DNA from: Pirellula staleyi DSM 6068
GTDB taxonomy: Bacteria; Planctomycetota; Planctomycetia; Pirellulales; Pirellulaceae
Direction of reading: 5' to 3'
Assembly: GCA_945875845.1 (NCBI GenBank)
Contig: CAMCMB010000009.1
Location: 1 to 64,000, forward strand
Length of the DNA stretch: 64,000 bases
Shown here: piece after piece, positions 1 through 64,000 of the stretch
Numbering within the stretch: the first letter of the stretch is position 1
How the letters are laid out: each line of letters starts with the position of its first letter
Notes under the pieces: generated by a model
What the model was told of the DNA's origin: nothing
The model's input: only the letters and a program-made list of their open reading frames with translations
The model's database searches: none
Translations under genes and position numbers: made by a program

Positions 1-274
1 AATTCGGCCCTCGTTGGAGAATGAAGTAATTTGGTATTCCCAACGAGTGTGCCGGATTTTTTTCTTGATGCAACCCTACATAGTTTCTCCGCGAAAGGTG
101 CGTTCTCCGTCGGATAGGCTATGGTAACCCGACGCGTGACGGCTTGTTGATTTAATAAAGTCGCTATTGAGTAAGGGCAGTACGATAGACTTCGAAGTCC
201 GTCGTACCGTTAAATACACAAGCCGGTGAGCGAGGGATTGCAGTCGGCACCTCACTTACGCATCGCGGAGCCGG
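1..274. other. intergenic region with one hairpin
   Basis: No gene is visible here. An imperfect inverted repeat pairs CTCGTTGG (10-17) with CCAACGAG (40-47), and a run of seven T follows at about 57-63. It could be a terminator for a gene lying left of the window, but the T-run is some 10 bases from the stem, so this is weak. Confidence 0.3.
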
Positions 275-1390
275 TTATTGCAATGTGAACTCAGGCAGTT
301 TCACCAATTGCCCGCCTGCGATTGCACTTTCATGAGCACATAGCCCGACGCATGTCCAATTAGCGCTCGTGACCGCATTGGGCCATGGATCGCGTTTTTC
401 AACGAGGGCGCTGATGAACTCATGAACGAGGTGTGGGTGAGAACCACCGTGCCCACCACCTTGAATGAATGACAAGTGGTCTTGATCTTGGATCGATTGC
501 GTAAACATTCGAATCGGTTCTGGCAGCAAGTGCGCAAAGTCGGGAACCTCGATTTCGGTGGCAATTTCGTGTTCCGGTAGTTTTGCGGTATGCAGGACGT
601 GCGGTTTGCCCTCGACAAGCGACCATTCAAAACTCTTTTTGGTTCCGTAAACGTCAAAGCTCTCACGATATTGACGTGCGGTATCGAATAGGAACCGCCA
701 AATATGTGCCGAGATATCACTGTCTTTGATTTTTAGATGGCAAGACTCGACAGCGTATTTGTTACCGGATTTTTTCGCGAGGTCATCGCTTATGGTTCCT
801 GAGCCAAAACACGAAACGTATTCGGCGCGTCCGTTGACAAGTCCAAGCACTGGAGAAACGACGTGCGTTGCATAATGCATTGGAATCATGCGTTCCCAGT
901 ACTCGGGCCAGCCTTGCATATCTTGTGGGTGCGAAGCAGCCATGTATTGGATCTTGCCAAGCTCACCTTTCTCATAGAGTTCTTTGATGAACAAGAATTC
1001 ACGGCTGTAAACGACCGTTTCGGCCATCATGTACTTGAGGCCCGTGTCGGAAACAAGTTGACAGATTTGATCGCACTCGCCAATGGTCGTGGCCATCGGC
1101 ACCGTACACATCACATGCTTGCCAGCCTTGAGAGCTTGCATGCTCATCCACGCGTGATCGGGAATGGGCGAATTGATATGGACAAAGTCCACTTCCGGAT
1201 CCTCAAGTACTTTATCGAACTCACGATAGCGTTTGGAAATCCCAAATCTGTCGCCAACTTCATTTAAGTCCGCTTCATTACGGCGGCAAATCGCAACGAC
1301 ATTTGCGTTGGGGTGCCGTTGATAAATGGGAATAAACTCGGCACCAAAGCCAAGTCCGACCATGGCGACGTTGATTTTCTTTTGAGTCAT
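275..1390 (-). CDS. Gfo/Idh/MocA family NAD(P)-dependent oxidoreductase
   Basis: 371 residues. The N-terminus carries a Rossmann nucleotide-binding motif (VAMVGLGFGAEFIPIY, residues 8-23). A TVPMATT stretch near residue 96 corresponds to the family's EKP region, with the usual EKP lysine not conserved, which is common in divergent members. The remainder fits the family's C-terminal alpha/beta substrate domain. The family oxidises or reduces sugars, inositols and related polyols with NAD(P); the substrate cannot be read from the sequence. No signal peptide is seen, so it is probably cytoplasmic. It lies downstream of recQ on the same strand with about 140 bases between them, so it is probably a separate transcript. 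Length is normal for the family. Confidence 0.85.
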   Translation of the reverse strand: MTQKKINVAMVGLGFGAEFIPIYQRHPNANVVAICRRNEADLNEVGDRFGISKRYREFDKVLEDPEVDFVHINSPIPDHAWMSMQALKAGKHVMCTVPMATTIGECDQICQLVSDTGLKYMMAETVVYSREFLFIKELYEKGELGKIQYMAASHPQDMQGWPEYWERMIPMHYATHVVSPVLGLVNGRAEYVSCFGSGTISDDLAKKSGNKYAVESCHLKIKDSDISAHIWRFLFDTARQYRESFDVYGTKKSFEWSLVEGKPHVLHTAKLPEHEIATEIEVPDFAHLLPEPIRMFTQSIQDQDHLSFIQGGGHGGSHPHLVHEFISALVEKRDPWPNAVTSANWTCVGLCAHESAIAGGQLVKLPEFTLQ

Positions 1391-1528
1391 CGTTTTTAAG
1401 GGAGAGTATGTGTCACGGGTAAGATCGCTAGCTAGTTTGGCAAAACCTTTCTAAACACGCCATGACAAATTTTGCAAAAACGCCAGTTTGCCAAGTCGAG
1501 TGCATCCACCATTGTAATTCTTGGGATC

Positions 1529-4417
1529 CTAGGCATCCAGCCAGCGTTGAATGAAACGCCATAGCGATGGATACGACTGAAAAATCGGGGGTGGACCTGA
1601 TGATGGAATTGCTGAGACACGCATTTCTTTTACGGCAATTTGGGTTCGGCGATCAAACAAGTTATCGATTGAGAATCGCTTTCCGTCCTGAAGAGCTTTC
1701 GTCAGGTCATCCAAAATCGCATCGGGGGTTTTACCGCGAACCAACGCGCACTCACCCAACCGATAGCCATGTTCCACCAAGCGTACCGTCCATCGCCAGT
1801 CTTCAATCATCGGTGCAGACACATCGCGTCCCTCGTTTGCATCGCTCGCATTCGCCCTGGGGAGTGATTCGATCTTGCGAACCGGTGCGTCGCCCATCGC
1901 GTCGTCCATCGCGTCGTCCATCGCGTCGCGACGATTTTCGGGCGCAGCCAGAGGTGCGGGTGCAGCCAGAGGTGTGGGTGCGATTTTCGCTTGAGCCTGG
2001 GGGCGGTCGCTTGACACTCTTGGTTTCAAAGCTGGCATCGCGTTAACCGTTTTCTTGGTTTCGATCTCCTTTGGACGGATCCCATCCATTTGGAACGATG
2101 GTTTGATTACTTCATTGTCCGATGGAGCAGAGGTGGTTACGGCATTTGCTGCCTTTTCGGCGATCGTGATGCATTGATGCACATAGTGCATCAATTTGTC
2201 GGGGATTGGCTCCGTCCCATTGATACAAGATTGGCCTTTAGGGGAGATGCATACGGTTACTTTGTTCACTCGCAGTTCGGACAAATCCAACAAGCCAACA
2301 TCCAGCGTCTGGTCCAAAAAACCCGATGCGTGCGACTTTTTCCAAGATCTTAGGATTCCAAATTCCGGCAGCCGTTGCAGCCGCAAGCCTTGTATGGCTT
2401 TGCTCTCGATGCCGTTGAGATGCTGTGCCAAAAGCGTTTTGCTCAAATAACCGTGCGTTCTCTCCACTGCCCGAAGGATGGTGATGATTAAGTCGTGTGC
2501 AGGCTTGTTCTCACTGGGCAAGAGCTGCTTTTGAGCCGCCGGATCAATGCCAGGGTTGTCGGCAACGGGCGTATGGGGGGCGAGAGTCGGTTTTGGTTCG
2601 GTGGGTTTGGTGGATTCGGCGGGATTCTTAGTCGGCTTGACCGTCAACGCATTGGGGGCCGGCGATGCATTCAGACGCTTTGTGGCGGCTGGCATTTTTG
2701 GCCAACCCGTTTTTCCTTGACATCGATCGCAAATGCCGCAATTGGCTGCGGAGGAGTCGCCGAAATACTCCAGAATCGTCCGCTGTCGGCAAGAACGACT
2801 CTGAGCAAAGGCCACCATTTGATCCAGCTTTTCGTAGTCCGCTTTTTTTCGGGCTGCCAGCGTTTCGTGATCGATCTTCAATTCCGCGAACGGCACATCG
2901 CGTCTTCGGAAATGGATGGCTCTGCCGCGAAAGGGTGGCACATATTCGAAGCAATCCAGCTTGCAAAGTTCACGAAGGTTTCGTCCGAGCGCATCGCGGT
3001 CCATTTGCAATTGTTGCATCAGCCATCGAGGATGAATATAGACCGCTTCCTCGCGGCGATCTCCGATGGCTTTCTCAAGCGTTCGCAAAACAGTCCGACG
3101 CACGCTGGCATCTTTGGGGAGCAAATCGACGAGCGTTGGAAGTTTGCTGCTGATGCGAAACATGGCCAAGCCGCCCGCAACTTCGAGCCGTTCCATCACC
3201 GAAGTACGCCCAAGTATCTGCAGACAAGAATTGATGGCCTCGGAGGTTGCAGGTGCGTTCGTAAGCTCGCGGATCTCCTCCGCTGTCAATTCGATCGGTA
3301 CTTCGGTTCTTTGAACGAGAAAGTCATAGACCATCTGCAGCAACTCGCGCGGGGGATTGGCATTCTCTATGAAAAATTCCTGAATGTATCGATCTTGCGA
3401 ACTGTAAAGCAGCACGCACTGAGACGGCAGTCCATCGCGGCCCGCACGCCCCGCCTCCTGATAGTAAGCCTCTAGTGTGCCAGGCGTGTTGTAGTGAACG
3501 ACGTATCGCAAATCCGATTTGTCGATCCCCATCCCGAAAGCGTTCGTCGCAACAATCACTTTCAACTCGCTCTTCATGAACTGTTCCTGAATGAGCTTGC
3601 GCTGATCTGGAATCAATCCTGCGTGGTAAGCTCCGACACTAATCTTGACCTCTTTGGCAATCTGTTCGACAAGCGCTTCGCATCGTTTTCGGGTTGCGGC
3701 ATAGATAATGCCAGTCCCTTCCTGATTGGAAATGAACTCCATTAGCTGCTTGTCCTTCTCGCGGTCTCCCATGCATTGGACAGCCCCTAAGTACAAATTG
3801 TCGCGAGCAAAGCCGGTGATGAAGTGTTTGGCAACGCGGAGTTTGAGAGAGTCGACAATATCTTGTCTCACCCGTGGCGTTGCTGTTGCGGTGAGAGCGA
3901 TCGTTTGAACGCCACCGAGCGATTCGCGAAATTTACCTAAGCGATGATAGTCGGGCCGGAAATCGTGCCCCCATTCGCTGATGCAATGCGCCTCATCCAC
4001 GGCCAACAATTGAACAGGCGTCGCTCGAATGGCTTCCAAGAATTTTGGATTGCGAAGTCTTTCGGGAGCAACGTAGACCATCGAATAATGTCCGCCAGCC
4101 ACGTGGTCGAGCCTTTGGTTTTGTTCGGCCATCGACAGGGTACTATTGATGAGCGTGGCAGAGATACCTCGCTTCTGCAACGTGTCGACTTGATCTTTCA
4201 TCAAGGCGATCAAAGGGGATACGACGATGGTCAGTCCGGGCCGGACCAAGCTGGGCAACTGGTAGCACAGGCTTTTGCCACCGCCGGTCGGCATGACACA
4301 CAAGCAATCGTGTCCAGCGATAACGTGGCTGATAACCTCTTGTTGACCTTTACGGAATTCCTGTAGGCCAAAACGGTTCAATGCCCCGTACAAATCGATC
4401 TGCCCAACGGCGGCCAT
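1529..4417 (-). CDS. recQ: ATP-dependent DNA helicase RecQ with long C-terminal extension
   Basis: Unwinds DNA 3'-5' in recombination and replication-fork repair. Walker A is MPTGGGKS and the DEAH box is VDEAHCISEWGHDFRP, both in the first third, followed by the second helicase lobe (GMGIDKSDLRYVVHYN and AGRAGRDG). A RecQ zinc motif is present (SCRQRTILEYFG followed by CGICDRC). The last 350 residues hold a Pro/Ala-rich linker with short tandem repeats (DDAMDDAMGDAP), a winged-helix-like block and a C-terminal helical block resembling a helix-turn-helix domain. The reading frame is open from an ATG at 4447; I prefer the internal ATG at 4417 because AAAGGA lies about 11 bases upstream and the family starts near there. 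At more than 960 residues it is far longer than E. coli RecQ (about 610). Confidence 0.93.
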   Translation of the reverse strand: MAAVGQIDLYGALNRFGLQEFRKGQQEVISHVIAGHDCLCVMPTGGGKSLCYQLPSLVRPGLTIVVSPLIALMKDQVDTLQKRGISATLINSTLSMAEQNQRLDHVAGGHYSMVYVAPERLRNPKFLEAIRATPVQLLAVDEAHCISEWGHDFRPDYHRLGKFRESLGGVQTIALTATATPRVRQDIVDSLKLRVAKHFITGFARDNLYLGAVQCMGDREKDKQLMEFISNQEGTGIIYAATRKRCEALVEQIAKEVKISVGAYHAGLIPDQRKLIQEQFMKSELKVIVATNAFGMGIDKSDLRYVVHYNTPGTLEAYYQEAGRAGRDGLPSQCVLLYSSQDRYIQEFFIENANPPRELLQMVYDFLVQRTEVPIELTAEEIRELTNAPATSEAINSCLQILGRTSVMERLEVAGGLAMFRISSKLPTLVDLLPKDASVRRTVLRTLEKAIGDRREEAVYIHPRWLMQQLQMDRDALGRNLRELCKLDCFEYVPPFRGRAIHFRRRDVPFAELKIDHETLAARKKADYEKLDQMVAFAQSRSCRQRTILEYFGDSSAANCGICDRCQGKTGWPKMPAATKRLNASPAPNALTVKPTKNPAESTKPTEPKPTLAPHTPVADNPGIDPAAQKQLLPSENKPAHDLIITILRAVERTHGYLSKTLLAQHLNGIESKAIQGLRLQRLPEFGILRSWKKSHASGFLDQTLDVGLLDLSELRVNKVTVCISPKGQSCINGTEPIPDKLMHYVHQCITIAEKAANAVTTSAPSDNEVIKPSFQMDGIRPKEIETKKTVNAMPALKPRVSSDRPQAQAKIAPTPLAAPAPLAAPENRRDAMDDAMDDAMGDAPVRKIESLPRANASDANEGRDVSAPMIEDWRWTVRLVEHGYRLGECALVRGKTPDAILDDLTKALQDGKRFSIDNLFDRRTQIAVKEMRVSAIPSSGPPPIFQSYPSLWRFIQRWLDA

Positions 4418-4652
4418 AAATAATGCAATCCTTTCGCCGCAATACACAAGATTGTCAAATGAGACGGTAATTGTATTCTAAGCGATTGGGCTGACAAACA
4501 AGTAGGGGGGAAATACTTGAAGCCCTTATTCATTTTTGATCGTCCCCGAGGGGGAGTTGACTTCTACCCCACCCCTTGGTTCCAACTCCAGTTCCCTTTT
4601 CCTCCTCCCTCGGGCAGCCCCTGGGCAGGTCACTTGTCGACTTCCTGCAGTT
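4418..4652. other. intergenic gap upstream of recQ
   Basis: Presumably contains the recQ promoter. A purine-then-pyrimidine-rich stretch (CCCCGAGGGGGAG near 4543 and CCTCCCTCGGGCAG near 4606) can form a loose inverted repeat and could be a terminator for the minus-strand gene that starts at 5690. No open reading frame here looks real. Confidence 0.3.
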
Positions 4653-5690
4653 TCAGCGCGCCGCAAATAACTTCAACGCTTCGAGCACGTCCAACAGATT
4701 TTTTTGCGAGATATCGGCCCACTGGCTGGCTCGGTGCCTGACAATGCTGAGTTTGAACTGCTCCATCGCATCGGCGATGTCCGGCGGCAGATTGGGAAGT
4801 CCAGCAAACGGATTCGTCATGTCTTTGCTAGCGTCAAACGAGTCGGTTTCGACACCTGAGTCCCCTTGCTCGCCTCGACTTGCATTGGTTGGATCGTCGT
4901 CTTCGTCACCGAAGTCCGGTCCTTCCGCCAATGGTCCGCTCGCCTCGATCCTATCGTTCTTTTCTCGGTCCGATTCAGCGTCCGCTTCGGCGGTCAAGGC
5001 GTCATAATCATCATCGACTTCGGAGGTAATCAACTCTTCGTCGCGAGGGGCGTTTTTTGGATCCCCCCCGCTAGCCTCCCATCGCATCTTGCGCATGGCG
5101 GAAATGCTCCATTTGCTTCGCATGGCACCTTCCAGCCAGAGCTCTGCATCATCCCAGTCAATACCGGCCAAAAAATGGCTCCAATACAGGCCTGGGTAAC
5201 TCGTATACGATTGCCCGAATCGTTCGAATACGCGTCGCAATCTCCCCACATGTTGGCTTGTCACCGCTCCCACTTGCTTGCACCAAGTTTCATCACTGAA
5301 CATATTTGGCAAACTATCGGACTCGATTAAGGCGGATCGCCATTCGGAAATGATTTTGCCTTTCTCCCAGTTCGTATGACTAATCAGCGTATTCCACTGC
5401 CCCACGAATGGCTCGGTGACCATCTGGGATTTGGGATCAAGCTCAGCGACGTTCGTCGCATCGCTCCCAACTGGAGCATCAGAAACTGTTTCAACCGGTG
5501 ATAGGTATGCGGTGGGTGGTGTCATGTGCAATCGTTGCAGGAGGTTCGAACGGTTACGGTACTCAGCCAACTCTTCCTCGGCTTGAATACTCTGGTTACG
5601 AACAGAGAGTACAGCACGCTGGCGTGTTCTCCAATGTAGAACCATCGCGATCTCACATGAATGATTTGCAAACCGATCCAGACATTCCAC
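4653..5690 (-). CDS. conserved planctomycete hypothetical protein
   Basis: 345 residues as an open frame. The first 60 residues look less conserved, so the true start may be the ATG of MTPPTAYLSP near 5525. A central block of about 130 residues (WNTLISHTNWEKGKIISEWR through YPGLYWSHFLAGIDWDDAE) has the look of a helical, possibly DNA-binding domain. I recall similar blocks in Rhodopirellula-group hypotheticals. The part that follows is an acidic, low-complexity linker rich in D, E and A, and the C-terminus has a short amphipathic helix (IADAMEQFKLSIVRHRASQW). No signal peptide is seen. It lies 63 bases downstream of cobS on the same strand. Function is unknown. Confidence 0.7.
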   Translation of the reverse strand: MECLDRFANHSCEIAMVLHWRTRQRAVLSVRNQSIQAEEELAEYRNRSNLLQRLHMTPPTAYLSPVETVSDAPVGSDATNVAELDPKSQMVTEPFVGQWNTLISHTNWEKGKIISEWRSALIESDSLPNMFSDETWCKQVGAVTSQHVGRLRRVFERFGQSYTSYPGLYWSHFLAGIDWDDAELWLEGAMRSKWSISAMRKMRWEASGGDPKNAPRDEELITSEVDDDYDALTAEADAESDREKNDRIEASGPLAEGPDFGDEDDDPTNASRGEQGDSGVETDSFDASKDMTNPFAGLPNLPPDIADAMEQFKLSIVRHRASQWADISQKNLLDVLEALKLFAAR

Positions 5691-5753
5691 TTAGGAAAAA
5701 TTTCCGGTCCGATACGGGGCCAAAGGCACGGTTTGGTCTATGTGCAAAACTCG

Positions 5754-6599
5754 TCAATGGATTCGCAATTGAAAAACCTGCATCGCCATTAACGATACCA
5801 ATTGAACGAGATAACAATTGGATCCGAGAAAATCACCGGTAACGCCACCGACACGGCGTTCAATCAAACGGACGTAATACCAAGTCGTCAGCACCGTGGC
5901 CAACAGGACGAGAAAGAATCCAGGGATGGCGTTCCACCAGATAGAAGGTTCCGAATCAGTCGTTTGCATGAATTGGCAACACGTGAGGATTGCGAAAAAG
6001 GCTACGACGGGAGCGATTGCACCGAGTCCGATTGTTTTAAGGCTCGGTCTTGAACCAACATCTCTAGCCATCGTGCGCCTATCCGTGATGGGCTCCAATC
6101 GTTTCATCAAAACAAGGATGGACCAACGTCCTATTCCCGCCGAAAAGGGGATGGCCAAGAATGCCATAGCGAGATCGCAGTTCGAAATCAGCGCGATTCG
6201 CAGCGAGACCCCGATCACCAACGCCAACACCCCGTAGGTCCCATGCCTGGAATCCTTGAGTATCTCAAGAACTTGTTCGCGAGTCCAGCCGCCCCCCAGC
6301 GCGTCCGTTGCATCTGCCAAAGCATCCTCGTGAAACGCCCCTGTCAACCACGCTTCCAAACCGACGGCGAGGATTGCAGCAACCAAGGGGGACCACAAGC
6401 AACCAAACGCACCATACATTCCCGCCGTGAAAATACCGATCAGGACTCCCACGACTGGAAAGTAAACAACCGACGCTCGCAGCGCTGTTTGGTACTGCTC
6501 CATAGTACCGCTCATGGCACCTGGGACGGGAATGCGAGTCAAAAATTGAACTGCTGTTAGGAATGCCAACTTCGGCGTAACCGTTTGTTCGCTGGTCAT
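5754..6599 (-). CDS. cobS: adenosylcobinamide-GDP ribazoletransferase (cobalamin synthase)
   Basis: Joins adenosylcobinamide-GDP and alpha-ribazole in the last steps of cobalamin (B12) assembly, at the inner membrane. 281 residues. It starts with the family's AFLTAVQFLTRIPVP motif, has the signature GAFHEDALADATDALGGG at about residues 88-105 with SRHGTYG after it, and has about six hydrophobic membrane segments, as in CobS. The ATG overlaps the stop of the upstream glnE-like gene as ATGA (6596-6599), so translation is likely coupled. No other cobalamin genes are in the window, and the pairing with glnE is not an obvious metabolic unit. Confidence 0.93.
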   Translation of the reverse strand: MTSEQTVTPKLAFLTAVQFLTRIPVPGAMSGTMEQYQTALRASVVYFPVVGVLIGIFTAGMYGAFGCLWSPLVAAILAVGLEAWLTGAFHEDALADATDALGGGWTREQVLEILKDSRHGTYGVLALVIGVSLRIALISNCDLAMAFLAIPFSAGIGRWSILVLMKRLEPITDRRTMARDVGSRPSLKTIGLGAIAPVVAFFAILTCCQFMQTTDSEPSIWWNAIPGFFLVLLATVLTTWYYVRLIERRVGGVTGDFLGSNCYLVQLVSLMAMQVFQLRIH

Positions 6600-9500
6600 A
6601 AATACTTCTTAAACAAGACTCGGTTCTGGCCACGAAAGCGATCGCATTGACGCTCCAGTTCGCTCGCGCTATCCAATTTGAGCACGTAGGCCAGTCGCGA
6701 TAGCTCCATTTCCGAAGACGGTAAATCGTGTCTAGCCAGTGTATTCATCAATCGCAACCCTGATTCGACGCCTCGCAAAAAGTTGTAACCCTCTCTCAAA
6801 TCGTCAGCATCCTTGGCTTCTATCAAGCCAGCAATTCGCAACCGTTCGATTGCTTCGATGGTTCCAGCAACAAAGATCTCAGGCTTGTCTGCCACGTGCT
6901 GCAACATCAGCAATTGAGCAATATACTCCACGTCTAAAGTGCCACCTTCGCCACGTTTGAGATTGCGACTGCCGGCGGATGTCTCCAATTCCAAACGCAT
7001 TTTCATGGACACATGGTTGTCTTCATCGGTCCATGGACGCTCGCGTACGATGCGGATCATCGCTTCGTGAATCGACCGCTGAAACGCCGGCTCTCCGAGA
7101 ATACATCGGGCGTTGCACAGCTGCTGCCGTTGCAGGGCCAGATCCGACGACTCGGTCAAGAATCGTTGAAATTCGCTGACTTCCCAAGCGATCATCGTGT
7201 TTCGATTGGGTGATACGATCCAACTCTTCGTTTCGTACAGGCGACCGGTTCTGCCTACTCGATTCGCCGTTTGGGCGATTTTTTGTGCGAGCTGGTGAAA
7301 AAAGTACTCGGCCGAAATCGGCTCATGGTGTCGGGTCGCACCCAGAGGTTGGGTCGTTCCCTCGGAATCATACATCAGGAGCAGCGAGACATCGCTATGG
7401 TAATTCGGTTCTCGCGCGCCAAGTTTACCCAATGCCACTATACCGAATCTGCATGGTAGCCCTTCGCTGGTCGTTGGAACGCCAAACCGCTTTACGAGCC
7501 GCGCATGTTGTGAGTCGACGATTTGTTGAAAACAAACGTCGGCAATATCGGAAAGAGCTCGGTGCGTGTCCGTGATACTCTCTTTACCTAGAATGTCACG
7601 AACGCCGACATTAAGATGCCGAGCATTCTTGAACGAATGCACGATCGGTTCGATATCCTCAGCCCCTCGGCACAGCTCGTGCAACATGACTGCGATTTGC
7701 TGTTCTGTTGGCAGGCGATTGAGCATCAAGGAATCGAGCAGTTCATCGATCATCCCTGGGTTGCTTGTTAAGATCCCGATCAAATACGGGCTAGCTCCAC
7801 AAAGTCGAATGTAGAGATCGAGCGAGGGCTCGTGAACGCTGAAAAGCTCCCACAAAATGCCCTTACCACCCAGGGAACGACAACTCACTGCCAAATTTTC
7901 CAGCGTCAAATCAGGGTCGGGTGTCTGGCTGATTTTGGTTAGCAACTGCTTTGCAATAATCGACAAGAAATGGCGGCAGCGGCGCGTCGAAAGCATCGTC
8001 ACCTCTTCTTGCGCAAGCTCCCGCAAAAAACGAATTGCTTTGTTCTTGTGCTGAAAGCCGAATTTTCCGAGGACCTGTTCAACCCATTCTGGTTTCGGAT
8101 TGGGATCCAGAATGAGATCCGTTTCTTCAGGCGCTTCATTCTCATCGGCAAACACTTCACCGCGCAAGTGATCGCGAATTTGCTTGACCTTGTTCCAGGA
8201 TTCCTTGTTCCAGGATTCCTTGTTCCAGGATTCCAGCAGGTCGTTGTTTCGAGGAAGTACTGGATGTGTGCCACCATGGCCCAACGGTTCCGCCGAACCT
8301 TCCGCTTTGCGGAGAGGCTGTTGCATTTGATGCGCAAAGATCGATTGATAGAAACGATGATAGGCGACGACCAAAATCGCGCGTTCCTGTTCGGTCAGGC
8401 ACCCGGATTGAGCCAATGCTTCTATGGCCTCGACCGTGTTGCCAATCCGAATCGTCTCCAACTCGCCACCATTGATCAATTGCAAGAACTGGACGAGAAA
8501 CTCGATCTCGCGTTTCCAGCCGGAGAGTAATTCCATGGAGAGAGCGGTCTCAACCGTCGGCGTATTGTCGAGTTCCTTGCCATCACGATCGATTTTTCGC
8601 TTGAGCGCTCCGATACCTGCAATGTCCGCTCGGGTCAAATAGCGGCGATAAATGAGGCCTGGGAATTCCTCCAGTAACCGATGTGCTAAACTTGTATTGC
8701 CGAAGAGATACCGGGACTTCATCAAGGCGAGTCGCACCCAAGTTCGACCATGATTCTCAATCGATCGGATCCAACGGCGATAGTCCTGAATCCGGACCGT
8801 GCGAGTGTCGTTACCGGAAAGGTCGTTTAACGGGATTGCAACGGAATAGCTTAGTCCGTCCGGGTGCTGCAACAACTCGATGGCCCGCTCCGACAAACGT
8901 TGCAATTCGTCGATCGGAAACGGGGTTCCGGACTCATCCTGAAATTGCTCGGCGTCCATTAGCAACACAATTTCCAATGTGCTGTCGAGATCAAGTTCTT
9001 GTCCACCAAGGGCTCCGACCCCAAGCACACAAAGATATTCGGTAAGGTCGATCGAAGGATTCGGACGAGAACTACGATGTCGACGGTCGTTTTTGCGTTC
9101 CGCATTGGCAGCAACGAAGGCACCCGCAACTCCCGCATCTGCGATCCAAGCAAATTGCTGAGAAGCGATGTCGGAAGGCATATCATGCAGGCAAATGGCG
9201 CAAAGAACGCGAAGTGTCTCGCGTTTGCGAAATCGGTTCAAGCTCGCCAGAACTTGTGCTTCTTCGTCGAGATGTTTTATCTCGCTGATCAGAGTATCCT
9301 TAAGATGTTCGCGATCGACCGATTGACCCGCGCTCAAACGCAACCAATCGAAGCTATCGGGGTCGGCCACAAGCCAGTCCACCGCGCTGGATTCAATGGA
9401 TAGAATTTGCAATAGCGATGGAAGCGCATCGCGGTCCCGATCCAGGAAGACAAGGAAACTCGATGGAACGCGAGTATTGTTGACAAATTGCTTAAGGGGT

Positions 9501-9709
9501 TGGAGGCCACGTTGTAAGTTCGGAAACTTCAAAAGCAGCGGATCTAGCTGTTCTATGAGGCTTCGCTGGAGATCCTCATCTGCAGCAATGACAAGCAATT
9601 CATTGACAGCCGACTGAGCGGTGTCGTTTCCCGCCAATGCGTCAAGCTTGCCAAACGAAGAATGGCTTTGGGTCGGGCGTGGATGAACAGAAGTCAAAAG
9701 TCGGCCCAT
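6596..9709 (-). CDS. glnE: GlnE-like glutamine synthetase adenylyltransferase, both catalytic motifs degenerate
   Basis: GlnE attaches AMP to and removes it from glutamine synthetase through two nucleotidyltransferase domains. This 1037-residue protein has the duplicated layout: a first domain near residues 228-252 (VGALGGQELDLDSTLEIVLLM) and a second near 755-780 (ALGKLGAREPNYHSDVSLLL), with helical domains between and after, including GGTLDVEYIAQLLML. In canonical GlnE both motifs carry a metal-binding D-x-D in S-D-[ILV]-D. Here the first reads S-T-L-E and the second S-D-V-S, so both sites look impaired (inference). A 15-base tandem repeat encodes SWNKE three times in the middle. It overlaps cobS by four bases and is divergent from moaE. 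Confidence 0.85.
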   Translation of the reverse strand: MGRLLTSVHPRPTQSHSSFGKLDALAGNDTAQSAVNELLVIAADEDLQRSLIEQLDPLLLKFPNLQRGLQPLKQFVNNTRVPSSFLVFLDRDRDALPSLLQILSIESSAVDWLVADPDSFDWLRLSAGQSVDREHLKDTLISEIKHLDEEAQVLASLNRFRKRETLRVLCAICLHDMPSDIASQQFAWIADAGVAGAFVAANAERKNDRRHRSSRPNPSIDLTEYLCVLGVGALGGQELDLDSTLEIVLLMDAEQFQDESGTPFPIDELQRLSERAIELLQHPDGLSYSVAIPLNDLSGNDTRTVRIQDYRRWIRSIENHGRTWVRLALMKSRYLFGNTSLAHRLLEEFPGLIYRRYLTRADIAGIGALKRKIDRDGKELDNTPTVETALSMELLSGWKREIEFLVQFLQLINGGELETIRIGNTVEAIEALAQSGCLTEQERAILVVAYHRFYQSIFAHQMQQPLRKAEGSAEPLGHGGTHPVLPRNNDLLESWNKESWNKESWNKVKQIRDHLRGEVFADENEAPEETDLILDPNPKPEWVEQVLGKFGFQHKNKAIRFLRELAQEEVTMLSTRRCRHFLSIIAKQLLTKISQTPDPDLTLENLAVSCRSLGGKGILWELFSVHEPSLDLYIRLCGASPYLIGILTSNPGMIDELLDSLMLNRLPTEQQIAVMLHELCRGAEDIEPIVHSFKNARHLNVGVRDILGKESITDTHRALSDIADVCFQQIVDSQHARLVKRFGVPTTSEGLPCRFGIVALGKLGAREPNYHSDVSLLLMYDSEGTTQPLGATRHHEPISAEYFFHQLAQKIAQTANRVGRTGRLYETKSWIVSPNRNTMIAWEVSEFQRFLTESSDLALQRQQLCNARCILGEPAFQRSIHEAMIRIVRERPWTDEDNHVSMKMRLELETSAGSRNLKRGEGGTLDVEYIAQLLMLQHVADKPEIFVAGTIEAIERLRIAGLIEAKDADDLREGYNFLRGVESGLRLMNTLARHDLPSSEMELSRLAYVLKLDSASELERQCDRFRGQNRVLFKKYL
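8190..8234. repeat. 15-bp tandem repeat, three copies, inside the glnE-like gene
   Basis: TTGTTCCAGGATTCC occurs three times in a row without mismatch (8190-8204, 8205-8219, 8220-8234). It stays in frame and gives a repeated SWNKE peptide on the minus strand. The lack of divergence suggests recent slippage expansion. Confidence 0.9.
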
Positions 9710-9889
9710 TTAAGCAAATCGGTGACAAACATTCGGTCAAGAACCCTAATCGTACACGAACTCCCCGTTATTTTGGAGACTTCTCGCCGAACTTCGAACT
9801 GACAAAAATCCAGATTTCGATTAAACTACAGCCCGCGGTTTTCGCAGTGATTGCCGATCGATCTATCTTCAGAAGCCCCTTCGTTCGTT
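9710..9889. promoter_or_regulatory. divergent intergenic region between glnE-like gene and moaE
   Basis: About 180 bases between two genes transcribed away from each other, so it should contain two promoters. I cannot assign -35/-10 boxes with confidence. No molybdenum-cofactor riboswitch fold is obvious by eye. Confidence 0.35.
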
Positions 9890-10324
9890 ATGGTTGATTT
9901 AGTTGACGGCCCTATTCCAATTGACCGATTGTTGTCGGACTCTGCCGATGAATCATGCGGTGCAACGGTGCTTTTTTTAGGAATGACGCGACGTTGGACA
10001 AATCATCCGGAAACAGGTCAAACCGAGACAGCCTATTTGGAGTACGAGGGCTATCGCGAGATGGCGTTGGTCAAATTAGCCGAACTCGAAACGATTGCTC
10101 GCGAACGCTGGCCTATCCGTTCCATCGCCATCGTGCATCGACTGGGTCGAGTCGAAATCAAAGAGCCCAGCGTTGCCGTGGTCGTCAGCACACCTCATCG
10201 CAATGAAGCTTTTGAAGCCGGCAAATGGCTCATTGATGAATTGAAGAAACAAGTCCCGATTTGGAAGAAAGAATGGTTTGCCATCCAGGCTCCCAAATGG
10301 ATTCACCCAACACCCAACGCATGA
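9890..10324 (+). CDS. moaE: molybdopterin synthase catalytic subunit
   Basis: MoaE transfers sulfur from thiocarboxylated MoaD to cyclic pyranopterin monophosphate to make molybdopterin, in the cytosol. 144 residues from the ATG at 9890; the frame is open 13 codons further up, but family members start at about this MVDLVDGPI sequence. The signature block HRLGRVEIKEPSVAVVV, then HRNEAFEAGKWLIDELK and VPIWKKEWF, contains the conserved lysines. The stop overlaps the moaA start (ATGA at 10321-10324), so the two are a coupled operon. No moaD is visible in the window. Confidence 0.95.
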   Translation: MVDLVDGPIPIDRLLSDSADESCGATVLFLGMTRRWTNHPETGQTETAYLEYEGYREMALVKLAELETIARERWPIRSIAIVHRLGRVEIKEPSVAVVVSTPHRNEAFEAGKWLIDELKKQVPIWKKEWFAIQAPKWIHPTPNA

Positions 10325-11370
10325 CCATTGCACCGGAATCCTTGCCGGAAACGAATACGGTAAAAGCCAGTTGCGAGCCGCTCCCTCCGCTGATCGATTC
10401 GTTTGGTCGAGTGCATGAATCATTGCGAGTCAGCGTTACGGACGCATGCAATATTCGGTGCCGCTATTGTATGCCGGAAACAGTAGCCAGTTTCTTACCG
10501 CAAGATCGATTGCTCTCCTTTGACTCGATCGCGCGCGTTGTTTCGGTTTTGTCTAGATCAGGCATTCGCAAAGTTCGGTTGACCGGTGGCGAACCGCTGA
10601 TGCGACCGAACTTGGAAAGGCTAGTCGACAAATTGGCCAAGATTCAAGGCCTTGCACAGATTGCAATGACAACAAACGCCATGCTTCTATCCGACCGAGT
10701 TTCGGCATTGGAGAGCGCCGGTCTGACGCACATCAACATTTCGCTAGATACACTGCGCGAAGCGGCTTTCAAGCGAATATCGCGACGCGACGGTTTGGAC
10801 GCAGTGTTGCGCGGCATCGAGTCAGCCGTTGCTACCAAGCTCGTCGTTCGTCTCAATGCATTGTTAATGCGAGACATCAACTTGCAAGATTGCATTCCGC
10901 TCGTGGAGTTTGCTCGCACCAAAAATCTCTTTATTCGGTTCATCGAATTCATGCCGCTGGATGCCGATCGGCAGTGGAGTCAGGAACAAGTGGTGAGCGG
11001 CACCGAGCTTCGATCGGTACTCGAATCTCATTTCGGCTCTCTCACATCCATCGGACGATCCGACCCCGCCCAACCCTCCAGCGACTTTGGTTTCCAAGAC
11101 GGTCGAGGGGGCGTAGGTTTTATTGATCCGGTCTCGCAACCTTTCTGCCAAGCCTGCAACCGCGTTCGTCTGACTGCGGATGGCAAGCTTCGCAATTGTT
11201 TGTTTAGTCAAGAAGAATGGGACTTGAAAGCTGCTTGCGAATCCAATGCCTCGGATCACGAGATCTACTCCATCGCAGCAGCGTGCATTCGAAAGAAATA
11301 TGCCTCACACGGTATTTCGGAAAGCAATTTCAAGCAACCGGAAAGAGCCATGTACCAAATCGGTGGCTAG
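10321..11370 (+). CDS. moaA: GTP 3',8-cyclase (radical SAM)
   Basis: First step of molybdenum cofactor synthesis: with S-adenosylmethionine it turns GTP into 3',8-cyclo-7,8-dihydro-GTP. 349 residues from the ATG at 10321. The radical-SAM cysteines are C43, C47 and C50 (CNIRCRYC). The C-terminal cluster ligands are in CQACNRVRLTADGKLRNC, and the protein ends in Gly-Gly, as MoaA does. The frame is open 20 codons upstream, but the ATGA overlap with moaE and the family length favour 10321. It is followed by a hairpin between convergent genes. Confidence 0.96.
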   Translation: MTIAPESLPETNTVKASCEPLPPLIDSFGRVHESLRVSVTDACNIRCRYCMPETVASFLPQDRLLSFDSIARVVSVLSRSGIRKVRLTGGEPLMRPNLERLVDKLAKIQGLAQIAMTTNAMLLSDRVSALESAGLTHINISLDTLREAAFKRISRRDGLDAVLRGIESAVATKLVVRLNALLMRDINLQDCIPLVEFARTKNLFIRFIEFMPLDADRQWSQEQVVSGTELRSVLESHFGSLTSIGRSDPAQPSSDFGFQDGRGGVGFIDPVSQPFCQACNRVRLTADGKLRNCLFSQEEWDLKAACESNASDHEIYSIAAACIRKKYASHGISESNFKQPERAMYQIGG

Positions 11371-11376
11371 TGTACT

Positions 11377-11395
11377 CATCACGCTCCGCGTGATG
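11377..11395. terminator. hairpin between convergent genes
   Basis: CATCACG (11377-11383) pairs perfectly with CGTGATG (11389-11395) around a CTCCG loop. It sits between the end of moaA and the end of the minus-strand gene at 11404, a good position for a two-way terminator. There is no long T-run, so it may instead be one copy of a dispersed palindrome. Confidence 0.5.
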
Positions 11396-11403
11396 TTTGC
11401 AAA

Positions 11404-12012
11404 CTATTCGTCTTCGATGTCCCAGCGTTCCCGAACCCACTCTGCGTCTTCTTCGTCCGCCTCAAAGTCGTCCGGCACCTCGGCACCTTGCGGATGAGCG
11501 CGAGAGTACTCGTTCAAATACGCTAGGTGTCGAAAGACAAAATCCGTCCCAGCAATTTTTTTGAACCCCAAATCCGCCAGTTCTTTGTCGTCAAGATCAC
11601 AGGCTTTTCGTCGCATCACCATCGCGCAGTCGTTTCCAAACATTTCAGACAAAGTATTGAGAATGCTCGATTGAAACGGGCGTAACTTGGGATGAAAGAC
11701 CGAGTGCCATAGAAACAACACGTGGTCCGTGTTTTCATTGACCTCAAGTTCGGCTTGAAACGAATAGTTCTCGTCAAAAAGAGCCGCCACGAGCAAGTTC
11801 ATTGCTTCGGAGTCATTGTCACAAATGCAATGCAAATCCGCCGCATCTGTTTCCGCTGCGGTTAAGAGCAACTGGTCCGCTCCCATCCGACCCAAAACAA
11901 CTTCCATTCCATCATACGTGTAGGCGATAACCGACAATTGTAAGCCGCGAATGTAGTCGTCGAGTTCCTGTCGACTGATCGACGCTTCAAATTTGCATTC
12001 TATTCGGATCAT
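11404..12012 (-). CDS. hypothetical protein, acidic C-terminus
   Basis: 202 residues without a signal peptide or membrane segment. It starts MIRIECKFEASISRQELDDY, is mixed alpha/beta in look, and ends in a strongly acidic tail (DDFEADEEDAEWVRERW). I do not recognise a domain. The ATG at 12012 has only a weak purine run upstream. It is convergent with moaA and divergent from the esterase gene. Codon use matches its neighbours, so it is probably a real backbone gene. Confidence 0.65.
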   Translation of the reverse strand: MIRIECKFEASISRQELDDYIRGLQLSVIAYTYDGMEVVLGRMGADQLLLTAAETDAADLHCICDNDSEAMNLLVAALFDENYSFQAELEVNENTDHVLFLWHSVFHPKLRPFQSSILNTLSEMFGNDCAMVMRRKACDLDDKELADLGFKKIAGTDFVFRHLAYLNEYSRAHPQGAEVPDDFEADEEDAEWVRERWDIEDE

Positions 12013-12116
12013 GGCTGTGGATGTCTCTTTACCAATTGGCTAGGCTCGCATAAAGTTCACTAGCGATCGTGTATTCCAGGGAACAATTTGGCTTAACTAT
12101 ACTCCACGTTCAAATC

Positions 12117-12989
12117 ATGCGAAACCAATCACACGGCTTTATGAAATGTCTCAGCGTTGTCCTTGCCGTCAGCCTGTTTGACTGTGTGGGGCTCTCGCAG
12201 GAGTCGGAAAACAGCAAGACTCCTAAATCGCCGATTCAAGTCAATTACAACGTGGTTTACGGTCGGCAGGATGAACCCATGCACCGGGCAGACATCTATC
12301 ACCCGGCTCCCAACAGCGAACGAAAGAAGTTTCCCGGCGTGATCGTCATTCACGGTGGCGCATGGACCGTGGGCGACAAAGGAAACGATGCACTGCATGC
12401 GAAACGCCTTGCCTCGCTTGGGTTTGTTGTCATGTCCATCAACTATCGATTGTCGCCCAAACATCCGTTTCCTGCTCAGATAGACGATTGCTATTTGGCC
12501 TTGGAATGGTTCAGCAATCAATCGGCCGAGTTGGGGGTCGATACCGATGCGTTAGGTGGCTGGGGGTATTCTGCAGGGGGGCATCTCGTGGGTTTGCTCG
12601 CGACCAATCCCAAGGAGCGATTGCCGCGATTAAAGGCATGTGTCCTCGGTGGCGCCCCTTGCGACCTCACGCAAATCCCTGAGAACAGCACCATTCTGTC
12701 TCCCTTCCTGGGTGGCCCACGAGCGGAATTCCCCGACCGCTATTTAGACGCATCCCCTGTTACCCACGTGAGCTCCGACGATCCACCCATGTTCCTTTTC
12801 CATGGCACCAAGGATCTGCTCGTTTCTCCTGAATCGTCTCAAGTCATGCGAGAAGCGTTAGAGAAAAAGGGTGTTCCCTTCGAGTACTGCATGGTGCCAA
12901 ACAAAGCTCACTTGATGACCTTCATCGATAAAGAAGCAACCGAACGTTCATTTGCATTCTTGCAGGAACAATTGGGAAAACGCCAATAA
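12117..12989 (+). CDS. secreted alpha/beta-hydrolase, esterase/lipase (BD-FAE-like)
   Basis: 290 residues from the ATG at 12117; an ATG at 12141 is also possible. The first ~27 residues are a signal peptide (CLSVVLAVSLFDCVGLSQ). The oxyanion motif is HGGAW (79-83), the nucleophile elbow is GYSAGG with Ser152, followed by a likely acid in GTKDLLVSPES and a histidine in NKAHLMTF. This is the carboxylesterase layout of the hormone-sensitive-lipase/feruloyl-esterase group, so it probably cuts short-chain or aromatic esters outside the cytoplasm. The substrate is unknown. It is divergent from the preceding gene. Confidence 0.88.
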   Translation: MRNQSHGFMKCLSVVLAVSLFDCVGLSQESENSKTPKSPIQVNYNVVYGRQDEPMHRADIYHPAPNSERKKFPGVIVIHGGAWTVGDKGNDALHAKRLASLGFVVMSINYRLSPKHPFPAQIDDCYLALEWFSNQSAELGVDTDALGGWGYSAGGHLVGLLATNPKERLPRLKACVLGGAPCDLTQIPENSTILSPFLGGPRAEFPDRYLDASPVTHVSSDDPPMFLFHGTKDLLVSPESSQVMREALEKKGVPFEYCMVPNKAHLMTFIDKEATERSFAFLQEQLGKRQ

Positions 12990-13177
12990 ACGCGATCACC
13001 GGACGGCTCGCGCCGTTCCGCGAACAAATGATAGCGGCAGGGCACAAGCCCTCCAGTGATGACCCAAGCATTTTTCACTGCCTAGGAGCGTCGCCAGTCG
13101 CATCGCTAGCCGGAGTTCATAGCCGTCGTGTATACTTAGGCAGCTAAGTTCCGCTCCTCTATTTTTGCTCTTCCATC
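12990..13177. repeat. intergenic palindromes before the bifunctional nuclease gene
   Basis: Two imperfect palindromes lie side by side: CGGACGGCTCGCGCCGTTCCG (about 13001-13021) and GGCAGGGCACAAGCCCTCC (about 13036-13054). The outer ends ATCACCGG and CCAGTGAT are roughly inverted. It looks like a paired REP-type element; its first half could also end the esterase transcript. The promoter of the next gene should lie in the remaining ~120 bases. Confidence 0.45.
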
Positions 13178-13594
13178 ATGCCCACACCAGTCCCAATGCA
13201 ACTCTCGCGAATTATTATCACTGAGATCAGTGATAATCAAGTCATCTACTTGAAAGAAGTCGATGGCGAGCGGCAGTTCCCGATTTTGATCGGCATTTTT
13301 GAAGCAACCAGCATCGATAGGCGGGTAAAATCACCGGCACATCCACCTCGACCCTTGACTCATGACTTGATTGTTAGCATTGCCGAAGCCCTTGGTGCCA
13401 AAGTCGAAAGCGTCGTTATTTCGGAACTTCAGGAACAAACCTATTTTGCGCATTTGAGACTGCGACGAGGTGAGGAGCTGATCGAAATCGATTCCCGTCC
13501 CTCGGATGCAATCGCAGTCGCTGTGACCTTTCAACCGCCTCTTCCTATCTATGTCGCGGAAGAAGTTCTAGAAAAGGTGACAGGAAAGTCCTAA
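13178..13594 (+). CDS. bifunctional nuclease family protein (DUF151/BFN)
   Basis: 138 residues. The family signature is plain: MQLSRIIITEISDNQVIYLK, then FPILIGIFEATSIDRRVK, and EIDSRPSDAIAVAV in the second half. The founding plant member was described as having DNase and RNase activity, and bacterial homologues are small cytoplasmic proteins of unclear role. The start is ATG 13178, with an alternative at 13196. The stop overlaps the start of the HSP90-like gene by one base (TAATG), which suggests coupled expression. Confidence 0.9.
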   Translation: MPTPVPMQLSRIIITEISDNQVIYLKEVDGERQFPILIGIFEATSIDRRVKSPAHPPRPLTHDLIVSIAEALGAKVESVVISELQEQTYFAHLRLRRGEELIEIDSRPSDAIAVAVTFQPPLPIYVAEEVLEKVTGKS

Positions 13595-15465
13595 TGCCAT
13601 TGGATTCTGCAACGCCGCGTAAGGCGAAACGTATCCCATTCAAAGTCGATATCGCTGGCGTTATCGAAATCATGGGAACGTCCCTTTACAGCCATCCGAA
13701 CACCCCCATTCGCGAATTGCTTCAAAACGCGCACGATGCCATTATGCGGCGTCGTGCTCGCGATCTTACCTATCATGGCAGGATCGACGTATTGCAAAAT
13801 TCCCAGGCGCGAACCCTTACCTTCATCGATGATGGTATTGGGCTCTCCTCCAAAGAAGCGGAAGACTATCTCGGAACACTTGGAATCGGAATTACGGGTC
13901 TTATCAAAAAAGAAGCGACTGACATATTTGATATTTCCATGCACTCGAACAAACGCGATGGTGGGAACCTCATCGGCCAATTTGGCATCGGCTTGTTCTC
14001 TGCGTTTATGTTGGCCGACAAAATCGTTGTCGAAAGTTTGCGATTCGAAGGGGAAGAAGCCGTTCGTTGGGAAGCGGGGGCTGGTACGGATATCGAACTT
14101 TCGACTTCCGATCGAACGGCAGCCGGCACTTCGGTTACGCTATACCTGAAGCCGAACTATGCCATCTTCGCGGATGACGCTGAACTCGTTGAGTCTGGTA
14201 TTAAGCAGTACGCAGACTTTCTGCCCATCCCCATCCACCTCAATCTATCCAACGCTCGTTCGAATCTGATTCAAGCGGCCTGGCTCGAACCGACTCCTGA
14301 CAATGACGCGGTCGAAGAACAGATTGCGTCCTATTTTGGTGAAACGCCGCTCGACGTGATTCCCATCGCTGTCGAGGCGCCGGTCGCGATCAAAGGTGCT
14401 TTATATGTTTCACCGCAGCGTACTCCGGGGTTCGCCGACGATGCAACCATCGCGGTCAGCGTCCGACGCATGGTCATCTCACGGCACATTCGAGAGTTGG
14501 TACCTATCTGGGCGCCGTTCCTGCGGGGGGTTTTAGAACTGCCTAACTGCTCACCCACCTCGAATCGCGAGGATCTGGTTCGAGACGCAGTATTTGATTC
14601 CGTCTGCGATTCTATTTCCGATGAGATCTATGCCCACTTCGACGAACTAACTCGCAATCAGCCGCATCGCTGGCAATCGATCTTGCACTGGCATCGCTAT
14701 ACATTTGCGGGAATGGCTATCCACGATGAGAAACTGCGAGTGCTGCTGAGCTCAACCTATAAGTTCCTCACGTCCCATGGCGAGCTCACCATTGAACAAA
14801 TTCTGGCCAGAAGTCGAGCCGACGCCTTGGTCGAATCGGAGGCTGACTTTGTCATTTGGTACAACGCAGACCGGCGACAAGAATCCTGGCTGAATGAGTT
14901 CTTTTCCAACAGTAGTTCGCCTTGTGTTCACACCTTACGCAGTTTCGAAGAGACATTGTTGGCATCCATGCTCGGCGAGTTGACCGAAGAACAAGTCGAC
15001 TTAAGGCCGGCCAGCCCATCGTCGTCCAATTTCTGCGAATCGATCTTGGGATTGGAGGAACGCATCGACGCGAGCCAAGAATGGCACTCGTTTTTTGATT
15101 CCTTGGACTCGAATATCTTCATCGCCTCGTCCCCGAGTAAGCAGCCGGTGATCGCATTCGTAAATGAACGTTACGAGCTTTCTAAGACGTTCGATGATTT
15201 GCGAGAGAATGGGGAGTTACCCAAGGGCTTTCAGCGATTGATCGACCAGCATTTTCAACGCAGCCCCGCGGGCAAGAACGAAATCATCCTAAACAGTGAG
15301 CATCGTTTAGTCCGACGAGCTTTGGAACAAGGCACTGCGCATCCACTCGCAAGTGTTCTACGCATTCTGGTCATCGCAGCCTTGAGCAAGGCTGGGGCAA
15401 GAATCAAAAGCATCGCTCAAGAACTCCAATCCGATGATCTAGAATCTATCGCGGACGCTTTGTAG
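13594..15465 (+). CDS. HSP90-family (HtpG-like) ATPase
   Basis: 623 residues, close to HtpG length. The N-terminal GHKL ATP-binding fold is clear: RELLQNAHDAI (helix with catalytic Glu and metal-binding Asn), FIDDGIGLSS, LGTLGIG, GQFGIGLFSAFM and GTSVTLYL. The middle domain is recognisable (NREDLVRD resembles the HtpG sequence following SREDLPLN). The C-terminal third is divergent from classical HtpG, so I do not give the symbol htpG. Likely a cytosolic ATP-driven chaperone. It is translationally coupled to the bifunctional-nuclease gene. Confidence 0.85.
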   Translation: MPLDSATPRKAKRIPFKVDIAGVIEIMGTSLYSHPNTPIRELLQNAHDAIMRRRARDLTYHGRIDVLQNSQARTLTFIDDGIGLSSKEAEDYLGTLGIGITGLIKKEATDIFDISMHSNKRDGGNLIGQFGIGLFSAFMLADKIVVESLRFEGEEAVRWEAGAGTDIELSTSDRTAAGTSVTLYLKPNYAIFADDAELVESGIKQYADFLPIPIHLNLSNARSNLIQAAWLEPTPDNDAVEEQIASYFGETPLDVIPIAVEAPVAIKGALYVSPQRTPGFADDATIAVSVRRMVISRHIRELVPIWAPFLRGVLELPNCSPTSNREDLVRDAVFDSVCDSISDEIYAHFDELTRNQPHRWQSILHWHRYTFAGMAIHDEKLRVLLSSTYKFLTSHGELTIEQILARSRADALVESEADFVIWYNADRRQESWLNEFFSNSSSPCVHTLRSFEETLLASMLGELTEEQVDLRPASPSSSNFCESILGLEERIDASQEWHSFFDSLDSNIFIASSPSKQPVIAFVNERYELSKTFDDLRENGELPKGFQRLIDQHFQRSPAGKNEIILNSEHRLVRRALEQGTAHPLASVLRILVIAALSKAGARIKSIAQELQSDDLESIADAL

Positions 15466-15494
15466 CAATTGCCTGCTAAACTGCGCAGCACGCG

Positions 15495-15527
15495 CACACC
15501 TTAGTAAGCACGATAATTTAAGGTGTG
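15495..15527. terminator. hairpin after the HSP90-like gene
   Basis: CACACCTTA (15495-15503) pairs perfectly with TAAGGTGTG (15519-15527) around a 15-base loop, about 30 bases after the stop codon. A short T-containing stretch follows. It is a plausible intrinsic terminator and marks the end of the backbone block. Confidence 0.5.
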
Positions 15528-15831
15528 TCTTTGAAACAGAACACGTCGATCGATTCTCCTCTTCACGGCTTGTTCAGTGATGCTGTTTACATGCAACGCA
15601 AGCGCAGTGAGCGATCCTGCCCCTACGACCTTGTGTCGTTGGACAGAAAGTTTGGTCAGCTCTACCCAGCCAAACCGCGCAGCGGTCTCGTCCCCCATGT
15701 GCTTGCCACATGGGTGAGAAAGTTTCCTCGCTCGGCGACGTTCGAAACTTGAGCGACCCATGACACGGCTAGCTCAGTGGTCCAGAAGAGAGTGACGTGA
15801 CCGGAAATGGTGACATCGCGATGGTCCGGCC
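15528..15831. other. no recognisable gene between backbone and first IS remnant
   Basis: A 75-codon open frame (15525-15752, +) encodes nothing I recognise, and the opposite strand is no better. The sequence ends where the IS66 remnant begins, so it may be debris of the same insertion. Confidence 0.4.
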
Positions 15832-16566
15832 GAGTTGTTGGCCGGTTACTCCGGGCATGTGATGGCAGATTGTTACTCAGGCAACTTAAACGTAGTTCTT
15901 GATCCGAAGTCTTCGATGATTCGAATGGCTTGCTGGGCACATGCGCGCTGCAAGATCTTCGAAGCCAAAGATAACGACCGGACTGCCTCAGCGCTTCCAC
16001 TGGCGCTCATTGGTCAATTGTATGACATTGAACGATTGGCGATGGACTGGCCCAACGAGAAACGAACGGCGATACGTCAAAGCGATTCGCGATTAATCTT
16101 GGATCGATTGCGTAGTTGGCTGGATGGAGCGGTTGCAAAGAGCATTCTTCCTGCAAGCAAGCTTGGCCAAGCAGTTCAGTACATTCGCAATCATTGGGAT
16201 GCGCTTTGTGTTTACACCAATGATGGCCGTCTCCCAGTGGACAATAATTGGGTAGAGCGTCTCATGAAGCGGATCGCAATCGGAAGGAAAAACTGGCTTT
16301 TCGTCGGCTCGGTAAGGGCAAGCATGCGTAATGCAAACATCATGACGTTGGTAGCCAGCGCACATCGCCATGACCTCGACGTGCACATGTACCTGGTGGA
16401 CGTGATCACACACCTAAATCGAGGGACTGCCAAACCGGAGCAACTGCTTCCGGACGTATGGAAGGTGAGCCAACCAGAGGCAATTCGGTCGTATCGAGAA
16501 GAAAAGCGAGGAGACAAGGCCGAGTTAGCGAGGCTTCGTACCGCCTCTAGAGTTTCGCAGACTTAG
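15832..16566 (+). pseudogene. IS66-family transposase, C-terminal fragment
   Basis: About 244 codons matching only the C-terminal half of an IS66 TnpC transposase. It begins abruptly inside the catalytic domain (LLAGYSGHVMADCYSGN) and contains ACWAHARCKIFEA, VDNNWVERLMKRIAIGRKNW and LFVGSVRAS, with a normal C-terminus. The N-terminal leucine-zipper and zinc-binding parts and the accessory genes tnpA/tnpB are missing, and the first triplet of the open frame is only TTG. It is a dead element at the boundary of the accessory region. No inverted terminal repeat was found by eye. Confidence 0.88.
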
Positions 16567-16881
16567 GCACACGTCGGCTCGAATTGCCTGCCACCGTCGC
16601 AAAAATCCAAATCGATGGCTCTGTACGCTTACGTTTATCGGGTGAACGATGCATCAGCATTTGCCGTGCCGCTCGCTGTCGATGTCGATGTCGACCCTGA
16701 CCACGGTCCAACATTTGCTAACGAGTTTAACCGAGTGTCCGTCAAGCCGAGATTGGTAACCAACTGGGGCGCGAAGCGATGCAAACGCGGTTAAGCTCGC
16801 CGCCGCAACCATCGCTGGCTATGCTACTTTGCAAGTCGCCCGACATACAGTTCTCCCGAATCGTAAATTTGATGGGCATTC
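16567..16881. other. unassigned stretch after the IS66 fragment
   Basis: A 59-codon ATG frame at about 16614-16793 (+) begins MALYAYVYRV and contains a short GTCGAT direct repeat giving VDVDVD. It has no recognisable family and is probably debris. Confidence 0.35.
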
Positions 16882-16940
16882 CATGCGAGTCATTGTCACC
16901 GGCGGTTCACACGGACTCGGGCTGGGCATCCTCGCTTCTT
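16882..16940 (+). pseudogene. short-chain dehydrogenase (SDR) N-terminal scar
   Basis: The ATG at 16882 starts MRVIVTGGSHGLGLGIL, the TGxxxGxG cofactor motif that opens SDR proteins. After about 20 codons the frame runs into sequence that is the antisense of the receiver-domain fragment and stops. Only the first ~60 bases of the SDR gene remain. Confidence 0.6.
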
Positions 16941-17301
16941 TTAACGAACATTTTCCAACAATTCACGTATCGCACGGATGTCGGCAGGCTTGACCAAATG
17001 ATGGTCGAAACCTGCTTCAAGTGATTGCTGGCGATCGGCCTCACCACCATGTCCCGTTAGCGCAATCAGGATGACGACTTTGAGCATGGGCTCAAAGCGC
17101 ATTTGCTTTGCTACTTCAAGACCGCTCATGCCCGGCATCCTAATGTCCATCAGTATTACATTTGGCTGAAAGTCGAATGCCACTGAAATCGCAGTGCGCC
17201 CGTCTGACGCAGTTTGAACATCGTAGCCGGATGCTTTTAACAACGTCGAGAGCATGTGCCTCGCATCACGCATGGCGTCTACGATAAGGCGAGCGGCGGC
17301 C
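16941..17301 (-). pseudogene. response-regulator receiver domain, 5'-truncated
   Basis: About 120 residues of a receiver domain, probably the tail of a hybrid histidine kinase. The phosphoacceptor Asp is in VILMDIRMPGMSG, the conserved Thr in ALTGHGG, and the Lys in HHLVKP. The acidic pair that normally reads VDD is VDA here, so one metal ligand is lost. Upstream the frame runs without a break into the GTACTC repeat and then into meaningless sequence up to an ATG at 17582, so the kinase part has been replaced. The domain is probably inactive. Confidence 0.75.
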
Positions 17302-17342
17302 TGAAAACTACCTGAAATACGCAGTTCGATTTGACGAGCATT

Positions 17343-17444
17343 CGTACTCGTACTCAATCGCTTGCGATGGTACTCGTACTCGTACTCGAAGACAAGCGAT
17401 CGAGTACGAGTACCGCTTCGCTCAGTACGAGTACGAGTACGAAC
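17343..17444. repeat. nested inverted GTACTC/GAGTAC hexamer repeats
   Basis: Four arms built from the same hexamer: CGTACTCGTACTC (17343-17355), GGTACTCGTACTCGTACTCG (17369-17388), then the reverse complement CGAGTACGAGTACC (17401-17414), and a longer arm of GAGTAC units (17423-17444). Arms 1/4 and 2/3 can pair as a nested cruciform. On the minus strand it is translated as TRTRT and EYEYEY inside the open frame of the receiver fragment. Confidence 0.85.
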
Positions 17445-17611
17445 GGAGAGGTTTGCATGGTCTTTCGCGAGGCATGGCGCTGCTTTCATCGAGAATCGAT
17501 GAATATTGCTCTTTGTGAAAAAGCCAGGATATGTCAGGCTGGATTTATTCTGAATCCGTTTTTCAAGGAGGATTTTTTCCATGGATGGAACAGTCGACGA
17601 GTTGCTAGTTT

Positions 17612-18271
17612 TTGCGGCGAAGCACTCTACGCGATATTCTTAACCGCATGAACTATCGGCTAAAGCGCATTCAGAAAGGAAAACCATTGAAAAAGACAGA
17701 CAACACAACTCCCATTTTGGAAAACCTGCATGCGGCCCGCAATGAGGCAAAGGACGAACCGACAACCCTGGAAATTTCGGTTGATACCAGATCGAAGGTC
17801 AGTTTAGGCGAATACGTTCTCGGGGGGAAAAACCAGAACCGACAGCCAAGGTAACACCACAAGATTCGACGACTGCAGATCTATCTAGATAACGGACCAA
17901 AGAATTCAGGTCGCCGAACACAAATTCTAAAACGTATCGTTGAATTCAGGGACTGGTCAGGCTTAGAGATTCGTCTTGTTTACTATCCACCGTATCACAG
18001 CAAATACAATCCAATCGAGCGATGCTGGTCATCGTTGCAGAAAAAATGGAATGGCGTCTTGCTGACATGTTGGCAGGTCGTTCGAGTGTGCGCTTGGCGT
18101 ATGACTTGGAAAGGCCAGCATCCAAGCATTATTCGCGTGGAGGGAAACTACCCGACAGGTGTCATCGTGCCAAAACAAGAAATGAACGAAATCAACAAGC
18201 GGCTCATTCGCTCGGAAAAACTGCCGTCTTACGATATACTCATCATGCCGAAACGCCCACGCGGCAGGTAG
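17612..18271 (+). pseudogene. ISAzo13-family transposase with internal deletion and stop
   Basis: The first part (STLRDILNRMNYRLKRIQKG, PLKKTDNT, TLEISVDTRSKVSLGEY) and the last part (LDNGPKNSGRRTQ, VYYPPYHSKYNPIERCW, PTGVIVPKQEMNEINKRL) are typical of ISAzo13 transposases and lie in the same frame. A TAA at 17852-17854 separates them, and roughly 60-100 residues expected between GGK and LDNGP are missing. The start of the protein is also absent (the open frame begins at TTG 17612). No terminal repeats were found. It is a dead element. Confidence 0.82.
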
Positions 18272-18286
18272 GCTTCAGCCTGCCGC
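18261..18286. repeat. REP-like palindrome
   Basis: GCGGCAGG (18261-18268) pairs with CCTGCCGC (18279-18286) around TAGGCTTCAG. The core GTAGGCTTCAGCC resembles the arm core of the palindromes found inside the large gene at 43342. It overlaps the end of the ISAzo13 remnant. Confidence 0.75.
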
Positions 18287-18293
18287 TCGCCTA

Positions 18294-19145
18294 ATCGCAA
18301 AACCAGATGCGAGTTCCCCACCTGGGATTCGATACGAAGACCATGCGTTGCTCAATGGATTGGCTTACGATGGGGAAGGCAATGCACAAGCGTGCATGGG
18401 AGTTGCTGCAGGAGATATCAACGGTGACGGGGCAATGGATTTGCTAGTGACAAACTATTTTGATGAAACGAACACACTCTATCTTCAAGAGCCGAATGGC
18501 ATCTTTCGCGACGCGACTCGATCTTCGGGATCGGTCGCCCCGAGTTTAAAGATGCTTGGGTTCGGGGTCCAATTTCTCGATGCTCAGAACGATGGCGAAG
18601 CAGACTTCGTGGTTCTGAACGGGCATATCGATGACATGACACATGCAGGGATGGGGTACCGGATGCGCTCGCAATTCTTCTTGGGAAACGGTCCATCAAG
18701 ATGGATGGAACTCAATCCGAACGAGCTTGGCCCCTATTTTGAACGGGAGTGGCTTGGCCGTGCATTAGCACTGATCGATTTCAATCGAGACGGTCGACAA
18801 GATTTTGTTGCGACAGATTTGGAAGGACCGACCAGCTTGGTTCGCAATGATTCGCAATCAGGCAACTATTTGACAATTCGCCTTGTGGGTACCAAGTCGC
18901 ATCGCGACGCGATTGGAACCAACGTAATCGTAACGGTCGCAGGGACTCAGCGTACACAACAGTTAATGAGCGGTTGTGGGTATATGGCTACCAATGAGAA
19001 GAAACTTCATTTTGGCCTTGGATCAGCAGAACAAGTAGACCGGATCGAATTGGATTGGCCCTCAGGGATTCGCGAGACTTATTCCGACGTTCAAGCGAAT
19101 ACTCATTGGATGGCGATTGAAAACTTGTCGCTTATGCAGCAATGA
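18294..19145 (+). pseudogene. CRTAC1/FG-GAP repeat protein, C-terminal fragment
   Basis: About 283 codons without a proper start; the open frame begins after a stop at 18291. It has FG-GAP/VCBS calcium-binding loops (DINGDGAMDLLV, DAQNDGEADFVV, DFNRDGRQDFVA) followed by an ASPIC/UnbV-type C-terminal domain (LVGTKSHRDAIGTNVIV, then LHFGLGSAEQVDRIELDWPSG). Planctomycetes carry many secreted CRTAC1 proteins of 500-1100 residues, so at least half of this one is gone. The loss abuts the ISAzo13 remnant and its palindrome, which is a likely cause (inference). Confidence 0.82.
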
Positions 19146-19196
19146 GGTCGAACGGTGAGCGATAGGCCACCGTGTCTGTCGCCGTGGCATGAAGAT

Positions 19197-19319
19197 CGCA
19201 CCTTGTTCAACCCTTTGGCACAAACCGAAACGGCCTGGCGATTGCTGCCGGTCTTGAAACCAAACTCTTCTGGCGCAAACGCAGCTTTGATCTTTGCCCA
19301 CGAGCGGCGGAAGATGTCA
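19197..19319 (-). pseudogene. collapsed DUF1592-gene scar (two non-adjacent segments joined)
   Basis: On the minus strand the first segment reads DIFRRSWAKIKAAFAPEEFGFKT and continues directly as GSNRQAVSVCAKGLNKVR. In the intact paralogue at 28357-32412 the matching peptides are IFRRSWAMIQGAPAPEEFG and VGSNRQVGSVSAKALNKVR, but they are about 565 bases apart. At the DNA level 19197-19250 matches 30947-31000 with four visible mismatches, and the following ~70 bases match from about 31570. The joint lies near 19250, with no obvious microhomology. Confidence 0.8.
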
Positions 19320-19341
19320 AGTGGTAGGGACGATTGATTTT

Positions 19342-20184
19342 TCAATTCGGGGCCTGCATCACGCAGTCCGCGTCCATCGGCACGGCGGGGCCGCTTGGAT
19401 CGACTGGATGTGTGAAGAGATAGCGCACCACATCATCGTAGAGCCACTGCCCGATGACGTCCTTGCCGCCGGGAACCACGACGGTGTGGGCACGGCCGCT
19501 GTTGTTTTTCACGTTGCTGTTGGTGATGAGACGGCGCGTGTTGCCATAGGGCGGTTTGGCATTGTCCACGTCCACCATGGAGCCGTGGTTGTGCAGTTTG
19601 AGCAATTGCCAGGAACGGCAGTAGTGATCGCCCACCCAGCCGCCATCGAGGATGTGCGTGAAGCCAAAGAAGCGATTCGAAGGCGTGGCGGAGGCCTCGC
19701 CCTGCCAGGTCTGCGTGTTGTCGCGCGGGCCGGAGAACATCACGACGCGGTCCACCTTTTGATGCATGGCGAAACGAGCCGCCGTGGTGCTGCCGTGCGA
19801 GATGCCGCTCAGGATGACCTTCTCCCATCGCAGTCCGGTGCCGTCCTCGTATTGCTCCTTGGTGACGCCTGCGAACCATCCGTTCGCGTAATGAGGCTGG
19901 ATGCCGTGGTAGCCATAGCTGGCCACTCGCTCGAATAGGCCCTGATTGTGTCCCATGAGCCAGATCACAAGCCTGCCCTGCGATGGCACGCGAGTATCCA
20001 CCACGGCATGCTGAAGCTCGGCGGGCTTTCCTTTGTCGTCAATGAAGGCAAACTTGATCTCGGGATGCTCTTTGGCCCGGGGATCGATCTCGCTGGCTCG
20101 CTTGGCGAGATCGTAGCGCTGAGGCGCATCGGAGGCATGGAGCTGGCTGGCGAGGAGAAGTGCGATGAGGAGGAGGTGCTTCAT
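19342..20184 (-). CDS. secreted alpha/beta-hydrolase-like protein (BPSS1187-type)
   Basis: 280 residues. Signal peptide MKHLLLIALLLASQLHASDA. A nucleophile elbow GISHG carries Ser129, and later segments (VVVPGGKDVIGQW) fit an alpha/beta-hydrolase fold. It resembles planctomycete/verrucomicrobial proteins annotated as BPSS1187 family; the family name is my recollection and the activity is unknown. Its ATG overlaps the stop of the collapsed sulfatase upstream (ATGA, 20181-20184), so it was the second gene of a sulfatase-hydrolase pair. A truncated copy of the same gene lies at 35884, after an intact sulfatase. Confidence 0.72.
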   Translation of the reverse strand: MKHLLLIALLLASQLHASDAPQRYDLAKRASEIDPRAKEHPEIKFAFIDDKGKPAELQHAVVDTRVPSQGRLVIWLMGHNQGLFERVASYGYHGIQPHYANGWFAGVTKEQYEDGTGLRWEKVILSGISHGSTTAARFAMHQKVDRVVMFSGPRDNTQTWQGEASATPSNRFFGFTHILDGGWVGDHYCRSWQLLKLHNHGSMVDVDNAKPPYGNTRRLITNSNVKNNSGRAHTVVVPGGKDVIGQWLYDDVVRYLFTHPVDPSGPAVPMDADCVMQAPN

Positions 20185-20427
20185 GGTGCTTTCTTTTTGG
20201 AGGGTGCTTTCGCTGGGTTGGCGGGATAGCGTTTGACTTCCACATCATTCTTCTGCACCGCGCCGGGCGTAGGGGTGTATTTCCAGCTGCCGCTGCGCAG
20301 CGCAGGGAGGACACGGCCCACGATGGCGTCGGTCTTCATGACGAAGTCGGCATAAAGATTCGGCCGCGTGCAGTGTAGCGAGTGTTGCCAGCAGCAGGCC
20401 GACAACGAGTGTGAGAGTGTGTTTCAT
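20181..20427 (-). pseudogene. collapsed sulfatase: signal peptide plus three short body segments
   Basis: The ATG at 20427 gives a signal peptide (LLLATLATLHAAES). In another frame three peptides follow without spacing: LYADFVMKTDAIVGRV, LRSGSWKYTPTPG and NDVEVKRYPANPAKAPSKKK. The intact sulfatase at 34290-35876 has LYADFVMETDAVVGRV, VRSGFWKYIPAPG and NDVEVVRYPAKADAKAK at about 35139, 35575 and 35796. So at least three deletions and one frameshift reduced about 1.5 kb to about 240 bases, while the start, the end and the ATGA overlap with the next gene were kept. Confidence 0.85.
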
Positions 20428-20478
20428 CGGAAGATTACTTGATAGAGGGCTTCTTGACGGGCGGATTTCCTGTTCAAG

Positions 20479-21789
20479 TTATTTCCCGTCCCACTCTGCA
20501 TTTTGAATCGCCATCAGGCGCTTCACTTCATCGGGTTTTTGGGTGGCGAGGTTGGTTTTTTCTAAGGGATCGGCTTTGAGATCGTAGAGTTCGATTTCGG
20601 TCGGGATGGTGTGAAACGGTTTGGTGGGTTCTGCGGGTCCTGGGATGATGAGTTTCAAAAATCCATCGATCGCCACGCGGGCATACATACTTTTACCGGG
20701 TTGCTTGAGATCTGCGATGTCGTGGCAGTAGGACTCGACGAATACGGATTTGCGCTTGGACATCGCATCGCGATCTAACAGGTCGATCCCGGGGAGATCG
20801 GCTGGAGCTTTGACGCCGGCGAGTTTGAGAATCGTGGCTGGGAAATCGGTGATGTGGGCGAGTGTCTCGTCATCACGGAGAGGTTTTACTTTATCCGGCC
20901 ATCGGACAAACATAGGGGTGCGGATTCCCATTTCATAGGGAGTCATTTTGGCGCGACCGCCGTTGTAGCCTTCCGCTGCGTTCCAGCCATTATCGGAGAG
21001 ATAGAGAATGACGGTGTTTTTCCGGAGGTCGTTCTTGGTCAGGTAATCATCGAGTTCGCCGCATGTTTGATCGAACCATTCGATCATCGCGTAGTATTTT
21101 TCCGCAGCAGGAGTAAGTCCTTTGCCGGTGTATTTGGCTAAAATCTCTTTTGGTGGAGTGTGGGGATCATGAGGCATGAGCGGCGCGTGCCAGATGAAAA
21201 AGGGTTTCTTGTCTTTGTTAGCTGTTTCGATGAAATCGTAGATCGGCTGCATGCCTTGGCGTCCGATGGTGAGTCCGTCTCCACCGTGGCGTCCTTGTTT
21301 GCCAGTCATCCCGTGGGTGAAACCGACGTCTTTGAAAGTGGCGTTCCAGAGCTTGCCGGTTTGGAAGGTGAGATATCCGGAATCGGACATTGCTTTCGGA
21401 AGCAAGAGGGAGTTGCCGAGCAGTTGATCCATGAGGGGTTTGCGGTTTGATTTGCCACCCGAAAACTGTGGGGCTTTTTCTGACAAATCGTTCCCCGTGA
21501 TCCCGTGCTGGCGTGGCATTTTTCCGGTCAGCAGGCAGGCGAGTGAGGGCGAGCAAACGGGCATCGCGTAACCTCGGGTGTAAACGAGGCTCTCGGAAGC
21601 GATCCGATCAATATTCGGTGTTTTCACAATCTCATGACCCATGAAGCCGTAGGCGTTGAAAGCATGATCATCCGAAATGATGAGAATGATGTTGGGTCTG
21701 CTGGATTCCGCACCGACAGTGGCGGCAGAGATGAAAAGCGGGAGGAGAATCGGGAGGAAAAGCGCGATAAGTAATTTCATGAGTTTCAA
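20479..21789 (-). CDS. sulfatase (S1 type) with altered FGly motif CSPSL
   Basis: 436 residues with a signal peptide (LLIALFLPILLPLFISAA). The metal-binding start is NIILIISDDHAFNAYG and the metal ligands near the middle are in LYLSDNGWN. The region that should be C-x-P-x-R for formylglycine formation reads CSPSLACLLTG: the cysteine and proline are present but Arg is Leu. The rest (KLWNATF, FFIWHAPLMPHDPHTPP, RTPMFVRWP) is normal. Such enzymes remove sulfate esters from polysaccharides in the periplasm. Whether this one is converted and active is uncertain. It is transcribed with the DUF1592-SGNH gene upstream. Confidence 0.9.
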   Translation of the reverse strand: MKLMKLLIALFLPILLPLFISAATVGAESSRPNIILIISDDHAFNAYGFMGHEIVKTPNIDRIASESLVYTRGYAMPVCSPSLACLLTGKMPRQHGITGNDLSEKAPQFSGGKSNRKPLMDQLLGNSLLLPKAMSDSGYLTFQTGKLWNATFKDVGFTHGMTGKQGRHGGDGLTIGRQGMQPIYDFIETANKDKKPFFIWHAPLMPHDPHTPPKEILAKYTGKGLTPAAEKYYAMIEWFDQTCGELDDYLTKNDLRKNTVILYLSDNGWNAAEGYNGGRAKMTPYEMGIRTPMFVRWPDKVKPLRDDETLAHITDFPATILKLAGVKAPADLPGIDLLDRDAMSKRKSVFVESYCHDIADLKQPGKSMYARVAIDGFLKLIIPGPAEPTKPFHTIPTEIELYDLKADPLEKTNLATQKPDEVKRLMAIQNAEWDGK

Positions 21790-21883
21790 TCAAATGAGGT
21801 TCTGTTAGGTAAAATATGAATTACGTTTCATATTGAGAGGGTTCGGTGATTCGATAAGAGATGGCGGCAGGGCTATCCCGGTG

Positions 21884-24800
21884 TCAGGGCTGCGGCAGAC
21901 TTGCCTCGATGGCACTGGCCACAGTCCGGCCGAGGAACTCGTAGCCACTGGCGTTAAAGTGGACGTCGTTGGGATTCTGCATTTCGACAAGGCGCGGTGT
22001 GATCGCGGTGAAGAGGTCGTCGACGGCGACGCCGTGTTTCTTCATCAACTCGGCAGCGGCCTGGTTTCGCTCCACAATGGACGCAGTGGTCTGCTTCTTT
22101 GCCGGGTCGTCGGGGATCGGAGTCGTACTCGCCCACACGAGCTTGGCACCGGTTTTCTTCATGCGCTCGATCAGTTGCTCGAGCCGCTGCGTGTAGTCGG
22201 CGATGGGTGTGTTGCGGTCGTGGATCCCAAAGTTGAAATGGATGACGTCCCATTTCCCGTCACCGAGCCAGACATCCATATTCTTGAGTCCACCGGCGGT
22301 TGGGCCGCAGTTCGCGGGAGCGCGGTGGACGTTTGCTTTGCCCGCCAGCGCTTTGCGGGCGGCCTGGGTGTAGCCACGCGACACGGAGTCGCCGATGAGC
22401 AGGACACGAGGCAGTTCGGGATCGTCCTGCACGAAGTCCCATGCGGAGGATTGCCCCGCGACTTTCCCGCGCTTGTGCAGCGGCAGGTAAAAACTTCCTA
22501 GCTGATCCTGGAGGACCCGTTCCCACGCCTGCTGATCGGGTGGCAGCTGGGCGACAAGCGTTTGGTAACGCTCCTCAATGAGGGCGTCTGCTTTTGCCTT
22601 CTGCGCGGCGGCTTCGGCAGCGTTGGTGGGCTCGGCCTGCGCGGTGGTTTTCGTTTTTGTGTTCTCGTCCACTTTCCGATACAAAAATGCGTCGCTGGTG
22701 AGAAGTGCGGTGATGAGGGCTTTCATACTGCCGCCGCTATCGCGATAGGCGCGGTGGGCGGCTTGCAGGACGGGGGCGTCGTTGAGGGTCTCGTTGCGGC
22801 CCATCCAGAAGCGGAAGGCGTGGCGGACGAAGACCTGCTCGACGCGCTCGCTATGGGCGAGTTTTTGGATCATCTCCATGGCGTTGGCCACTGGGCCGTC
22901 GAGCATGGGATCGCCACTGTCGATGATCTCGCCGCTGGTATCGACGGGCTTGTCCAGCTCAAGAGTGCGGAAGATGCCGGCGTGGTTGTACATCTCGAAG
23001 GGCAGGCCCAGCGGGTCCATCTTCTTGTGGCAGGTCCAGCAGTACGTTTGCTTCGTCACTCGCATACGCTCACGCAGGGTGTTTTCCGGTTCGACGGGGA
23101 GCTGGGCATCCACGGTGATGGGCACATCAGGGGTGCCGCCACCAAGCAGGCGCTCGCGGATCCAGATACCGCGATGGATGGCGTGGTTGTCCATAGCATC
23201 CGACTGCGAAACGAGCCAAACCGGGTGGGTGAGGATGCCGAGGCGTTGACCTTCAGGCGCGGTAGCTACAATGCGCTCGGGCTTCACGACGCCGAGGCCA
23301 AACGTGGGACGGCTGATACGTGCAAAGGTCTTCGGACCGCTCAGATTGGCCTCGGCTACTTCCACGTTCCTGCCGCCACCGCGTTGCCGTGCTACCTTGG
23401 TATTTTTAATCCTTATCTCCGCCGCCGCCAGCAGGTTCATTTGAGACGCCACAGCCTTCTGAATCGCTTTGTTATCAGGATTGGCGACCGCCTTCGCCTC
23501 CAGTCCAGCGAGCTCTACCTTCAGCTCTTTCAGTTCAGTCGCTTCCTTCTCTTCCTGCACTTTTTGCTCCGCCTTTTTTTCCACCACGGCGGCAGCCTGT
23601 TCTTCTTTGCTGTGTTTCCTGCCGAAGTAGGTGCTGTCCGATTTGGTGACCACGACGCGCTGAGTGGTGAGCAGTTCCTTGAGCACGTTTTTGTCTTCCT
23701 CGAGGATAATCTCAATCAGACGATCTGTGCTGGCGGTGGCGTTAAACATATCGCGGTAGTAGGTTTCTCCTCGGTTAACGACGCCTGCCGTCGCGAGAGC
23801 CCGAGTGTCTTTGCAGATGTAGCCCGCCAAATCGTAATCAAAGTAGTCGCGGAAAAACTGAAGCACACGTGGCTTGCGGATGCTGTCGTCGTCGAGCATT
23901 CGAGTGACCTGGCGCTGCACATCCTCACGCGTTTTCATCTGACCGCTGACAATAGCTTGGCGCAGCGGTTCGTCGGGTTTGAGGTAGCAGATAGCGTGGT
24001 TCACAGCCAGACCCAGCTCCCAGTCCTGAAGCATGACGCGACCATAGGAGTCGGGCTTACCAGCCTCCGCCAACTCGGGCCGAAAGAGAGCATCACGGTC
24101 GAGAAAAATGGACGACAGACCCATGAAAACGCCGTCTTCCTTGCCGACCTTGGCAACGCTGTCCTTCACGATTTGCAGGTAGTTTGCGGATTCCGTGGGG
24201 CTTGGCGGGCGGAAGGTCAGCGCTTCAAAAAGATAGTCCACCGCAGCCCGCAAACGTTCGTCGGTGACCTCGGGTTCCTCCATGAGGTCGAGCACAGGCG
24301 TCAGTGGTCGCACAACTTTGGTGTTATAAAGGATCGACGTGGGCAGGCCTCGCAGATCGCCCTTGGGTTTGACCGCGTCATAAGTTTTAGGGTCATCGGT
24401 AATCTGTTCCTTCATGCCGACGAGGCTGAGCGGCCCGTAGGCCATGTATTGCAGGATGTCTTCCGCCTTACCGAGAATCTGCGTGGCTTCGGCGCTGTTG
24501 ACCGTGTAAAAGTCGGGGTAGTTCTTCAGCCCCGTTTTGCGGGCGGAGGAGAGCACCACGGGCACACTCTTCACAGCGGTGGCATAGGCTACGGTGCCGC
24601 CATCGACCCTGGTAATTCGGTCGATTCCAAAATAGAGCTTCAGCTCGCCACCGTGATTGATCGGCACCCCATCGCCATGCGTGCGAAGTCCCCGCTTCTC
24701 GGGATCAAATTTTGGCTCGGTATTGATCAGTTCGTTGAGGCGCGTGATGTGCTCCTGGGGTGTCACGCGCCAGATGCGTGCAGGTGATGAAGTCGGAACT

Positions 24801-25303
24801 AACTGGATGCCCTCGGGCAGGGGGCGGAAAAGCAGATCGTGATCCACGAAGTTGCCCCTCTTCGGGTCCTGATGGGCGTGGAAGCCGCCTTTGTCCTTCA
24901 TGGCGTCTTGCAGCTCGCCGATGATCCAATCAGAAAAACGCAGCCGCTCCACGACTTCGGGTTGATCCTGCTCTTTGGGCGGCATTTCCTCCAGAGCGAC
25001 CTGCGCCCACACGGATTTCCAAACGGCGGCATTGGTCTCATCGACCGGGCCGAGCTCGAGTAGCGAGAGGTCGCCTTTTTTCGTGTCGTTGTCATGACAC
25101 TCGATGCAGTGCCGGTCCAGAAAGACCTGCGCGATGTCTTGGAATTTCCCGCGAACAGGCTCGCCGGGTCGGTAGTTTTCCGCCGCAGTGGCGGTGACGG
25201 ACAACAGGATTCCCGCGCAGATCATCGCGATGAACGAACTCTCTCCGTGCATTCTCGAATTTTCAAAAGGTATCGTTGGAAAGGCTTTTAACTGAGTGAT
25301 CAT
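21884..25303 (-). CDS. DUF1592/DUF1588-type cytochrome protein fused to a C-terminal SGNH/GDSL esterase
   Basis: 1139 residues. Signal peptide near the start ([20 protein letters not shown]); an alternative ATG is at 25252. An N-terminal PSCyt1-like haem site is CIECHDND. The long middle matches DUF1592-type regions with an Ala/Glu/Lys-rich coiled-coil insert ([20 protein letters not shown]), and a second haem-type site, [13 protein letters not shown], belongs to the DUF1588 part. From about residue 965 a different domain begins: [11 protein letters not shown] (block I with the nucleophile Ser), FNFGIHD, and [13 protein letters not shown] (block V Asp/His). So a typical planctomycete secreted cytochrome carries an SGNH hydrolase. 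Confidence 0.83.
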
Positions 25304-25313
25304 GACAGTGGGG

Positions 25314-25341
25314 ATGAGGGGTGGGTAATGAGGGGTGGGTA
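25314..25341. repeat. 14-bp direct repeat, two copies
   Basis: ATGAGGGGTGGGTA occurs at 25314-25327 and 25328-25341, head to tail, in the 60-base gap between the PQQ-like gene and the DUF1592-SGNH gene. It looks like a slippage duplication. Confidence 0.85.
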
Positions 25342-25363
25342 AATTTCAGCTGAGGTTACGCCT

Positions 25364-26884
25364 TCATTTTTCGCTAATGCAGAGGACCTCTTTCATGGTG
25401 TGCATCCACAGCCTCCCTTTGGCGTAGCTGAAGGATGCCAGGGTCCAGGTCTCGCCCGCAGGCCCGAGGTCGTTGATGGCGACGAGCGCGCTCGTGTCGA
25501 GCGTTTCAGCGAAGGCGTCAATCACATAGACCGCGCCGTTCATGATCGGGAAGAAAAGGTGACGGTTGACCAGAATCGGGCTAGCTGCAGAGACGTGCCC
25601 CCAGCCCGTGCCCTTGGCGCGTTTGTCCGGCGCGATGTCGATGCCGCGCGCGTTTTTCGTGTCGTTCGGAATGGCGTCATCCTTTGCCCAAATACGCCTC
25701 CGCTCCGGTCCTGAGACAATCTGCACTGGGACGCCCAAATATTCCGTCTTCCCAGTTTCGATGTTCACGCGGCCGATGGCGGGGAAGTCGTGCGCCAGAA
25801 AATAGTGCCAGTTGCCGACGACGATGTTGGTTTGATTGGTGAGCGGTGTGCGCTTACCAGGCTGGAGCTGAATGCCGATCTCCCGCTTGCCGGTTTGCGC
25901 ATCAGTAAAATCCACCTCCGCACTGAGATCTTGCGTCCGCTGCACTTCGCCCGTCGCACTGTCGAGCACGAGGTGGTTGGAACTTTGGAACCAGAACACG
26001 TGTTTCGGGTTCCAATGCGAGTTGTGGGAGCAGTCTCCGTGAAGCTCTCGGCTCCAAAGCATCTTGCCGGATTCCAGCAGGCTCAGGCTCACGCCATAGG
26101 GCTTTTCCAGAGGATCGTGCCCGCCGCCGCGACCATGCACGATGGCCCAGCGCCCGTCCGCCAATTGCCCAGCCATAGGTGTGTTGTGAATGGAAGTGCC
26201 TGCTTCCTCGATCCACTCGATTTTACCAGTCCGCTTGTTGATCGCATGGAGATAGGTCCAGACATCACGCGGCTCGATCCCGGCGGGCACCGGCTTGTGC
26301 CGCTCCAGCTTCTGAGCAGCTTCTTTGTTGCGCACCTCGACGTTGAGGATCTTGTCGCCGAGGAGGATCGGCTCGCACTCGCGGTTCGTGTGACGCGTGC
26401 GCGGGCGGAACTCGCGGAGCCACACCCGCTGGCCCGAAAAATCAAAGCAGCCCATCGAGCCGCAGCGATTGAAAAACCAGACGTGCTCGTCATCTGAGAC
26501 CGGCGCAAAGACCGTCGCATCGCTGAAAATCCCCGCTGTCTCTACCGGAACCGAGCCGGGAAGTTCCACGCTCCAGAGAATCTCACCCGTATCCGCATCG
26601 AGGCAGTAGCCTAGGATGTTCGGTTCCAGCCGGTTGCTCGTTTCATCCATCGGACGGTGCGTCGTCACAAAGGCGCGGTCGCCCCAGATGGTCACTGCAC
26701 TTTGACCGCCTTCCGGCAGAGTGGTGCGCCAGAGAATGTTTTTACCATCCACGACGGACCAGTGCAGCGGAGGCTCGGGACCTTCCGCTTGCCAATTGAA
26801 ATTCGGCCCCGATGCCTGCGGCCAATGCTGAGCGGAGACCATGCCCGTTAAAGCGAGATGGCAGAGGAGGAGCGCTCGGATCAT
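25364..26884 (-). CDS. secreted PQQ-like beta-propeller repeat protein
   Basis: 506 residues from the ATG at 26884, which overlaps the stop of the DUF1552 gene as ATGA (26881-26884). The frame is open 67 codons further up, but inside that gene. Signal peptide [19 protein letters not shown]. Repeated blades of PQQ-propeller type are visible: [70 protein letters not shown]. Such planctomycete proteins are often annotated as outer-membrane-assembly BamB-like or PQQ-binding-like, but no dehydrogenase active site is visible. It is probably a periplasmic partner of the DUF1592/DUF1552 proteins around it. Confidence 0.85.
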
Positions 26885-28203
26885 GCGAGGATTTCTCTGA
26901 GGGGACCGCTGCCGGAGTCGAACTTCGCCGCCATCTTCTCGCTCATGTTGAAGCGGTCGCATTGGAGGCCGGACACATTCAGCAGGGTTGAGTAAAGGGC
27001 GTTGATCGGACGCGTGCCGTCGAGCTGGGTGAAGCAGCCGGTCTTGAAAATGCCACCGCAATTTCCCAAAAGCATCATCGGCCAAGTCGCACCGTTGGTG
27101 TGCTGTTTGTCAGCGTTATTGCTGGTATAGACGATGAGCGTGTTGTCCATCATCGTGCCGCTGCCTTCGGGCACGCTTTCCAGCTCCTCCATCAGCTTCA
27201 CAAGCATGCGGCTGTTGTATTGGCGGATCTTGATCCAGATCGGATTGTCCGGCTGATCCATGTGGCCGAGGTTGTGGCCCTGCTCCTCGACGCCAAGCCC
27301 TTTCCAGGAGCCGAATATCTCGCCCCGGCCAGAGCCGATGGTGAGCACGCTGGTGATGCCTGATTTGAGCGCCGAGACGCCGAGGTCGAGCAACGCATCG
27401 TGCCAGTCAGTCTCGAACGCGGGATTCGTGTAGCGGTCATCCACCTTCGGCGCGAAATTTCGCAGATGATCGGAGACACTGCCGAGACGTGTCCGCAGGC
27501 CGTTGATGTCGTTGAAACCCTGCACGTACTGCCCGTAGCGCTGCCGGTCCGCCATCGGCAGACTTTTACCCTGGGCGGTGGCGAGCTGCTCAATGCGGTC
27601 GAACATGCTGGAGCGGGCCTCATGCTGCTTGCGGATGTCCCCGTCGGAGATGCCGCCGTAAAGCATCTGGTAGAGGTGGTTCGGGTTCGAATGCATGAAG
27701 ATCGGCTGGCCCGCGCCGCTGGCGGAAAGGTTGGCGACCGTGGGCTTGGCCTTCATGTTTTCCATCGAGTCCATGCCGATGCAGAGATGCGGCAGCAGCG
27801 TCTCCGGCAGCAGCTTGCTCAGCTCATAATCAATCGTCGGTCCGCTGGGCGGCACGCCATCGCTGCCGCGGTAGCCGCCAAGGGCACCGAAGAACGCGCT
27901 GTGCGAAGGGCTGGTGTGAATGCCATGCAGTCCGTTGATGATGTGCAGCCGCTCCTTGAAAGGCTCCAGCGCCTCGATCGGCTCCGGCAGCTTCGCCTTC
28001 GCCAGCGAGCCGCTGCCCGCCATTCCCGCAGGGATGCAAGTCGCCGGATCGAATCCCTGATTCTGCATGAAAAAGAGGATGCGTTTCGGTCCGCCACTAG
28101 CCGCAGGGGTTGCGCTGTGGCTGATCCCGGGAAGCATCGGTGCACTAAAAGCCGCGCCAGCCGTGGCGGCCATTTGACGGAGGAGTTTTCTTCGATTGAT
28201 CAT
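26881..28203 (-). CDS. DUF1552 domain-containing protein, Tat-type leader
   Basis: 440 residues. The leader has twin arginines ([20 protein letters not shown]). DUF1552 hallmarks are [14 protein letters not shown] near the start, [12 protein letters not shown], and the C-terminal [23 protein letters not shown] and [19 protein letters not shown]1552 belongs to the alkaline-phosphatase/sulfatase-like superfamily (known of the family) and normally pairs with a DUF1592 cytochrome protein. Here it sits directly downstream of a DUF1592 chimera that already contains half of another DUF1552 protein. The start overlaps a 30-codon leader remnant (ATGA, 28200-28203), and the stop overlaps the PQQ-like gene. 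Confidence 0.85.
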
Positions 28204-28292
28204 AGGTCTAGTGTGGTGGGTGTTAAGGGTGGTGGGGTCTTGCGGAGTGAGGGGGCGAAGAGCGAGAGGAGGATGGCGATGGGTTTCATCAT
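28200..28292 (-). pseudogene. signal-peptide scar / 30-codon leader ORF
   Basis: The ATGATG at 28292-28287 opens [16 protein letters not shown] followed by [14 protein letters not shown] and a TGA. The first half is a plausible signal peptide and the rest is meaningless. The stop overlaps the DUF1552 start as ATGA. It fits the pattern of other scars in the window: a lost gene that keeps its start codon and its overlap with the next gene. It may still act as a translated leader. Confidence 0.5.
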
Positions 28293-28356
28293 AGTTTATT
28301 TCTTTGGAATCCTGAGCTGACTATGATATCTCATAAAATCAGTCTTTGCCTTTGCT

Positions 28357-31300
28357 TCAGGCGATGATCTCCTTCAGCGGCCCGGTGCTGTCGCCGTGGC
28401 GCTCGGCTTGGACTCCGATACCGTGCAGCAGGGCTAGCCAGGCGTTGCACAGAGGTGTGTCCTTGGGAGCGACGATATTGTGGCCGAGTTTCAAGCCGGC
28501 GGCGCCACCGGTGAGGATTGTCGGGCAATTGCTGAGTTCGTGGCCGGTGCGGATGTTGCTGCCGTAGGCCATGGCGACGTTGTCGAAGAGACTCGAGCCA
28601 TCGGGTTCCTTGGTCGCTTTGAGTTTGTCGAGGAATCCGGCAAGCAGTTCGCTCTGGGCGATGTCGCGGCGCTGCGAGGCGTCGAGCTTTTCTCCAAGCG
28701 TGGTGTGATAATGGCTCATGTCGTGCGGATGCACTTTGATGCCAAGGGCGGTGAGCAGGGTGTTCACGGGCTGGCGGAAGGTCATCACGCGGGTGCTGTC
28801 GGTCTGCATGGCGGCAATCATGATGTCGTAGATGAGCTTGATCTCCTCGCGGCCATCCACTTCGGGTTTAGGCTCGGCGATGGGGGCTTTCGGTTGCGGC
28901 ACGCCCATCCATTGCTCTTCTTTGGCGAGTCGTGTCTCGATGTCGCGGATGCCCTGGAAATATTCATCGAGCTTGGCGTTGTCATTTTTCGCGAGGCCGC
29001 GTTGCAGCGATCTCGCGTTGTCGAGCACTGCGTCTAAAACGCTGCGTTTCTGCGCCAGCATCACTTTCTGTTGCTCGATGGGCGTTGTGTCTTTGGCAAA
29101 GAGACGATGAAAGGCTGCGACGGGGCCGTTCTGCCCGCCGACCGGTTTGCCGCTCACGTCCCAGGCCATCGACAGTCCGGGGCCATGACCGCTTTGGTCG
29201 CCGGTCTGGCTGCCATTGAACTGCAAGGACGAAAACCGCGTCTGCAACCCAAGCTGCGCTGCCGCGACCTGGGCATCCTCCTGATGCGCGGCGAGGCGTT
29301 CACGTGTGGTGAGGACTTTGCCAGCGAGCCGAGTAATCTGCGGTACGTTTGCGGGCGCCGGTGGCGGCGGATCGTTGAGCAGCTTGCGCAGCACCCAGGC
29401 TCCGCGCTCAACGGGGCTGGTGTGATCGCCGTTGCCGCCCATGACATTGACGGCGGCCATGCCGAGCAATCCGCCGCGCGGCGAGTCCTTCGGCAACGAC
29501 ACTTTTTGAAACGCATCACCCTGCACACCTTCGATGCCATAGAACTCGGCGAGCAAATGATTCGTGATGATGTAATCGGACTTCAGCAGATCGCTCAGCG
29601 GCGCGCTGTGCTGCAAGATGTGCGCGAAGGTTTCATACACCTCTTTCTTCGCGGCAAGCCGTGTGCTGTCGTCGAAGCGTGGGAACTTCGGGCGATTCAC
29701 CTCGAAGAAATCGAGCCGATCCATGCCCAGCCACTGGAAGACAAAACCGTTGACGAAATCGCGTGAGCGCGGATCATCAAGCAAGCGGTTGGTGTGCGCG
29801 GCGAGCACGTCGTGCTTCGTCAGGTCGGCTTGGAGCAGCTCTTCGTCCGGCGGTGCGCTCCAGAGAAAATACGCGAGACGGGTGGCGAGTTCCGCAGGGT
29901 TCAACGCGCGGCGCTTACCATCGGCGGCGGGCTCTGCGAGGTAAAGGAACATCGGCGAGGTGAGCACGACGGAGAGCGTGTCCTTCATGGCTGCGCCGGG
30001 CTTGCTGCCGGACTTGATGAGCGTGTCGTAGATTCCCGTGAGCCGCTGCTGGAAACTCTCCGGCGGCTCGGTGCCGCGGAATGCGATCTTCGCAAATCGT
30101 GCGATGGCCGCGTGCGCTTCCGTCGCGGGCGGCGGGGGCGTTCGGTCGTCGGTCACGAACCCCAGCGCGGCGAGCGCCCGAGGCTGCGGCCTGGCGGCGA
30201 TGCTCACTCGCTGGATTTCGATGTAGTCGATCCACAGCACGGCCTCGGGGCCGATACCGTTGCGCTTCACGGATTCCTTGCGTTTGCGTCCACCTTCTTC
30301 GTTGTTGTCCCAGGCACCTTTTTCGCGAATGAAGAGCGTGCGATCGCTGGCGTCAGTCTGGGAGCGTGTCAGCGTGAAGGGCATCTCGACGATCTGCGGC
30401 TGCTCCATCGTGCCGGTGATCTCGAAGGTGGCGCGGACCATGCCGTTGCGCGGATGCATGCCCGCTTCGAGGAACTTTTGCTCCGGTCGTGCGTCCTCCG
30501 TGGCGGCGACGCGCACGCGCATGATGAACTCGCCGCTCGTCCATTCGTCCGGAACTGGCAGTTGCAAAAAGCCTAGCGCCATCACCGCCGGATGCATCGT
30601 CGGCGTGCCGAGATACGCGCCGCGATCCAACGCTGGCCGCGAGAGATAATACTCATGATATTTTTGCCAGTTCTCACCGAGCGCAGCATTGGCTTTATCG
30701 GCATTGTTCTCCACTGTCTCGAAGCCAAAGGATTCGGGAGAAGGAGCCCCTTTGAAGGTAGCCCACTCGCGCCTGAAGGTATTCGGATGTTTCGCGGTCT
30801 TTCGCAGTTCTTCGGCTGCGGCGGAATTCTCCGGCTTCGCCGCTGCGGCATCGACCTCAGCAGCCCACTGCTGCGCACGCTCGCGGGCGTCGATGGTGTA
30901 AGCGATGTAGTCCTTCACTTTACCGTTCGCCTGCTCGCACTCGTATCGCACCTTGTTCAACGCTTTGGCAGAAACCGAACCGACCTGGCGATTGCTGCCG
31001 ACGTTGAACTTCGCTTCCGCTACGACCGCCGGCTTTGCGGTGTCGGTCTTGCGCTCGATCTCGATCCAATCGACCCAGATCGCGAGGTCGGGGCCGATGC
31101 CGTTCTTCGACTTGCCTTCGCCAAAGACGCGGCGAGTCTGTGTGTAATGGTCCTTCGTGCCTCGCTCACGAATGAAGATCGTGCGATTGCTCGTATCGCT
31201 GTGCTCCTTCGTCAGTGTGAGCGGAATCTCGATGACCTGCGGCTGGGCAATGCTCCCCGTCACCTCATGCGTGCTCAAGACGCGGCCATTGCGCGGATGC

Positions 31301-32412
31301 GTGCCGAAATCGAAGAAGCGACGTTCCGCCGGAGTGCCCTCGATCACGCCGGCATGCACGCGAACGGTGTAGTCACCTACCGGCCAGTTGTGCGGCACCG
31401 TGAGCGTGAAGGCATCGTTGCCGAGGTCACCAGCCATGATTGTCAAATACGCGCCAGTGTCCAGATGCGGCATCTTCAGATAGCGCTCGTGATAGGGCCG
31501 CATGTAACCGATACCCACGGGTGTATCGTAGCCCAGCGCGCGATTGGCCTTATCCGCGTTGTTCTCCACCGTCTTGAAACCAAACTCTTCTGGCGCAGGC
31601 GCACCTTGGATCATCGCCCACGAGCGGCGGAAGATGTCCTCGTTCTTCGATTCCGTCCGCAACTGCGCCACGACCTGCGCGTTCTCCGGTCGGGCCGCCG
31701 CAACATCCACCGCCTGCGCCCATTTCTTCGCGCGCTCCAGGGCATCGAGCTGCTCGTCGTAGCTCTTGGTGATGACCTTCAGCGAATCCTCTGCCTCATA
31801 GCGCAGCGAGCGTTCCTCGCCCGCCGCCGCCTGCCACGCGAAGGCCTCCTCCAAGGCCGCACGTCCGAGCGATTGATACTGCTCGAACTGGTTGGCCGAC
31901 ATGAAGAGATTTTGCCCTGCCGTGTCAAAGCCGCCCGTGCCCGTGTCGCTCGGCAGCTCGCTCACGTTGATCTCCACCCCGAGCAGCTCGCGCAGCGTGT
32001 TCCTGTATTCGCGCCGGTTCAGCCGCCGCATCGTGATGACGCCCTGCTGGTCATTGAGCGACCGCCGCGCTGCGACCATCACCTTGGAGAGGTCATCGAG
32101 GAAGTCCGTCTTCGCGGCATTCGGTGGCTGCTTCTCATCCTCGGGGGGCATCTCACCGGAGTTCATCGCGTTGAGTACCTTCTGCCACTTCTCCACCGTC
32201 TCGATATCCGCGAGGGAAAAAGACAGGTCGTCGATGCGGAAACGGCCGTTCTGCTTTTCTGGTCCGTGACACTTCACGCAGTGCTCCTGCAGCAGCGCCT
32301 TGTGCTTCGCGTCCATTTCAGGAGTCGGCGGACTATCCGCCGCGAGCGTGAGACGAGTGATCGAAAACAGGGCGGCGAAGATCAGTAAACGGGCCATAGC
32401 AGTTCGGGGCAA
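28357..32412 (-). CDS. chimeric DUF1587/DUF1592 cytochrome protein fused in frame to DUF1552 C-terminal half
   Basis: 1351 residues. Signal peptide (LLIFAALFSITRLTLAADS); a PSCyt1-like haem site HCVKCHGPEK; DUF1587 (RRLNREYRN-like, ITMRRLNRREYRNTLRELLG); two tandem ~230-residue carbohydrate-binding-like repeats (each with FRR.WA...GAP.PE.FGF.TVENNADKAN and a HPRNG motif); then DUF1595/1592 and the start of DUF1588 (RGAWVLRKLLNDPPPPAP, LTTRERLAAHQEDAQ). At about residue 1047 (near 29272) the usual CxxC haem part of DUF1588 is missing and the sequence continues as DUF1552 (LGLQTRFSSLQFNGSQTG to STGPLKEIIA). A deletion between neighbouring DUF1592 and DUF1552 genes explains it. Confidence 0.82.
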   Translation of the reverse strand: MPRTAMARLLIFAALFSITRLTLAADSPPTPEMDAKHKALLQEHCVKCHGPEKQNGRFRIDDLSFSLADIETVEKWQKVLNAMNSGEMPPEDEKQPPNAAKTDFLDDLSKVMVAARRSLNDQQGVITMRRLNRREYRNTLRELLGVEINVSELPSDTGTGGFDTAGQNLFMSANQFEQYQSLGRAALEEAFAWQAAAGEERSLRYEAEDSLKVITKSYDEQLDALERAKKWAQAVDVAAARPENAQVVAQLRTESKNEDIFRRSWAMIQGAPAPEEFGFKTVENNADKANRALGYDTPVGIGYMRPYHERYLKMPHLDTGAYLTIMAGDLGNDAFTLTVPHNWPVGDYTVRVHAGVIEGTPAERRFFDFGTHPRNGRVLSTHEVTGSIAQPQVIEIPLTLTKEHSDTSNRTIFIRERGTKDHYTQTRRVFGEGKSKNGIGPDLAIWVDWIEIERKTDTAKPAVVAEAKFNVGSNRQVGSVSAKALNKVRYECEQANGKVKDYIAYTIDARERAQQWAAEVDAAAAKPENSAAAEELRKTAKHPNTFRREWATFKGAPSPESFGFETVENNADKANAALGENWQKYHEYYLSRPALDRGAYLGTPTMHPAVMALGFLQLPVPDEWTSGEFIMRVRVAATEDARPEQKFLEAGMHPRNGMVRATFEITGTMEQPQIVEMPFTLTRSQTDASDRTLFIREKGAWDNNEEGGRKRKESVKRNGIGPEAVLWIDYIEIQRVSIAARPQPRALAALGFVTDDRTPPPPATEAHAAIARFAKIAFRGTEPPESFQQRLTGIYDTLIKSGSKPGAAMKDTLSVVLTSPMFLYLAEPAADGKRRALNPAELATRLAYFLWSAPPDEELLQADLTKHDVLAAHTNRLLDDPRSRDFVNGFVFQWLGMDRLDFFEVNRPKFPRFDDSTRLAAKKEVYETFAHILQHSAPLSDLLKSDYIITNHLLAEFYGIEGVQGDAFQKVSLPKDSPRGGLLGMAAVNVMGGNGDHTSPVERGAWVLRKLLNDPPPPAPANVPQITRLAGKVLTTRERLAAHQEDAQVAAAQLGLQTRFSSLQFNGSQTGDQSGHGPGLSMAWDVSGKPVGGQNGPVAAFHRLFAKDTTPIEQQKVMLAQKRSVLDAVLDNARSLQRGLAKNDNAKLDEYFQGIRDIETRLAKEEQWMGVPQPKAPIAEPKPEVDGREEIKLIYDIMIAAMQTDSTRVMTFRQPVNTLLTALGIKVHPHDMSHYHTTLGEKLDASQRRDIAQSELLAGFLDKLKATKEPDGSSLFDNVAMAYGSNIRTGHELSNCPTILTGGAAGLKLGHNIVAPKDTPLCNAWLALLHGIGVQAERHGDSTGPLKEIIA

Positions 32413-32439
32413 CTTGGTGGAAAGGGTGGCAAAAATGAC

Positions 32440-33294
32440 TTATGGAAGCGGTGAGCGCTGGATGAGTGACACACGCACATCATCAAGGTAATGGCCGCGG
32501 AATGCGTCCTTCACCTCATCCTTGGTGAGGTTGGAAACGCTCACATGGATCAAAAGAAACTCCACAACCGCAGGTAGTCGCAACTCACTTTCGACCCGCT
32601 GCCAGTAGCGTGGATCGCGATCCAATTGTGGCATTGCTTTGCTCGCCGTTGCCAGCGCACCATCTCTCAGAGAGTCTCCATTCAGTAACGCTCCGCTCAT
32701 CACCATCTCCGCACAGAGTGCATAAACTCTCACGGCGCACGCGTAGCGTTCCCGTTCAGGAAAATAAGCTGAATTGAAGCCCGCTGACGCTTGCACCACC
32801 GTGCTGCCGTGGGTGAACTCGTGCCCGTAAGGCCGCAAATCAATGAGCCGGTAAAGATCACCAGCATAACTGCCCTCTGGCTTTGGCTTACCTTCATAAT
32901 CCGCCCGCAGAAACCTCAGCATCCTCAACCCGCTCTCTGGCTTCACACTCTGTTGCTCGCCGACAATCTCCGAGTAGTCACCGCTCCACACGTCTGCCTT
33001 GTCGGGTCTTCCCACGCCCAACGGCGCCGGTCCGCTTTCAAAACTCTCGTGCAACAACGTGATCGTATTTCGTAAACCTGATAGCGTAAACCCAAACACC
33101 ACCGACGTACAGAGCACTCCAAATACAATCCCCGCCGCCGTCGCCGCCCGCAGCGGATTCCATTGGAGCCTGTGGGGCTCGCAGGTGGATTTTGGCGGCA
33201 GTGTCGATATGAGATCCGCGTTGAGGATGGATACAATACTTTCATCACGCAGGTGGCTAATGATGGCCTGTTCGTTCACGAAAGAAGCCGCCAT
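32440..33294 (-). CDS. FecR/anti-sigma-like membrane protein, N-terminus lost
   Basis: 285 residues from ATG 33294; the frame is open to 33417 inside the sigma gene. From 33339 the text ELNDLLRTDSDARKTMAASF is the tail of the N-terminal helical module of FecR-like anti-sigma partners. Next comes one membrane segment (AATAAGIVFGVLCTSVVFGFT) and a long extracytoplasmic domain (LLHESFESGPAPLGVGRP, RMLRFLRADYEG, ELRLPAVVEFLLIHVSVS, HYLDDVRVSL). Planctomycete and verrucomicrobial genomes carry such proteins next to sigma factors. The first residues that would bind sigma have been deleted together with the end of the sigma gene. Whether it is still translated is unclear. Confidence 0.6.
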   Translation of the reverse strand: MAASFVNEQAIISHLRDESIVSILNADLISTLPPKSTCEPHRLQWNPLRAATAAGIVFGVLCTSVVFGFTLSGLRNTITLLHESFESGPAPLGVGRPDKADVWSGDYSEIVGEQQSVKPESGLRMLRFLRADYEGKPKPEGSYAGDLYRLIDLRPYGHEFTHGSTVVQASAGFNSAYFPERERYACAVRVYALCAEMVMSGALLNGDSLRDGALATASKAMPQLDRDPRYWQRVESELRLPAVVEFLLIHVSVSNLTKDEVKDAFRGHYLDDVRVSLIQRSPLP

Positions 33295-33730
33295 CGTTTT
33301 GCGAGCATCGGAATCTGTGCGCAGCAGATCGTTGAGTTCCGTAGTGGTCTTGCAGCAATCCGCGCTGGTCCACGCTAAGCTTTTGCAGGCATTGACGGAG
33401 TGCTTCGCGGCGATCATCGAAGTCGTTCGCGGCCGCTTCCGTTTGGCTGGCCATCGCGAGCATCACGTCTTCATCAAAGACCAGCCGATCACGCATTCGA
33501 TCTCGGATATGCGAGAGCACGGTGAACCGCGCGACAGTGAAGGCCCACGGCAAGTACTCCGTCTCCGGATTCCAGTCCGACGCCTTTTGCCACAACATCA
33601 CGCACGCGGCCTGCAACACATCCCGCGCATCTTCGCGGTTCGCCAGATTCGCGTGGCAAAACGCCTCCAGCGCCGGTTGATGCCGCGTCAGTGCCTCAAT
33701 GAAGCTTGTCTGGTCAAACGATCTTTCCAT
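33257..33730 (-). CDS. sigma-70 family (Rhodopirellula/Verrucomicrobium type) sigma factor, region 4 truncated
   Basis: 157 residues. Region 2 is intact: HANLANREDARDVLQAACVMLW (core-RNA-polymerase binding helix), then WAFTVARFTVLSHIRDRMRDRLVF. The start of region 4 (CLQKLSVDQRGLLQDHY) is present, but the helix-turn-helix that reads the -35 element is missing. After QDHY the frame enters the FecR-like gene out of frame and ends as meaningless RCSQNDGGFF. A single deletion that removed the end of sigma and the start of its partner is the simplest reading. It heads the minus-strand array down to 19.3 kb. Confidence 0.78.
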   Translation of the reverse strand: MERSFDQTSFIEALTRHQPALEAFCHANLANREDARDVLQAACVMLWQKASDWNPETEYLPWAFTVARFTVLSHIRDRMRDRLVFDEDVMLAMASQTEAAANDFDDRREALRQCLQKLSVDQRGLLQDHYGTQRSAAHRFRCSQNDGGFFRERTGHH

Positions 33731-34289
33731 ACATCCCTTATCGTTAAACGTCGCGCGGTAGCTACCTGCAACGATTTCCGTTGAGTTGGGGAGCGACGCG
33801 GTGACATGGCTCTACTGCGGACTAGTCGCCTTCTCAGGATATTCCGCAAACCGGTCCTGTGGTAACATATTTCCTGGAACTTTCATCGATGGCAAAGCCA
33901 ATTATCCATTATCGAAGGCCAAATCCTCTGGTTTTACAAAACTTTGAGGCTTGCGTTGTTACGCTAATCAGGGAATTAAATTCGGGACTGTTCCAAATCG
34001 GCAGGCGGCCAGCATTTGACGTCGTCCTACGGGCGAGGCCAACAGCCAAAAGAGACGACTGACTTGGGTGTCGTTCCCAAGATAGATGCGTTTGCCCATG
34101 CACCATGCGATACACGGATCATTCTCATCGCGAAGGATGCGCGTCTTTACAGACTCAGACCTTGGCCGAATCGCCACCGAGTTAGAGCGCGAGGTCAAGG
34201 CGGGCTCGAATACGTTTGACTTTGACTTGTCAACGGAAGGCGGTAGGGTGATAAATCGAAAGAACGGCCCAACAAATCAGGAATATACC
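33731..34289. other. divergent intergenic region with no recognisable gene
   Basis: About 560 bases between the sigma gene (-) and a sulfatase (+). Small open frames exist on both strands, but none resembles a known family. The open frame of the sulfatase reaches back to 34086 without a signal-peptide-like sequence until 34290. Promoters for both directions must lie here. Confidence 0.4.
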
Positions 34290-35876
34290 ATGCAACATTG
34301 TCTCGTGCTCTCGCTTTTGCTTTCGTTTATTAGTGTTGTCCAGAGCTTTGCCACCGACAAGCCGAATATAGTCATCATCTACGCGGATGACCTCGGCTAC
34401 GGCGATGTGCAGTGTTACAACCCGGAGCGAGGAAAGATACCGACTCCGAATATTGACAAGCTTGCTTCACAAGGGATGCGATTCACCGATGGGCATTCCT
34501 CGTCGGGGGTTTGTTCCCCATCGCGCTACACACTGCTAACGGGCCGCTATCATTGGCGTACGAAATTGCAGAGTGGCATCGTTGGAGTCTTTGGCGATCC
34601 ACTGATTGCCTCGGATCGCATCACGATCGGCACGTTGGCCAAGCAACATGGCTATCGCACGGCTTGTGTTGGGAAATGGCACCTTGGGATCGAATGGAAT
34701 TTACCAAAAGGCAAAGAGCGTCTATTTCGAAACTTCAAGGATGTTACCGTTGCTACCGATGAGCATCGCGAGGTTTGGTCTGAGGTCTTTTCCCGTCCAT
34801 TCAAGGGGGGCCCCACAACGCGTGGCTTCGACACGTACTTTGGTACCGACATTCCGAACTGGCCACCGTTTTGTTACATCGAGAACGACCGTACGATCGG
34901 AATCCCAACCGACTTGTTGGCATCAAACCTACTCAAGAACAATCAAGCAAGCGTTCAAGGACCTGCGCTGAAAAATTGGACACTCGAACCGATCCTGCCA
35001 ACACTGGGCGAACGCGCTTCGAAGTTCATCGATGAGGCCAACAAGGAGCGTGTTCCCTACCTGCTCTACATGCCGCTCACGGCACCCCACACGCCACTTT
35101 CGGTCAATGAAGCTTGGAAAGGCAAAAGCGGTCTCAACCTCTACGCCGATTTCGTGATGGAAACGGATGCAGTAGTCGGGCGTGTGTTGGATGGTTTGAA
35201 CAAGAGCGGTAGTGCAGACAATACACTTGTCATTTTCACTTCTGATAACGGTTGCGCGCCGTACATCGGCATTCCAGAATTAGAACAGATGGGACACTTT
35301 CCAAGCGGTCCCCTTCGCGGTGCCAAGGCAGATGCTTGGGAAGGGGGCCATCGCGTGCCATTCATCGTTCGCTGGCCAACGAAAGTCAAGCCGGATACCA
35401 TCTGCAACCAACTTGTGCATCAAGCGGACATCATCGCGACGATAGCTGAAATCTTAGGGACGAAGCTCGACGACAAAGTTGGCCAAGATAGTTTCAGCTT
35501 GCTTCCCTTACTGCAAGGAAGTGAAACGCCGATTCGCGAACACAGTGTCAGCGCTTCCATTCAGGGTATTCCAGCAGTACGCAGCGGATTCTGGAAGTAC
35601 ATTCCTGCGCCCGGCTCAGGCGGCTGGGGCAAAGGTGGTGATCCATCGCAGCCCGTCCAGCTCTACAACCTCGAGGATGACCTTGGCGAAACCAAGAACC
35701 TCGCCGCTTTGATGCCGAAGAAGGTCGCCGAGATGGAAGCACTGCTCGAAAAGCTCATCACCGACGGACGCAGCACGCCTGGCGAGAAACTGTCGAACGA
35801 CGTCGAAGTCGTGCGCTACCCCGCCAAGGCCGATGCCAAAGCCAAAGCAAAAGCACAATCGAAGCCCGCCCAGTAA
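34290..35876 (+). CDS. arylsulfatase (S1 type), secreted
   Basis: 528 residues from ATG 34290, where a signal peptide begins (CLVLSLLLSFISVVQSFA). Metal-site start NIVIIYADDLGYGDV, complete formylglycine motif CSPSRYTLLTGRY, GKWHLG, LYMPLTAPHTPLS, and FTSDNGCAP with EGGHRVPFIVRWP in the second half. The C-terminus is Ala/Lys-rich. It should release sulfate from a carbohydrate or aryl ester; the substrate is not evident. It is followed after 7 bases by the truncated copy of the hydrolase found at 19342, so this is the second copy of that gene pair, with the sulfatase kept and the hydrolase lost. Confidence 0.93.
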   Translation: MQHCLVLSLLLSFISVVQSFATDKPNIVIIYADDLGYGDVQCYNPERGKIPTPNIDKLASQGMRFTDGHSSSGVCSPSRYTLLTGRYHWRTKLQSGIVGVFGDPLIASDRITIGTLAKQHGYRTACVGKWHLGIEWNLPKGKERLFRNFKDVTVATDEHREVWSEVFSRPFKGGPTTRGFDTYFGTDIPNWPPFCYIENDRTIGIPTDLLASNLLKNNQASVQGPALKNWTLEPILPTLGERASKFIDEANKERVPYLLYMPLTAPHTPLSVNEAWKGKSGLNLYADFVMETDAVVGRVLDGLNKSGSADNTLVIFTSDNGCAPYIGIPELEQMGHFPSGPLRGAKADAWEGGHRVPFIVRWPTKVKPDTICNQLVHQADIIATIAEILGTKLDDKVGQDSFSLLPLLQGSETPIREHSVSASIQGIPAVRSGFWKYIPAPGSGGWGKGGDPSQPVQLYNLEDDLGETKNLAALMPKKVAEMEALLEKLITDGRSTPGEKLSNDVEVVRYPAKADAKAKAKAQSKPAQ

Positions 35877-35883
35877 TTTCAAC

Positions 35884-36054
35884 ATGAAATACATTCTCAT
35901 CACCACAATCCTCCTCGGCAGCCAGCTCCATGCTGCCGAGCCCCGCTGCTATGATCTCGCCAAACGGGCAAGCGAGATCGATCCCCGTGGTGCAATGCGG
36001 TGTCTTCAAAATGCCCATAGAATTATCAATGCTGTCTATTCTGCGCAGCAGTGA
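35884..36054 (+). pseudogene. BPSS1187-type hydrolase, N-terminal remnant
   Basis: The ATG at 35884 opens a signal peptide (ILITTILLGSQLHAAEP) and YDLAKRASEIDPR, matching residues 1-36 of the intact gene at 19342-20184. After DPR the sequence diverges (GAMRCLQNAHR) and stops at 36054. About 240 residues, including the GISHG nucleophile elbow, are missing. Confidence 0.85.
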
Positions 36055-36099
36055 GTTCGCTACAATGGAGAGATTGCGAAAGCCGCTCGCGGAGACACC

Positions 36100-37317
36100 A
36101 TGACCTTGAACGTACGACTGCTTATTTTATTGCTGCTCGGACTGCTGACCTGCCATATAGTCCTAACAAACTGCGGCGCGAGTGCCGAGCCTTCGATCGA
36201 GCGGGTGACGCTGTTCGAGGAGGGTTGCGACGGCTTCACCCTGTACCGGATCCCCGGCATCGTGGTGACATCGCGCGGAAGTGTGCTGGCGTATTGTGAG
36301 GCCCGGAAATTTTCGGCGGCGGACCGGGGGGAGATCGAGATTCACCTCCGCCGCAGCATCGATGGTGGCCGCACCTGGTGTCCGCGGCAGCAGGTTGCGC
36401 ATCTGGGGGAGCGTCTGCCTCGCAATCCGCATCTGCCACCGGGGAAGCAGGCCAAAGACTTCGGCGGACCGGAGGAGCAAACGGTCAACAACCCGGTTGC
36501 CATCGCTTGCCGGAACGGAACCGTCCACCTGCTGTACTGCGTGGAGTACATGCGTTGCTTTCACATCCGGAGCGACGACGATGGCGTCTCCTGGTCGAGG
36601 CCGGTGGAGATCACAAAGGCGTTCGAAGCGTTCCGGTCAGAACTCGACTGGCAGGCGATGGCGACTGGGCCGGGGCATGCGATTGAGCTGAGGAATGGGC
36701 GGCTGGTGGTTCCTTTTTGGATGTCGAACTATGACCCCAGCGTTAAACAAGGCAAAGGAGTGGGGGTCGTCTTCAGCGATGACAATGGTGTTTCGTGGCA
36801 GTCGGGGGAGATCGCACTTCGGGATGCCGGCGAACCGAACATCATCGAACTGCCGGACGGCGGCGTACTAGTGACGGCCCGCAACGGCAATGCTCGCTCT
36901 CGGCGAATCTCGACAACCAGCATCAATGGGGCTACAGGATGGTCGACTCCGCGATTCATCGATGAACTGTATGAACCGGGCTGCATGGCTGGAATCGTGA
37001 ATCATCCGGGAGCGGACGATCTTAAGGGACCATTGCTCCTGTTTTCCAACGTGCAGACGACCGAGCGAGCACACTCCAGTCGCCGCAACCTGACCATCCA
37101 ACTCAGCCGCGATGGCGGGATCACATGGCCGGTGAGGCGGGTGCTGGAACCGGGCCCCAGTGCGTACAGCGACCTGGCGGTCCTGCCGGATGGTCAAGTT
37201 CTCTGCTGCTTTGAAGATGGGAGCGGTGAACCTGTCCACCAACGCAAGCGAGACTGGGCCTACACTCGGATTTCTGTGGCACGCTTCAACCTCCAGTGGC
37301 TCTTCGGTGAGCGATAA
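36100..37317 (+). CDS. exo-alpha-sialidase (GH33-like, BNR repeats), secreted
   Basis: 405 residues with a signal peptide (LLILLLLGLLTCHIVL). The RIP motif with catalytic Arg is YRIPGIV (residues 49-55), and CEARKFSAADRGEIEIHLR follows as in bacterial sialidases. Asp-boxes are SIDGGRTW, SDDDGVSW, SDDNGVSW and SRDGGITW. A late YSDLAVLPDGQ holds the likely nucleophile Tyr. It should cleave terminal sialic acid from glycans, although such planctomycete proteins may act on other sugars. It stands between a sulfatase-hydrolase pair and a sulfatase run, supporting a role in degrading a sulfated glycan. Confidence 0.85.
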   Translation: MTLNVRLLILLLLGLLTCHIVLTNCGASAEPSIERVTLFEEGCDGFTLYRIPGIVVTSRGSVLAYCEARKFSAADRGEIEIHLRRSIDGGRTWCPRQQVAHLGERLPRNPHLPPGKQAKDFGGPEEQTVNNPVAIACRNGTVHLLYCVEYMRCFHIRSDDDGVSWSRPVEITKAFEAFRSELDWQAMATGPGHAIELRNGRLVVPFWMSNYDPSVKQGKGVGVVFSDDNGVSWQSGEIALRDAGEPNIIELPDGGVLVTARNGNARSRRISTTSINGATGWSTPRFIDELYEPGCMAGIVNHPGADDLKGPLLLFSNVQTTERAHSSRRNLTIQLSRDGGITWPVRRVLEPGPSAYSDLAVLPDGQVLCCFEDGSGEPVHQRKRDWAYTRISVARFNLQWLFGER

Positions 37318-37330
37318 CCATGTGTAGACC

Positions 37331-37397
37331 GTACTGGGATTCGCGAGAATTCCTATATGCGAGGGTATGCGAGGGGAATTCTGGCGAATCCCACTAC
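37331..37397. repeat. paired REP-like element (GGGATTCGC / GCGAATCCC arms)
   Basis: GTACTGGGATTCGCGAGAAT begins at 37331, and its inverted partner GAATTCTGGCGAATCCCACTAC ends at 37397, with a spacer holding TATGCGAGGGTATGCGAGG. It occupies the gap between the sialidase and the next sulfatase. The same arm family recurs at 43275-43329 and 47375-47437. Confidence 0.8.
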
Positions 37398-37427
37398 ATC
37401 GCTTGCCTTATACTCAGGATCAGCTCC

Positions 37428-38987
37428 ATGACCCAACGTTTTTTCTCGCGACTAATGTGCCTCGCAGCGATGTTCGCGGCCAGTGTCACTGTAGCCGCGC
37501 AGCCAAACATTCTGCTGATTGTGTCGGAGGACAACGGACCGGAACTGGGGTGCTATGGTGATCCGTATGCGAAGACTCCTAGACTCGATCAACTGGCCGC
37601 CGCTGGCATTCGCTTTGAGCGAGCCTTTGTGCCGCAAGCCGGTTGCAGTCAATCGCGAGCCAGTTTTCTCACGGGGTTGTATCCGCATCAGCATGGTCAG
37701 ATCGGATTGGCAACCTGGGGATTTCGGTTGTACCGTGCAGAGACTCCCAACCTGCCTCGCAGTCTGAAATCGGCAGGCTATCGCACTGGCATGATTGGTA
37801 AGCTGCACATCAATCCCGAGTCGGCGTTTCCGCTCGACTTCCACGAAATCAAAACGGCCAACTTCGCTCGTAACACACTGAGCGACTATGCGCGGCATGC
37901 TGATGCATTTATTCGAGAGGGCAACGAACCATTCTTCCTCAGCGTCAACTATCCCGACGCGCACGATCCATGGGTGCGACAAATCGATGGTCTTCCAGCC
38001 AACCCGCAGGGAGTTGACGATGTCAAAGCAATGGCCTACATCGGGATCGATCCGCTAGGCATGCGAGAGATGGTGGCGGACTATTACAACTGCTTGAGCC
38101 GCCTCGATACGCTGGTTGGCGATTTGCTGGACGTTCTCGCTCGCAGTGGCAAAGCCGATAACACGATTGTTATCTACATCGGCGATCATGGCGCGGACAT
38201 GCTGCGCGGCAAACGAACTTGTTACGAAGGGGGTTTGCGTGTACCGATGCTGGTTCGCTGGCCGGGCAAGATCAGCCCTCAGGTTCGCAGCGAACTCGTT
38301 TCCACGATCGACTTGATGCCCACGCTCTTAACCGCAGCTGGTGCTGAACTGCCCCACGGTTTACCAGGCCGCGAGTTACAGCCGCTGTTCAAACCGGGCG
38401 AGGCAACTTGGCGAACCCATTATTTTGCCGAATACCACACGCACGCAGCCGCACCGAATTACTTTCCGCAGCGCTCCGTGCGCACCGAGCGTTACAAGTT
38501 GATTGAAAATCTGCTGCCCGGGAAAGTCCATCCCGACTACGACTTGACGTTGTCAAAACTGGACAAGGAAGCCGCCAAGCGAAAAGTTTCTGGCGGCCTC
38601 GATTTGACTCGCGTGATTGCCCAGGCCGATCCGACTGTCAGGCAATCGTTTGAACGAATGCGGCAACCGTCTCGGTATGAACTGTATGATCTGGTCGATG
38701 ATCCGCATGAGTTTCATGAACTGTCGGGCTCGACAGAACATGCCGCTGTGCTTCACGAACTACAGACGGCCTTAAGAGCTTGGCGTGAAGAGACCAGGGA
38801 TCCGCTGCTCGATCCAGCAAACCTTGAACGACTGTCGGCCGAAGTCCGCTCGATCAAAAGCAAGGATGCCGGCAAGGGCTATCTCTGGGGATATCCTGAT
38901 TACTTCTTTGGACGCGAACCCGCAGCGACGGAAGCTCCGTTGAAGAAAAAACGGAAGAACAAATCATCGTTGCAGTCTGAGGAGTAA
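37428..38987 (+). CDS. sulfatase, heparan N-sulfatase (SGSH)-like, FGly motif CSQSR
   Basis: 519 residues from ATG 37428; the frame is open to 37320 through the palindrome, so the upstream part is not real. Signal peptide (LMCLAAMFAASVTVAAQP). Metal-site start NILLIVSEDNGPELGCYGD and the sulfamidase-like LTGLYPHQHGQIGLATWGF. The modification motif reads C-S-Q-S-R: Cys and Arg are present, but the Pro of CxPxR is Gln. Metal ligands in IYIGDHGADM and EGGLRVPMLVRWPG. The Lys-rich tail KKKRKNKSS is also found in neighbouring sulfatases. It likely cleaves N-sulfo or related groups in the periplasm. Confidence 0.9.
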   Translation: MTQRFFSRLMCLAAMFAASVTVAAQPNILLIVSEDNGPELGCYGDPYAKTPRLDQLAAAGIRFERAFVPQAGCSQSRASFLTGLYPHQHGQIGLATWGFRLYRAETPNLPRSLKSAGYRTGMIGKLHINPESAFPLDFHEIKTANFARNTLSDYARHADAFIREGNEPFFLSVNYPDAHDPWVRQIDGLPANPQGVDDVKAMAYIGIDPLGMREMVADYYNCLSRLDTLVGDLLDVLARSGKADNTIVIYIGDHGADMLRGKRTCYEGGLRVPMLVRWPGKISPQVRSELVSTIDLMPTLLTAAGAELPHGLPGRELQPLFKPGEATWRTHYFAEYHTHAAAPNYFPQRSVRTERYKLIENLLPGKVHPDYDLTLSKLDKEAAKRKVSGGLDLTRVIAQADPTVRQSFERMRQPSRYELYDLVDDPHEFHELSGSTEHAAVLHELQTALRAWREETRDPLLDPANLERLSAEVRSIKSKDAGKGYLWGYPDYFFGREPAATEAPLKKKRKNKSSLQSEE

Positions 38988-38992
38988 TCACT

Positions 38993-40504
38993 ATGCAGCG
39001 GTACCGCGTTGTCCAGAATCTATTCAGTACTTCGCATCGCTGGCTTTCCAGCGTTTTTGCGATCGCCATGCTCACCGCCGGAAGCTCCTGCCTCGGCGTG
39101 GAACAACCGAACGTCCTGATGATCGTTGTCGATGACATGAATGACTGGGTTGGCTGTCTGGGTGGACATCCCCAGGTTCAGACGCCGAACATCGATCGGC
39201 TCGCTCAGCGTGGCTTACTGTTTACCAACGCGCATGTTCCTGCACCTGTCTGCAATCCATGCCGCGCCAGCGTGATGACCGGTCGCAGACCAGGCTCGAC
39301 AGGCATCTATGCCAACGATGTCGTCTGGCATGACGCCTTTCCAGGAATCACCAGTCTGCCCGGTCACTTCAAAGCCAACGGCTACCACGTCGTTGGTGGC
39401 GGCAAGGTGAATCATCACATGCCCGGCTTCAACCGACGTAACGATTGGCACGATTACTTTGATCAAGTGTTCGACAGCCATTATCAAGACCGTTTGGCTC
39501 GCGGTCTGAACGTCAAGAACTTCCAATGGCCTGGCGGATTCCCACTCAACAAAATAGATGCGGTGCGAAAATTCAGCAAGCCGCCTCAGAATGCCAACGA
39601 GTTTGATTGGGGGCCGTTTGAGATTGCTGACCATGAAATGGGTGATGGCAAATTGGTCGAATGGGCGAGGCGGTTTTTGGCCGCTCCGCCGAAGCAACCT
39701 TTTTTTCTGGCAACCGGCATCTATCGACCTCATTTGCCGTTCTATGCTCCACGCAAATACTTTGACATGTACCCGCTCGATCAGATCATTCCGCCCGAAG
39801 TTAAAGAGGACGATTGCGATGATCTTCCGCCGAGCGGGCAAGCGATGGCCGCCAACCGCCGCGGCGACTTGGAACTGGTGATCCGCGAGGGCAAGTTTCG
39901 TGAGATGTTACAAGCCTACATGGCGAACATCACTTTTGCCGATGCGCTGATAGGTCAATTGCTCGACGCTCTCGACGCCAGTCCGGCAGCAAAGAACACC
40001 ATCGTCGTCCTCTGGTCCGATCATGGTTGGCATCTTGGAGAGAAACAGCACCTGCACAAGTTCACGCTGTGGGAACGATCGACTCGCGTACCGTACATTA
40101 TCGTCGCGCCGAATGTCACTCCCACCAACACTCTCTGTTCACGTCCTGTTGGTCTGATCGACACGTTTCCGACATTAATGGATCTTTGTTCGCTGCCGAA
40201 AGTGGACGGCCTCGATGGTGTGAGCCTGGTTCCGCTATTGAAAGAGCCATCACTCCAGTGGACGCGTCCGGCCCTCACGACGCACGGCCACAGCAACCAT
40301 TCGCTGCGCACCGATCGTTGGCGTTACATCCGCTACGCAAACGGTGACGAAGAACTCTACGACCACACGACCGACCCCCACGAATGGCACAATCTCGCCG
40401 CCAAGCCCGAGTTTGCGGACGTGACGACCGAACTTGCCAGGTCGCTTCCGAGGACGGATGCGGCTGCGCTGAGATCGAAGAAGAAACCAAAGGAAAGAGA
40501 ATGA
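38993..40504 (+). CDS. sulfatase, iduronate-2-sulfatase-like
   Basis: 503 residues, starting 5 bases after the previous sulfatase. Signal peptide (VFAIAMLTAGSSCLGVEQ). Metal-site start NVLMIVVDDMNDWVGCLGGHP, formylglycine motif CNPCRASVMTGRRPGSTG, GGGKVNHHMPG, FLATGIYRPHLPFYAPRKYFD, LWSDHGWHLGEKQHLHKFTLWERSTRVP. The last stretch is typical of iduronate-2-sulfatase-type enzymes. The stop overlaps the next sulfatase start as ATGA (40501-40504). Three adjacent sulfatases of different subtypes in one operon suggest stepwise desulfation of one glycan. Confidence 0.93.
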   Translation: MQRYRVVQNLFSTSHRWLSSVFAIAMLTAGSSCLGVEQPNVLMIVVDDMNDWVGCLGGHPQVQTPNIDRLAQRGLLFTNAHVPAPVCNPCRASVMTGRRPGSTGIYANDVVWHDAFPGITSLPGHFKANGYHVVGGGKVNHHMPGFNRRNDWHDYFDQVFDSHYQDRLARGLNVKNFQWPGGFPLNKIDAVRKFSKPPQNANEFDWGPFEIADHEMGDGKLVEWARRFLAAPPKQPFFLATGIYRPHLPFYAPRKYFDMYPLDQIIPPEVKEDDCDDLPPSGQAMAANRRGDLELVIREGKFREMLQAYMANITFADALIGQLLDALDASPAAKNTIVVLWSDHGWHLGEKQHLHKFTLWERSTRVPYIIVAPNVTPTNTLCSRPVGLIDTFPTLMDLCSLPKVDGLDGVSLVPLLKEPSLQWTRPALTTHGHSNHSLRTDRWRYIRYANGDEELYDHTTDPHEWHNLAAKPEFADVTTELARSLPRTDAAALRSKKKPKERE

Positions 40505-42390
40505 AACGTACCGCTGATGTGAGTCGCACCCTCATGCTCGTCACTGCTTTGCTGCTTGCACTGGAAACCGGGTTGCATGCTGTTGACGCACCGACGTCTG
40601 CGACTCGACCCAATATTCTTCTGATCTACACCGACGACCATGGCTGGGCAGACATGAGTCTTCAGGGCGTCGACAAGGACATTCGGACGCCGCATCTCGA
40701 TCAGCTTGCGCAGGACGGAGTACGGTTCACTCGCGGCTACGTCACGGCGCCGCAGTGCGTGCCATCGCGAGCCGGAGTCATCACCGGTCGTTATCAACAG
40801 CGTTTTGGGGTGGAGGACAACAACAAAGGACCTTTGCCGCTGAGCGAACTGACCATCGCGGAACGGCTGAAACCCGCCGGTTACACAAGTGGCTGGGTGG
40901 GAAAGAGCCATCTCGACATCAATAGCCAAAGGGGAGGCGACAAGAACTCGCGCATCTTGGTTGAGCATCTGCCTCATCATCAGGGGTTCGATGAATATTT
41001 CCGTGGTGAAATGCGCGACTACTACGCTTCGCACAGCCTCGAAGGGAAACCATTTGCTGATGCACCGAAGCTTGTGCATGAAACTCGTTTTCGTGTCGAA
41101 GTACAAACCGAGGCGGCGCTTTCGTTTCTCGATCGGCGTGCCGCCAAGCCCCAGCAGCCATGGTTTCTGTACCTGGCATGGTATGCACCGCACGTCCCGC
41201 TCGAATCACCCGAGCCGTGGTTCTCGAAAACGCCCGTTTCTTTGCCCAAGGAACGCCGACAAGCACTCGCCATGATTGCCGCGATGGACGATGGCCTGGG
41301 GCGTATCCGCGAGAAGCTCAAGGCGATGGGCGTCGAGCAAAACACGTTGATCTTTTTCATCGGGGACAACGGCGCTCCGCTGAAGACTGGCGCGTGGAAT
41401 GGTTCGCTCAATCTTCCTCTCATCGGCGAAAAGGGAATGCTCACGGACGGCGGCGTGCGGGTGCCGTTCGTGGCTGCCTGGCCGGGAGGGATTCCGGCGG
41501 GCCAGGTGGTTGAGCACCCGGTCAGTTCGCTAGATGTGGCTGCCACAGCCGTCGCGCTCGCGGATCAGCCGCACGATGCGAAACTCGATGGCGTCAATCT
41601 GATGCCTTTCCTTACCGGCGAGAATCGCGCCGCGCCTCACGACACCTTGTTCTGGCGCTGGCGTTCGCAGGCTGCGGTGCTGGAGTTTCCGTGGAAACTC
41701 ATTCAGCTCGGCGCGCACGAACGCTACCTCTTCAACGTGACTGCGTCGGAAGGAGAGCTGCAGAATCTGTTGCTCGAACATCCCAAGATTGCCTCGCGAC
41801 TCGAATCGAAACTGAAGGCGTGGAGCGCCAACCTGCAACCACCCGGCCCTGCGGAGACTTTCAACGAACAGGACAACATGTTCTTTGCTGCCCACGTGGA
41901 CAAGACGATCCAACAGGCCACCAAGCGCCGTGCTTCGCCCAAGCCCTCCGAGAGCACACCAGTACATGAAGCGAGTGTTCAGGGTTGGATCTCGCGCAAT
42001 GGCAAGTTCGAGGTGAAGAACGGCGCTTTGGTCCTCACGCCTGATGCCGATCGGTCAGGGAAAGCCCAGGCGTTTCTCACTCATTCGCAGCTTGATTTGC
42101 CTGGTCCCGTGATGGCCGTATTGAAACTGCGAGCCATCAATGCCGGAGACGGGAGCGCGAGCATCACCTGGCGGACGAAAGCGGAAAGCTTCTCGCCGCA
42201 GCAGTCCGCTGCCTTCCATTGGCCCGCGGATACCGATTGGCGGGAAGTCCGCGTGTCATTGCCGGAGAAGTCCCGGATCATTCATCTCCGCATCAATCCG
42301 CCTGCTGGAGCCAACGGGATCGAAATTCAATCCATCGATTTGCAGAGCAACGGTGGCGAACCCCGTGCATTCCGGTTTGATACGAAGTAG
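40501..42390 (+). CDS. sulfatase with C-terminal beta-sandwich-like domain
   Basis: 629 residues from ATG 40501 (ATGA overlap with the previous gene). Leader with TALLLALETGLHAVDAP. Metal-site start NILLIYTDDHGWADM, complete motif CVPSRAGVITGRYQQRFG, GKSHLDI, FLYLAWYAPHVPLESP, FFIGDNGAP. From about residue 480, after a Ser/Pro linker, a separate domain runs to the end (VQGWISRNGKFEVKNGALVL, AVLKLRAINAGDGSASITWRTKAE, DWREVRVSLPEKSRIIHLRI), like a carbohydrate-binding beta-sandwich. The usual sulfatase length is about 480-500, so this is an added domain. Confidence 0.9.
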   Translation: MKRTADVSRTLMLVTALLLALETGLHAVDAPTSATRPNILLIYTDDHGWADMSLQGVDKDIRTPHLDQLAQDGVRFTRGYVTAPQCVPSRAGVITGRYQQRFGVEDNNKGPLPLSELTIAERLKPAGYTSGWVGKSHLDINSQRGGDKNSRILVEHLPHHQGFDEYFRGEMRDYYASHSLEGKPFADAPKLVHETRFRVEVQTEAALSFLDRRAAKPQQPWFLYLAWYAPHVPLESPEPWFSKTPVSLPKERRQALAMIAAMDDGLGRIREKLKAMGVEQNTLIFFIGDNGAPLKTGAWNGSLNLPLIGEKGMLTDGGVRVPFVAAWPGGIPAGQVVEHPVSSLDVAATAVALADQPHDAKLDGVNLMPFLTGENRAAPHDTLFWRWRSQAAVLEFPWKLIQLGAHERYLFNVTASEGELQNLLLEHPKIASRLESKLKAWSANLQPPGPAETFNEQDNMFFAAHVDKTIQQATKRRASPKPSESTPVHEASVQGWISRNGKFEVKNGALVLTPDADRSGKAQAFLTHSQLDLPGPVMAVLKLRAINAGDGSASITWRTKAESFSPQQSAAFHWPADTDWREVRVSLPEKSRIIHLRINPPAGANGIEIQSIDLQSNGGEPRAFRFDTK

Positions 42391-42477
42391 GCCTATGATG
42401 AAAAGTCTCTCCAACCGTCGCTTGGTGAGCAAGGGCGGAGCAGAATAACACGGAGTTCAGATGATGACGACCAGGAC

Positions 42478-42700
42478 TACTCAATTTCGCGATTCGGTTG
42501 GCTGGCGCTGTACTTGCCTGAGTTGTTTCCCACGCATGTGCGAGCTACAGGAAGTGGGCTGGCTTACAACTCGGGACGATTCGCGACCGCCGTCGGTGTA
42601 TTGCTGGCCGGTTTCCTTTTTTCCGCACTGGATGGCGACTACTCGCGAGTCGGTGCCTTGTGCGCGATCGTTTATGCCTTGGGCGCTTTGCCGATTGCCA
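42478..42700 (+). pseudogene. MFS transporter, C-terminal fragment
   Basis: Without a start, the frame reads YSISRFGWLALYLPELFPTH, then VRATGSGLAYNSGRFATAVG, and two hydrophobic segments to GALCAIVYALGALP. This is the end of a major-facilitator sugar or acid transporter (the YLPELFPT.VRATG motif). It runs in frame into the amidohydrolase remnant at 42727, so everything before the last two or three membrane helices is gone. Confidence 0.75.
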
Positions 42701-42726
42701 ATGCTCACACAGGCCCCGCAGATCGC

Positions 42727-43228
42727 ATGACGAGTGGAATTGTCGATTGTCAAAGCCATTTGTTTTTCCCAGAAGTGATCGAGCTCATGCGCAAACGCAA
42801 AACGGACCCGCTGGTTTACGATCGAGACGGGACAACTTACCTGAAAATGGGAGATTGGTTGCGCAGAGTGCCGCCCCAGTATCTGAGCGTCGAGGTCAAG
42901 CTAGCCTCGATGAACAAGAGTGGCATCGGTATTACGTTGTTAAGCAACAACGATCCAGGTCCTGAATGGTTTGGCGATGATGGCCCTGCCGTCGCGCAGG
43001 TCGTACACGATTCGCTGGCAAGTGTTATCGCTAAGTATCCGACTCGATTCCGTGGACTCTGCACACTGCCACTACAAAACGAAGCCACCGCTTCAGCGGA
43101 ACTGGATCGATGCGTAAAAAAGCTCGGCTTGGTCGGCATTTTGTTGTACACGCAGCCTACAACTCGATCCCGCTGACGAAGCGAAAATCCTCGCCGGGAA
43201 TGCTCAGCGTTTGTTTCAATTATCGTAA
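42727..43228 (+). pseudogene. amidohydrolase (amidohydrolase-2 family), internally deleted
   Basis: The ATG at 42727 begins MTSGIVDCQSHLFFPEVIEL, where H-x-H of the family is reduced to SHLF; then VYDRDGTTYLKMGDW, LSNNDPGPEWFGD and FRGLCTLPLQNEATASAELDRCVKKLGLVGI. After LLYT a deletion and frameshift lead to the family's last helix (LDPADEAKILAGNAQRLFQL) with the stop at 43226-43228. The metal-binding middle, about 130 residues, is missing. Confidence 0.75.
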
Positions 43229-43274
43229 TTTTCAACGTAGTGGGATTTGCAAAAGTCTCCCATATTTAACGGAT

Positions 43275-43329
43275 GGACTTCTGGCGAAGTCCACTACATA
43301 CTCACGGGACTTCTGGTGAGGTCCACTAC
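43275..43329. repeat. tandem palindromes GGACTTCTGGCGAAGTCCACTAC type
   Basis: Two copies, at 43275-43297 and 43307-43329, each a small hairpin (GGACTTC/GAAGTCC) followed by ACTAC. They lie directly upstream of the start at 43342 and are the only reason the open frame extends back to 43273. Same family as 37331-37397 and 47375-47437. Confidence 0.85.
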
Positions 43330-43341
43330 CTTAGGTCGACA

Positions 43342-46300
43342 ATGAATCGCATTCTTTTAAGTATCAAGTGTTGTTTGTTTTTGAGCCACCTTTTTTTGAC
43401 ATCGCTGGCATGGGGGCAATTCCAGGATAAGTCTTCGGATTTGTTCGCATTGCCCAAGGTGCCTTCGGAGTTTGAGATAACCCTCTTTGCCAGCGAACCG
43501 CTGGTAAGGCAACCTTGCTCGATGGCTTTTGATGAGCGAGGGCGTTTGTTCGTGGGTATGGGACCGCAGTATCGAAATCCAACTCCTGAGACGCTTGGCG
43601 ACAGTGTTGTTCTCGTACAAGACACGGACAATGACGGTCGTGCAGATCGGGTGAAAGAGTTCGCGACTGGTTTCAATGCGATACAAGCACTCGCATGGCA
43701 CGGTCGCGACCTGTGGATTGCCAACGCGCCCGATCTAACCATCGTTCGCGATCTCGATGGTGATGACCAGGCGGATGAATACGTGAAAGTATATACCGAT
43801 CTTGGAAACTTGGAGCATGGCTTACACGGGCTGAATTGGGCTCCAGACGGCAAACTCTACATGAGCAAAGGGAACTCGAAGGGACTCAATCAACCTGGCC
43901 GCTATGCCCCCAAAGCGTTTCGAGATCTATGGGGAGTTACTGCACCAGCCGATGTGCCTGACATTCCGAAACCAGAGACGTTCAGCCAAGATGTCTACCG
44001 TCGCACCTATCACGACCCTGCGGATGATTGGGGACTGGATGGTGGTGTTTTGCGATGCGATGATGGCGGAAAAAATCTGGAGATTGTCGCGCGCGGTTTC
44101 CGCAACCCTTGGGACATCAACTTCGACAGCGGCTTCAATTGGATTGGAACGGACAACGATCAAACGACGGGTGATCGAGTCTTCATGCCATTCTTTGGTG
44201 CTCACTTTGGTTGGAATCATCGCTGGAGCAGCTACTGGGGAGTTGGGGCCCATGCACCAACCGCGCCAGTTAGCGGGCCTCTGTTCGAAGGTTCGGGTAC
44301 GGGCGTCGTCTTCTGCCAGTCGCCACAGTTTCCTCCCGAATATCGAGGGGTCTTTTTCGTCAACGATTGGTTGCTGAAGACGACCTACATTTGGCGGCCG
44401 CAATGGGACGGTGCATTAATGCGGCCCGTCGGTGGTAGCTTCACTCCATTCATCGAAGGTGGTTCCTCCCTGTTCCGACCCACGGACCTTGAGTTCGGAC
44501 CGGATGGAGCACTATGGGTGCTTGGTTGGAGCAGTGGATATGGCGCCGAATGGAAGGATGGGCAACTAATCAATGAAGGTCGGATCTATCGTATTGACTG
44601 GAAGGGCGCTCCGCCCTTGCGTGGGATAGGCATCTTGCCTGTCGAACCAAAGCGTGGGATAGGCATCTTGCCTGTCGACTCCGGCAAGGCTGCTGGGACG
44701 AAAGATGACAGGCTGGAAGCCTATCCTACGGCCACGATCGACCAATTGATCGACGACTTCGATTCTCCATTGCCAGTGCGTCGAATCAACGCTCAAGACG
44801 AATTGGTGCGACGAGCCGCGGACAATATGGACGTGCAAACAAAACTGCTGCAGCGATTGACCGAATACACGCTATCGGAGAACCAGGAAACTTGGACCGT
44901 ATGGTCGCTGGGACGCATGCCGACAAGCACTGCACTACCCGAGTATCTTGAGAGCACTCTGAACGCGGACTCCAAAGCCTCGCTGAATTTGCAAGTTCAA
45001 TCGATCCGAATCCTCGCATATCGCGCCAAGCAATTTTCGCAATCTGCGAGACTGGCCGAGAGTCTACAAGTCGCTTTGAAGCATTCACAACCTCGCGTGC
45101 GTTTTGCTGCCGTCCAAGCCATCCATGAGTCTCTTCAGGCGAACCTGGTTCCAGAGTTGCTTGACGCGATTCACCGTGAATCGGACTCTACTGTTTTCTA
45201 TACAGGATGGCAGGCCTTACGTGCTCTGCATCCTACGAAAAAATTGCGTGAACTGCTGAGCGATTCGCGAGCAGCGGTCCGCCGTGCAGCCTTACTTGGG
45301 TTACTTGAGACCCATTCGACAGCTCCTCAGGTTGTGCATCTGTTGGCTGAGAAGGATGTTGACGCGGGGGTGCGACAAGTTGCTGATTCGTGGTTGTCCA
45401 AAAGTGGCAAGAATAAACCCAAGATTGAGGGACGTTCTCTACAAGCCGCTTCAGCAGGAGCAGCTAGCAAAAAAGATACACCCTCATCATCGAAAGGTAT
45501 CTCGCTATTAAAAAACATCAAAGTGAAGAGTGGTGCTGTCTACAAAGCCATTCCAGGAGGATTCATTAAAGATTCCCTGGCGTACATCGACCGTGATTAT
45601 CGATTTTCGAACGTACCGAAAGAACTTGAAGGCGCCGACCTGATTCAAACCGCAAACGAAGACGACAATTCTCGGGGTTCGCAGTGGTTCAGCGCAGAGA
45701 CTCTACTGCCAGTCCGAGTTTGGGTAGGTATGGACGCTCGCCAGAAGAAGGTTCCTAGCTGGTTGTCTAAGACATTTCAAAAGGAGTCGTTAACTGCAGA
45801 TATCGATGAAGGGGCGAAATTCGAGTTCTATTCCCGAACATTCGACGCTGGAAAAATCCAACTTGGTGGCAATGCCGATGATGGAAGCAGTGGTGGTAAG
45901 GGAAACTATATCGTCGCGGTTGCTCTGCTGCCTCTGACAAAACAGGAGACCCAAACGACCGTCGATGCGGCTCTCGCGCTGATCGATAAAGGGGATCGAG
46001 AGCGCGGTGAGTTACTCTTCAAACATACTCAAGGTGTAAGCTGCGCGAATTGTCACAGTGTGGATCGATCGAGTAATGGATTCGGTCCGAACCTCAGCGG
46101 TATGGGCTTGCGCTCGAACGCCCGGCACATTGTGCAGTCAATTGTCGAGCCTAATGCGGTAATCACCGAAGGCTTCAATCAGCTGACAGTCATCACGGAC
46201 GAGGGACAGGTATACTCTGGAGTACTTCTCGAAGAAAGCGGACTGAGCTTGTCGCTGGGCCAATCCAACGGCGAGCGAATTCACATTCCAAAGGACTCGA

Positions 46301-47370
46301 TCGAAGAGCGGAAGAAGAGCTCTGTTTCTGCCATGCCCAATATGTCGGAATTACTCAATCCACAACAAGTGGCTGATCTAACTGCATACTTGTTGTCGAT
46401 GCAAAGTGGGATAGGCATCCTGCCTGTCAATCCAACCAAACCCCAAGAAGCTAAACGCAGTGAATCCAGTATCGAGGGAACAAAAACAGACAGGCTGGAA
46501 GCCTATCCCACGAAGTTCAGTGTCGAAGAACAAAAAGATCGCCTTCGCATTTCACTCGATGGTAAGCTCATTGTCGACTTCGTTTTTCGAGATGAGAAGA
46601 TTTTGCGCCCCTACTTTGCGAATGCACGACTTGCCAATGGTGTGCAGGTAACTCGCAATCATCCTCCTGTCAAAGGAGAAGATGAAGTCGATCACGACAC
46701 GATGCATCCAGGTGTCTGGCTTGGTTTTGGCGACATCAACGGGCAAGATTATTGGCGAAACAAAGCTTCGATGGAGCACGTCCGCTTCGTCGCTCCGCCA
46801 AAATTTGAACCGGGTCGCTTAGAGTTTGCGACCGAATGCCAAATGAAATCGAAGAGCGGCAAACCGGTTTGCTTGTTAACCAACGAGTTCACGCTGATAG
46901 CGAGACCGACAGGTTGGTTGCTTAGATGGACGGCAACCTTCCGAGCCGATCACGGCTCAATTGTGTTTGGCGATCAGGAGGAAATGGGCTTTGGAGCTCG
47001 AATTGCCACTCCCTTTACTGAAAAGAACGGCGGAGTCATTCGAAGTTCTACGGGTAAGAAGACTGCAAAAGAGACATGGGGTCAGCCGGCCAAATGGTGC
47101 GACTACACCGGCAGCGGCCCGCAGTCTGCTGGCATTTTGCTGATGGCCAGCGACAAAAACTTCCGCGAAAGCTGGTGGCACAATCGCGACTATGGCGTCT
47201 TCGTTGCCAATCCCTTCGGCCGCGAAGCGATGAAGCAGGGCCCCCGCAGCATAGTTACAGTCGCGAAGGGAGAGACCTTACGACTAACCTTTGGTGCTCT
47301 AATTCACGACGCCAAAGACCATGACCCGGCCCACGAGTACCAGAGCTTTCAGGAGAGCCTCAAGGAGTAA
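43342..47370 (+). CDS. PVC-type multidomain protein: propeller dehydrogenase-like, HEAT, cytochrome c, DUF6807
   Basis: 1342 residues from ATG 43342. Signal peptide (LSIKCCLFLSHLFLTSLAWG). Residues ~25-425 form the membrane-bound-dehydrogenase/NHL-type propeller (FEITLFASEPLVRQPCSMAFD, DLWIANAPDLTIVRDLDGDD, RNPWDINFDS). A palindromic insert follows (427-463), then HEAT-like helices (~465-700), a beta-rich block (~720-860), and a cytochrome c/PVC haem domain with CANCH at 901-905, LSGMGLRSNARHIVQSIVEP and MPNMSELLNPQQVADLTAYL. After a second palindromic insert (1022-1057) comes a DUF6807 domain (MHPGVWLGFGDINGQDYWRN, GHGS-like end). Probably a periplasmic redox protein acting on sugars or polyols (inference). 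Confidence 0.85.
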   Translation: MNRILLSIKCCLFLSHLFLTSLAWGQFQDKSSDLFALPKVPSEFEITLFASEPLVRQPCSMAFDERGRLFVGMGPQYRNPTPETLGDSVVLVQDTDNDGRADRVKEFATGFNAIQALAWHGRDLWIANAPDLTIVRDLDGDDQADEYVKVYTDLGNLEHGLHGLNWAPDGKLYMSKGNSKGLNQPGRYAPKAFRDLWGVTAPADVPDIPKPETFSQDVYRRTYHDPADDWGLDGGVLRCDDGGKNLEIVARGFRNPWDINFDSGFNWIGTDNDQTTGDRVFMPFFGAHFGWNHRWSSYWGVGAHAPTAPVSGPLFEGSGTGVVFCQSPQFPPEYRGVFFVNDWLLKTTYIWRPQWDGALMRPVGGSFTPFIEGGSSLFRPTDLEFGPDGALWVLGWSSGYGAEWKDGQLINEGRIYRIDWKGAPPLRGIGILPVEPKRGIGILPVDSGKAAGTKDDRLEAYPTATIDQLIDDFDSPLPVRRINAQDELVRRAADNMDVQTKLLQRLTEYTLSENQETWTVWSLGRMPTSTALPEYLESTLNADSKASLNLQVQSIRILAYRAKQFSQSARLAESLQVALKHSQPRVRFAAVQAIHESLQANLVPELLDAIHRESDSTVFYTGWQALRALHPTKKLRELLSDSRAAVRRAALLGLLETHSTAPQVVHLLAEKDVDAGVRQVADSWLSKSGKNKPKIEGRSLQAASAGAASKKDTPSSSKGISLLKNIKVKSGAVYKAIPGGFIKDSLAYIDRDYRFSNVPKELEGADLIQTANEDDNSRGSQWFSAETLLPVRVWVGMDARQKKVPSWLSKTFQKESLTADIDEGAKFEFYSRTFDAGKIQLGGNADDGSSGGKGNYIVAVALLPLTKQETQTTVDAALALIDKGDRERGELLFKHTQGVSCANCHSVDRSSNGFGPNLSGMGLRSNARHIVQSIVEPNAVITEGFNQLTVITDEGQVYSGVLLEESGLSLSLGQSNGERIHIPKDSIEERKKSSVSAMPNMSELLNPQQVADLTAYLLSMQSGIGILPVNPTKPQEAKRSESSIEGTKTDRLEAYPTKFSVEEQKDRLRISLDGKLIVDFVFRDEKILRPYFANARLANGVQVTRNHPPVKGEDEVDHDTMHPGVWLGFGDINGQDYWRNKASMEHVRFVAPPKFEPGRLEFATECQMKSKSGKPVCLLTNEFTLIARPTGWLLRWTATFRADHGSIVFGDQEEMGFGARIATPFTEKNGGVIRSSTGKKTAKETWGQPAKWCDYTGSGPQSAGILLMASDKNFRESWWHNRDYGVFVANPFGREAMKQGPRSIVTVAKGETLRLTFGALIHDAKDHDPAHEYQSFQESLKE
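44621..44729. repeat. REP-type palindrome inserted in frame in the 43342 gene
   Basis: Two direct copies of a GTGGGATAGGCATCTTGCC-type arm (44621-44643 and 44654-44676) and one inverted arm GACAGGCTGGAAGCCTATCC (44707-44729). In the reading frame they give GIGILPVEPKRGIGILPVDS and DRLEAYPT. The whole element of 109 bases is carried without breaking the frame. Confidence 0.88.
46406..46511. repeat. second REP-type palindrome inserted in frame in the 43342 gene
   Basis: One GTGGGATAGGCATCCTGCC arm (46406-46428) and its inverted partner GACAGGCTGGAAGCCTATCC (46489-46511). The encoded peptide again has GIGILPV and DRLEAYPT, with a variable loop between them. It falls exactly between the cytochrome domain and the DUF6807 domain. 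Confidence 0.88.
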
Positions 47371-47374
47371 TTCT

Positions 47375-47437
47375 GTAGTGGATCTCGCCAGAGATCCTTA
47401 TTGCGTTGAAGACCGAAACTCTGGCGAGTTCCACTAC
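47375..47437. repeat. paired REP-like element after the 43342 gene
   Basis: GTAGTGGATCTCGCCAGAG starts at 47375 and its inverted counterpart AACTCTGGCGAGTTCCACTAC ends at 47437, with about 20 bases between. Together with 43275-43329 it brackets the large gene. It may also act as its transcription terminator. Confidence 0.8.
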
Positions 47438-47505
47438 GATGGGTAGAAAATCATCTGCCGCTTGGCTTTCATAACCCGCAAAGAAACAACTGAGTGAATT
47501 CAACC

Positions 47506-49011
47506 ATGAAGTCCATTTTCAGAATCGTCGCAGTACTGGTCGTCGTTTCAATCGCGCGACTGCATGCAGTAGAGCCGCGCCCGAACGTACTCTTCATCGC
47601 CGTGGATGATCTGCGAACCTCCCTCGGCTGCTATGGCGATACGCTGGTCAAATCACCGAACATCGACCGTTTCGCCACCACGGCCCGTCGCTTTGACCAT
47701 GCGTATACGCAGCAGGCAGTCTGCGGACCGTCACGCACATCGCTGCTCACTGGCCGGCTGCCAGACAACACGCGAGTCTGGCACAATCGGAATCTTTTTC
47801 GGGACACGCAGCCTGACATCATCACGCTGCCGCAGCTTTTCAAGAACCATGGCTATCACACCGTCTCGCTTGGCAAGATTTTCAGCGGCGATGAACGCGA
47901 ACTCGATCCCGTTTCCTGGTCCGAGCCGGAAATTCTCAAGCAGAAGGGATGGAGGAACTCCGCGCTCAGCGATTCCGGCGGCGAGGGCAAAGGCGCGGCA
48001 TGGGAAGCCGCCGATGTGCCGGACGAAGGCTACTCGGATGGCAAGCTGGCCAAGCTCGCGGCCGAAAAGCTTGCCAGCCTGCAGAGTAGCGGAAAGCCAT
48101 TTTTCTTAGCTGTGGGTTTCTTCAAGCCGCACCTGCCTTTCAATGCTCCGAAGCGTTATTGGGATCTCTACGATCCCGCGAGCTTCGAACTGAATGACGA
48201 CGGCCAGCGCGTGAAAGGCGTCTCCGAGCACGCTCACCACAGCCATCGCGAACTCGGCGGCTATCGTGACCTGCCGAAGGACGAGCACCTCGACGCCGCC
48301 ACCGCGCGCAAACTGCGTCACGGTTATCACGCCTGCGTGAGTTACACCGATGCGCAAATCGGAAAGCTGCTCACCGCGCTCGATCAGCTCGGCCTGACTG
48401 AGAACACCATCGTCGTGCTCTGGGGCGATCACGGCTTTGCCCTCGGCGAAAAAGACCGCTGGTGCAAAGGCACGAACTTCGAACGTGATACCCGCGTGCC
48501 GCTGCTTATCCGCACACCCGGCATGAAGGAACCCGGATCCGCTGCGGCGGGGCTCGTGGAAGTGGTGGACCTCTATCCCACGCTCGCCGAACTCGCCTCG
48601 CTTCCCGCGCCGCAGGGGCTCGATGGCCTCAGCCTCGTTCCGATCATCAACGATCCGCAGTCACCCGGTCGCGACGCGGTCCTCAGCCAGTTCGCCCGCC
48701 CCTTTAGCGCGAACACTCCCGAGTTCATGGGCTACTCCCTGCGCACCACGACTCATCGCTACACCCGCTGGATCGATTGGCAATCACGCAAGCTCGTCGC
48801 CGAGGAACTCTACGACTACACCACGGGCCCCAGCACTCGCCGCAAAGGCGCGTTGTGGATCGAAGAGGAAAACCTCGCCGCCCATCCCCAGCAAACGGAT
48901 TCCCGCCAGTCGCTGAGCCAAGAACTCGATCAGATGCTCTCCGAACGCATCACCGTGAAAGACCATGGGGAGCCAGCTACCAAAAAGAAACGGAAGAAGA
49001 AATCGCCATGA
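47506..49011 (+). CDS. sulfatase, iduronate-2-sulfatase-like
   Basis: 501 residues from ATG 47506; a GTG at 47494 is in frame, but the signal peptide (IFRIVAVLVVVSIARLHAVE) fits the ATG. Metal-site start NVLFIAVDDLRTSLGCYGD, complete motif CGPSRTSLLTGRLPDNTRVW, HTVSLGKIFSG, FFLAVGFFKPHLPFNAPKRYW, LWGDHGFALGEKDRWCKGTNFERDTRVPLL. These are iduronate-2-sulfatase-type features. The Lys-rich end KKKRKKKS matches other local sulfatases. The stop overlaps the ATG of a broken sulfatase (ATGA, 49008-49011), so an operon once continued downstream. Confidence 0.93.
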   Translation: MKSIFRIVAVLVVVSIARLHAVEPRPNVLFIAVDDLRTSLGCYGDTLVKSPNIDRFATTARRFDHAYTQQAVCGPSRTSLLTGRLPDNTRVWHNRNLFRDTQPDIITLPQLFKNHGYHTVSLGKIFSGDERELDPVSWSEPEILKQKGWRNSALSDSGGEGKGAAWEAADVPDEGYSDGKLAKLAAEKLASLQSSGKPFFLAVGFFKPHLPFNAPKRYWDLYDPASFELNDDGQRVKGVSEHAHHSHRELGGYRDLPKDEHLDAATARKLRHGYHACVSYTDAQIGKLLTALDQLGLTENTIVVLWGDHGFALGEKDRWCKGTNFERDTRVPLLIRTPGMKEPGSAAAGLVEVVDLYPTLAELASLPAPQGLDGLSLVPIINDPQSPGRDAVLSQFARPFSANTPEFMGYSLRTTTHRYTRWIDWQSRKLVAEELYDYTTGPSTRRKGALWIEEENLAAHPQQTDSRQSLSQELDQMLSERITVKDHGEPATKKKRKKKSP

Positions 49012-49380
49012 AAATTTCTATCGCCCTGGTCCTTGCTTTGCTGTTCGCGCCGCTGGCCGCGCTACGTGCCGCTGACTCGCGTCCCAGTATTATCTTCCTC
49101 TTCACAGATGACCAGACAGGAATTGGATCGTCAGGGACTCTCACAAAACACTTTAATCATTCTCACCTCTGACAATGGATATAACAGCGGCTCGCACGGC
49201 TTTGGCGACAAGGTCATCCCGTATGAAGAAGGCTACAAATCGCCGCTCATCATCTTCGATCCGCGATTGCCGAAGAATCATGCAGGTCAGGTGAGCGACT
49301 CCGTCACCGCCAATGTGGACATGACGGCGACGATCCTTGCTCTTGCAAACGTGCCCGGACCGGAGGATGCTTCACGTGTC
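49008..49380 (+). pseudogene. collapsed sulfatase: signal peptide joined to C-terminal third
   Basis: The ATG at 49008 gives a leader (LLFAPLAALRAADSRP) and SIIFLFTDDQTGI, the first metal-binding residues. Directly after, in the next frame, comes LDRQGLSQNTLIILTSDNGY, GFGDKVIPYEEGYKSPLIIF and TANVDMTATILALANVPGPE, the region after the DNG metal site. The formylglycine motif and about 250 residues are gone. The sulfatase text ends near 49380, where a beta-helix fragment begins. Confidence 0.82.
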
Positions 49381-49394
49381 CTATCACTGGCCAT

Positions 49395-49634
49395 CACGCA
49401 GGCTCGAAGTCTTTGGAATATGGCAAGACCGCATTGGAAACGCAGAAGAACTTGCGAGTCACCGGTGAAGACAATGTGTTAGAGCGACTGCTGATCGAAT
49501 GGGCAGTGGATGGAGCCCTGGAGGTCGAAGGCTCTGGTAATGTCATCGAAAAATACATCGTTCATGACACGAATCTGCACGGCCGACGTCCAGGGCCTGT
49601 ACACAAGCACGACCGGCGCTACGAAGACCAATAA
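49395..49634 (+). pseudogene. parallel beta-helix (pectate-lyase-like) protein, internal fragment
   Basis: Without its own start the frame reads LRVTGEDNVLERLLIEWAVD, GALEVEGSGNVIEKYIVHDT and NLHGRRPGPV, with the N-V-I-E ladder pattern of right-handed beta-helices, and then ends at TAA 49632-49634. It is the middle of a larger secreted protein. Pieces that could be the start and end of relatives lie at 51717 and 57198. Confidence 0.6.
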
Positions 49635-49680
49635 CCGCAGTTTCCCCAGATTCTTACCAGTCACAAGAAACCACCAATCG

Positions 49681-49900
49681 ATGAAGCGGATCCTGTTGCT
49701 GCTGACTACCCTGCTGCTTGCACCAGCAAGTGCACTTCACGCGGCAGACGCGTCGAAACCCACAGCCAAACCCAATATCGTCTTCATCCTCGCTGCCGGA
49801 TAAAACTGCGTCACTGCTCAAACAGCTTCGCCACTGGCGCACTCAAGTCGGCGCAGCCAGCCGTTACGAAAACGCTGACGACCACTCTTCTGATTCAGAC
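49681..49900 (+). pseudogene. collapsed sulfatase: signal peptide joined to last helix
   Basis: The ATG at 49681 opens LLLLTTLLLAPASALHAADA and KPNIVFIL, the start of a sulfatase, and stops at 49801-49803. In another frame the sulfatase C-terminal helix follows at once (LPDKTASLLKQLRHWRTQVGA). More than 400 residues are missing. The rest, to 49985, has no recognisable content. Confidence 0.75.
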
Positions 49901-49985
49901 CGGAGTGTCTGTCTGGACAGTTGCAATTGCAGTTTGTGGTGGAAGCAGATGAGCTGATTATCGTCGAGGGCAGACTGACGTAGAA

Positions 49986-51140
49986 TTATCTCTCGCCTGA
50001 TGTGAGACTGCGGCGATAGTTTCCGGGCGTGACTCCAATCGTTTTGCGGAACACTTCCAGCATGTACTGCGACGTTGTAAAGCCGGTACGAGCAGCGATC
50101 TGATCGAGGCTCAGGTCGGTATCTCGCAGCAGGTTGCAGACCTGTTCGATGCGCACGCGAACGATCTCTTCGTTGGGAGACCTTCCCAACCATCGCCGAC
50201 AACTCCGTTCCAAAGTGCTTCGCGAAATCGGAACAACCTTGAGGACTCCATTGACGGTCAGGCCCTCACACGCACGCTGGCGAATCAATCGAATGGCTTG
50301 TGCCAGATGTTCGTCATCAATCGCCACGATGTCCGAGGATTGACGCGTCTCGATGCAGAGCGGAGCAAAGAGTGTCGGCTGCGCCGGCAGCTTCAGACGA
50401 CGCATCATACGATCCAGAATTCGCGCGGCTTCGTAGCCTATCTGTTCGCCGGCCAAACGCACGCTGCTCAGCGGCGGTGTGCTCATGGTGGCAATGGTCT
50501 CGTCGTTCTCGACCCCGACGATAGCGACATCTTCTGGAACACGGATTGACGAGCGAGAGCAGGCGTCCAACAGCCAGCAACCAAGCTGATCCGTGCAGGC
50601 CATAATCGCAGTCGGTCGCGGTAGGCCGCTGAGCCAGTTCATCAGTCTTTTCTGCTGCGCCTCCCACTGTTCTGGCTTCTCCGACTTGCCGGGCTGACGA
50701 AGCACCGAACACGCATGTCCGCGTGCTTGCAGATAGTCGACAAAACTCTCGCGGCGTTCGATAAAGAAGGGCTCGGCATCGAGCGCAAACACGCCGAAGT
50801 GACGGAAGCCTCGCTCAAGAAAATGGTCGGCAACCATCGATGCAACGACCATGTTATCCACCCCGACAAATGGGAAAGTGGAACCGCGGCGCGTCGATCG
50901 CAATTCGACAGCAGGCACACCCGCACTTTTAACAGACGCAGCGATCGCAGCGCTGCCCGATCGAGTCAGGATTCCATCGCCGTCCCAGTTTCTCAGCCAA
51001 ACCGGTGGCATGGTTTCCAGGTCTCTAATCTCCACAAACAACGACCAAGGCCCATGCTCATGCGCATAGCGTTTTACACCGCGCAGCAGGTCACGACCGT
51101 AAGTGCGTGAGGTTTCAATGAGGAGAGCAACGCGACGCAT
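49986..51140 (-). CDS. XylR-like transcriptional regulator: LacI-type sensor plus AraC HTH
   Basis: 384 residues. Residues 1-270 form a periplasmic-binding-protein-like sensor (VALLIETSRTYGRDLLRGV, FVGVDNMVVASMVADHFLERGF, PTAIMACTDQLGCWLLDACS, SSVRLAGEQIGYEAARIL). The last ~100 residues are an AraC/XylS DNA-binding domain with two helix-turn-helix units (LKVVPISRSTLERSCRRWLG and LSLDQIAARTGFTTSQYMLEVFRKTIGVTPGNYR). This is the layout of E. coli XylR, which senses a sugar and activates transcription. It is divergent from the sugar-isomerase remnant at 51270, so its original target may be broken; the sialidase operon beyond is another candidate. Confidence 0.92.
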   Translation of the reverse strand: MRRVALLIETSRTYGRDLLRGVKRYAHEHGPWSLFVEIRDLETMPPVWLRNWDGDGILTRSGSAAIAASVKSAGVPAVELRSTRRGSTFPFVGVDNMVVASMVADHFLERGFRHFGVFALDAEPFFIERRESFVDYLQARGHACSVLRQPGKSEKPEQWEAQQKRLMNWLSGLPRPTAIMACTDQLGCWLLDACSRSSIRVPEDVAIVGVENDETIATMSTPPLSSVRLAGEQIGYEAARILDRMMRRLKLPAQPTLFAPLCIETRQSSDIVAIDDEHLAQAIRLIRQRACEGLTVNGVLKVVPISRSTLERSCRRWLGRSPNEEIVRVRIEQVCNLLRDTDLSLDQIAARTGFTTSQYMLEVFRKTIGVTPGNYRRSLTSGER

Positions 51141-51269
51141 TGGCGAATTCCAAGTGAATCATGGCTGACAATAGAGTGTAACCGAATTACGCAAATACGG
51201 AATGTGAATGAATCTCTTTGGTGGTAAAGTATTTTAAGCTTCAGTCTGGTATTCACTTAGGAGCTCAAC
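51141..51269. promoter_or_regulatory. divergent control region of the XylR-like regulator
   Basis: About 130 bases between the regulator (-) and the isomerase remnant (+). AT-rich in the middle (TTTGGTGGTAAAGTATTTTAAG near 51217). A ribosome-binding-like AGGAG lies about 6 bases before the ATG at 51270. The operator cannot be identified by eye. Confidence 0.4.
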
Positions 51270-51700
51270 ATGTCGGATTCATCGCTTTCTCGAAGAGGCT
51301 TCATCGCTTCGACGCTGGCAGGCGGCTCGCTGCTGGGGAACTCGCTTTCAGGAGTTTTCTCATCGCCAGCGTGTGCCACGGCGTCGAAATCCCAGCGCGA
51401 GCCGGAATCGTGAAAGGTCTGCGCATGGCGACAGTGGCAAAGTGCAAGTTCGACCTCGAAGTCTGCGGCGGCATCTACGTCAGCGAGCCGTGCGTGATCG
51501 ATCGACACATGGTCAGCGGTCGCACGGACTACGTCCAGTATTTCTCTCTGTTGAAGCAACATGGCTACACCGGACCAGTCTGCGTCGAGGTCAGTGGTCA
51601 AGTCTTCAGCAAGCCCAGCTACGACCCAATCGCCGCAGCCAAGCAGTGCCATGAAACGTTGTCCGTTGCGCTGGCAAAGGCATTCCACTCGAACAATTGA
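51270..51700 (+). pseudogene. collapsed TIM-barrel sugar isomerase/epimerase: Tat leader joined to C-terminus
   Basis: The ATG at 51270 gives a twin-arginine leader (LSRRGFIASTLAGGSLLG) and a stop after 47 codons (TGA near 51409-51411). In another frame the last ~90 residues of a xylose-isomerase-like TIM-barrel protein follow: KCKFDLEVCGGIYVSEPC, DYVQYFSLLKQHGYTGPVCVE, YDPIAAAKQCHETLS. The catalytic middle of about 150-200 residues is absent. It was presumably the gene controlled by the divergent XylR-like protein. Confidence 0.75.
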
Positions 51701-51716
51701 AGAGCGATCAGCGAAC

Positions 51717-51959
51717 ATGAAACTCACCCTCATCACCCTCACCGCCCTCACCGCCCTCACCGCCCTGCTGCTCGCGATGGTCGCTGCACTGCACGCCGCG
51801 CCATCCCCAGACTCTCGCATCGTCATCGCCAGCGAGGCGGGTGCGAAGCTCGACAGCGACGTCACCACCGGCGGAGGAACCGACGACACGGCGCTCATCC
51901 AATGCATCCTCGACCGGGAACCGAAGATCATTCAACCCCAGCAACCTCCTTCAAACTGA
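51717..51959 (+). pseudogene. N-terminal fragment of a secreted beta-helix/polysaccharide-active protein
   Basis: 80 codons from ATG 51717. The signal peptide contains a 9-base slippage repeat (LTALTALTALLLAMVAALHAA). Then SRIVIASEAGAKLDSDVTTG and GGTDDTALIQCILDREPK follow, an N-terminal module typical of pectate-lyase/polygalacturonase-like proteins (the TDDTALIQ pattern), and the frame ends within 15 residues. It would be part of a protein several hundred residues long. Confidence 0.6.
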
Positions 51960-51970
51960 ACCCACTGATC

Positions 51971-53227
51971 ATGAAAGCCACGCGCACAATGAGAATCTTG
52001 ATTGCTGTCTTAACCGTTACCGGAAGCGCTCTACTCGCTGCGGGGCCGCCCGCCGGGACTGCCACCAACCAGCCCACGCCCCAAGGTGCAAAGAACGTCG
52101 TTGTCTTCGCCGAGCCGACTTCGTTTGCGGGCTGGCCTGCGAACAACGGCGCTTGGACATGGGACGGTGGAAAAGAAATCCTGGTGGGCTTCACCAAAGG
52201 ACCGTTTGTGGAACAAGAGGGCCACAACATCGGAAAAACGGACCGCAAAAACCTGCTGGCACGAAGCACCGATGGTGGAATGACATGGGCCACGGAAGAA
52301 CCGTCTAATTTTGTCGGGAATAGCGGTCAGCCCGCCGCTTCGCCGGGAGAGATCCATTTTGAAGCACCGGGTTTTGCGATGAAGGTGATGGCCGATGGTT
52401 ATCATGGGCACACTGACAAGGTGGGATCTTTCTTTGTGTCGGACGACAAGGGCAAGAACTGGCGTGGCCCGTATCGGTTCAACGGTCTGATGGAAGACCC
52501 GAACCTTGTTGGCACGGAATGCACCTCCCGCACCGGCTACCTGGTGACCGGCCCCGAATCCTGTCTGATCTTCATGGCCGCCCGCCCCAAGGATTTCAAA
52601 AAGGTGAAGGGACAAGCAACCGGCACGGTCGATGGCGGCAAACCATCCCAGTGGGTGGCTCCGTGGGACAAATCCTACGTCGCGGAAACCACCGACGGCG
52701 GAGTGTCCTTCCACTTTGTCTCCTGGATCGCGCCGCTCAGCGGTTCCTTTCGCGCCGTCATGCCTGCGGTATGCCGTCTGAAGGATGGATCCATCGTCGC
52801 GACTGTGCGGGCCAACCGGGTCGAACGGGACGCCAAGGGCGAGGGTCTTATGGCCGGACATGTGGATGCTTATGGTTCTGCCGATAATGGCAGAACGTGG
52901 AGCTACTTGAGTCGCGTCGGGGAAACCGGCGGCAAGGAGCAAAACGGAAATCCTCCGGCCTTGGTGGCACTCAAGGACGGCAGGATCGCTTGTGCCTATG
53001 GAGACCGGAGGACGGCACAGATCAAGGCGAGGATCAGTTCCGATGGCGGCAAAACCTGGGGGGACGAACGGGTGTTGCGTAACGATTTTCAACGAGGAAA
53101 GGACAACAGTTCGGATATGGGCTATCCCCGGCTGGTGACGAACCATCAAAACCAACTCGTGGTCACGTATTACTGGGCCACCAAAGACAACCCCCAAGGT
53201 CATATCGCGGCCACGATTTTTGAATGA
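51971..53227 (+). CDS. sialidase/BNR-repeat protein, secreted
   Basis: 418 residues from ATG 51971, 11 bases after the previous stop; the frame is open further up but without a start of signal-peptide type. Signal peptide (ILIAVLTVTGSALLAAG). Asp-boxes are STDGGMTW, SDDKGKNW, TTDGGVSF, SADNGRTW and SSDGGKTW. There is no clean RIP motif near the N-terminus (FAGWPANNGAWTWDGGKEIL stands there), so it may be a non-sialidase member of the superfamily. It is followed by a DUF1552-DUF1592 pair on the same strand. Confidence 0.82.
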   Translation: MKATRTMRILIAVLTVTGSALLAAGPPAGTATNQPTPQGAKNVVVFAEPTSFAGWPANNGAWTWDGGKEILVGFTKGPFVEQEGHNIGKTDRKNLLARSTDGGMTWATEEPSNFVGNSGQPAASPGEIHFEAPGFAMKVMADGYHGHTDKVGSFFVSDDKGKNWRGPYRFNGLMEDPNLVGTECTSRTGYLVTGPESCLIFMAARPKDFKKVKGQATGTVDGGKPSQWVAPWDKSYVAETTDGGVSFHFVSWIAPLSGSFRAVMPAVCRLKDGSIVATVRANRVERDAKGEGLMAGHVDAYGSADNGRTWSYLSRVGETGGKEQNGNPPALVALKDGRIACAYGDRRTAQIKARISSDGGKTWGDERVLRNDFQRGKDNSSDMGYPRLVTNHQNQLVVTYYWATKDNPQGHIAATIFE

Positions 53228-53245
53228 ACCCACAAGGATTTTTAA

Positions 53246-54520
53246 ATGAAACCACAAACCATCATGAACCGAAAACAATTTCTCCAAACCCTCAGCGGCA
53301 CCGCGCTGACTTTTCCCTGGTTTTCTAAACTCGCACTGCATGGCGCGGAGGCGGTGAAGGCTCCGCGGCGACTGGTCTGCATCGGGCTGGATTTCGGGTT
53401 ACGGCCTGAATCGTTTTTCCCAGTGGGTCATGGGCCGGAGCTGGAACTCACGCCCCTGCTGAAGCCTCTGGAGCGCTGGCAGAAGAAGATGACGGTGTTC
53501 TCGCAACTGGAGCATCCCGGCGTGCAGGGCGGGCATTATGGCGTGCATGCCTTTCTCAGCGGCGTGCGGCGAGAGCAAGCGGCTGGGTTTGCCGATGGCT
53601 GTGTGTCACTGGATCAACTCGTCGAAGAAGAGCTGGGTGGATTGACGCGGTTTCCGTCGCTGTGCCTTGGTGTGGGAGGAGGCGATGCGATCTCTTGGAC
53701 GCGATCAGGCATTGCCGTTCCGAAGCTAGAGGACCCATCGCAAGCGTTTCAGTTGCTTTTTAAGCCTGAACCGAACTCGGCGAAGGAAGCACGACGCACA
53801 GAGCTGGCCGAGAATGAATCGGTCCTCACGCTCATCGCGCAAGATGCAAAACGCGTAGCGTTGTTGCTGGACCGCTGGGATCGCGAAAAGATGGACGAGT
53901 TCATGGGCGCGATGCGCGATTTTGAGCGAGCGAACGCCACGAACATCGCTTGGCTCGATAAGCCGCTGCCTGTGGCTGTTGGCGAGAAGCCTAAGTGGGA
54001 CAACGCGGGCTGTATGGATCGCGTGCGAGCGAACCTGGATGTTGCGGCGCTGGCGCTTCAAGCCGACGCGACACGCATTGTCACGCTGAACATCGGCGGC
54101 TCTTTGCCGGTGACAAATATCCCCGGTATCGATCGCGGTTACCATGACCTTTCGCACAGCGGCCAAGATCCGGACAAGCTGCGGCAGCTTCACGTCATCG
54201 AGTCCGCGCTCCTAGTCGAGCTGGATCACTTCCTCGAACGACTCGCCACGCTGAAGGACATCGGAGGCAGCTCATTGCTGGACAACACTACCGTTGTTTT
54301 TGGAAGCGGGATGGGGAACGCCAGCTCGCACGCGAACACGAACTTGCCTGTTGTCCTCGCAGGAGGAGGTTTCCAACATGGACAGCATCTGTTCTTTCCG
54401 AAGCAAGGCCGCCAACAGACACCTCTGTGCAATCTCTTCGTTACGTTGCTTCAACAGATGGGAATCCAGCGCGATCGATTCGGGTCGAGTACCGGCAACC
54501 TCAATGAATTTTTGGTGTGA
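53246..54520 (+). CDS. DUF1552 domain-containing protein
   Basis: 424 residues. The leader MNRKQFLQTLSGTALTFPWF (ATG at 53264 also possible) is Tat-like but with R-K. Family text: RRLVCIGLDFGLRPESFF, YGVHAFLSGVRREQA, RIVTLNIGGSLPVTN, HDLSHSGQDPDKLRQLH, TTVVFGSGMGNASSHANTNL, RQQTPLCNLFVTLLQQMG. It forms the usual pair with the DUF1592 protein starting 2 bases after its stop. The GNASSHAN block corresponds to the metal-site area of alkaline-phosphatase-like folds (inference). Complete in length. Confidence 0.85.
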   Translation: MKPQTIMNRKQFLQTLSGTALTFPWFSKLALHGAEAVKAPRRLVCIGLDFGLRPESFFPVGHGPELELTPLLKPLERWQKKMTVFSQLEHPGVQGGHYGVHAFLSGVRREQAAGFADGCVSLDQLVEEELGGLTRFPSLCLGVGGGDAISWTRSGIAVPKLEDPSQAFQLLFKPEPNSAKEARRTELAENESVLTLIAQDAKRVALLLDRWDREKMDEFMGAMRDFERANATNIAWLDKPLPVAVGEKPKWDNAGCMDRVRANLDVAALALQADATRIVTLNIGGSLPVTNIPGIDRGYHDLSHSGQDPDKLRQLHVIESALLVELDHFLERLATLKDIGGSSLLDNTTVVFGSGMGNASSHANTNLPVVLAGGGFQHGQHLFFPKQGRQQTPLCNLFVTLLQQMGIQRDRFGSSTGNLNEFLV

Positions 54521-54521
54521 T

Positions 54522-57179
54522 ATGCCACGAAGTTTTCAGAACAATGATGCCGAAGGTATCTCGATAGTAGCAGGCACACTCCGTGTGCCGTCCGCTGTTC
54601 AGCGATTCGTCGTTCAAACACGTTTGAATTTTTGGGCTACGGTACACGGAGTGTGCCTGCTACTTTGTTCCACAGCCCTGCCTGCAGCGGACGAGACGCA
54701 GGTCAAACCCGATGCGTTCCTTTCGCGTTATTGCCTCGGTTGCCATGGCACCAACGAACAAAAAGGAGATCGTCGGTTCGATAATCTACCTACCACGGTC
54801 GGCGTCGATGTCGCGATTGGGGAACGTTGGCAGGAGGTGTTGCATCAGTTGCAACTCGGTGAAATGCCGCCATCCGATGAGCAGCAACCAACCGATGACG
54901 AACGCCGCTCCGTGATCGCATGGATTGAGGCGCAGGTCACCCAAGCGCAGACAATCGCTCAAGACCGCGGCGGACAAGTTGTCCATCGTCGGCTGAATCG
55001 CGTTGAGTATCGGAACACCATAAAAGACCTCTTCGGGTTCGAGGGTGACTTTGATCCGACGACTAGTTTTCCCGGCGATGAGGAACTGGAGGGCTTTCGC
55101 AACGTGGGGTCCGCTTTACGAACTTCACGACATCATGTTGAGCAGTATTTGAAGGCCGCGGATTTGGTGCTCCAACAAGCGTATGATCTTGCCGATGTTG
55201 ATGGGACGCCCAAGGTGCAGGAATGGAAGGACAGCGCGGACGACAGACGTGGACTCAACGACGCCTTCGGGCTTGGCGTCATCAGTGAAGAGAAAGCCAA
55301 AGGCCCTGCGTATATTCACCTTAGTCATGGTCTGCGAAATCAAGAGCTGATCTTCGACAGCAAACTTTTCCTCAGCAAACTAGGTGACACGGGCGTGCCG
55401 CACTCCGGGTGGTATGACGTCGAAGTCGAAGCTACTGCTGCAAATCGCCATCATCCCTATGGCAAGGATCTCATGCTTGGTGGTATGTCAGCGTATTACA
55501 AAGACCTGAAGGCCTACTACGACGAATCGCAGCCGATGCAGCTTGGTATTGGCAGACAAGGCGAAGGAGTGAAAGGCAACGGCTGGCGGCTGATTCCTCC
55601 CAACATCGTTCACGCCACCGAACTACCCGATGATCGCTACGTTACCGTTCGCGCCCCCGTTTGGCTTGATCGCGGAACCGTCCCCTACCTCGCGTGGATC
55701 GACGGACCGCCGAAAGGGACACGCAGCCAATTCATTTCGACCAAGCTCTATAAGTACGACTCCAGCGTGCCGAAGATCGAGAAGCATATTTGGGGAAATC
55801 TCGCCCTGCGTGCCGAACGCGACAAACTCTACCAACATCTTTACCAAGGCCCCGAAATCCGTGTCCGCTACTGGCAAGTCACTGGTCCGATGCACGATGA
55901 CAAGCCGCATCGTTCTCGGTCGCTGCTGTTTGAGAACATGAAGCCCGACGAAAAGCAAATCGACGATGCCCGACTGCAAGCCGAACTTCAGCGACTCGCC
56001 AGTCGTCTCTTTCGTCGCGAGGTGGGCAGCGAAGACATCGCCCCCTATGTGAGCGCCGTGAAGAATCGTCTCGATGGCAAAACACGTTATGCCGACGCTG
56101 CACGACCCGTCTTCAAAGCCATGCTCTGCTCGTCAGAGTTCTTGTTTCTGACCGAGCCACAAACAGACGCGAAGGCCATCACGCCGATGCAGTTGGCCAC
56201 TCGACTCTCTTACTTCCTCACCGCCGGTCCACCGGATGACGAACTCCGCTCGCTGGCGCGTAAAGGTTGGCTCGATGCGGTAGCCATTCGCAAAGAAACC
56301 GACCGCATGCTTGACTCATCGCGCGGCGATCGATTCCTGCGGCTGTTCACTGAGCAGTGGCTCGGCTTGAACAAGCTCGGCACGATGCCACCAGCCAAGG
56401 AAACTTTTTCGTCTTATCACATCGATCGCCTCGAGCCCGCGATGAAGGAAGAAACATGGCGTTTCATCGCTGAGCTCATTCGCACCAATCAGCCTGTTGC
56501 GGCACTCGTCGATACGGACTTCACTTACGTCAATGCAGGCCTCGCGCGGCTCTACGAACTACCCGAGGTTCGCGGCGATCGCTTACAACGCGTCAGCTTG
56601 CCCGATGATTCACCACGCCGCGGATTGCTGGGCCATGCAAGCGTTCTCACGATCACAGCCAACGGAGTCGAGACTTCACCGGTAACGCGTGGTGTCTGGT
56701 TGCTTGAAAAGCTTTTCGGAACACCGCCCAGTCCACCGCCACCGGACGTACCGTCCATCGAGCCCGACATTCGCGGCGCCACGACAATCCGTCAGCAGTT
56801 GGAAAAGCATCGCAATGTTCAGGCCTGTGCCGACTGCCACGCCAAGATCGATCCGCTCGGCTACGCCCTCGAAGCCTATGACCCCATCGGCCACTTCCGC
56901 AGCGCCTACCCAAACGGAGCCGCCATCGACACCACCGGCGAGTACCGCGGCCAAACCATTAGCAGTCCCGCCGACATCCGAAGCTATCTCGTAGATCACC
57001 CCGAGCTGCTCGCGCACAACCTTGCCCACCGTCTCCTCACCTACGCCCTCGGCCGCCCGCTCGGATTCGCTGACCAACCCGCTCTTCGCAGACTGCAATC
57101 CGATTGGAAGGCGAAGAACTACACCCTCCGCGAACTCATCCACCTCATCGCCATCAGCGATCTGCTGCATCAGCCCTAA
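54522..57179 (+). CDS. DUF1587/DUF1592/DUF1588 cytochrome-like protein, palindrome in leader
   Basis: 885 residues from ATG 54522, one base after the previous stop codon. The leader is long: a palindrome at 54567-54663 is translated inside it, and the hydrophobic stretch ATVHGVCLLLCSTALPAADE serves as signal peptide. Then a PSCyt1-like haem site YCLGCHGTNEQKGDRRF, DUF1587 (VVHRRLNRVEYRNTIKDLFG), DUF1595/1592 (TRLSYFLTAGPPDDELRSL, YELPEVRGDRLQRVSLPDDS PRRG) and DUF1588/1585 with a complete haem site, CADCHAKIDPLGYALEAYD. In contrast to the chimera at 28357, this copy shows what the full family looks like. Probably a periplasmic electron-transfer or oxidative enzyme; the reaction is unknown. 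Confidence 0.85.
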   Translation: MPRSFQNNDAEGISIVAGTLRVPSAVQRFVVQTRLNFWATVHGVCLLLCSTALPAADETQVKPDAFLSRYCLGCHGTNEQKGDRRFDNLPTTVGVDVAIGERWQEVLHQLQLGEMPPSDEQQPTDDERRSVIAWIEAQVTQAQTIAQDRGGQVVHRRLNRVEYRNTIKDLFGFEGDFDPTTSFPGDEELEGFRNVGSALRTSRHHVEQYLKAADLVLQQAYDLADVDGTPKVQEWKDSADDRRGLNDAFGLGVISEEKAKGPAYIHLSHGLRNQELIFDSKLFLSKLGDTGVPHSGWYDVEVEATAANRHHPYGKDLMLGGMSAYYKDLKAYYDESQPMQLGIGRQGEGVKGNGWRLIPPNIVHATELPDDRYVTVRAPVWLDRGTVPYLAWIDGPPKGTRSQFISTKLYKYDSSVPKIEKHIWGNLALRAERDKLYQHLYQGPEIRVRYWQVTGPMHDDKPHRSRSLLFENMKPDEKQIDDARLQAELQRLASRLFRREVGSEDIAPYVSAVKNRLDGKTRYADAARPVFKAMLCSSEFLFLTEPQTDAKAITPMQLATRLSYFLTAGPPDDELRSLARKGWLDAVAIRKETDRMLDSSRGDRFLRLFTEQWLGLNKLGTMPPAKETFSSYHIDRLEPAMKEETWRFIAELIRTNQPVAALVDTDFTYVNAGLARLYELPEVRGDRLQRVSLPDDSPRRGLLGHASVLTITANGVETSPVTRGVWLLEKLFGTPPSPPPPDVPSIEPDIRGATTIRQQLEKHRNVQACADCHAKIDPLGYALEAYDPIGHFRSAYPNGAAIDTTGEYRGQTISSPADIRSYLVDHPELLAHNLAHRLLTYALGRPLGFADQPALRRLQSDWKAKNYTLRELIHLIAISDLLHQP
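54567..54663. repeat. REP-type palindrome GTAGCAGGCACACTC..., paired arms inside a coding leader
   Basis: GTAGCAGGCACACTCCGTGT begins at 54567, and its inverted partner CACGGAGTGTGCCTGCTAC ends at 54663; each arm is also a short hairpin by itself (GGCACAC/GTGTGCC). It lies within the first 50 codons of the DUF1592 gene and contributes VAGTLRVPS and GVCLLL. Confidence 0.88.
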
Positions 57180-57197
57180 AACTGGATTCTCATCACT

Positions 57198-57487
57198 ATG
57201 AAACCCACCAACATCATCCTCAGTGCCCTGATGTTAGCCCTGTTAGCCACGCTGGCACCGCTAGCAAGGTTCGCAATGTCGATATCGGAAGCCACAATAC
57301 TTTCATAAACAATGCCGCGCAGAAAGTTGGCCCGCATCCGGTGACGGCTGCGATTACAGTGATGCAATGGCCGGAGTTTCATGCATGGGGTAGCCCTATC
57401 GATGCCGACACCGCGACAAGAGTCAAAGCCACCGCCGGAATCGAACCGGCCTACATTGACATCAAACGCGATTTGGAAAGCAGCTAA
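57198..57487 (+). pseudogene. collapsed secreted beta-helix protein: signal peptide joined to C-terminus
   Basis: The ATG at 57198 gives MKPTNIILSALMLALLATLA and stops near 57308. In a shifted frame KVRNVDIGSHNTFINNAAQK, ITVMQWPEFHAWGSPIDADT and ATAGIEPAYIDIKRDLESS continue to TAA 57485-57487, the end of a secreted, probably beta-helix, protein. The middle is missing. It ends about 10 bases before the first RAYT-associated repeat. Confidence 0.6.
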
Positions 57488-57495
57488 CAACCATG

Positions 57496-57664
57496 GAGCA
57501 AACAAAGATGTCAGGAGCAAACAAAGATGTCAGGAGTCCTTGATTTATGATCACGTCTGTGTTGACGTGCTGAACTGCTTGGACCAGACCGAGCCGACGC
57601 ACCAAATAAGGACTACTGACACTTTTGTTTGTTTCAACAAAGACTCCTGACACCTTTGTTTGTT
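57496..57664. repeat. RAYT-associated REP repeats, left side
   Basis: GGAGCAAACAAAGATGTCA is repeated head to tail (57496-57514, 57515-57533). Facing copies follow: CTGACACTTTTGTTTGTTT (about 57616-57634) and a hairpin AACAAAG-N15-CTTTGTTTGTT (57636-57664). The left copies are the reverse complement of the right ones with one or two changes. Confidence 0.88.
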
Positions 57665-57669
57665 CGCAG

Positions 57670-58362
57670 ATGCCTAGACCAAAACGAGCCGACGAAGCCT
57701 ACTGCCTTTACCACGCTTTGAACCGAGGGAACGCGAAGAGCGATATCTTCAAAAAGGATGAGGATTTCCATGCTTTCGAGCGAATCCTCGCCCAAGGTTT
57801 GGAGCGATACCCTTGCCAAATTTTGGCTTACCAATTGATGTCCAATCACTGGCATTTTGTACTGCGACCGACCGAAGACGGGGGCATGAGCAACTTTTTG
57901 CGTTGGGTTACCTTGACGCATACGCAACGCTATCACGCCCACTACGGGACTTCCGGAGAAGGACATGTTTACCAAGGTCGCTTCAAAAGCTTTCCGATCC
58001 AAGACGATGAACATTTTTTTGTGGTTGCGCGGTATGTTGAGCGCAACGCACTGCGAGCCAACTTGGTCGATCGTGCCCAGCAGTGGCGATGGGGTTCGCT
58101 CTACCGGTGGCTAACCACCCCTGAACCAGACCCTCGACTGCTTTCTGCATGGCCGCTTGCCCGTTTGCCTAACTGGGTGAACCGTGTCAATGAACCGCTG
58201 ACAGAAAAGGAACTTGAGGCAGTACGTTGGAGTATCAAACGGGGAAGTCCATTTGGAAACGAAACATGGGTGGAGTCCATTGCTCGCCGCTTCGGTCTCG
58301 AATCGACCTTACGACCACGCGGACGCCCTCAAGTACGCAACTTACCAAACAAAGACTCCTGA
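57670..58362 (+). CDS. REP-associated tyrosine transposase (RAYT, IS200/Y1-like)
   Basis: 230 residues from ATG 57670. HUH motif HWH with H60 and H62 (LMSNHWHFVLRP), the catalytic Tyr most likely Y122 (VARYVERNALRANLV), plus HVYQGRFKSF and WRWGSLYRW, all typical of RAYTs. These single-strand nucleases bind and cut REP hairpins. Repeats with AACAAAG...CTTTGTT arms lie on both sides (57496-57664 and 58348-58376), and the last one overlaps the end of the gene. The protein looks intact, so it may act on these repeats. It sits between two broken genes. Confidence 0.93.
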   Translation: MPRPKRADEAYCLYHALNRGNAKSDIFKKDEDFHAFERILAQGLERYPCQILAYQLMSNHWHFVLRPTEDGGMSNFLRWVTLTHTQRYHAHYGTSGEGHVYQGRFKSFPIQDDEHFFVVARYVERNALRANLVDRAQQWRWGSLYRWLTTPEPDPRLLSAWPLARLPNWVNRVNEPLTEKELEAVRWSIKRGSPFGNETWVESIARRFGLESTLRPRGRPQVRNLPNKDS

Positions 58363-58376
58363 CACCTTTGTTTGTT
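58348..58376. repeat. RAYT-associated REP repeat, right side
   Basis: AACAAAG, the 15-base spacer ACTCCTGACACC-like, then TTTGTTTGTT: the same sequence as 57636-57664, in direct orientation. It contains the final codons of the RAYT gene (NKDS, stop) and forms the junction with the broken sulfatase on the other strand. Confidence 0.88.
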
Positions 58377-58379
58377 CCG

Positions 58380-58629
58380 TCATCGCAGCGGTGCGACTCG
58401 GTGAACAGACGGGATTGAGTACGTTGAACTGCTGAAAGTCGATCCCTTCGCGCGCCAGCCGATCGAGGTTCGGCGTCTTCAGCCACGGATGCCCATGGCA
58501 CGACAAATCACCCCAGCCCCAGTCATCGGCGAAAATAAAGACGATGTTGGGCTTCGACGTCTCGGCGGCATTCAGTGTCGCCAGCGGCGCGAGCAGCAGC
58601 GCCGTCACAAGTGTGATTGTGTTTTTCAT
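58380..58629 (-). pseudogene. sulfatase N-terminal fragment cut at the active-site motif by the RAYT element
   Basis: The ATG at 58629 opens a leader (TALLLAPLATLNAAETS), PNIVFIFADDWGWGDLSCHG, TPNLDRLAREGIDFQQF and the motif CSPSRTAAMT. At the next codon the frame passes into the REP repeat (EQTKVSGVFVW) and stops at 58342. The remaining ~400 residues are not found on the other side of the RAYT gene, so insertion was accompanied by a deletion. The intact relative at 62313-63728 has the same start region. Confidence 0.88.
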
Positions 58630-58726
58630 CTTTTTTCCTCTTTGCGATTCATTATCAAGGGTGGGTGTGACAACAAGGCTGTACAACGAAAAAGGAACAG
58701 CCTGACTGAAGGTTCCCGTGGATTGT

Positions 58727-60142
58727 TCATGCAACGATCTCCTTCACCACTTTCCCCCGCACGTCGGTAAGGCGAAAGTCGCGGCCTTGGGTGCGGAAGG
58801 TGAGGCGTTCGTGGTAGATGCCCATTTGATTGAGGATGGTGGCGTGGAGGTCGTGGACGTGGATGGGGTTTTCGACGGTATGGTAGCCGAATTCGTCCGT
58901 CGCTCCGTAGGTCAGGCCGGATTTCATGCCGCCTCCGGCGAGCCACATGGTGAAGGCGTGAGGATGATGGTCGCGACCCCATGTTTTCCCAGAAACCTGA
59001 GCCACAGGAGTGCGCCCGAACTCTCCTCCCCAAATGACGAGAGTGTCTTCCAGCAGGCCGCGTTGTTTGAGATCGGCGAGCAGCGCGGCGGTGGGTTGGT
59101 CGGCGGCGGCGCACTGGCGTTTGTGCTCCATGTCGATGTTCGTATGGGAATCCCAGCCGCGATCGTAGAGTTGGACAAAGCGGACACCGCGCTCGATGAG
59201 GCGGCGGGCGAGCAGGCAGTTGCGGGCGAAAGAGGGTTTGGCGGGATCGGCTCCGTAGAGTTTGAGGATGTGCTCCGGCTCGTCCTTGATCTCGGCGAGC
59301 GCGGGCACGCTGGCCTGCATGCGGAAGGCGAGTTCGTAGGAGGCGATGCGCGAGGCAATCTCGGGGTCGCCCAGCACATCGCTCTGGCGGCGGTTCATCC
59401 ATTGAATCATTTCGAGTTCGCGGCGGCGGTCGGCGGTCGTGACGCCCGGCGGATTGTCGAGGTGAAGCACGGGCGCGCCGGTGTTGCGGAAAGGCACGCC
59501 CGCATGGCGCGAATCGAGAAATCCATTGCCCCAAAAGCTCTGGAGCAGCGGCTGGCCGTCACTCGAACCTGAAGTGAGCACGATGTAGGCGGGCAGGTCG
59601 CTGTTTTCCGAGCCGAGGCCGTAGGAAAGCCACGCGCCGAGTGTTGGGCGATCGCCCAGCAGTGTGCCACAGTTCATGAAATTGACGGCGGGATCGTGGA
59701 CGTTTGTGTCCGTGTGTATTGAGCGGATGACAGTGAGGTCGTCGACAACCTTGGAAAGATGCGGCAGCAACTCCGAGATGACCGTGCCCGACTGGCCGTG
59801 TTGCCGGAACACGTAGGGCGAACCTTTCAAACTCGGCGTGCCGCGAATGAGGGCGAACTGCTGGTGATTCTTCAGCAACTCCGGTGGGATGGGTTTTCCG
59901 TCGAGTTCATTGAGCTTCGGTTTCGGATCAAACAGGTCGACATGCGATGGCCCGCCCGCCATAAAAAGAAAGATGATCCGTTTGGCTCTGGGCGCGAAGT
60001 TGGGGAAGCCCGGCAGTCCATTGGACGCGAACAATTCAGGCTTCAACAGCGACGTCAGCGCCAGTGCGCCAAGGCCGCCCGCGGAGCGTCCGAGGTAGGC
60101 TCTGCGCGTGAGCGGAGCGTGGGAAGGTGATAATGGTTTCAT
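58727..60142 (-). CDS. DUF1501 domain-containing protein, Tat leader
   Basis: 471 residues from ATG 60142, which overlaps the stop of the DUF1553 gene as ATGA (60139-60142). Leader LTRRAYLGRSAGGLGALALT with twin Arg. Family text: RIIFLFMAGGPSHVDLFDPK, LLPHLSKVVDDLTVIRSIHT, CLLARRLIERGVRFVQLYDR, GWDSHTNI, DTLVIWGGEFGRTPVAQ, GRDHHPHAFTMWLAGGG. DUF1501 belongs to the alkaline-phosphatase/sulfatase-like superfamily and pairs with PSCyt1/DUF1549/DUF1553 proteins in planctomycetes (known). The reaction is unknown. It is the last gene of a three-gene run with a sulfatase first. Confidence 0.93.
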   Translation of the reverse strand: MKPLSPSHAPLTRRAYLGRSAGGLGALALTSLLKPELFASNGLPGFPNFAPRAKRIIFLFMAGGPSHVDLFDPKPKLNELDGKPIPPELLKNHQQFALIRGTPSLKGSPYVFRQHGQSGTVISELLPHLSKVVDDLTVIRSIHTDTNVHDPAVNFMNCGTLLGDRPTLGAWLSYGLGSENSDLPAYIVLTSGSSDGQPLLQSFWGNGFLDSRHAGVPFRNTGAPVLHLDNPPGVTTADRRRELEMIQWMNRRQSDVLGDPEIASRIASYELAFRMQASVPALAEIKDEPEHILKLYGADPAKPSFARNCLLARRLIERGVRFVQLYDRGWDSHTNIDMEHKRQCAAADQPTAALLADLKQRGLLEDTLVIWGGEFGRTPVAQVSGKTWGRDHHPHAFTMWLAGGGMKSGLTYGATDEFGYHTVENPIHVHDLHATILNQMGIYHERLTFRTQGRDFRLTDVRGKVVKEIVA

Positions 60143-62286
60143 GGTCTGTTGAGAGTCTCGTCGAGGTTCATGAGCACGGTCGCGACGCTCGTCCACACCG
60201 AAGGGAGGTCGTCCGCGTAGCGCTTGGTTTGCTCGTCAATGAACGCGAGAAATTGCCCGCGTTCTTCGTTGTCGGGCTGGCGGGAGAGACAAACACGAAA
60301 GGCGAATTCTAGACGCGCGGCGTTGTCTGCCGGCGCTTCGGACAGGATACGTTTTGCGAAGGCGATGGCTGCTTCGACGAAGATGGGATCGTTGAGCGTA
60401 ACGAGCGCCTGCGTGGGCAGATTCGCGGTGTTGCGGCGGGCGGTGCAGACGGCGCGGGCCGGGGCGTCGAGCAATTCCATCGTTGGGTGCAATGCCATGC
60501 GCCGCCAATAAATGTAGAGGCTCTTGCGGTGAAGGTCGTCGCCGCTGCTGGTGTTCCACTTCCCTTTCAAGTCGCGGTCCTCCCAGTAGCCTTCCGGCTG
60601 CGGCGGGAAGACGCTGCGACCGTTGCCGCCTGGCTGGAGCAGGCCGCTCACGGCGAGGGCTTGATCGCGGATTTGCTCGGCAGGCAAACGCACCCGTGGC
60701 ATCCACGCGAGTAGGCGATTCTGTGGGTCACGTGCTGCGAGTTCCGACGGGGCTCGGGCTGATTGGCGATACGTCGCCGAGGTGACGATGAGGCGATGCA
60801 TCGTCTTCATGTTCCAACCGGACGCAACGAACTCGCTCGCCAGCCAGTCGAGCAATTCGTCATGCATGGGCGACTCGCCTTGCAGGCCAAAATCAGCCGG
60901 TGTGCGCACGAGCCCGTGGCCAAAGTAACCCTGCCAGAAACGGTTCACGGCGACCCGCGCGACGAGCGGATGTTTCCCATTCACCAGCCAGCGCGCGAAC
61001 TCCAGCCGGTTGACGGGTTGGGAGTTGTCTCCGAGGAGAAACTCTGGAACTCCCGGCGTGACCTTGTCCCCACGCGTGAGAAAATTTCCCCGCTCATGGA
61101 TAAAGGTCTCGCGCGGCTTTGCGAGCTCCTTCATTACCGGCACTGTGACCTTCGGATTGTCGTCCAGCTTGATTTCCAAATGCGGCCCACCTTGCGCGAA
61201 GCCCTTCCCGGAGTGCTCGATGTTGTTGAATAGCGCGAAGAGCCGATAGTAGTCGGCTTGGGAGAAAGGATCGAACTTGTGATCGTGACACTCCGCGCAG
61301 CCCACGGTGAGGCCCAGCCAGACTGTGCCCGTGGTGTTTACGCAGTCCACGACTCCCTTCAGCCGATATTCCTCCACGGGATAGGTGTTGCCCTTTGCTT
61401 GTGGCGCATTGCGGTGAAATCCGGTCGCGATGCGTTGTTCCGTGGTCGCTTCCGGCAGCATGTCGCCCGCGAGTTGCTCGATGGTGAACTGGTCGAACGG
61501 CTGGTTGCGGTGAATCGCCGCGATCACCCATTCGCGGAACGGCCAGATGTCGTGCGGGTTGTCGTCGGCAAAACCCCGTGTGTCTGCATAGCGCGCCAGA
61601 TCGAGCCAGTCCTGCGCGCGCCGCTCGGCGTAATCCCGCGTGGCTATCAGCCGGTCCACCAGCTTTTCGTAGGCATCAGGCGAGGAATCCGTGAGGAAAG
61701 CGTCCACCTCGGCGACAGTCGGCGGCAGGCCCGTGAGGTCCAGCGTCACCCGGCGGATGAGCGTCGAGCGTGGCGCCTCCGGTGAAGGCGAAAGTCCTTC
61801 CTGCTCCAAACGCGCAACGATGAAGCGGTCGATTGGATTGCGGCTGGAAAACTGCGGATGGCGAAGCTCCGGCAGCGCGGGCTTTCGAGGAGGCATGAAC
61901 GCCCAATGTTGTTCGTAATGGGCGCCGCCAGCAACCCAGCGCCGCAGCAACTCCTTCTGCGCTGCCGTCAGCTCCTTGTTGCTCTTGGGCGGCGGCATCA
62001 CTTCGTCCCTGTCTGAGCTGTTGATTCGCGTCCAGGCATCGCTCTTCGCCAAATCCCCCGGCACAATTGCTACCGCCCCGCTCTCCGTCTTTCCATACGC
62101 ACCCTCCGGCGTATCGAGACGCAACTCCGCCTTCCGCTGCCTGGGATCCGGTCCATGGCAGGAAAAACATTTGTCCGAGAGAATCGGCCGGATGTCCCTG
62201 TTGAAGGAAACCGGGCGCGGTTCAGCGGATAACGCCAACCATGGGACCGGCAGCGTGAGTAGAAGGGTGGCGAGTAGAAGTCTCAT
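60139..62286 (-). CDS. PSCyt1 / DUF1549 / DUF1553 secreted cytochrome-like protein
   Basis: 715 residues from ATG 62286. Signal peptide ([20 protein letters not shown]). PSCyt1 haem site [20 protein letters not shown] near residue 40; DUF1549 ([39 protein letters not shown], a second possible haem site in [20 protein letters not shown]); DUF1553 ([53 protein letters not shown]). It lacks the LamG-like domain often inserted between DUF1549 and DUF1553, so it is shorter than the usual ~1000 residues. Coupled to the DUF1501 gene. Likely a periplasmic redox partner; function unproven. Confidence 0.93.
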
Positions 62287-62312
62287 GGTCGTTTCGTTTC
62301 GCTTGTGTGCAG

Positions 62313-63728
62313 TCAGGGCTTGCGTTCCTTCGAGAAGACCTCGCCGCTCGGCTTCTCCGGCAGCGTTGCCTTCCACGCTTCGAGCTTGGCGTTGATGTCT
62401 TTCACGACCTCGGGCTTTTCGGTCGCGACATCTTTGGTTTCGAGCGCGTCAGCGGCGATGTCGTAGAGTTCCACGCGATTGGCGTCGGCTGTTGTCAGCA
62501 GCTTCCATTGCCGATCCACCACGGCATAGTTCGCCCAGTGGAACTCGGAATCTTTGCCGCCGCCCATCTTCCAAAACAACGGCTTGCTGCGCGTCGCGGT
62601 TGCCTTGCCTTGCAGGACTTCGACCTGGCTGATGCCGTCGGGCTGGTAGCCATCGGGGAGCTTCGCACCGGCGAGTTCGCAGAAGGTCGGGAGCAGATCG
62701 ACGGCGGAAATCAGCGAGGCGTTGTCAATCTTGCCAGCGAAAATTTTTCCCGGCCAGCGCGCGATGAAGGGCACGTTGATGCCGCCTTCGAACAGCGCCG
62801 CCTTGTAGCCCTTGCGACCGGCGGTGATGCCTTTGGAGGCCGCGATGCCCCAGCCCGCGCCGGTGGCGGTGTCGTATTGAAGATCGAGCGGAGTCGGCTT
62901 CGTCGCGCGCGCCGGGCCGTTGTCGGAGCTGAAAATGACGAGCGTGTTTTCGGTGAGCTTCAAACGATCCAGCGCGGCGAGCACTTCGCCGATGCGATCA
63001 TCCGCGTGCGACAGCACCGAGGCGTAGATTTGATCCTCGCGGCTCTTCATGTCGCGGAAGCGCCACTCGTATTTCGGCACGGTGTGAAAGGGCGTGTGCG
63101 GCTCGTGCATCCAGAGGTTGATGAAGAACGGCTTCTTCGCCGCCGCGCTTTTCTCGATGAAGGAGATGGCGTGCCGCGCATCCTCATGCACCGGCATCTG
63201 CTCGCCCGCGCAGTTGAACGCGCCGTATTCGTCGTAGCCATACGCGGCGGGCGTGGGCGAATCGGGGATCATGTCGTTGCCGAGATGCCATTTGCCAAAG
63301 TGCGCCGTGGTATAACCCGCGCTCCCGAGCATGCGCGGAAGGGTGGGCGCGGAAGTGGCCAACCAGTCCGGCATGTTGCGCTGGGCGTTGCTTTTCGGCC
63401 ATGCGAAGTGGCCATCAATGTTGTAGCGCGCCGGAAAATGGCCCGTCATCACCGCTGTCCGACTCGGCGAACACACGCCGCTGGCGACGGTGAAGCGCGT
63501 GAAGTCCGTGCCCTCCTTCGCGAGCCGGTCAATGTTCGGCGTCTTCACATACGGATGCCCGTGGCACGACAAATCACCCCAGCCCCAGTCATCGGCGAAG
63601 AGGAAGACGATGTTGGGCTTGGGCACGCTCGTTGTGTTCGTTTCCTTGGCAGGCCGGGCCATTGCAGGCCCAGCCAGCAGAGCCAGCAGCGCTGGCATTA
63701 TGAATAGTTTCATGATCAAATTTTTCAT
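62313..63728 (-). CDS. arylsulfatase (S1 type), secreted
   Basis: 471 residues from ATG 63728; the frame is open to 63878, but the signal peptide (KLFIMPALLALLAGPAMA) fits 63728. Metal-site start NIVFLFADDWGWGDLSCHGH, complete motif CSPSRTAVMTGHFPARYNID, FGKWHLGND, FFINLWMHEPHTPFHTVP, IFSSDNGPARAT, FEGGINVPFIARWPGKI. The substrate is not evident. It ends 27 bases before the DUF1553 gene on the same strand, so the three genes probably form an operon. Its first 70 residues are closely related to the fragment at 58380-58629. Confidence 0.93.
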   Translation of the reverse strand: MKNLIMKLFIMPALLALLAGPAMARPAKETNTTSVPKPNIVFLFADDWGWGDLSCHGHPYVKTPNIDRLAKEGTDFTRFTVASGVCSPSRTAVMTGHFPARYNIDGHFAWPKSNAQRNMPDWLATSAPTLPRMLGSAGYTTAHFGKWHLGNDMIPDSPTPAAYGYDEYGAFNCAGEQMPVHEDARHAISFIEKSAAAKKPFFINLWMHEPHTPFHTVPKYEWRFRDMKSREDQIYASVLSHADDRIGEVLAALDRLKLTENTLVIFSSDNGPARATKPTPLDLQYDTATGAGWGIAASKGITAGRKGYKAALFEGGINVPFIARWPGKIFAGKIDNASLISAVDLLPTFCELAGAKLPDGYQPDGISQVEVLQGKATATRSKPLFWKMGGGKDSEFHWANYAVVDRQWKLLTTADANRVELYDIAADALETKDVATEKPEVVKDINAKLEAWKATLPEKPSGEVFSKERKP

Positions 63729-63777
63729 CGCTGTTCTTTCTGCGCGGGAATTGAGCGGGGCCGGATCTATCTGCATC

Positions 63778-64000
63778 TCAATCACGAAATTCATACCCAT
63801 CCTCAACCTCCGCCACTTTGCCCTCTGCGTTGATGCCGATGATTCGCTTGCGATAGTTCTTGCCCGGAGGCGAAGCATCCGAGTAGTTTAGCATCTTGAG
63901 CGGCTGCGATTCTCGCACGGCCGTGGGCTTGCCAAACGACGCCTCGATTTCTGCAAACCCCTTTCCCTTCAGCATCGCGATTTGAGCGTTCGACAGCTTA
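63778..64000 (-). CDS. partial gene at window edge, unknown
   Basis: The frame is open to the window end (KLSNAQIAMLKGKGFAEIEA, SFGKPTAVRES, GINAEGKVAEVEDGYEFRD), with its stop at 63778. Only the last ~73 residues are visible. A phrase of the form K-G-x-x-x-A-E-I-E-A-x-x-G-K-P-T recalls small BamE/SmpA-type outer-membrane domains, but this is a guess. It lies 50 bases upstream of the sulfatase on the same strand. Confidence 0.45.
   Translation of the reverse strand, partial: KLSNAQIAMLKGKGFAEIEASFGKPTAVRESQPLKMLNYSDASPPGKNYRKRIIGINAEGKVAEVEDGYEFRD

What the first reader, a model, noticed from the sequence alone, without database searches (positions are those of the whole stretch)
15832..58629. 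A gene graveyard in which decayed genes keep start and signal peptide but lose the middle
At least a dozen remnants share one form: start codon and leader kept, body deleted, and often a short end kept (20181-20427, 35884-36054, 49008-49380, 49681-49900, 51270-51700, 51717-51959, 57198-57487, 58380-58629, 28200-28292). Several keep their ATGA overlap with a living neighbour. Random decay should erode starts as easily as middles. Possible causes: selection to keep translational coupling to the next gene; deletion between repeated domains of paralogues; or an assembly that collapsed paralogues. If real, this is an unusual mode of turnover of secreted polysaccharide-degrading genes.
Basis: partly seen in the sequence, partly recalled or inferred. 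Interest (0 to 1): 0.8.

Follow-up and report, generated by a model that had tools for sequence, protein, structure and literature searches.

The report
Signal-peptide cassettes and their scars
Most of the broken genes in this planctomycete appear to be leftovers of secreted-enzyme genes that bacteria of several phyla seem to swap as cassettes joined at one shared stretch of DNA, the sequence that codes for the signal peptide.

Summary
Eight of the nine named remnants hold up; 28200-28292 does not. The stated rule (starts kept, middles lost) is weaker than claimed: I count 8 pieces with a start and 12 without (4 of these weak), and a single large deletion confined between living neighbours keeps the leader 57-70% of the time in a simulation. 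Coupling and assembly collapse are not supported.

The surprise is the leader. Six scars begin with copies, two of them diverged, of one ~69-nt DNA module (MKxTLTLLTALLLAPLAALHAAD); no living gene of the window scores above zero. The module recurs in MAGs of Verrucomicrobiota, Lentisphaerae and Planctomycetota, before unrelated enzymes and often in head-to-tail arrays. Its synonymous codons are conserved; the DNA on either side is unrelated. Homology blocks between genomes start at it in 77% of comparisons, against 30% for other genes. In recently shared cassettes the first 24 nt of the leader are no more alike than between strangers, while its last third follows the body: crossovers lie inside the leader. 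I infer cassette exchange by homologous recombination there; 11-bp spacers leave no room for attC. The window is the decaying edge of such an array. Enzyme and transfer route are unknown; by title all found records are MAGs or uncultured.

The parts
20356..20427 (-). Module leader of a dead sulfatase cassette (scar 1)
   Evidence: PWM 59.0 bits; HMM E 4.8e-8
20181..20355 (-). Middle and tail pieces of the same kind of sulfatase, ending in ATGA overlap with 19342-20184
   Evidence: blastx to G024 C104 residues 284-304 and 497-513/518
35884..36054 (+). Leader and first 37 codons of a paralogue of 19342-20184 (not the module), then weak foreign tail
   Evidence: blastx 65%; PWM -77.5
49008..49105 (+). 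Module leader of a dead sulfatase
   Evidence: PWM 36.2; HMM E 9.9e-8
49106..49634 (+). C-terminal third of a sulfatase, out of frame with the leader
   Evidence: Pfam Sulfatase 222-301/301; blastx to 49413; rest by ORF only
49681..49803 (+). Diverged module leader and sulfatase N-terminus (KPNIVFILA)
   Evidence: PWM 13.6, below the cut-off of 20 used elsewhere; HMM E 1.3e-6
49804..49900 (+). Sulfatase tail, other frame
   Evidence: read by eye
51270..51366 (+). Tat leader of a Gfo/Idh-type gene (not the module); intact copy on contig C22
   Evidence: 97.4% over 502 bp
51362..51526 (+). Piece of a PfpI-like gene
   Evidence: 86.7% to L194; blastx 94% to C4 residues 153-206/229
51511..51700 (+). 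Tail of an isomerase-like gene
   Evidence: 71.6% to L194 over 51511-51643; rest by ORF
51717..51959 (+). Module leader with a short in-frame expansion, plus about 50 codons of a lyase-like gene
   Evidence: PWM 24.1 at 51735, -59.5 if scored without a gap from 51717; 84% to G060 C112
57198..57487 (+). Diverged module leader directly behind the PSD gene; living cassettes with other bodies at this site in G060 and G024
   Evidence: PWM 6.2; synteny
58378..58629 (-). Module leader and N-terminus of a sulfatase, cut by an IS200-like element
   Evidence: PWM 66.2; blastx 70% to G016 C80 544-aa gene
57625..58362 (+). IS200-like Y1 transposase
   Evidence: Pfam PF01797 E 3e-13
54522..57179 (+). Living PSD/PSCyt gene, 79% in DNA to the gene just before the first leader of a verrucomicrobial array contig
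42493..42696 (+). Tail-only remnant (residues 341-408/419), no start kept: counter-example
   Evidence: blastx 92.6%
19187..19318 (-). Internal pieces of a PSD-type gene (or a repeat shared with it), no start kept
33998..34135 (-). Internal piece (residues 194-239/305), no start kept: counter-example
15835..16566 (+). IS66 transposase without its N-terminal part
   Evidence: Pfam 122-281/284

Best explanation
The window holds the decaying edge of a cassette array of secreted-enzyme genes. In bacteria of the Planctomycetota-Verrucomicrobiota-Lentisphaerota group these genes are joined head to tail by one shared ~69-nt DNA module that begins at the start codon and codes for the signal peptide. 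Shown: the module is conserved at DNA level, has sharp edges and sits before unrelated bodies; homology blocks between genomes start at it; the upstream DNA and the first third of the leader do not travel with the body. Inferred: the module is the crossover site, so that a body (with its short 3' spacer and the next start) recombines in behind any resident leader and is at once in frame with a start and a signal peptide. The enzyme is probably the cell's homologous recombination machinery rather than a dedicated recombinase. In the window's Pirellula-like genome most such cassettes have died by short-homology deletions and an insertion element. What is left is often the leader, sometimes a tail or a middle piece. 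Leaders look over-represented because edges survive between living genes and because leaders are easy to recognise; no selection for keeping them is needed.
For: Module: a scan of the genome collection (one genome for each of 84,980 species) with a pattern open at synonymous sites gave 66 copies in 63 stretches. 61 bodies fall into 29 clusters. Over 1,667 pairs from different clusters identity is 82% in the leader (raised by the bases that the pattern fixes), 27% upstream, 29% downstream. Third-position identity at same-residue codons, which the pattern leaves free, is 63.5% against 38.7% expected from codon usage and 34% for non-module genes (six residues only). Leu5/7/8 are CTC in 156 of 167, Leu11/12/16 CTG in 155 of 193. 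Arrays: 56, 57, 20 and 28 matches at E<=0.01 in four genomes; one contig has 21 matches, 19 with ATG, in 45 kb, all on one strand. Exchange: 5' block ends lie at -15..+75 for 77% of 140 leader-gene comparisons (68 genes) against 30% of 240 (125 genes); 4% against 32% run >100 bp upstream; by gene 48/68 v 32/125. Restricted to genes whose start is pinned by a neighbour's stop: 82 of 103 v 29 of 83, by gene 35/50 v 13/40, Fisher 6e-4. In 25 pairs with bodies >=88% identical the leader is 73.5, 83.3 and 78.9% identical in nt 1-24, 25-48 and 49-69; 12,460 stranger pairs give 73.4, 79.2 and 61.2%: the first third is decoupled from the body, the last third follows it. L193 and L223 differ at 8 sites in nt 7-24 of the ORF and then at none until nt 1202; their upstream DNA is unrelated. 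Arrays of G147, G191 and G060 hold the same cassettes at 89-98% in different orders, broken at leaders. Window: 6 module leaders, all on dead genes; its DNA matches verrucomicrobial cassettes.
Against: By their titles all 63 stretches come from MAGs, bins or uncultured organisms, and a repeated module is where assemblers may mis-join. Against that: a collinear 7.5-kb block over five leaders in two assemblies, two-cassette order kept between G062 and L230 at 87%, a 613-kb contig with two module copies. Leaders within a genome are no more alike than between genomes (0.706 v 0.717), which does not show local homogenisation. No crossover was observed in action and no recombinase is tied to the arrays. 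The leaders at 35884 and 51270 are not the module; 49681 and 57198 score below the cut-off of 20 used elsewhere. A living sulfatase (47506, score -20.3) lies above the shuffled maximum and 40501 has a similar-looking leader, so living distant kin exist in the window. The 3' side is weaker: 65% of 63 leader-gene blocks followed by a leader gene end inside it, but so do 42% of 50 for other genes. Gene starts come from my own simple gene finder, pairs are not independent, and without the pinned-start control the contrast is inflated.
Confidence: 0.7

Rival explanations
1. Ordinary pseudogene decay seen through a biased eye: deletions in an accessory island, with leaders noticed because they are recognisable. 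The shared leader is just a common signal peptide with no role.
For: Geometry alone keeps leaders in 57-70% of large single deletions. Tail-only and middle-only remnants exist in the window. In G016 C352 a PSD gene survives at most as two short middle pieces, one of which may be a dispersed repeat.
Against: Sufficient for the scars, but not for a 69-nt DNA module shared by unrelated genes across phyla, nor for block ends and decoupling at that module.
Confidence: 0.15
2. Integron cassettes: the arrays are moved by an integron integrase at attC sites.
For: Integrase TIGR02249 over its cut-off in 5 of 6 genomes tested, the window's own included; a broken integrase-like stretch (70 bits, below the cut-off of 265) lies on the scar-bearing contig C22.
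Against: G060, with 56 leader matches, has none over the cut-off, and the integrases over the cut-off are not on contigs with listed leader matches (the list is cut). Median spacer between stop and next leader is 11 bp, with no room for attC. Block ends lie at or inside the coding leader, not in a spacer.
Confidence: 0.05
3. Assembly artefact: contigs of different organisms mis-joined at a repeated leader, and scars made by collapse of paralogues.
For: By title all found records are MAGs, bins or uncultured; long identical stretches of the module could mislead short-read assemblers.
Against: Three resolved scar junctions share about 2-5 bases. Multi-cassette order recurs in independent assemblies at 87-98%. 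The contig G018 C111, with four leader matches, also carries DNA matching G014, whose same stretch matches G020 and the window's own contig.
Confidence: 0.08
4. RNA-level constraint: the leader DNA is conserved because the first 69 nt act as a translation or regulatory element, and horizontal transfer merely spreads it.
For: Position-specific synonymous codons and an A/C-rich start context at -4 to -1.
Against: Does not explain why the first third of the leader is decoupled from the body while the last third follows it. No unusual DNA folding of the sense strand (z -0.01; reverse strand z -2.1); RNA folding was not tested.
Confidence: 0.1
5. Leaders are kept by selection for translational coupling to the next gene.
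For: ATGA overlaps at 20184 and 49008; the scar at 51717 ends about 12 nt before the next start.
Against: 49681, 57198 and 58629 have no living same-strand gene to couple to; leader and tail frames differ at three scars.
Confidence: 0.03

Closest known systems
Integron gene-cassette arrays
   Same: Head-to-tail arrays of single genes, shuffled between genomes, joined at a conserved short sequence.
   Different: The joint is coding (start codon and signal peptide), not an attC site behind the gene; the spacer is about 11 bp; no integrase over the cut-off on contigs with listed leader matches.
Surface-antigen families with a conserved leader and recombination (mycoplasma vsp/vsa, Borrelia vls; recalled)
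   Same: DNA-conserved 5' end with variable downstream part, exchanged by recombination.
   Different: Those bodies are of one family in one species (recalled); here they are unrelated enzymes in several phyla.
Conotoxin and frog-skin peptide precursors (recalled)
   Same: Signal peptide strongly conserved while the mature part diverges.
   Different: There one gene family diversifies; here different families sit behind one leader.
PSD/PSCyt and sulfatase gene islands of planctomycetes
   Same: Gene content of the window.
   Different: No living gene of the window scores above 0 as a module leader.

Membership tests
Integron cassette array | attC site between genes | tested here: not met
   Only indirectly: median spacer stop to next leader 11 bp; attC models themselves were not searched
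Integron cassette array | Integron integrase in the genome and at the array | tested here: not met
   None over cut-off in G060; in five others on other contigs than the listed leaders; a broken sub-cut-off match on the own contig C22
Integron cassette array | Head-to-tail single-gene cassettes shuffled between genomes | tested here: met
Ordinary pseudogenes from deletion | Intact homologue exists and the remnant lacks an internal stretch | tested here: met
   Four cases looked at: 51270 (C22, L194), 20181 (G024), 51717 (G060), BNR in G016
Ordinary pseudogenes from deletion | Little homology at junctions | tested here: met
   3 of 4 aligned junctions resolve to about 2-5 shared bases by eye; the fourth is unresolved
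Antigen-variation cassettes with conserved leader | Bodies of one family | tested here: not met
   61 bodies, 29 clusters, the largest 16; of 10 bodies scanned 8 have a Pfam family at E<=0.01, all different
Cassette exchange by homologous recombination at the leader | Breakpoints at or within the leader | tested here: met
Cassette exchange by homologous recombination at the leader | Dependence on RecA or another recombinase | not testable with these tools
   needs an experiment
Curated N-terminal sorting signal family | A Pfam or NCBIfam model covering residues 1-23 | tested here: not met
   10 leader proteins, no model confined to the leader; one match far below its cut-off (PelZ) starts at residue 6

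The most novel reading that the evidence does not exclude
A cross-phylum gene-cassette system in which the recombination joint is the signal-peptide coding sequence itself. Any captured body lands in frame behind a start codon and an export signal, so PVC-group bacteria shuffle their secretomes leader to leader, without attC sites. Leader-only scars are empty or half-emptied slots of that system.
Probability: 0.65. Interest if true: 0.92.

Novelty: categorically new. Interest (0 to 1): 0.82.

Why it matters
It would be a second way, besides integrons, to build and trade gene-cassette arrays, with the joint doing double duty as an export signal. It gives a concrete route by which polysaccharide-degrading enzymes could cross phyla, and it makes leader-anchored gene capture directly testable. 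For annotation it warns that leader-only ORFs in such genomes can be array remnants rather than small secreted peptides.

Tried and rejected
A blastx census of own-genome intergenic DNA (about 1 Mb of 7.0) gave 14 N-terminal, 7 C-terminal and 5 middle pieces, but several N-terminal hits were a dispersed repeat or small paralogues, so I did not use that tally as evidence either way. A PSCyt2 search gave 75 matches in the own genome, one of them a short broken fragment. The sulfatase search gave 57 matches covering 1-257 or more of 301 positions and five fragments over the cut-off, two of them in the window; two of the five begin at position 1. One of the two longer-frame module leaders of the own genome (C1:200905) heads a sulfatase that matches only 1-257/301 and may be truncated too. 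A pairwise search for deletions gave mostly repeats and whole-gene absences; I used individual cases only. Translational coupling, integron, assembly collapse: see rivals. DNA folding of the module: nothing on the sense strand. The leader pattern in IMG/VR viral contigs: 0; the BNR protein there: no relative. still held overlapping loci of the same genomes (225 of 698 ends near a leader, 18.8 expected); one search is the cleaned rerun, with 15 loci dropped and longer blocks required. In one search non-leader starts are predicted and less exact than leader starts, which inflates the contrast; one search is the control for that. I first wrote that leaders of shared cassettes are no more alike than those of strangers; over all 69 nt they are a little more alike (78.6 v 71.7%), and only nt 1-24 are equal. 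The count of short-frame leaders uses three own contigs and fetched stretches, not whole genomes. Searches scored only part of the candidates in some genomes and cut their lists, so copy numbers are lower bounds. Papers: seven searches, of which I saw listings and abstract starts only; the peptide strings occur in no held paper, and no listed title or abstract start describes such a module. The library is open-access only.


Full report
What the window is. It is the first half of contig C9 (127,586 bp) of a 7.0-Mb, 149-contig genome. Its gene content is planctomycete: sulfatases, PSD/PSCyt proteins, DUF1501/1552, BNR proteins. One relative of the same genus, G016, has a contig with the length and leader position of a record titled Pirellula sp. 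Tobar2m-G36, so I call the genus Pirellula-like.

The scars. Reading all frames and comparing with 1,142 proteins from fetched parts of the own genome and relatives, eight of the nine named remnants hold up. The best resolved is 51270-51700: the same promoter and leader at 97.4% identity on contig C22 open an intact 440-aa gene, while the window runs into a PfpI-like and an isomerase-like piece that are intact, in this order, in an Opitutae MAG (L194). In G016 a BNR gene that is intact in the window is reduced to leader and tail, and the gene before it to a leader and a few bases. In an Opitutaceae MAG (L230) the same BNR gene is cut by a repeat-bearing element. Of four junctions aligned, three share about 2-5 bases and one is unresolved; that is too few for assembly collapse.

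Is the start specially kept? Not by this evidence. My tally in the window is 8 pieces with a start and 12 without, four of the 12 weak; five of the 12 stand alone. If a deletion is confined between living neighbours, the ends are what survives: 70% leader, 69% tail, 0% middle for single deletions that leave at most 30%, and 57%, 57%, 0% for at most 20%.

The leader module. The leaders of most scars resemble each other in DNA from the start codon on, while the DNA before them does not. A profile of nine leaders found nine matches in the own genome at E up to 1, seven of them in open frames of at most 167 aa. A scan of the genome collection, open at synonymous sites, returned 66 copies in 63 stretches, by their titles mostly Verrucomicrobiota, also Lentisphaerae and Planctomycetota, all MAGs, bins or uncultured; many names point to lakes and ponds, which I infer and did not check. 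The bodies fall into 29 clusters of 61; ten scanned ones include a sulfatase, a GH5 enzyme, a carbohydrate esterase, a ThuA protein, a PQQ propeller, a pyruvyl transferase-like protein and DUF4838, and two have no Pfam family. Over pairs of unrelated genes identity is 82% inside the 69 nt, partly because the pattern fixes bases, and 27-29% outside. Third positions, which the pattern leaves free, agree in 63.5% of same-residue codons against 38.7% expected and 34% among other genes. Leu5, 7, 8 are CTC in 156 of 167, Leu11, 12, 16 are CTG in 155 of 193. This looks like one DNA sequence, not convergence of signal peptides.

Arrays and exchange. Four genomes hold 56, 57, 20 and 28 matches at E up to 0.01; of 288 genomes sampled from one order, 53 have at least one at E up to 1e-5. 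The copies sit in runs: one contig has 21 matches, 19 of them with ATG, in 45 kb on one strand. I compared contigs of different genomes by blastn. For leader genes the homology block begins at the leader in 77% of 140 comparisons; for other genes in 30% of 240. Only 4% against 32% extend more than 100 bp upstream. By gene it is 48 of 68 against 32 of 125. Because non-leader starts are predicted, I repeated this with genes whose start is pinned by the stop of the gene before: 82 of 103 against 29 of 83, and 3 against 26 extend upstream. Thirty-nine directed blocks run from one leader to the next, some between Verrucomicrobiota and Planctomycetota (G018 C111 against G060 C112, 80.6%).

Where the crossover lies. 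In 25 pairs of cassettes with bodies at least 88% identical, the leader is 73.5% identical in nt 1-24, 83.3% in nt 25-48 and 78.9% in nt 49-69. For 12,460 pairs of strangers the values are 73.4, 79.2 and 61.2%. The first third of the leader thus belongs to the place and the last third to the body. L193 and L223 show it in one case: eight differences in nt 7-24, none from there to nt 1202, unrelated DNA upstream. Arrays of G147, G191 and G060 hold the same cassettes at 89-98% in different order, with breaks at leaders, while G147 and G191 share 7.5 kb collinearly.

Back to the window. All six module copies head dead genes. Five are the only ATGs of 2,132 that score above zero, though 49681 (13.6) and 57198 (6.2) fall below the cut-off of 20 that I used elsewhere; the sixth, 51717, has a short in-frame expansion and scores 24 when read past it. 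A living sulfatase at 47506 scores -20.3, above the shuffled maximum, and may be a distant copy. The window's PSD gene is 79% identical to the gene before the first leader of a G060 array contig; behind it G060 and G024 have living leader genes with different bodies, the window has the scar at 57198, and G016 has a leader cut after about 27 nt. Short-frame leaders (under 100 codons) are 4 of 6 on three own contigs, 2 of 11 in fetched stretches of other members of the genus and 9 of 166 in array contigs. In this genome the cassettes are mostly dead.

Mechanism. I infer homologous recombination at the leader. An integron is unlikely: spacers of 11 bp, no integrase over the cut-off in G060, none over the cut-off on contigs with listed leaders elsewhere; a broken sub-cut-off match on the own contig C22 is the one result that points the other way. 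A viral carrier was not seen with this pattern. How DNA moves between phyla is unknown. The main weakness is that all found records are MAGs, bins or uncultured by title; long reads decide.

Noticed in passing
28360-32412 (-): One 1351-aa ORF joins PSD domains, cut at position 70/98 of PSCyt3, in frame to a DUF1552 protein from position 88/307: looks like a gene fusion made by a deletion.
   Followed up: no
49986-51368 and G000 C22 46636-47137: Complementary loss after a duplication: the window keeps the AraC/XylR-like regulator and lost the Gfo/Idh-type gene; C22 keeps that gene and has only the regulator's first 91 codons.
   Followed up: partly
57560-58380; L230 1-350: An IS200-like element with short end repeats (TGTCAGGAGTC) cuts a module-led sulfatase here, and another repeat-bearing stretch cuts a BNR gene in L230.
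   Followed up: no
L244 7420, L251 1835, L243 3592: Three orphan leaders in one genome are each followed by the same ~115-bp spacer and then a complete leader gene.
   Followed up: partly
G014 C1 4569-4638, G016 C352 14236-14295, G023 C57 14514-14600, G024 C146 upstream of 15121: Short tandem repeats of the type GAACCAAGAAC lie directly before the leader start in four relatives.
   Followed up: no
G000 C2 55713, C22 22224 (contig coordinate), C47 5079, C7 94190, C1 143271: A dispersed repeat (TTGGATATTCACCGGGCGGCTCGCGCCGCTCCGCTACGAAAACATTGG...) that can be mistaken for a gene start.
   Followed up: no
G000 C83:27887-28837 and four other genomes; G000 C22:73310-74032: Integron integrases over the curated cut-off in the window's genome, G018, G061, G062 and G063; a broken, sub-cut-off one on C22.
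   Followed up: no
G023 C57 16595-21412 and G020 C26 2793-6584: Homologous proteins of 1605 and 1263 aa differ by a block of about 1,025 bp (342 codons).
   Followed up: no
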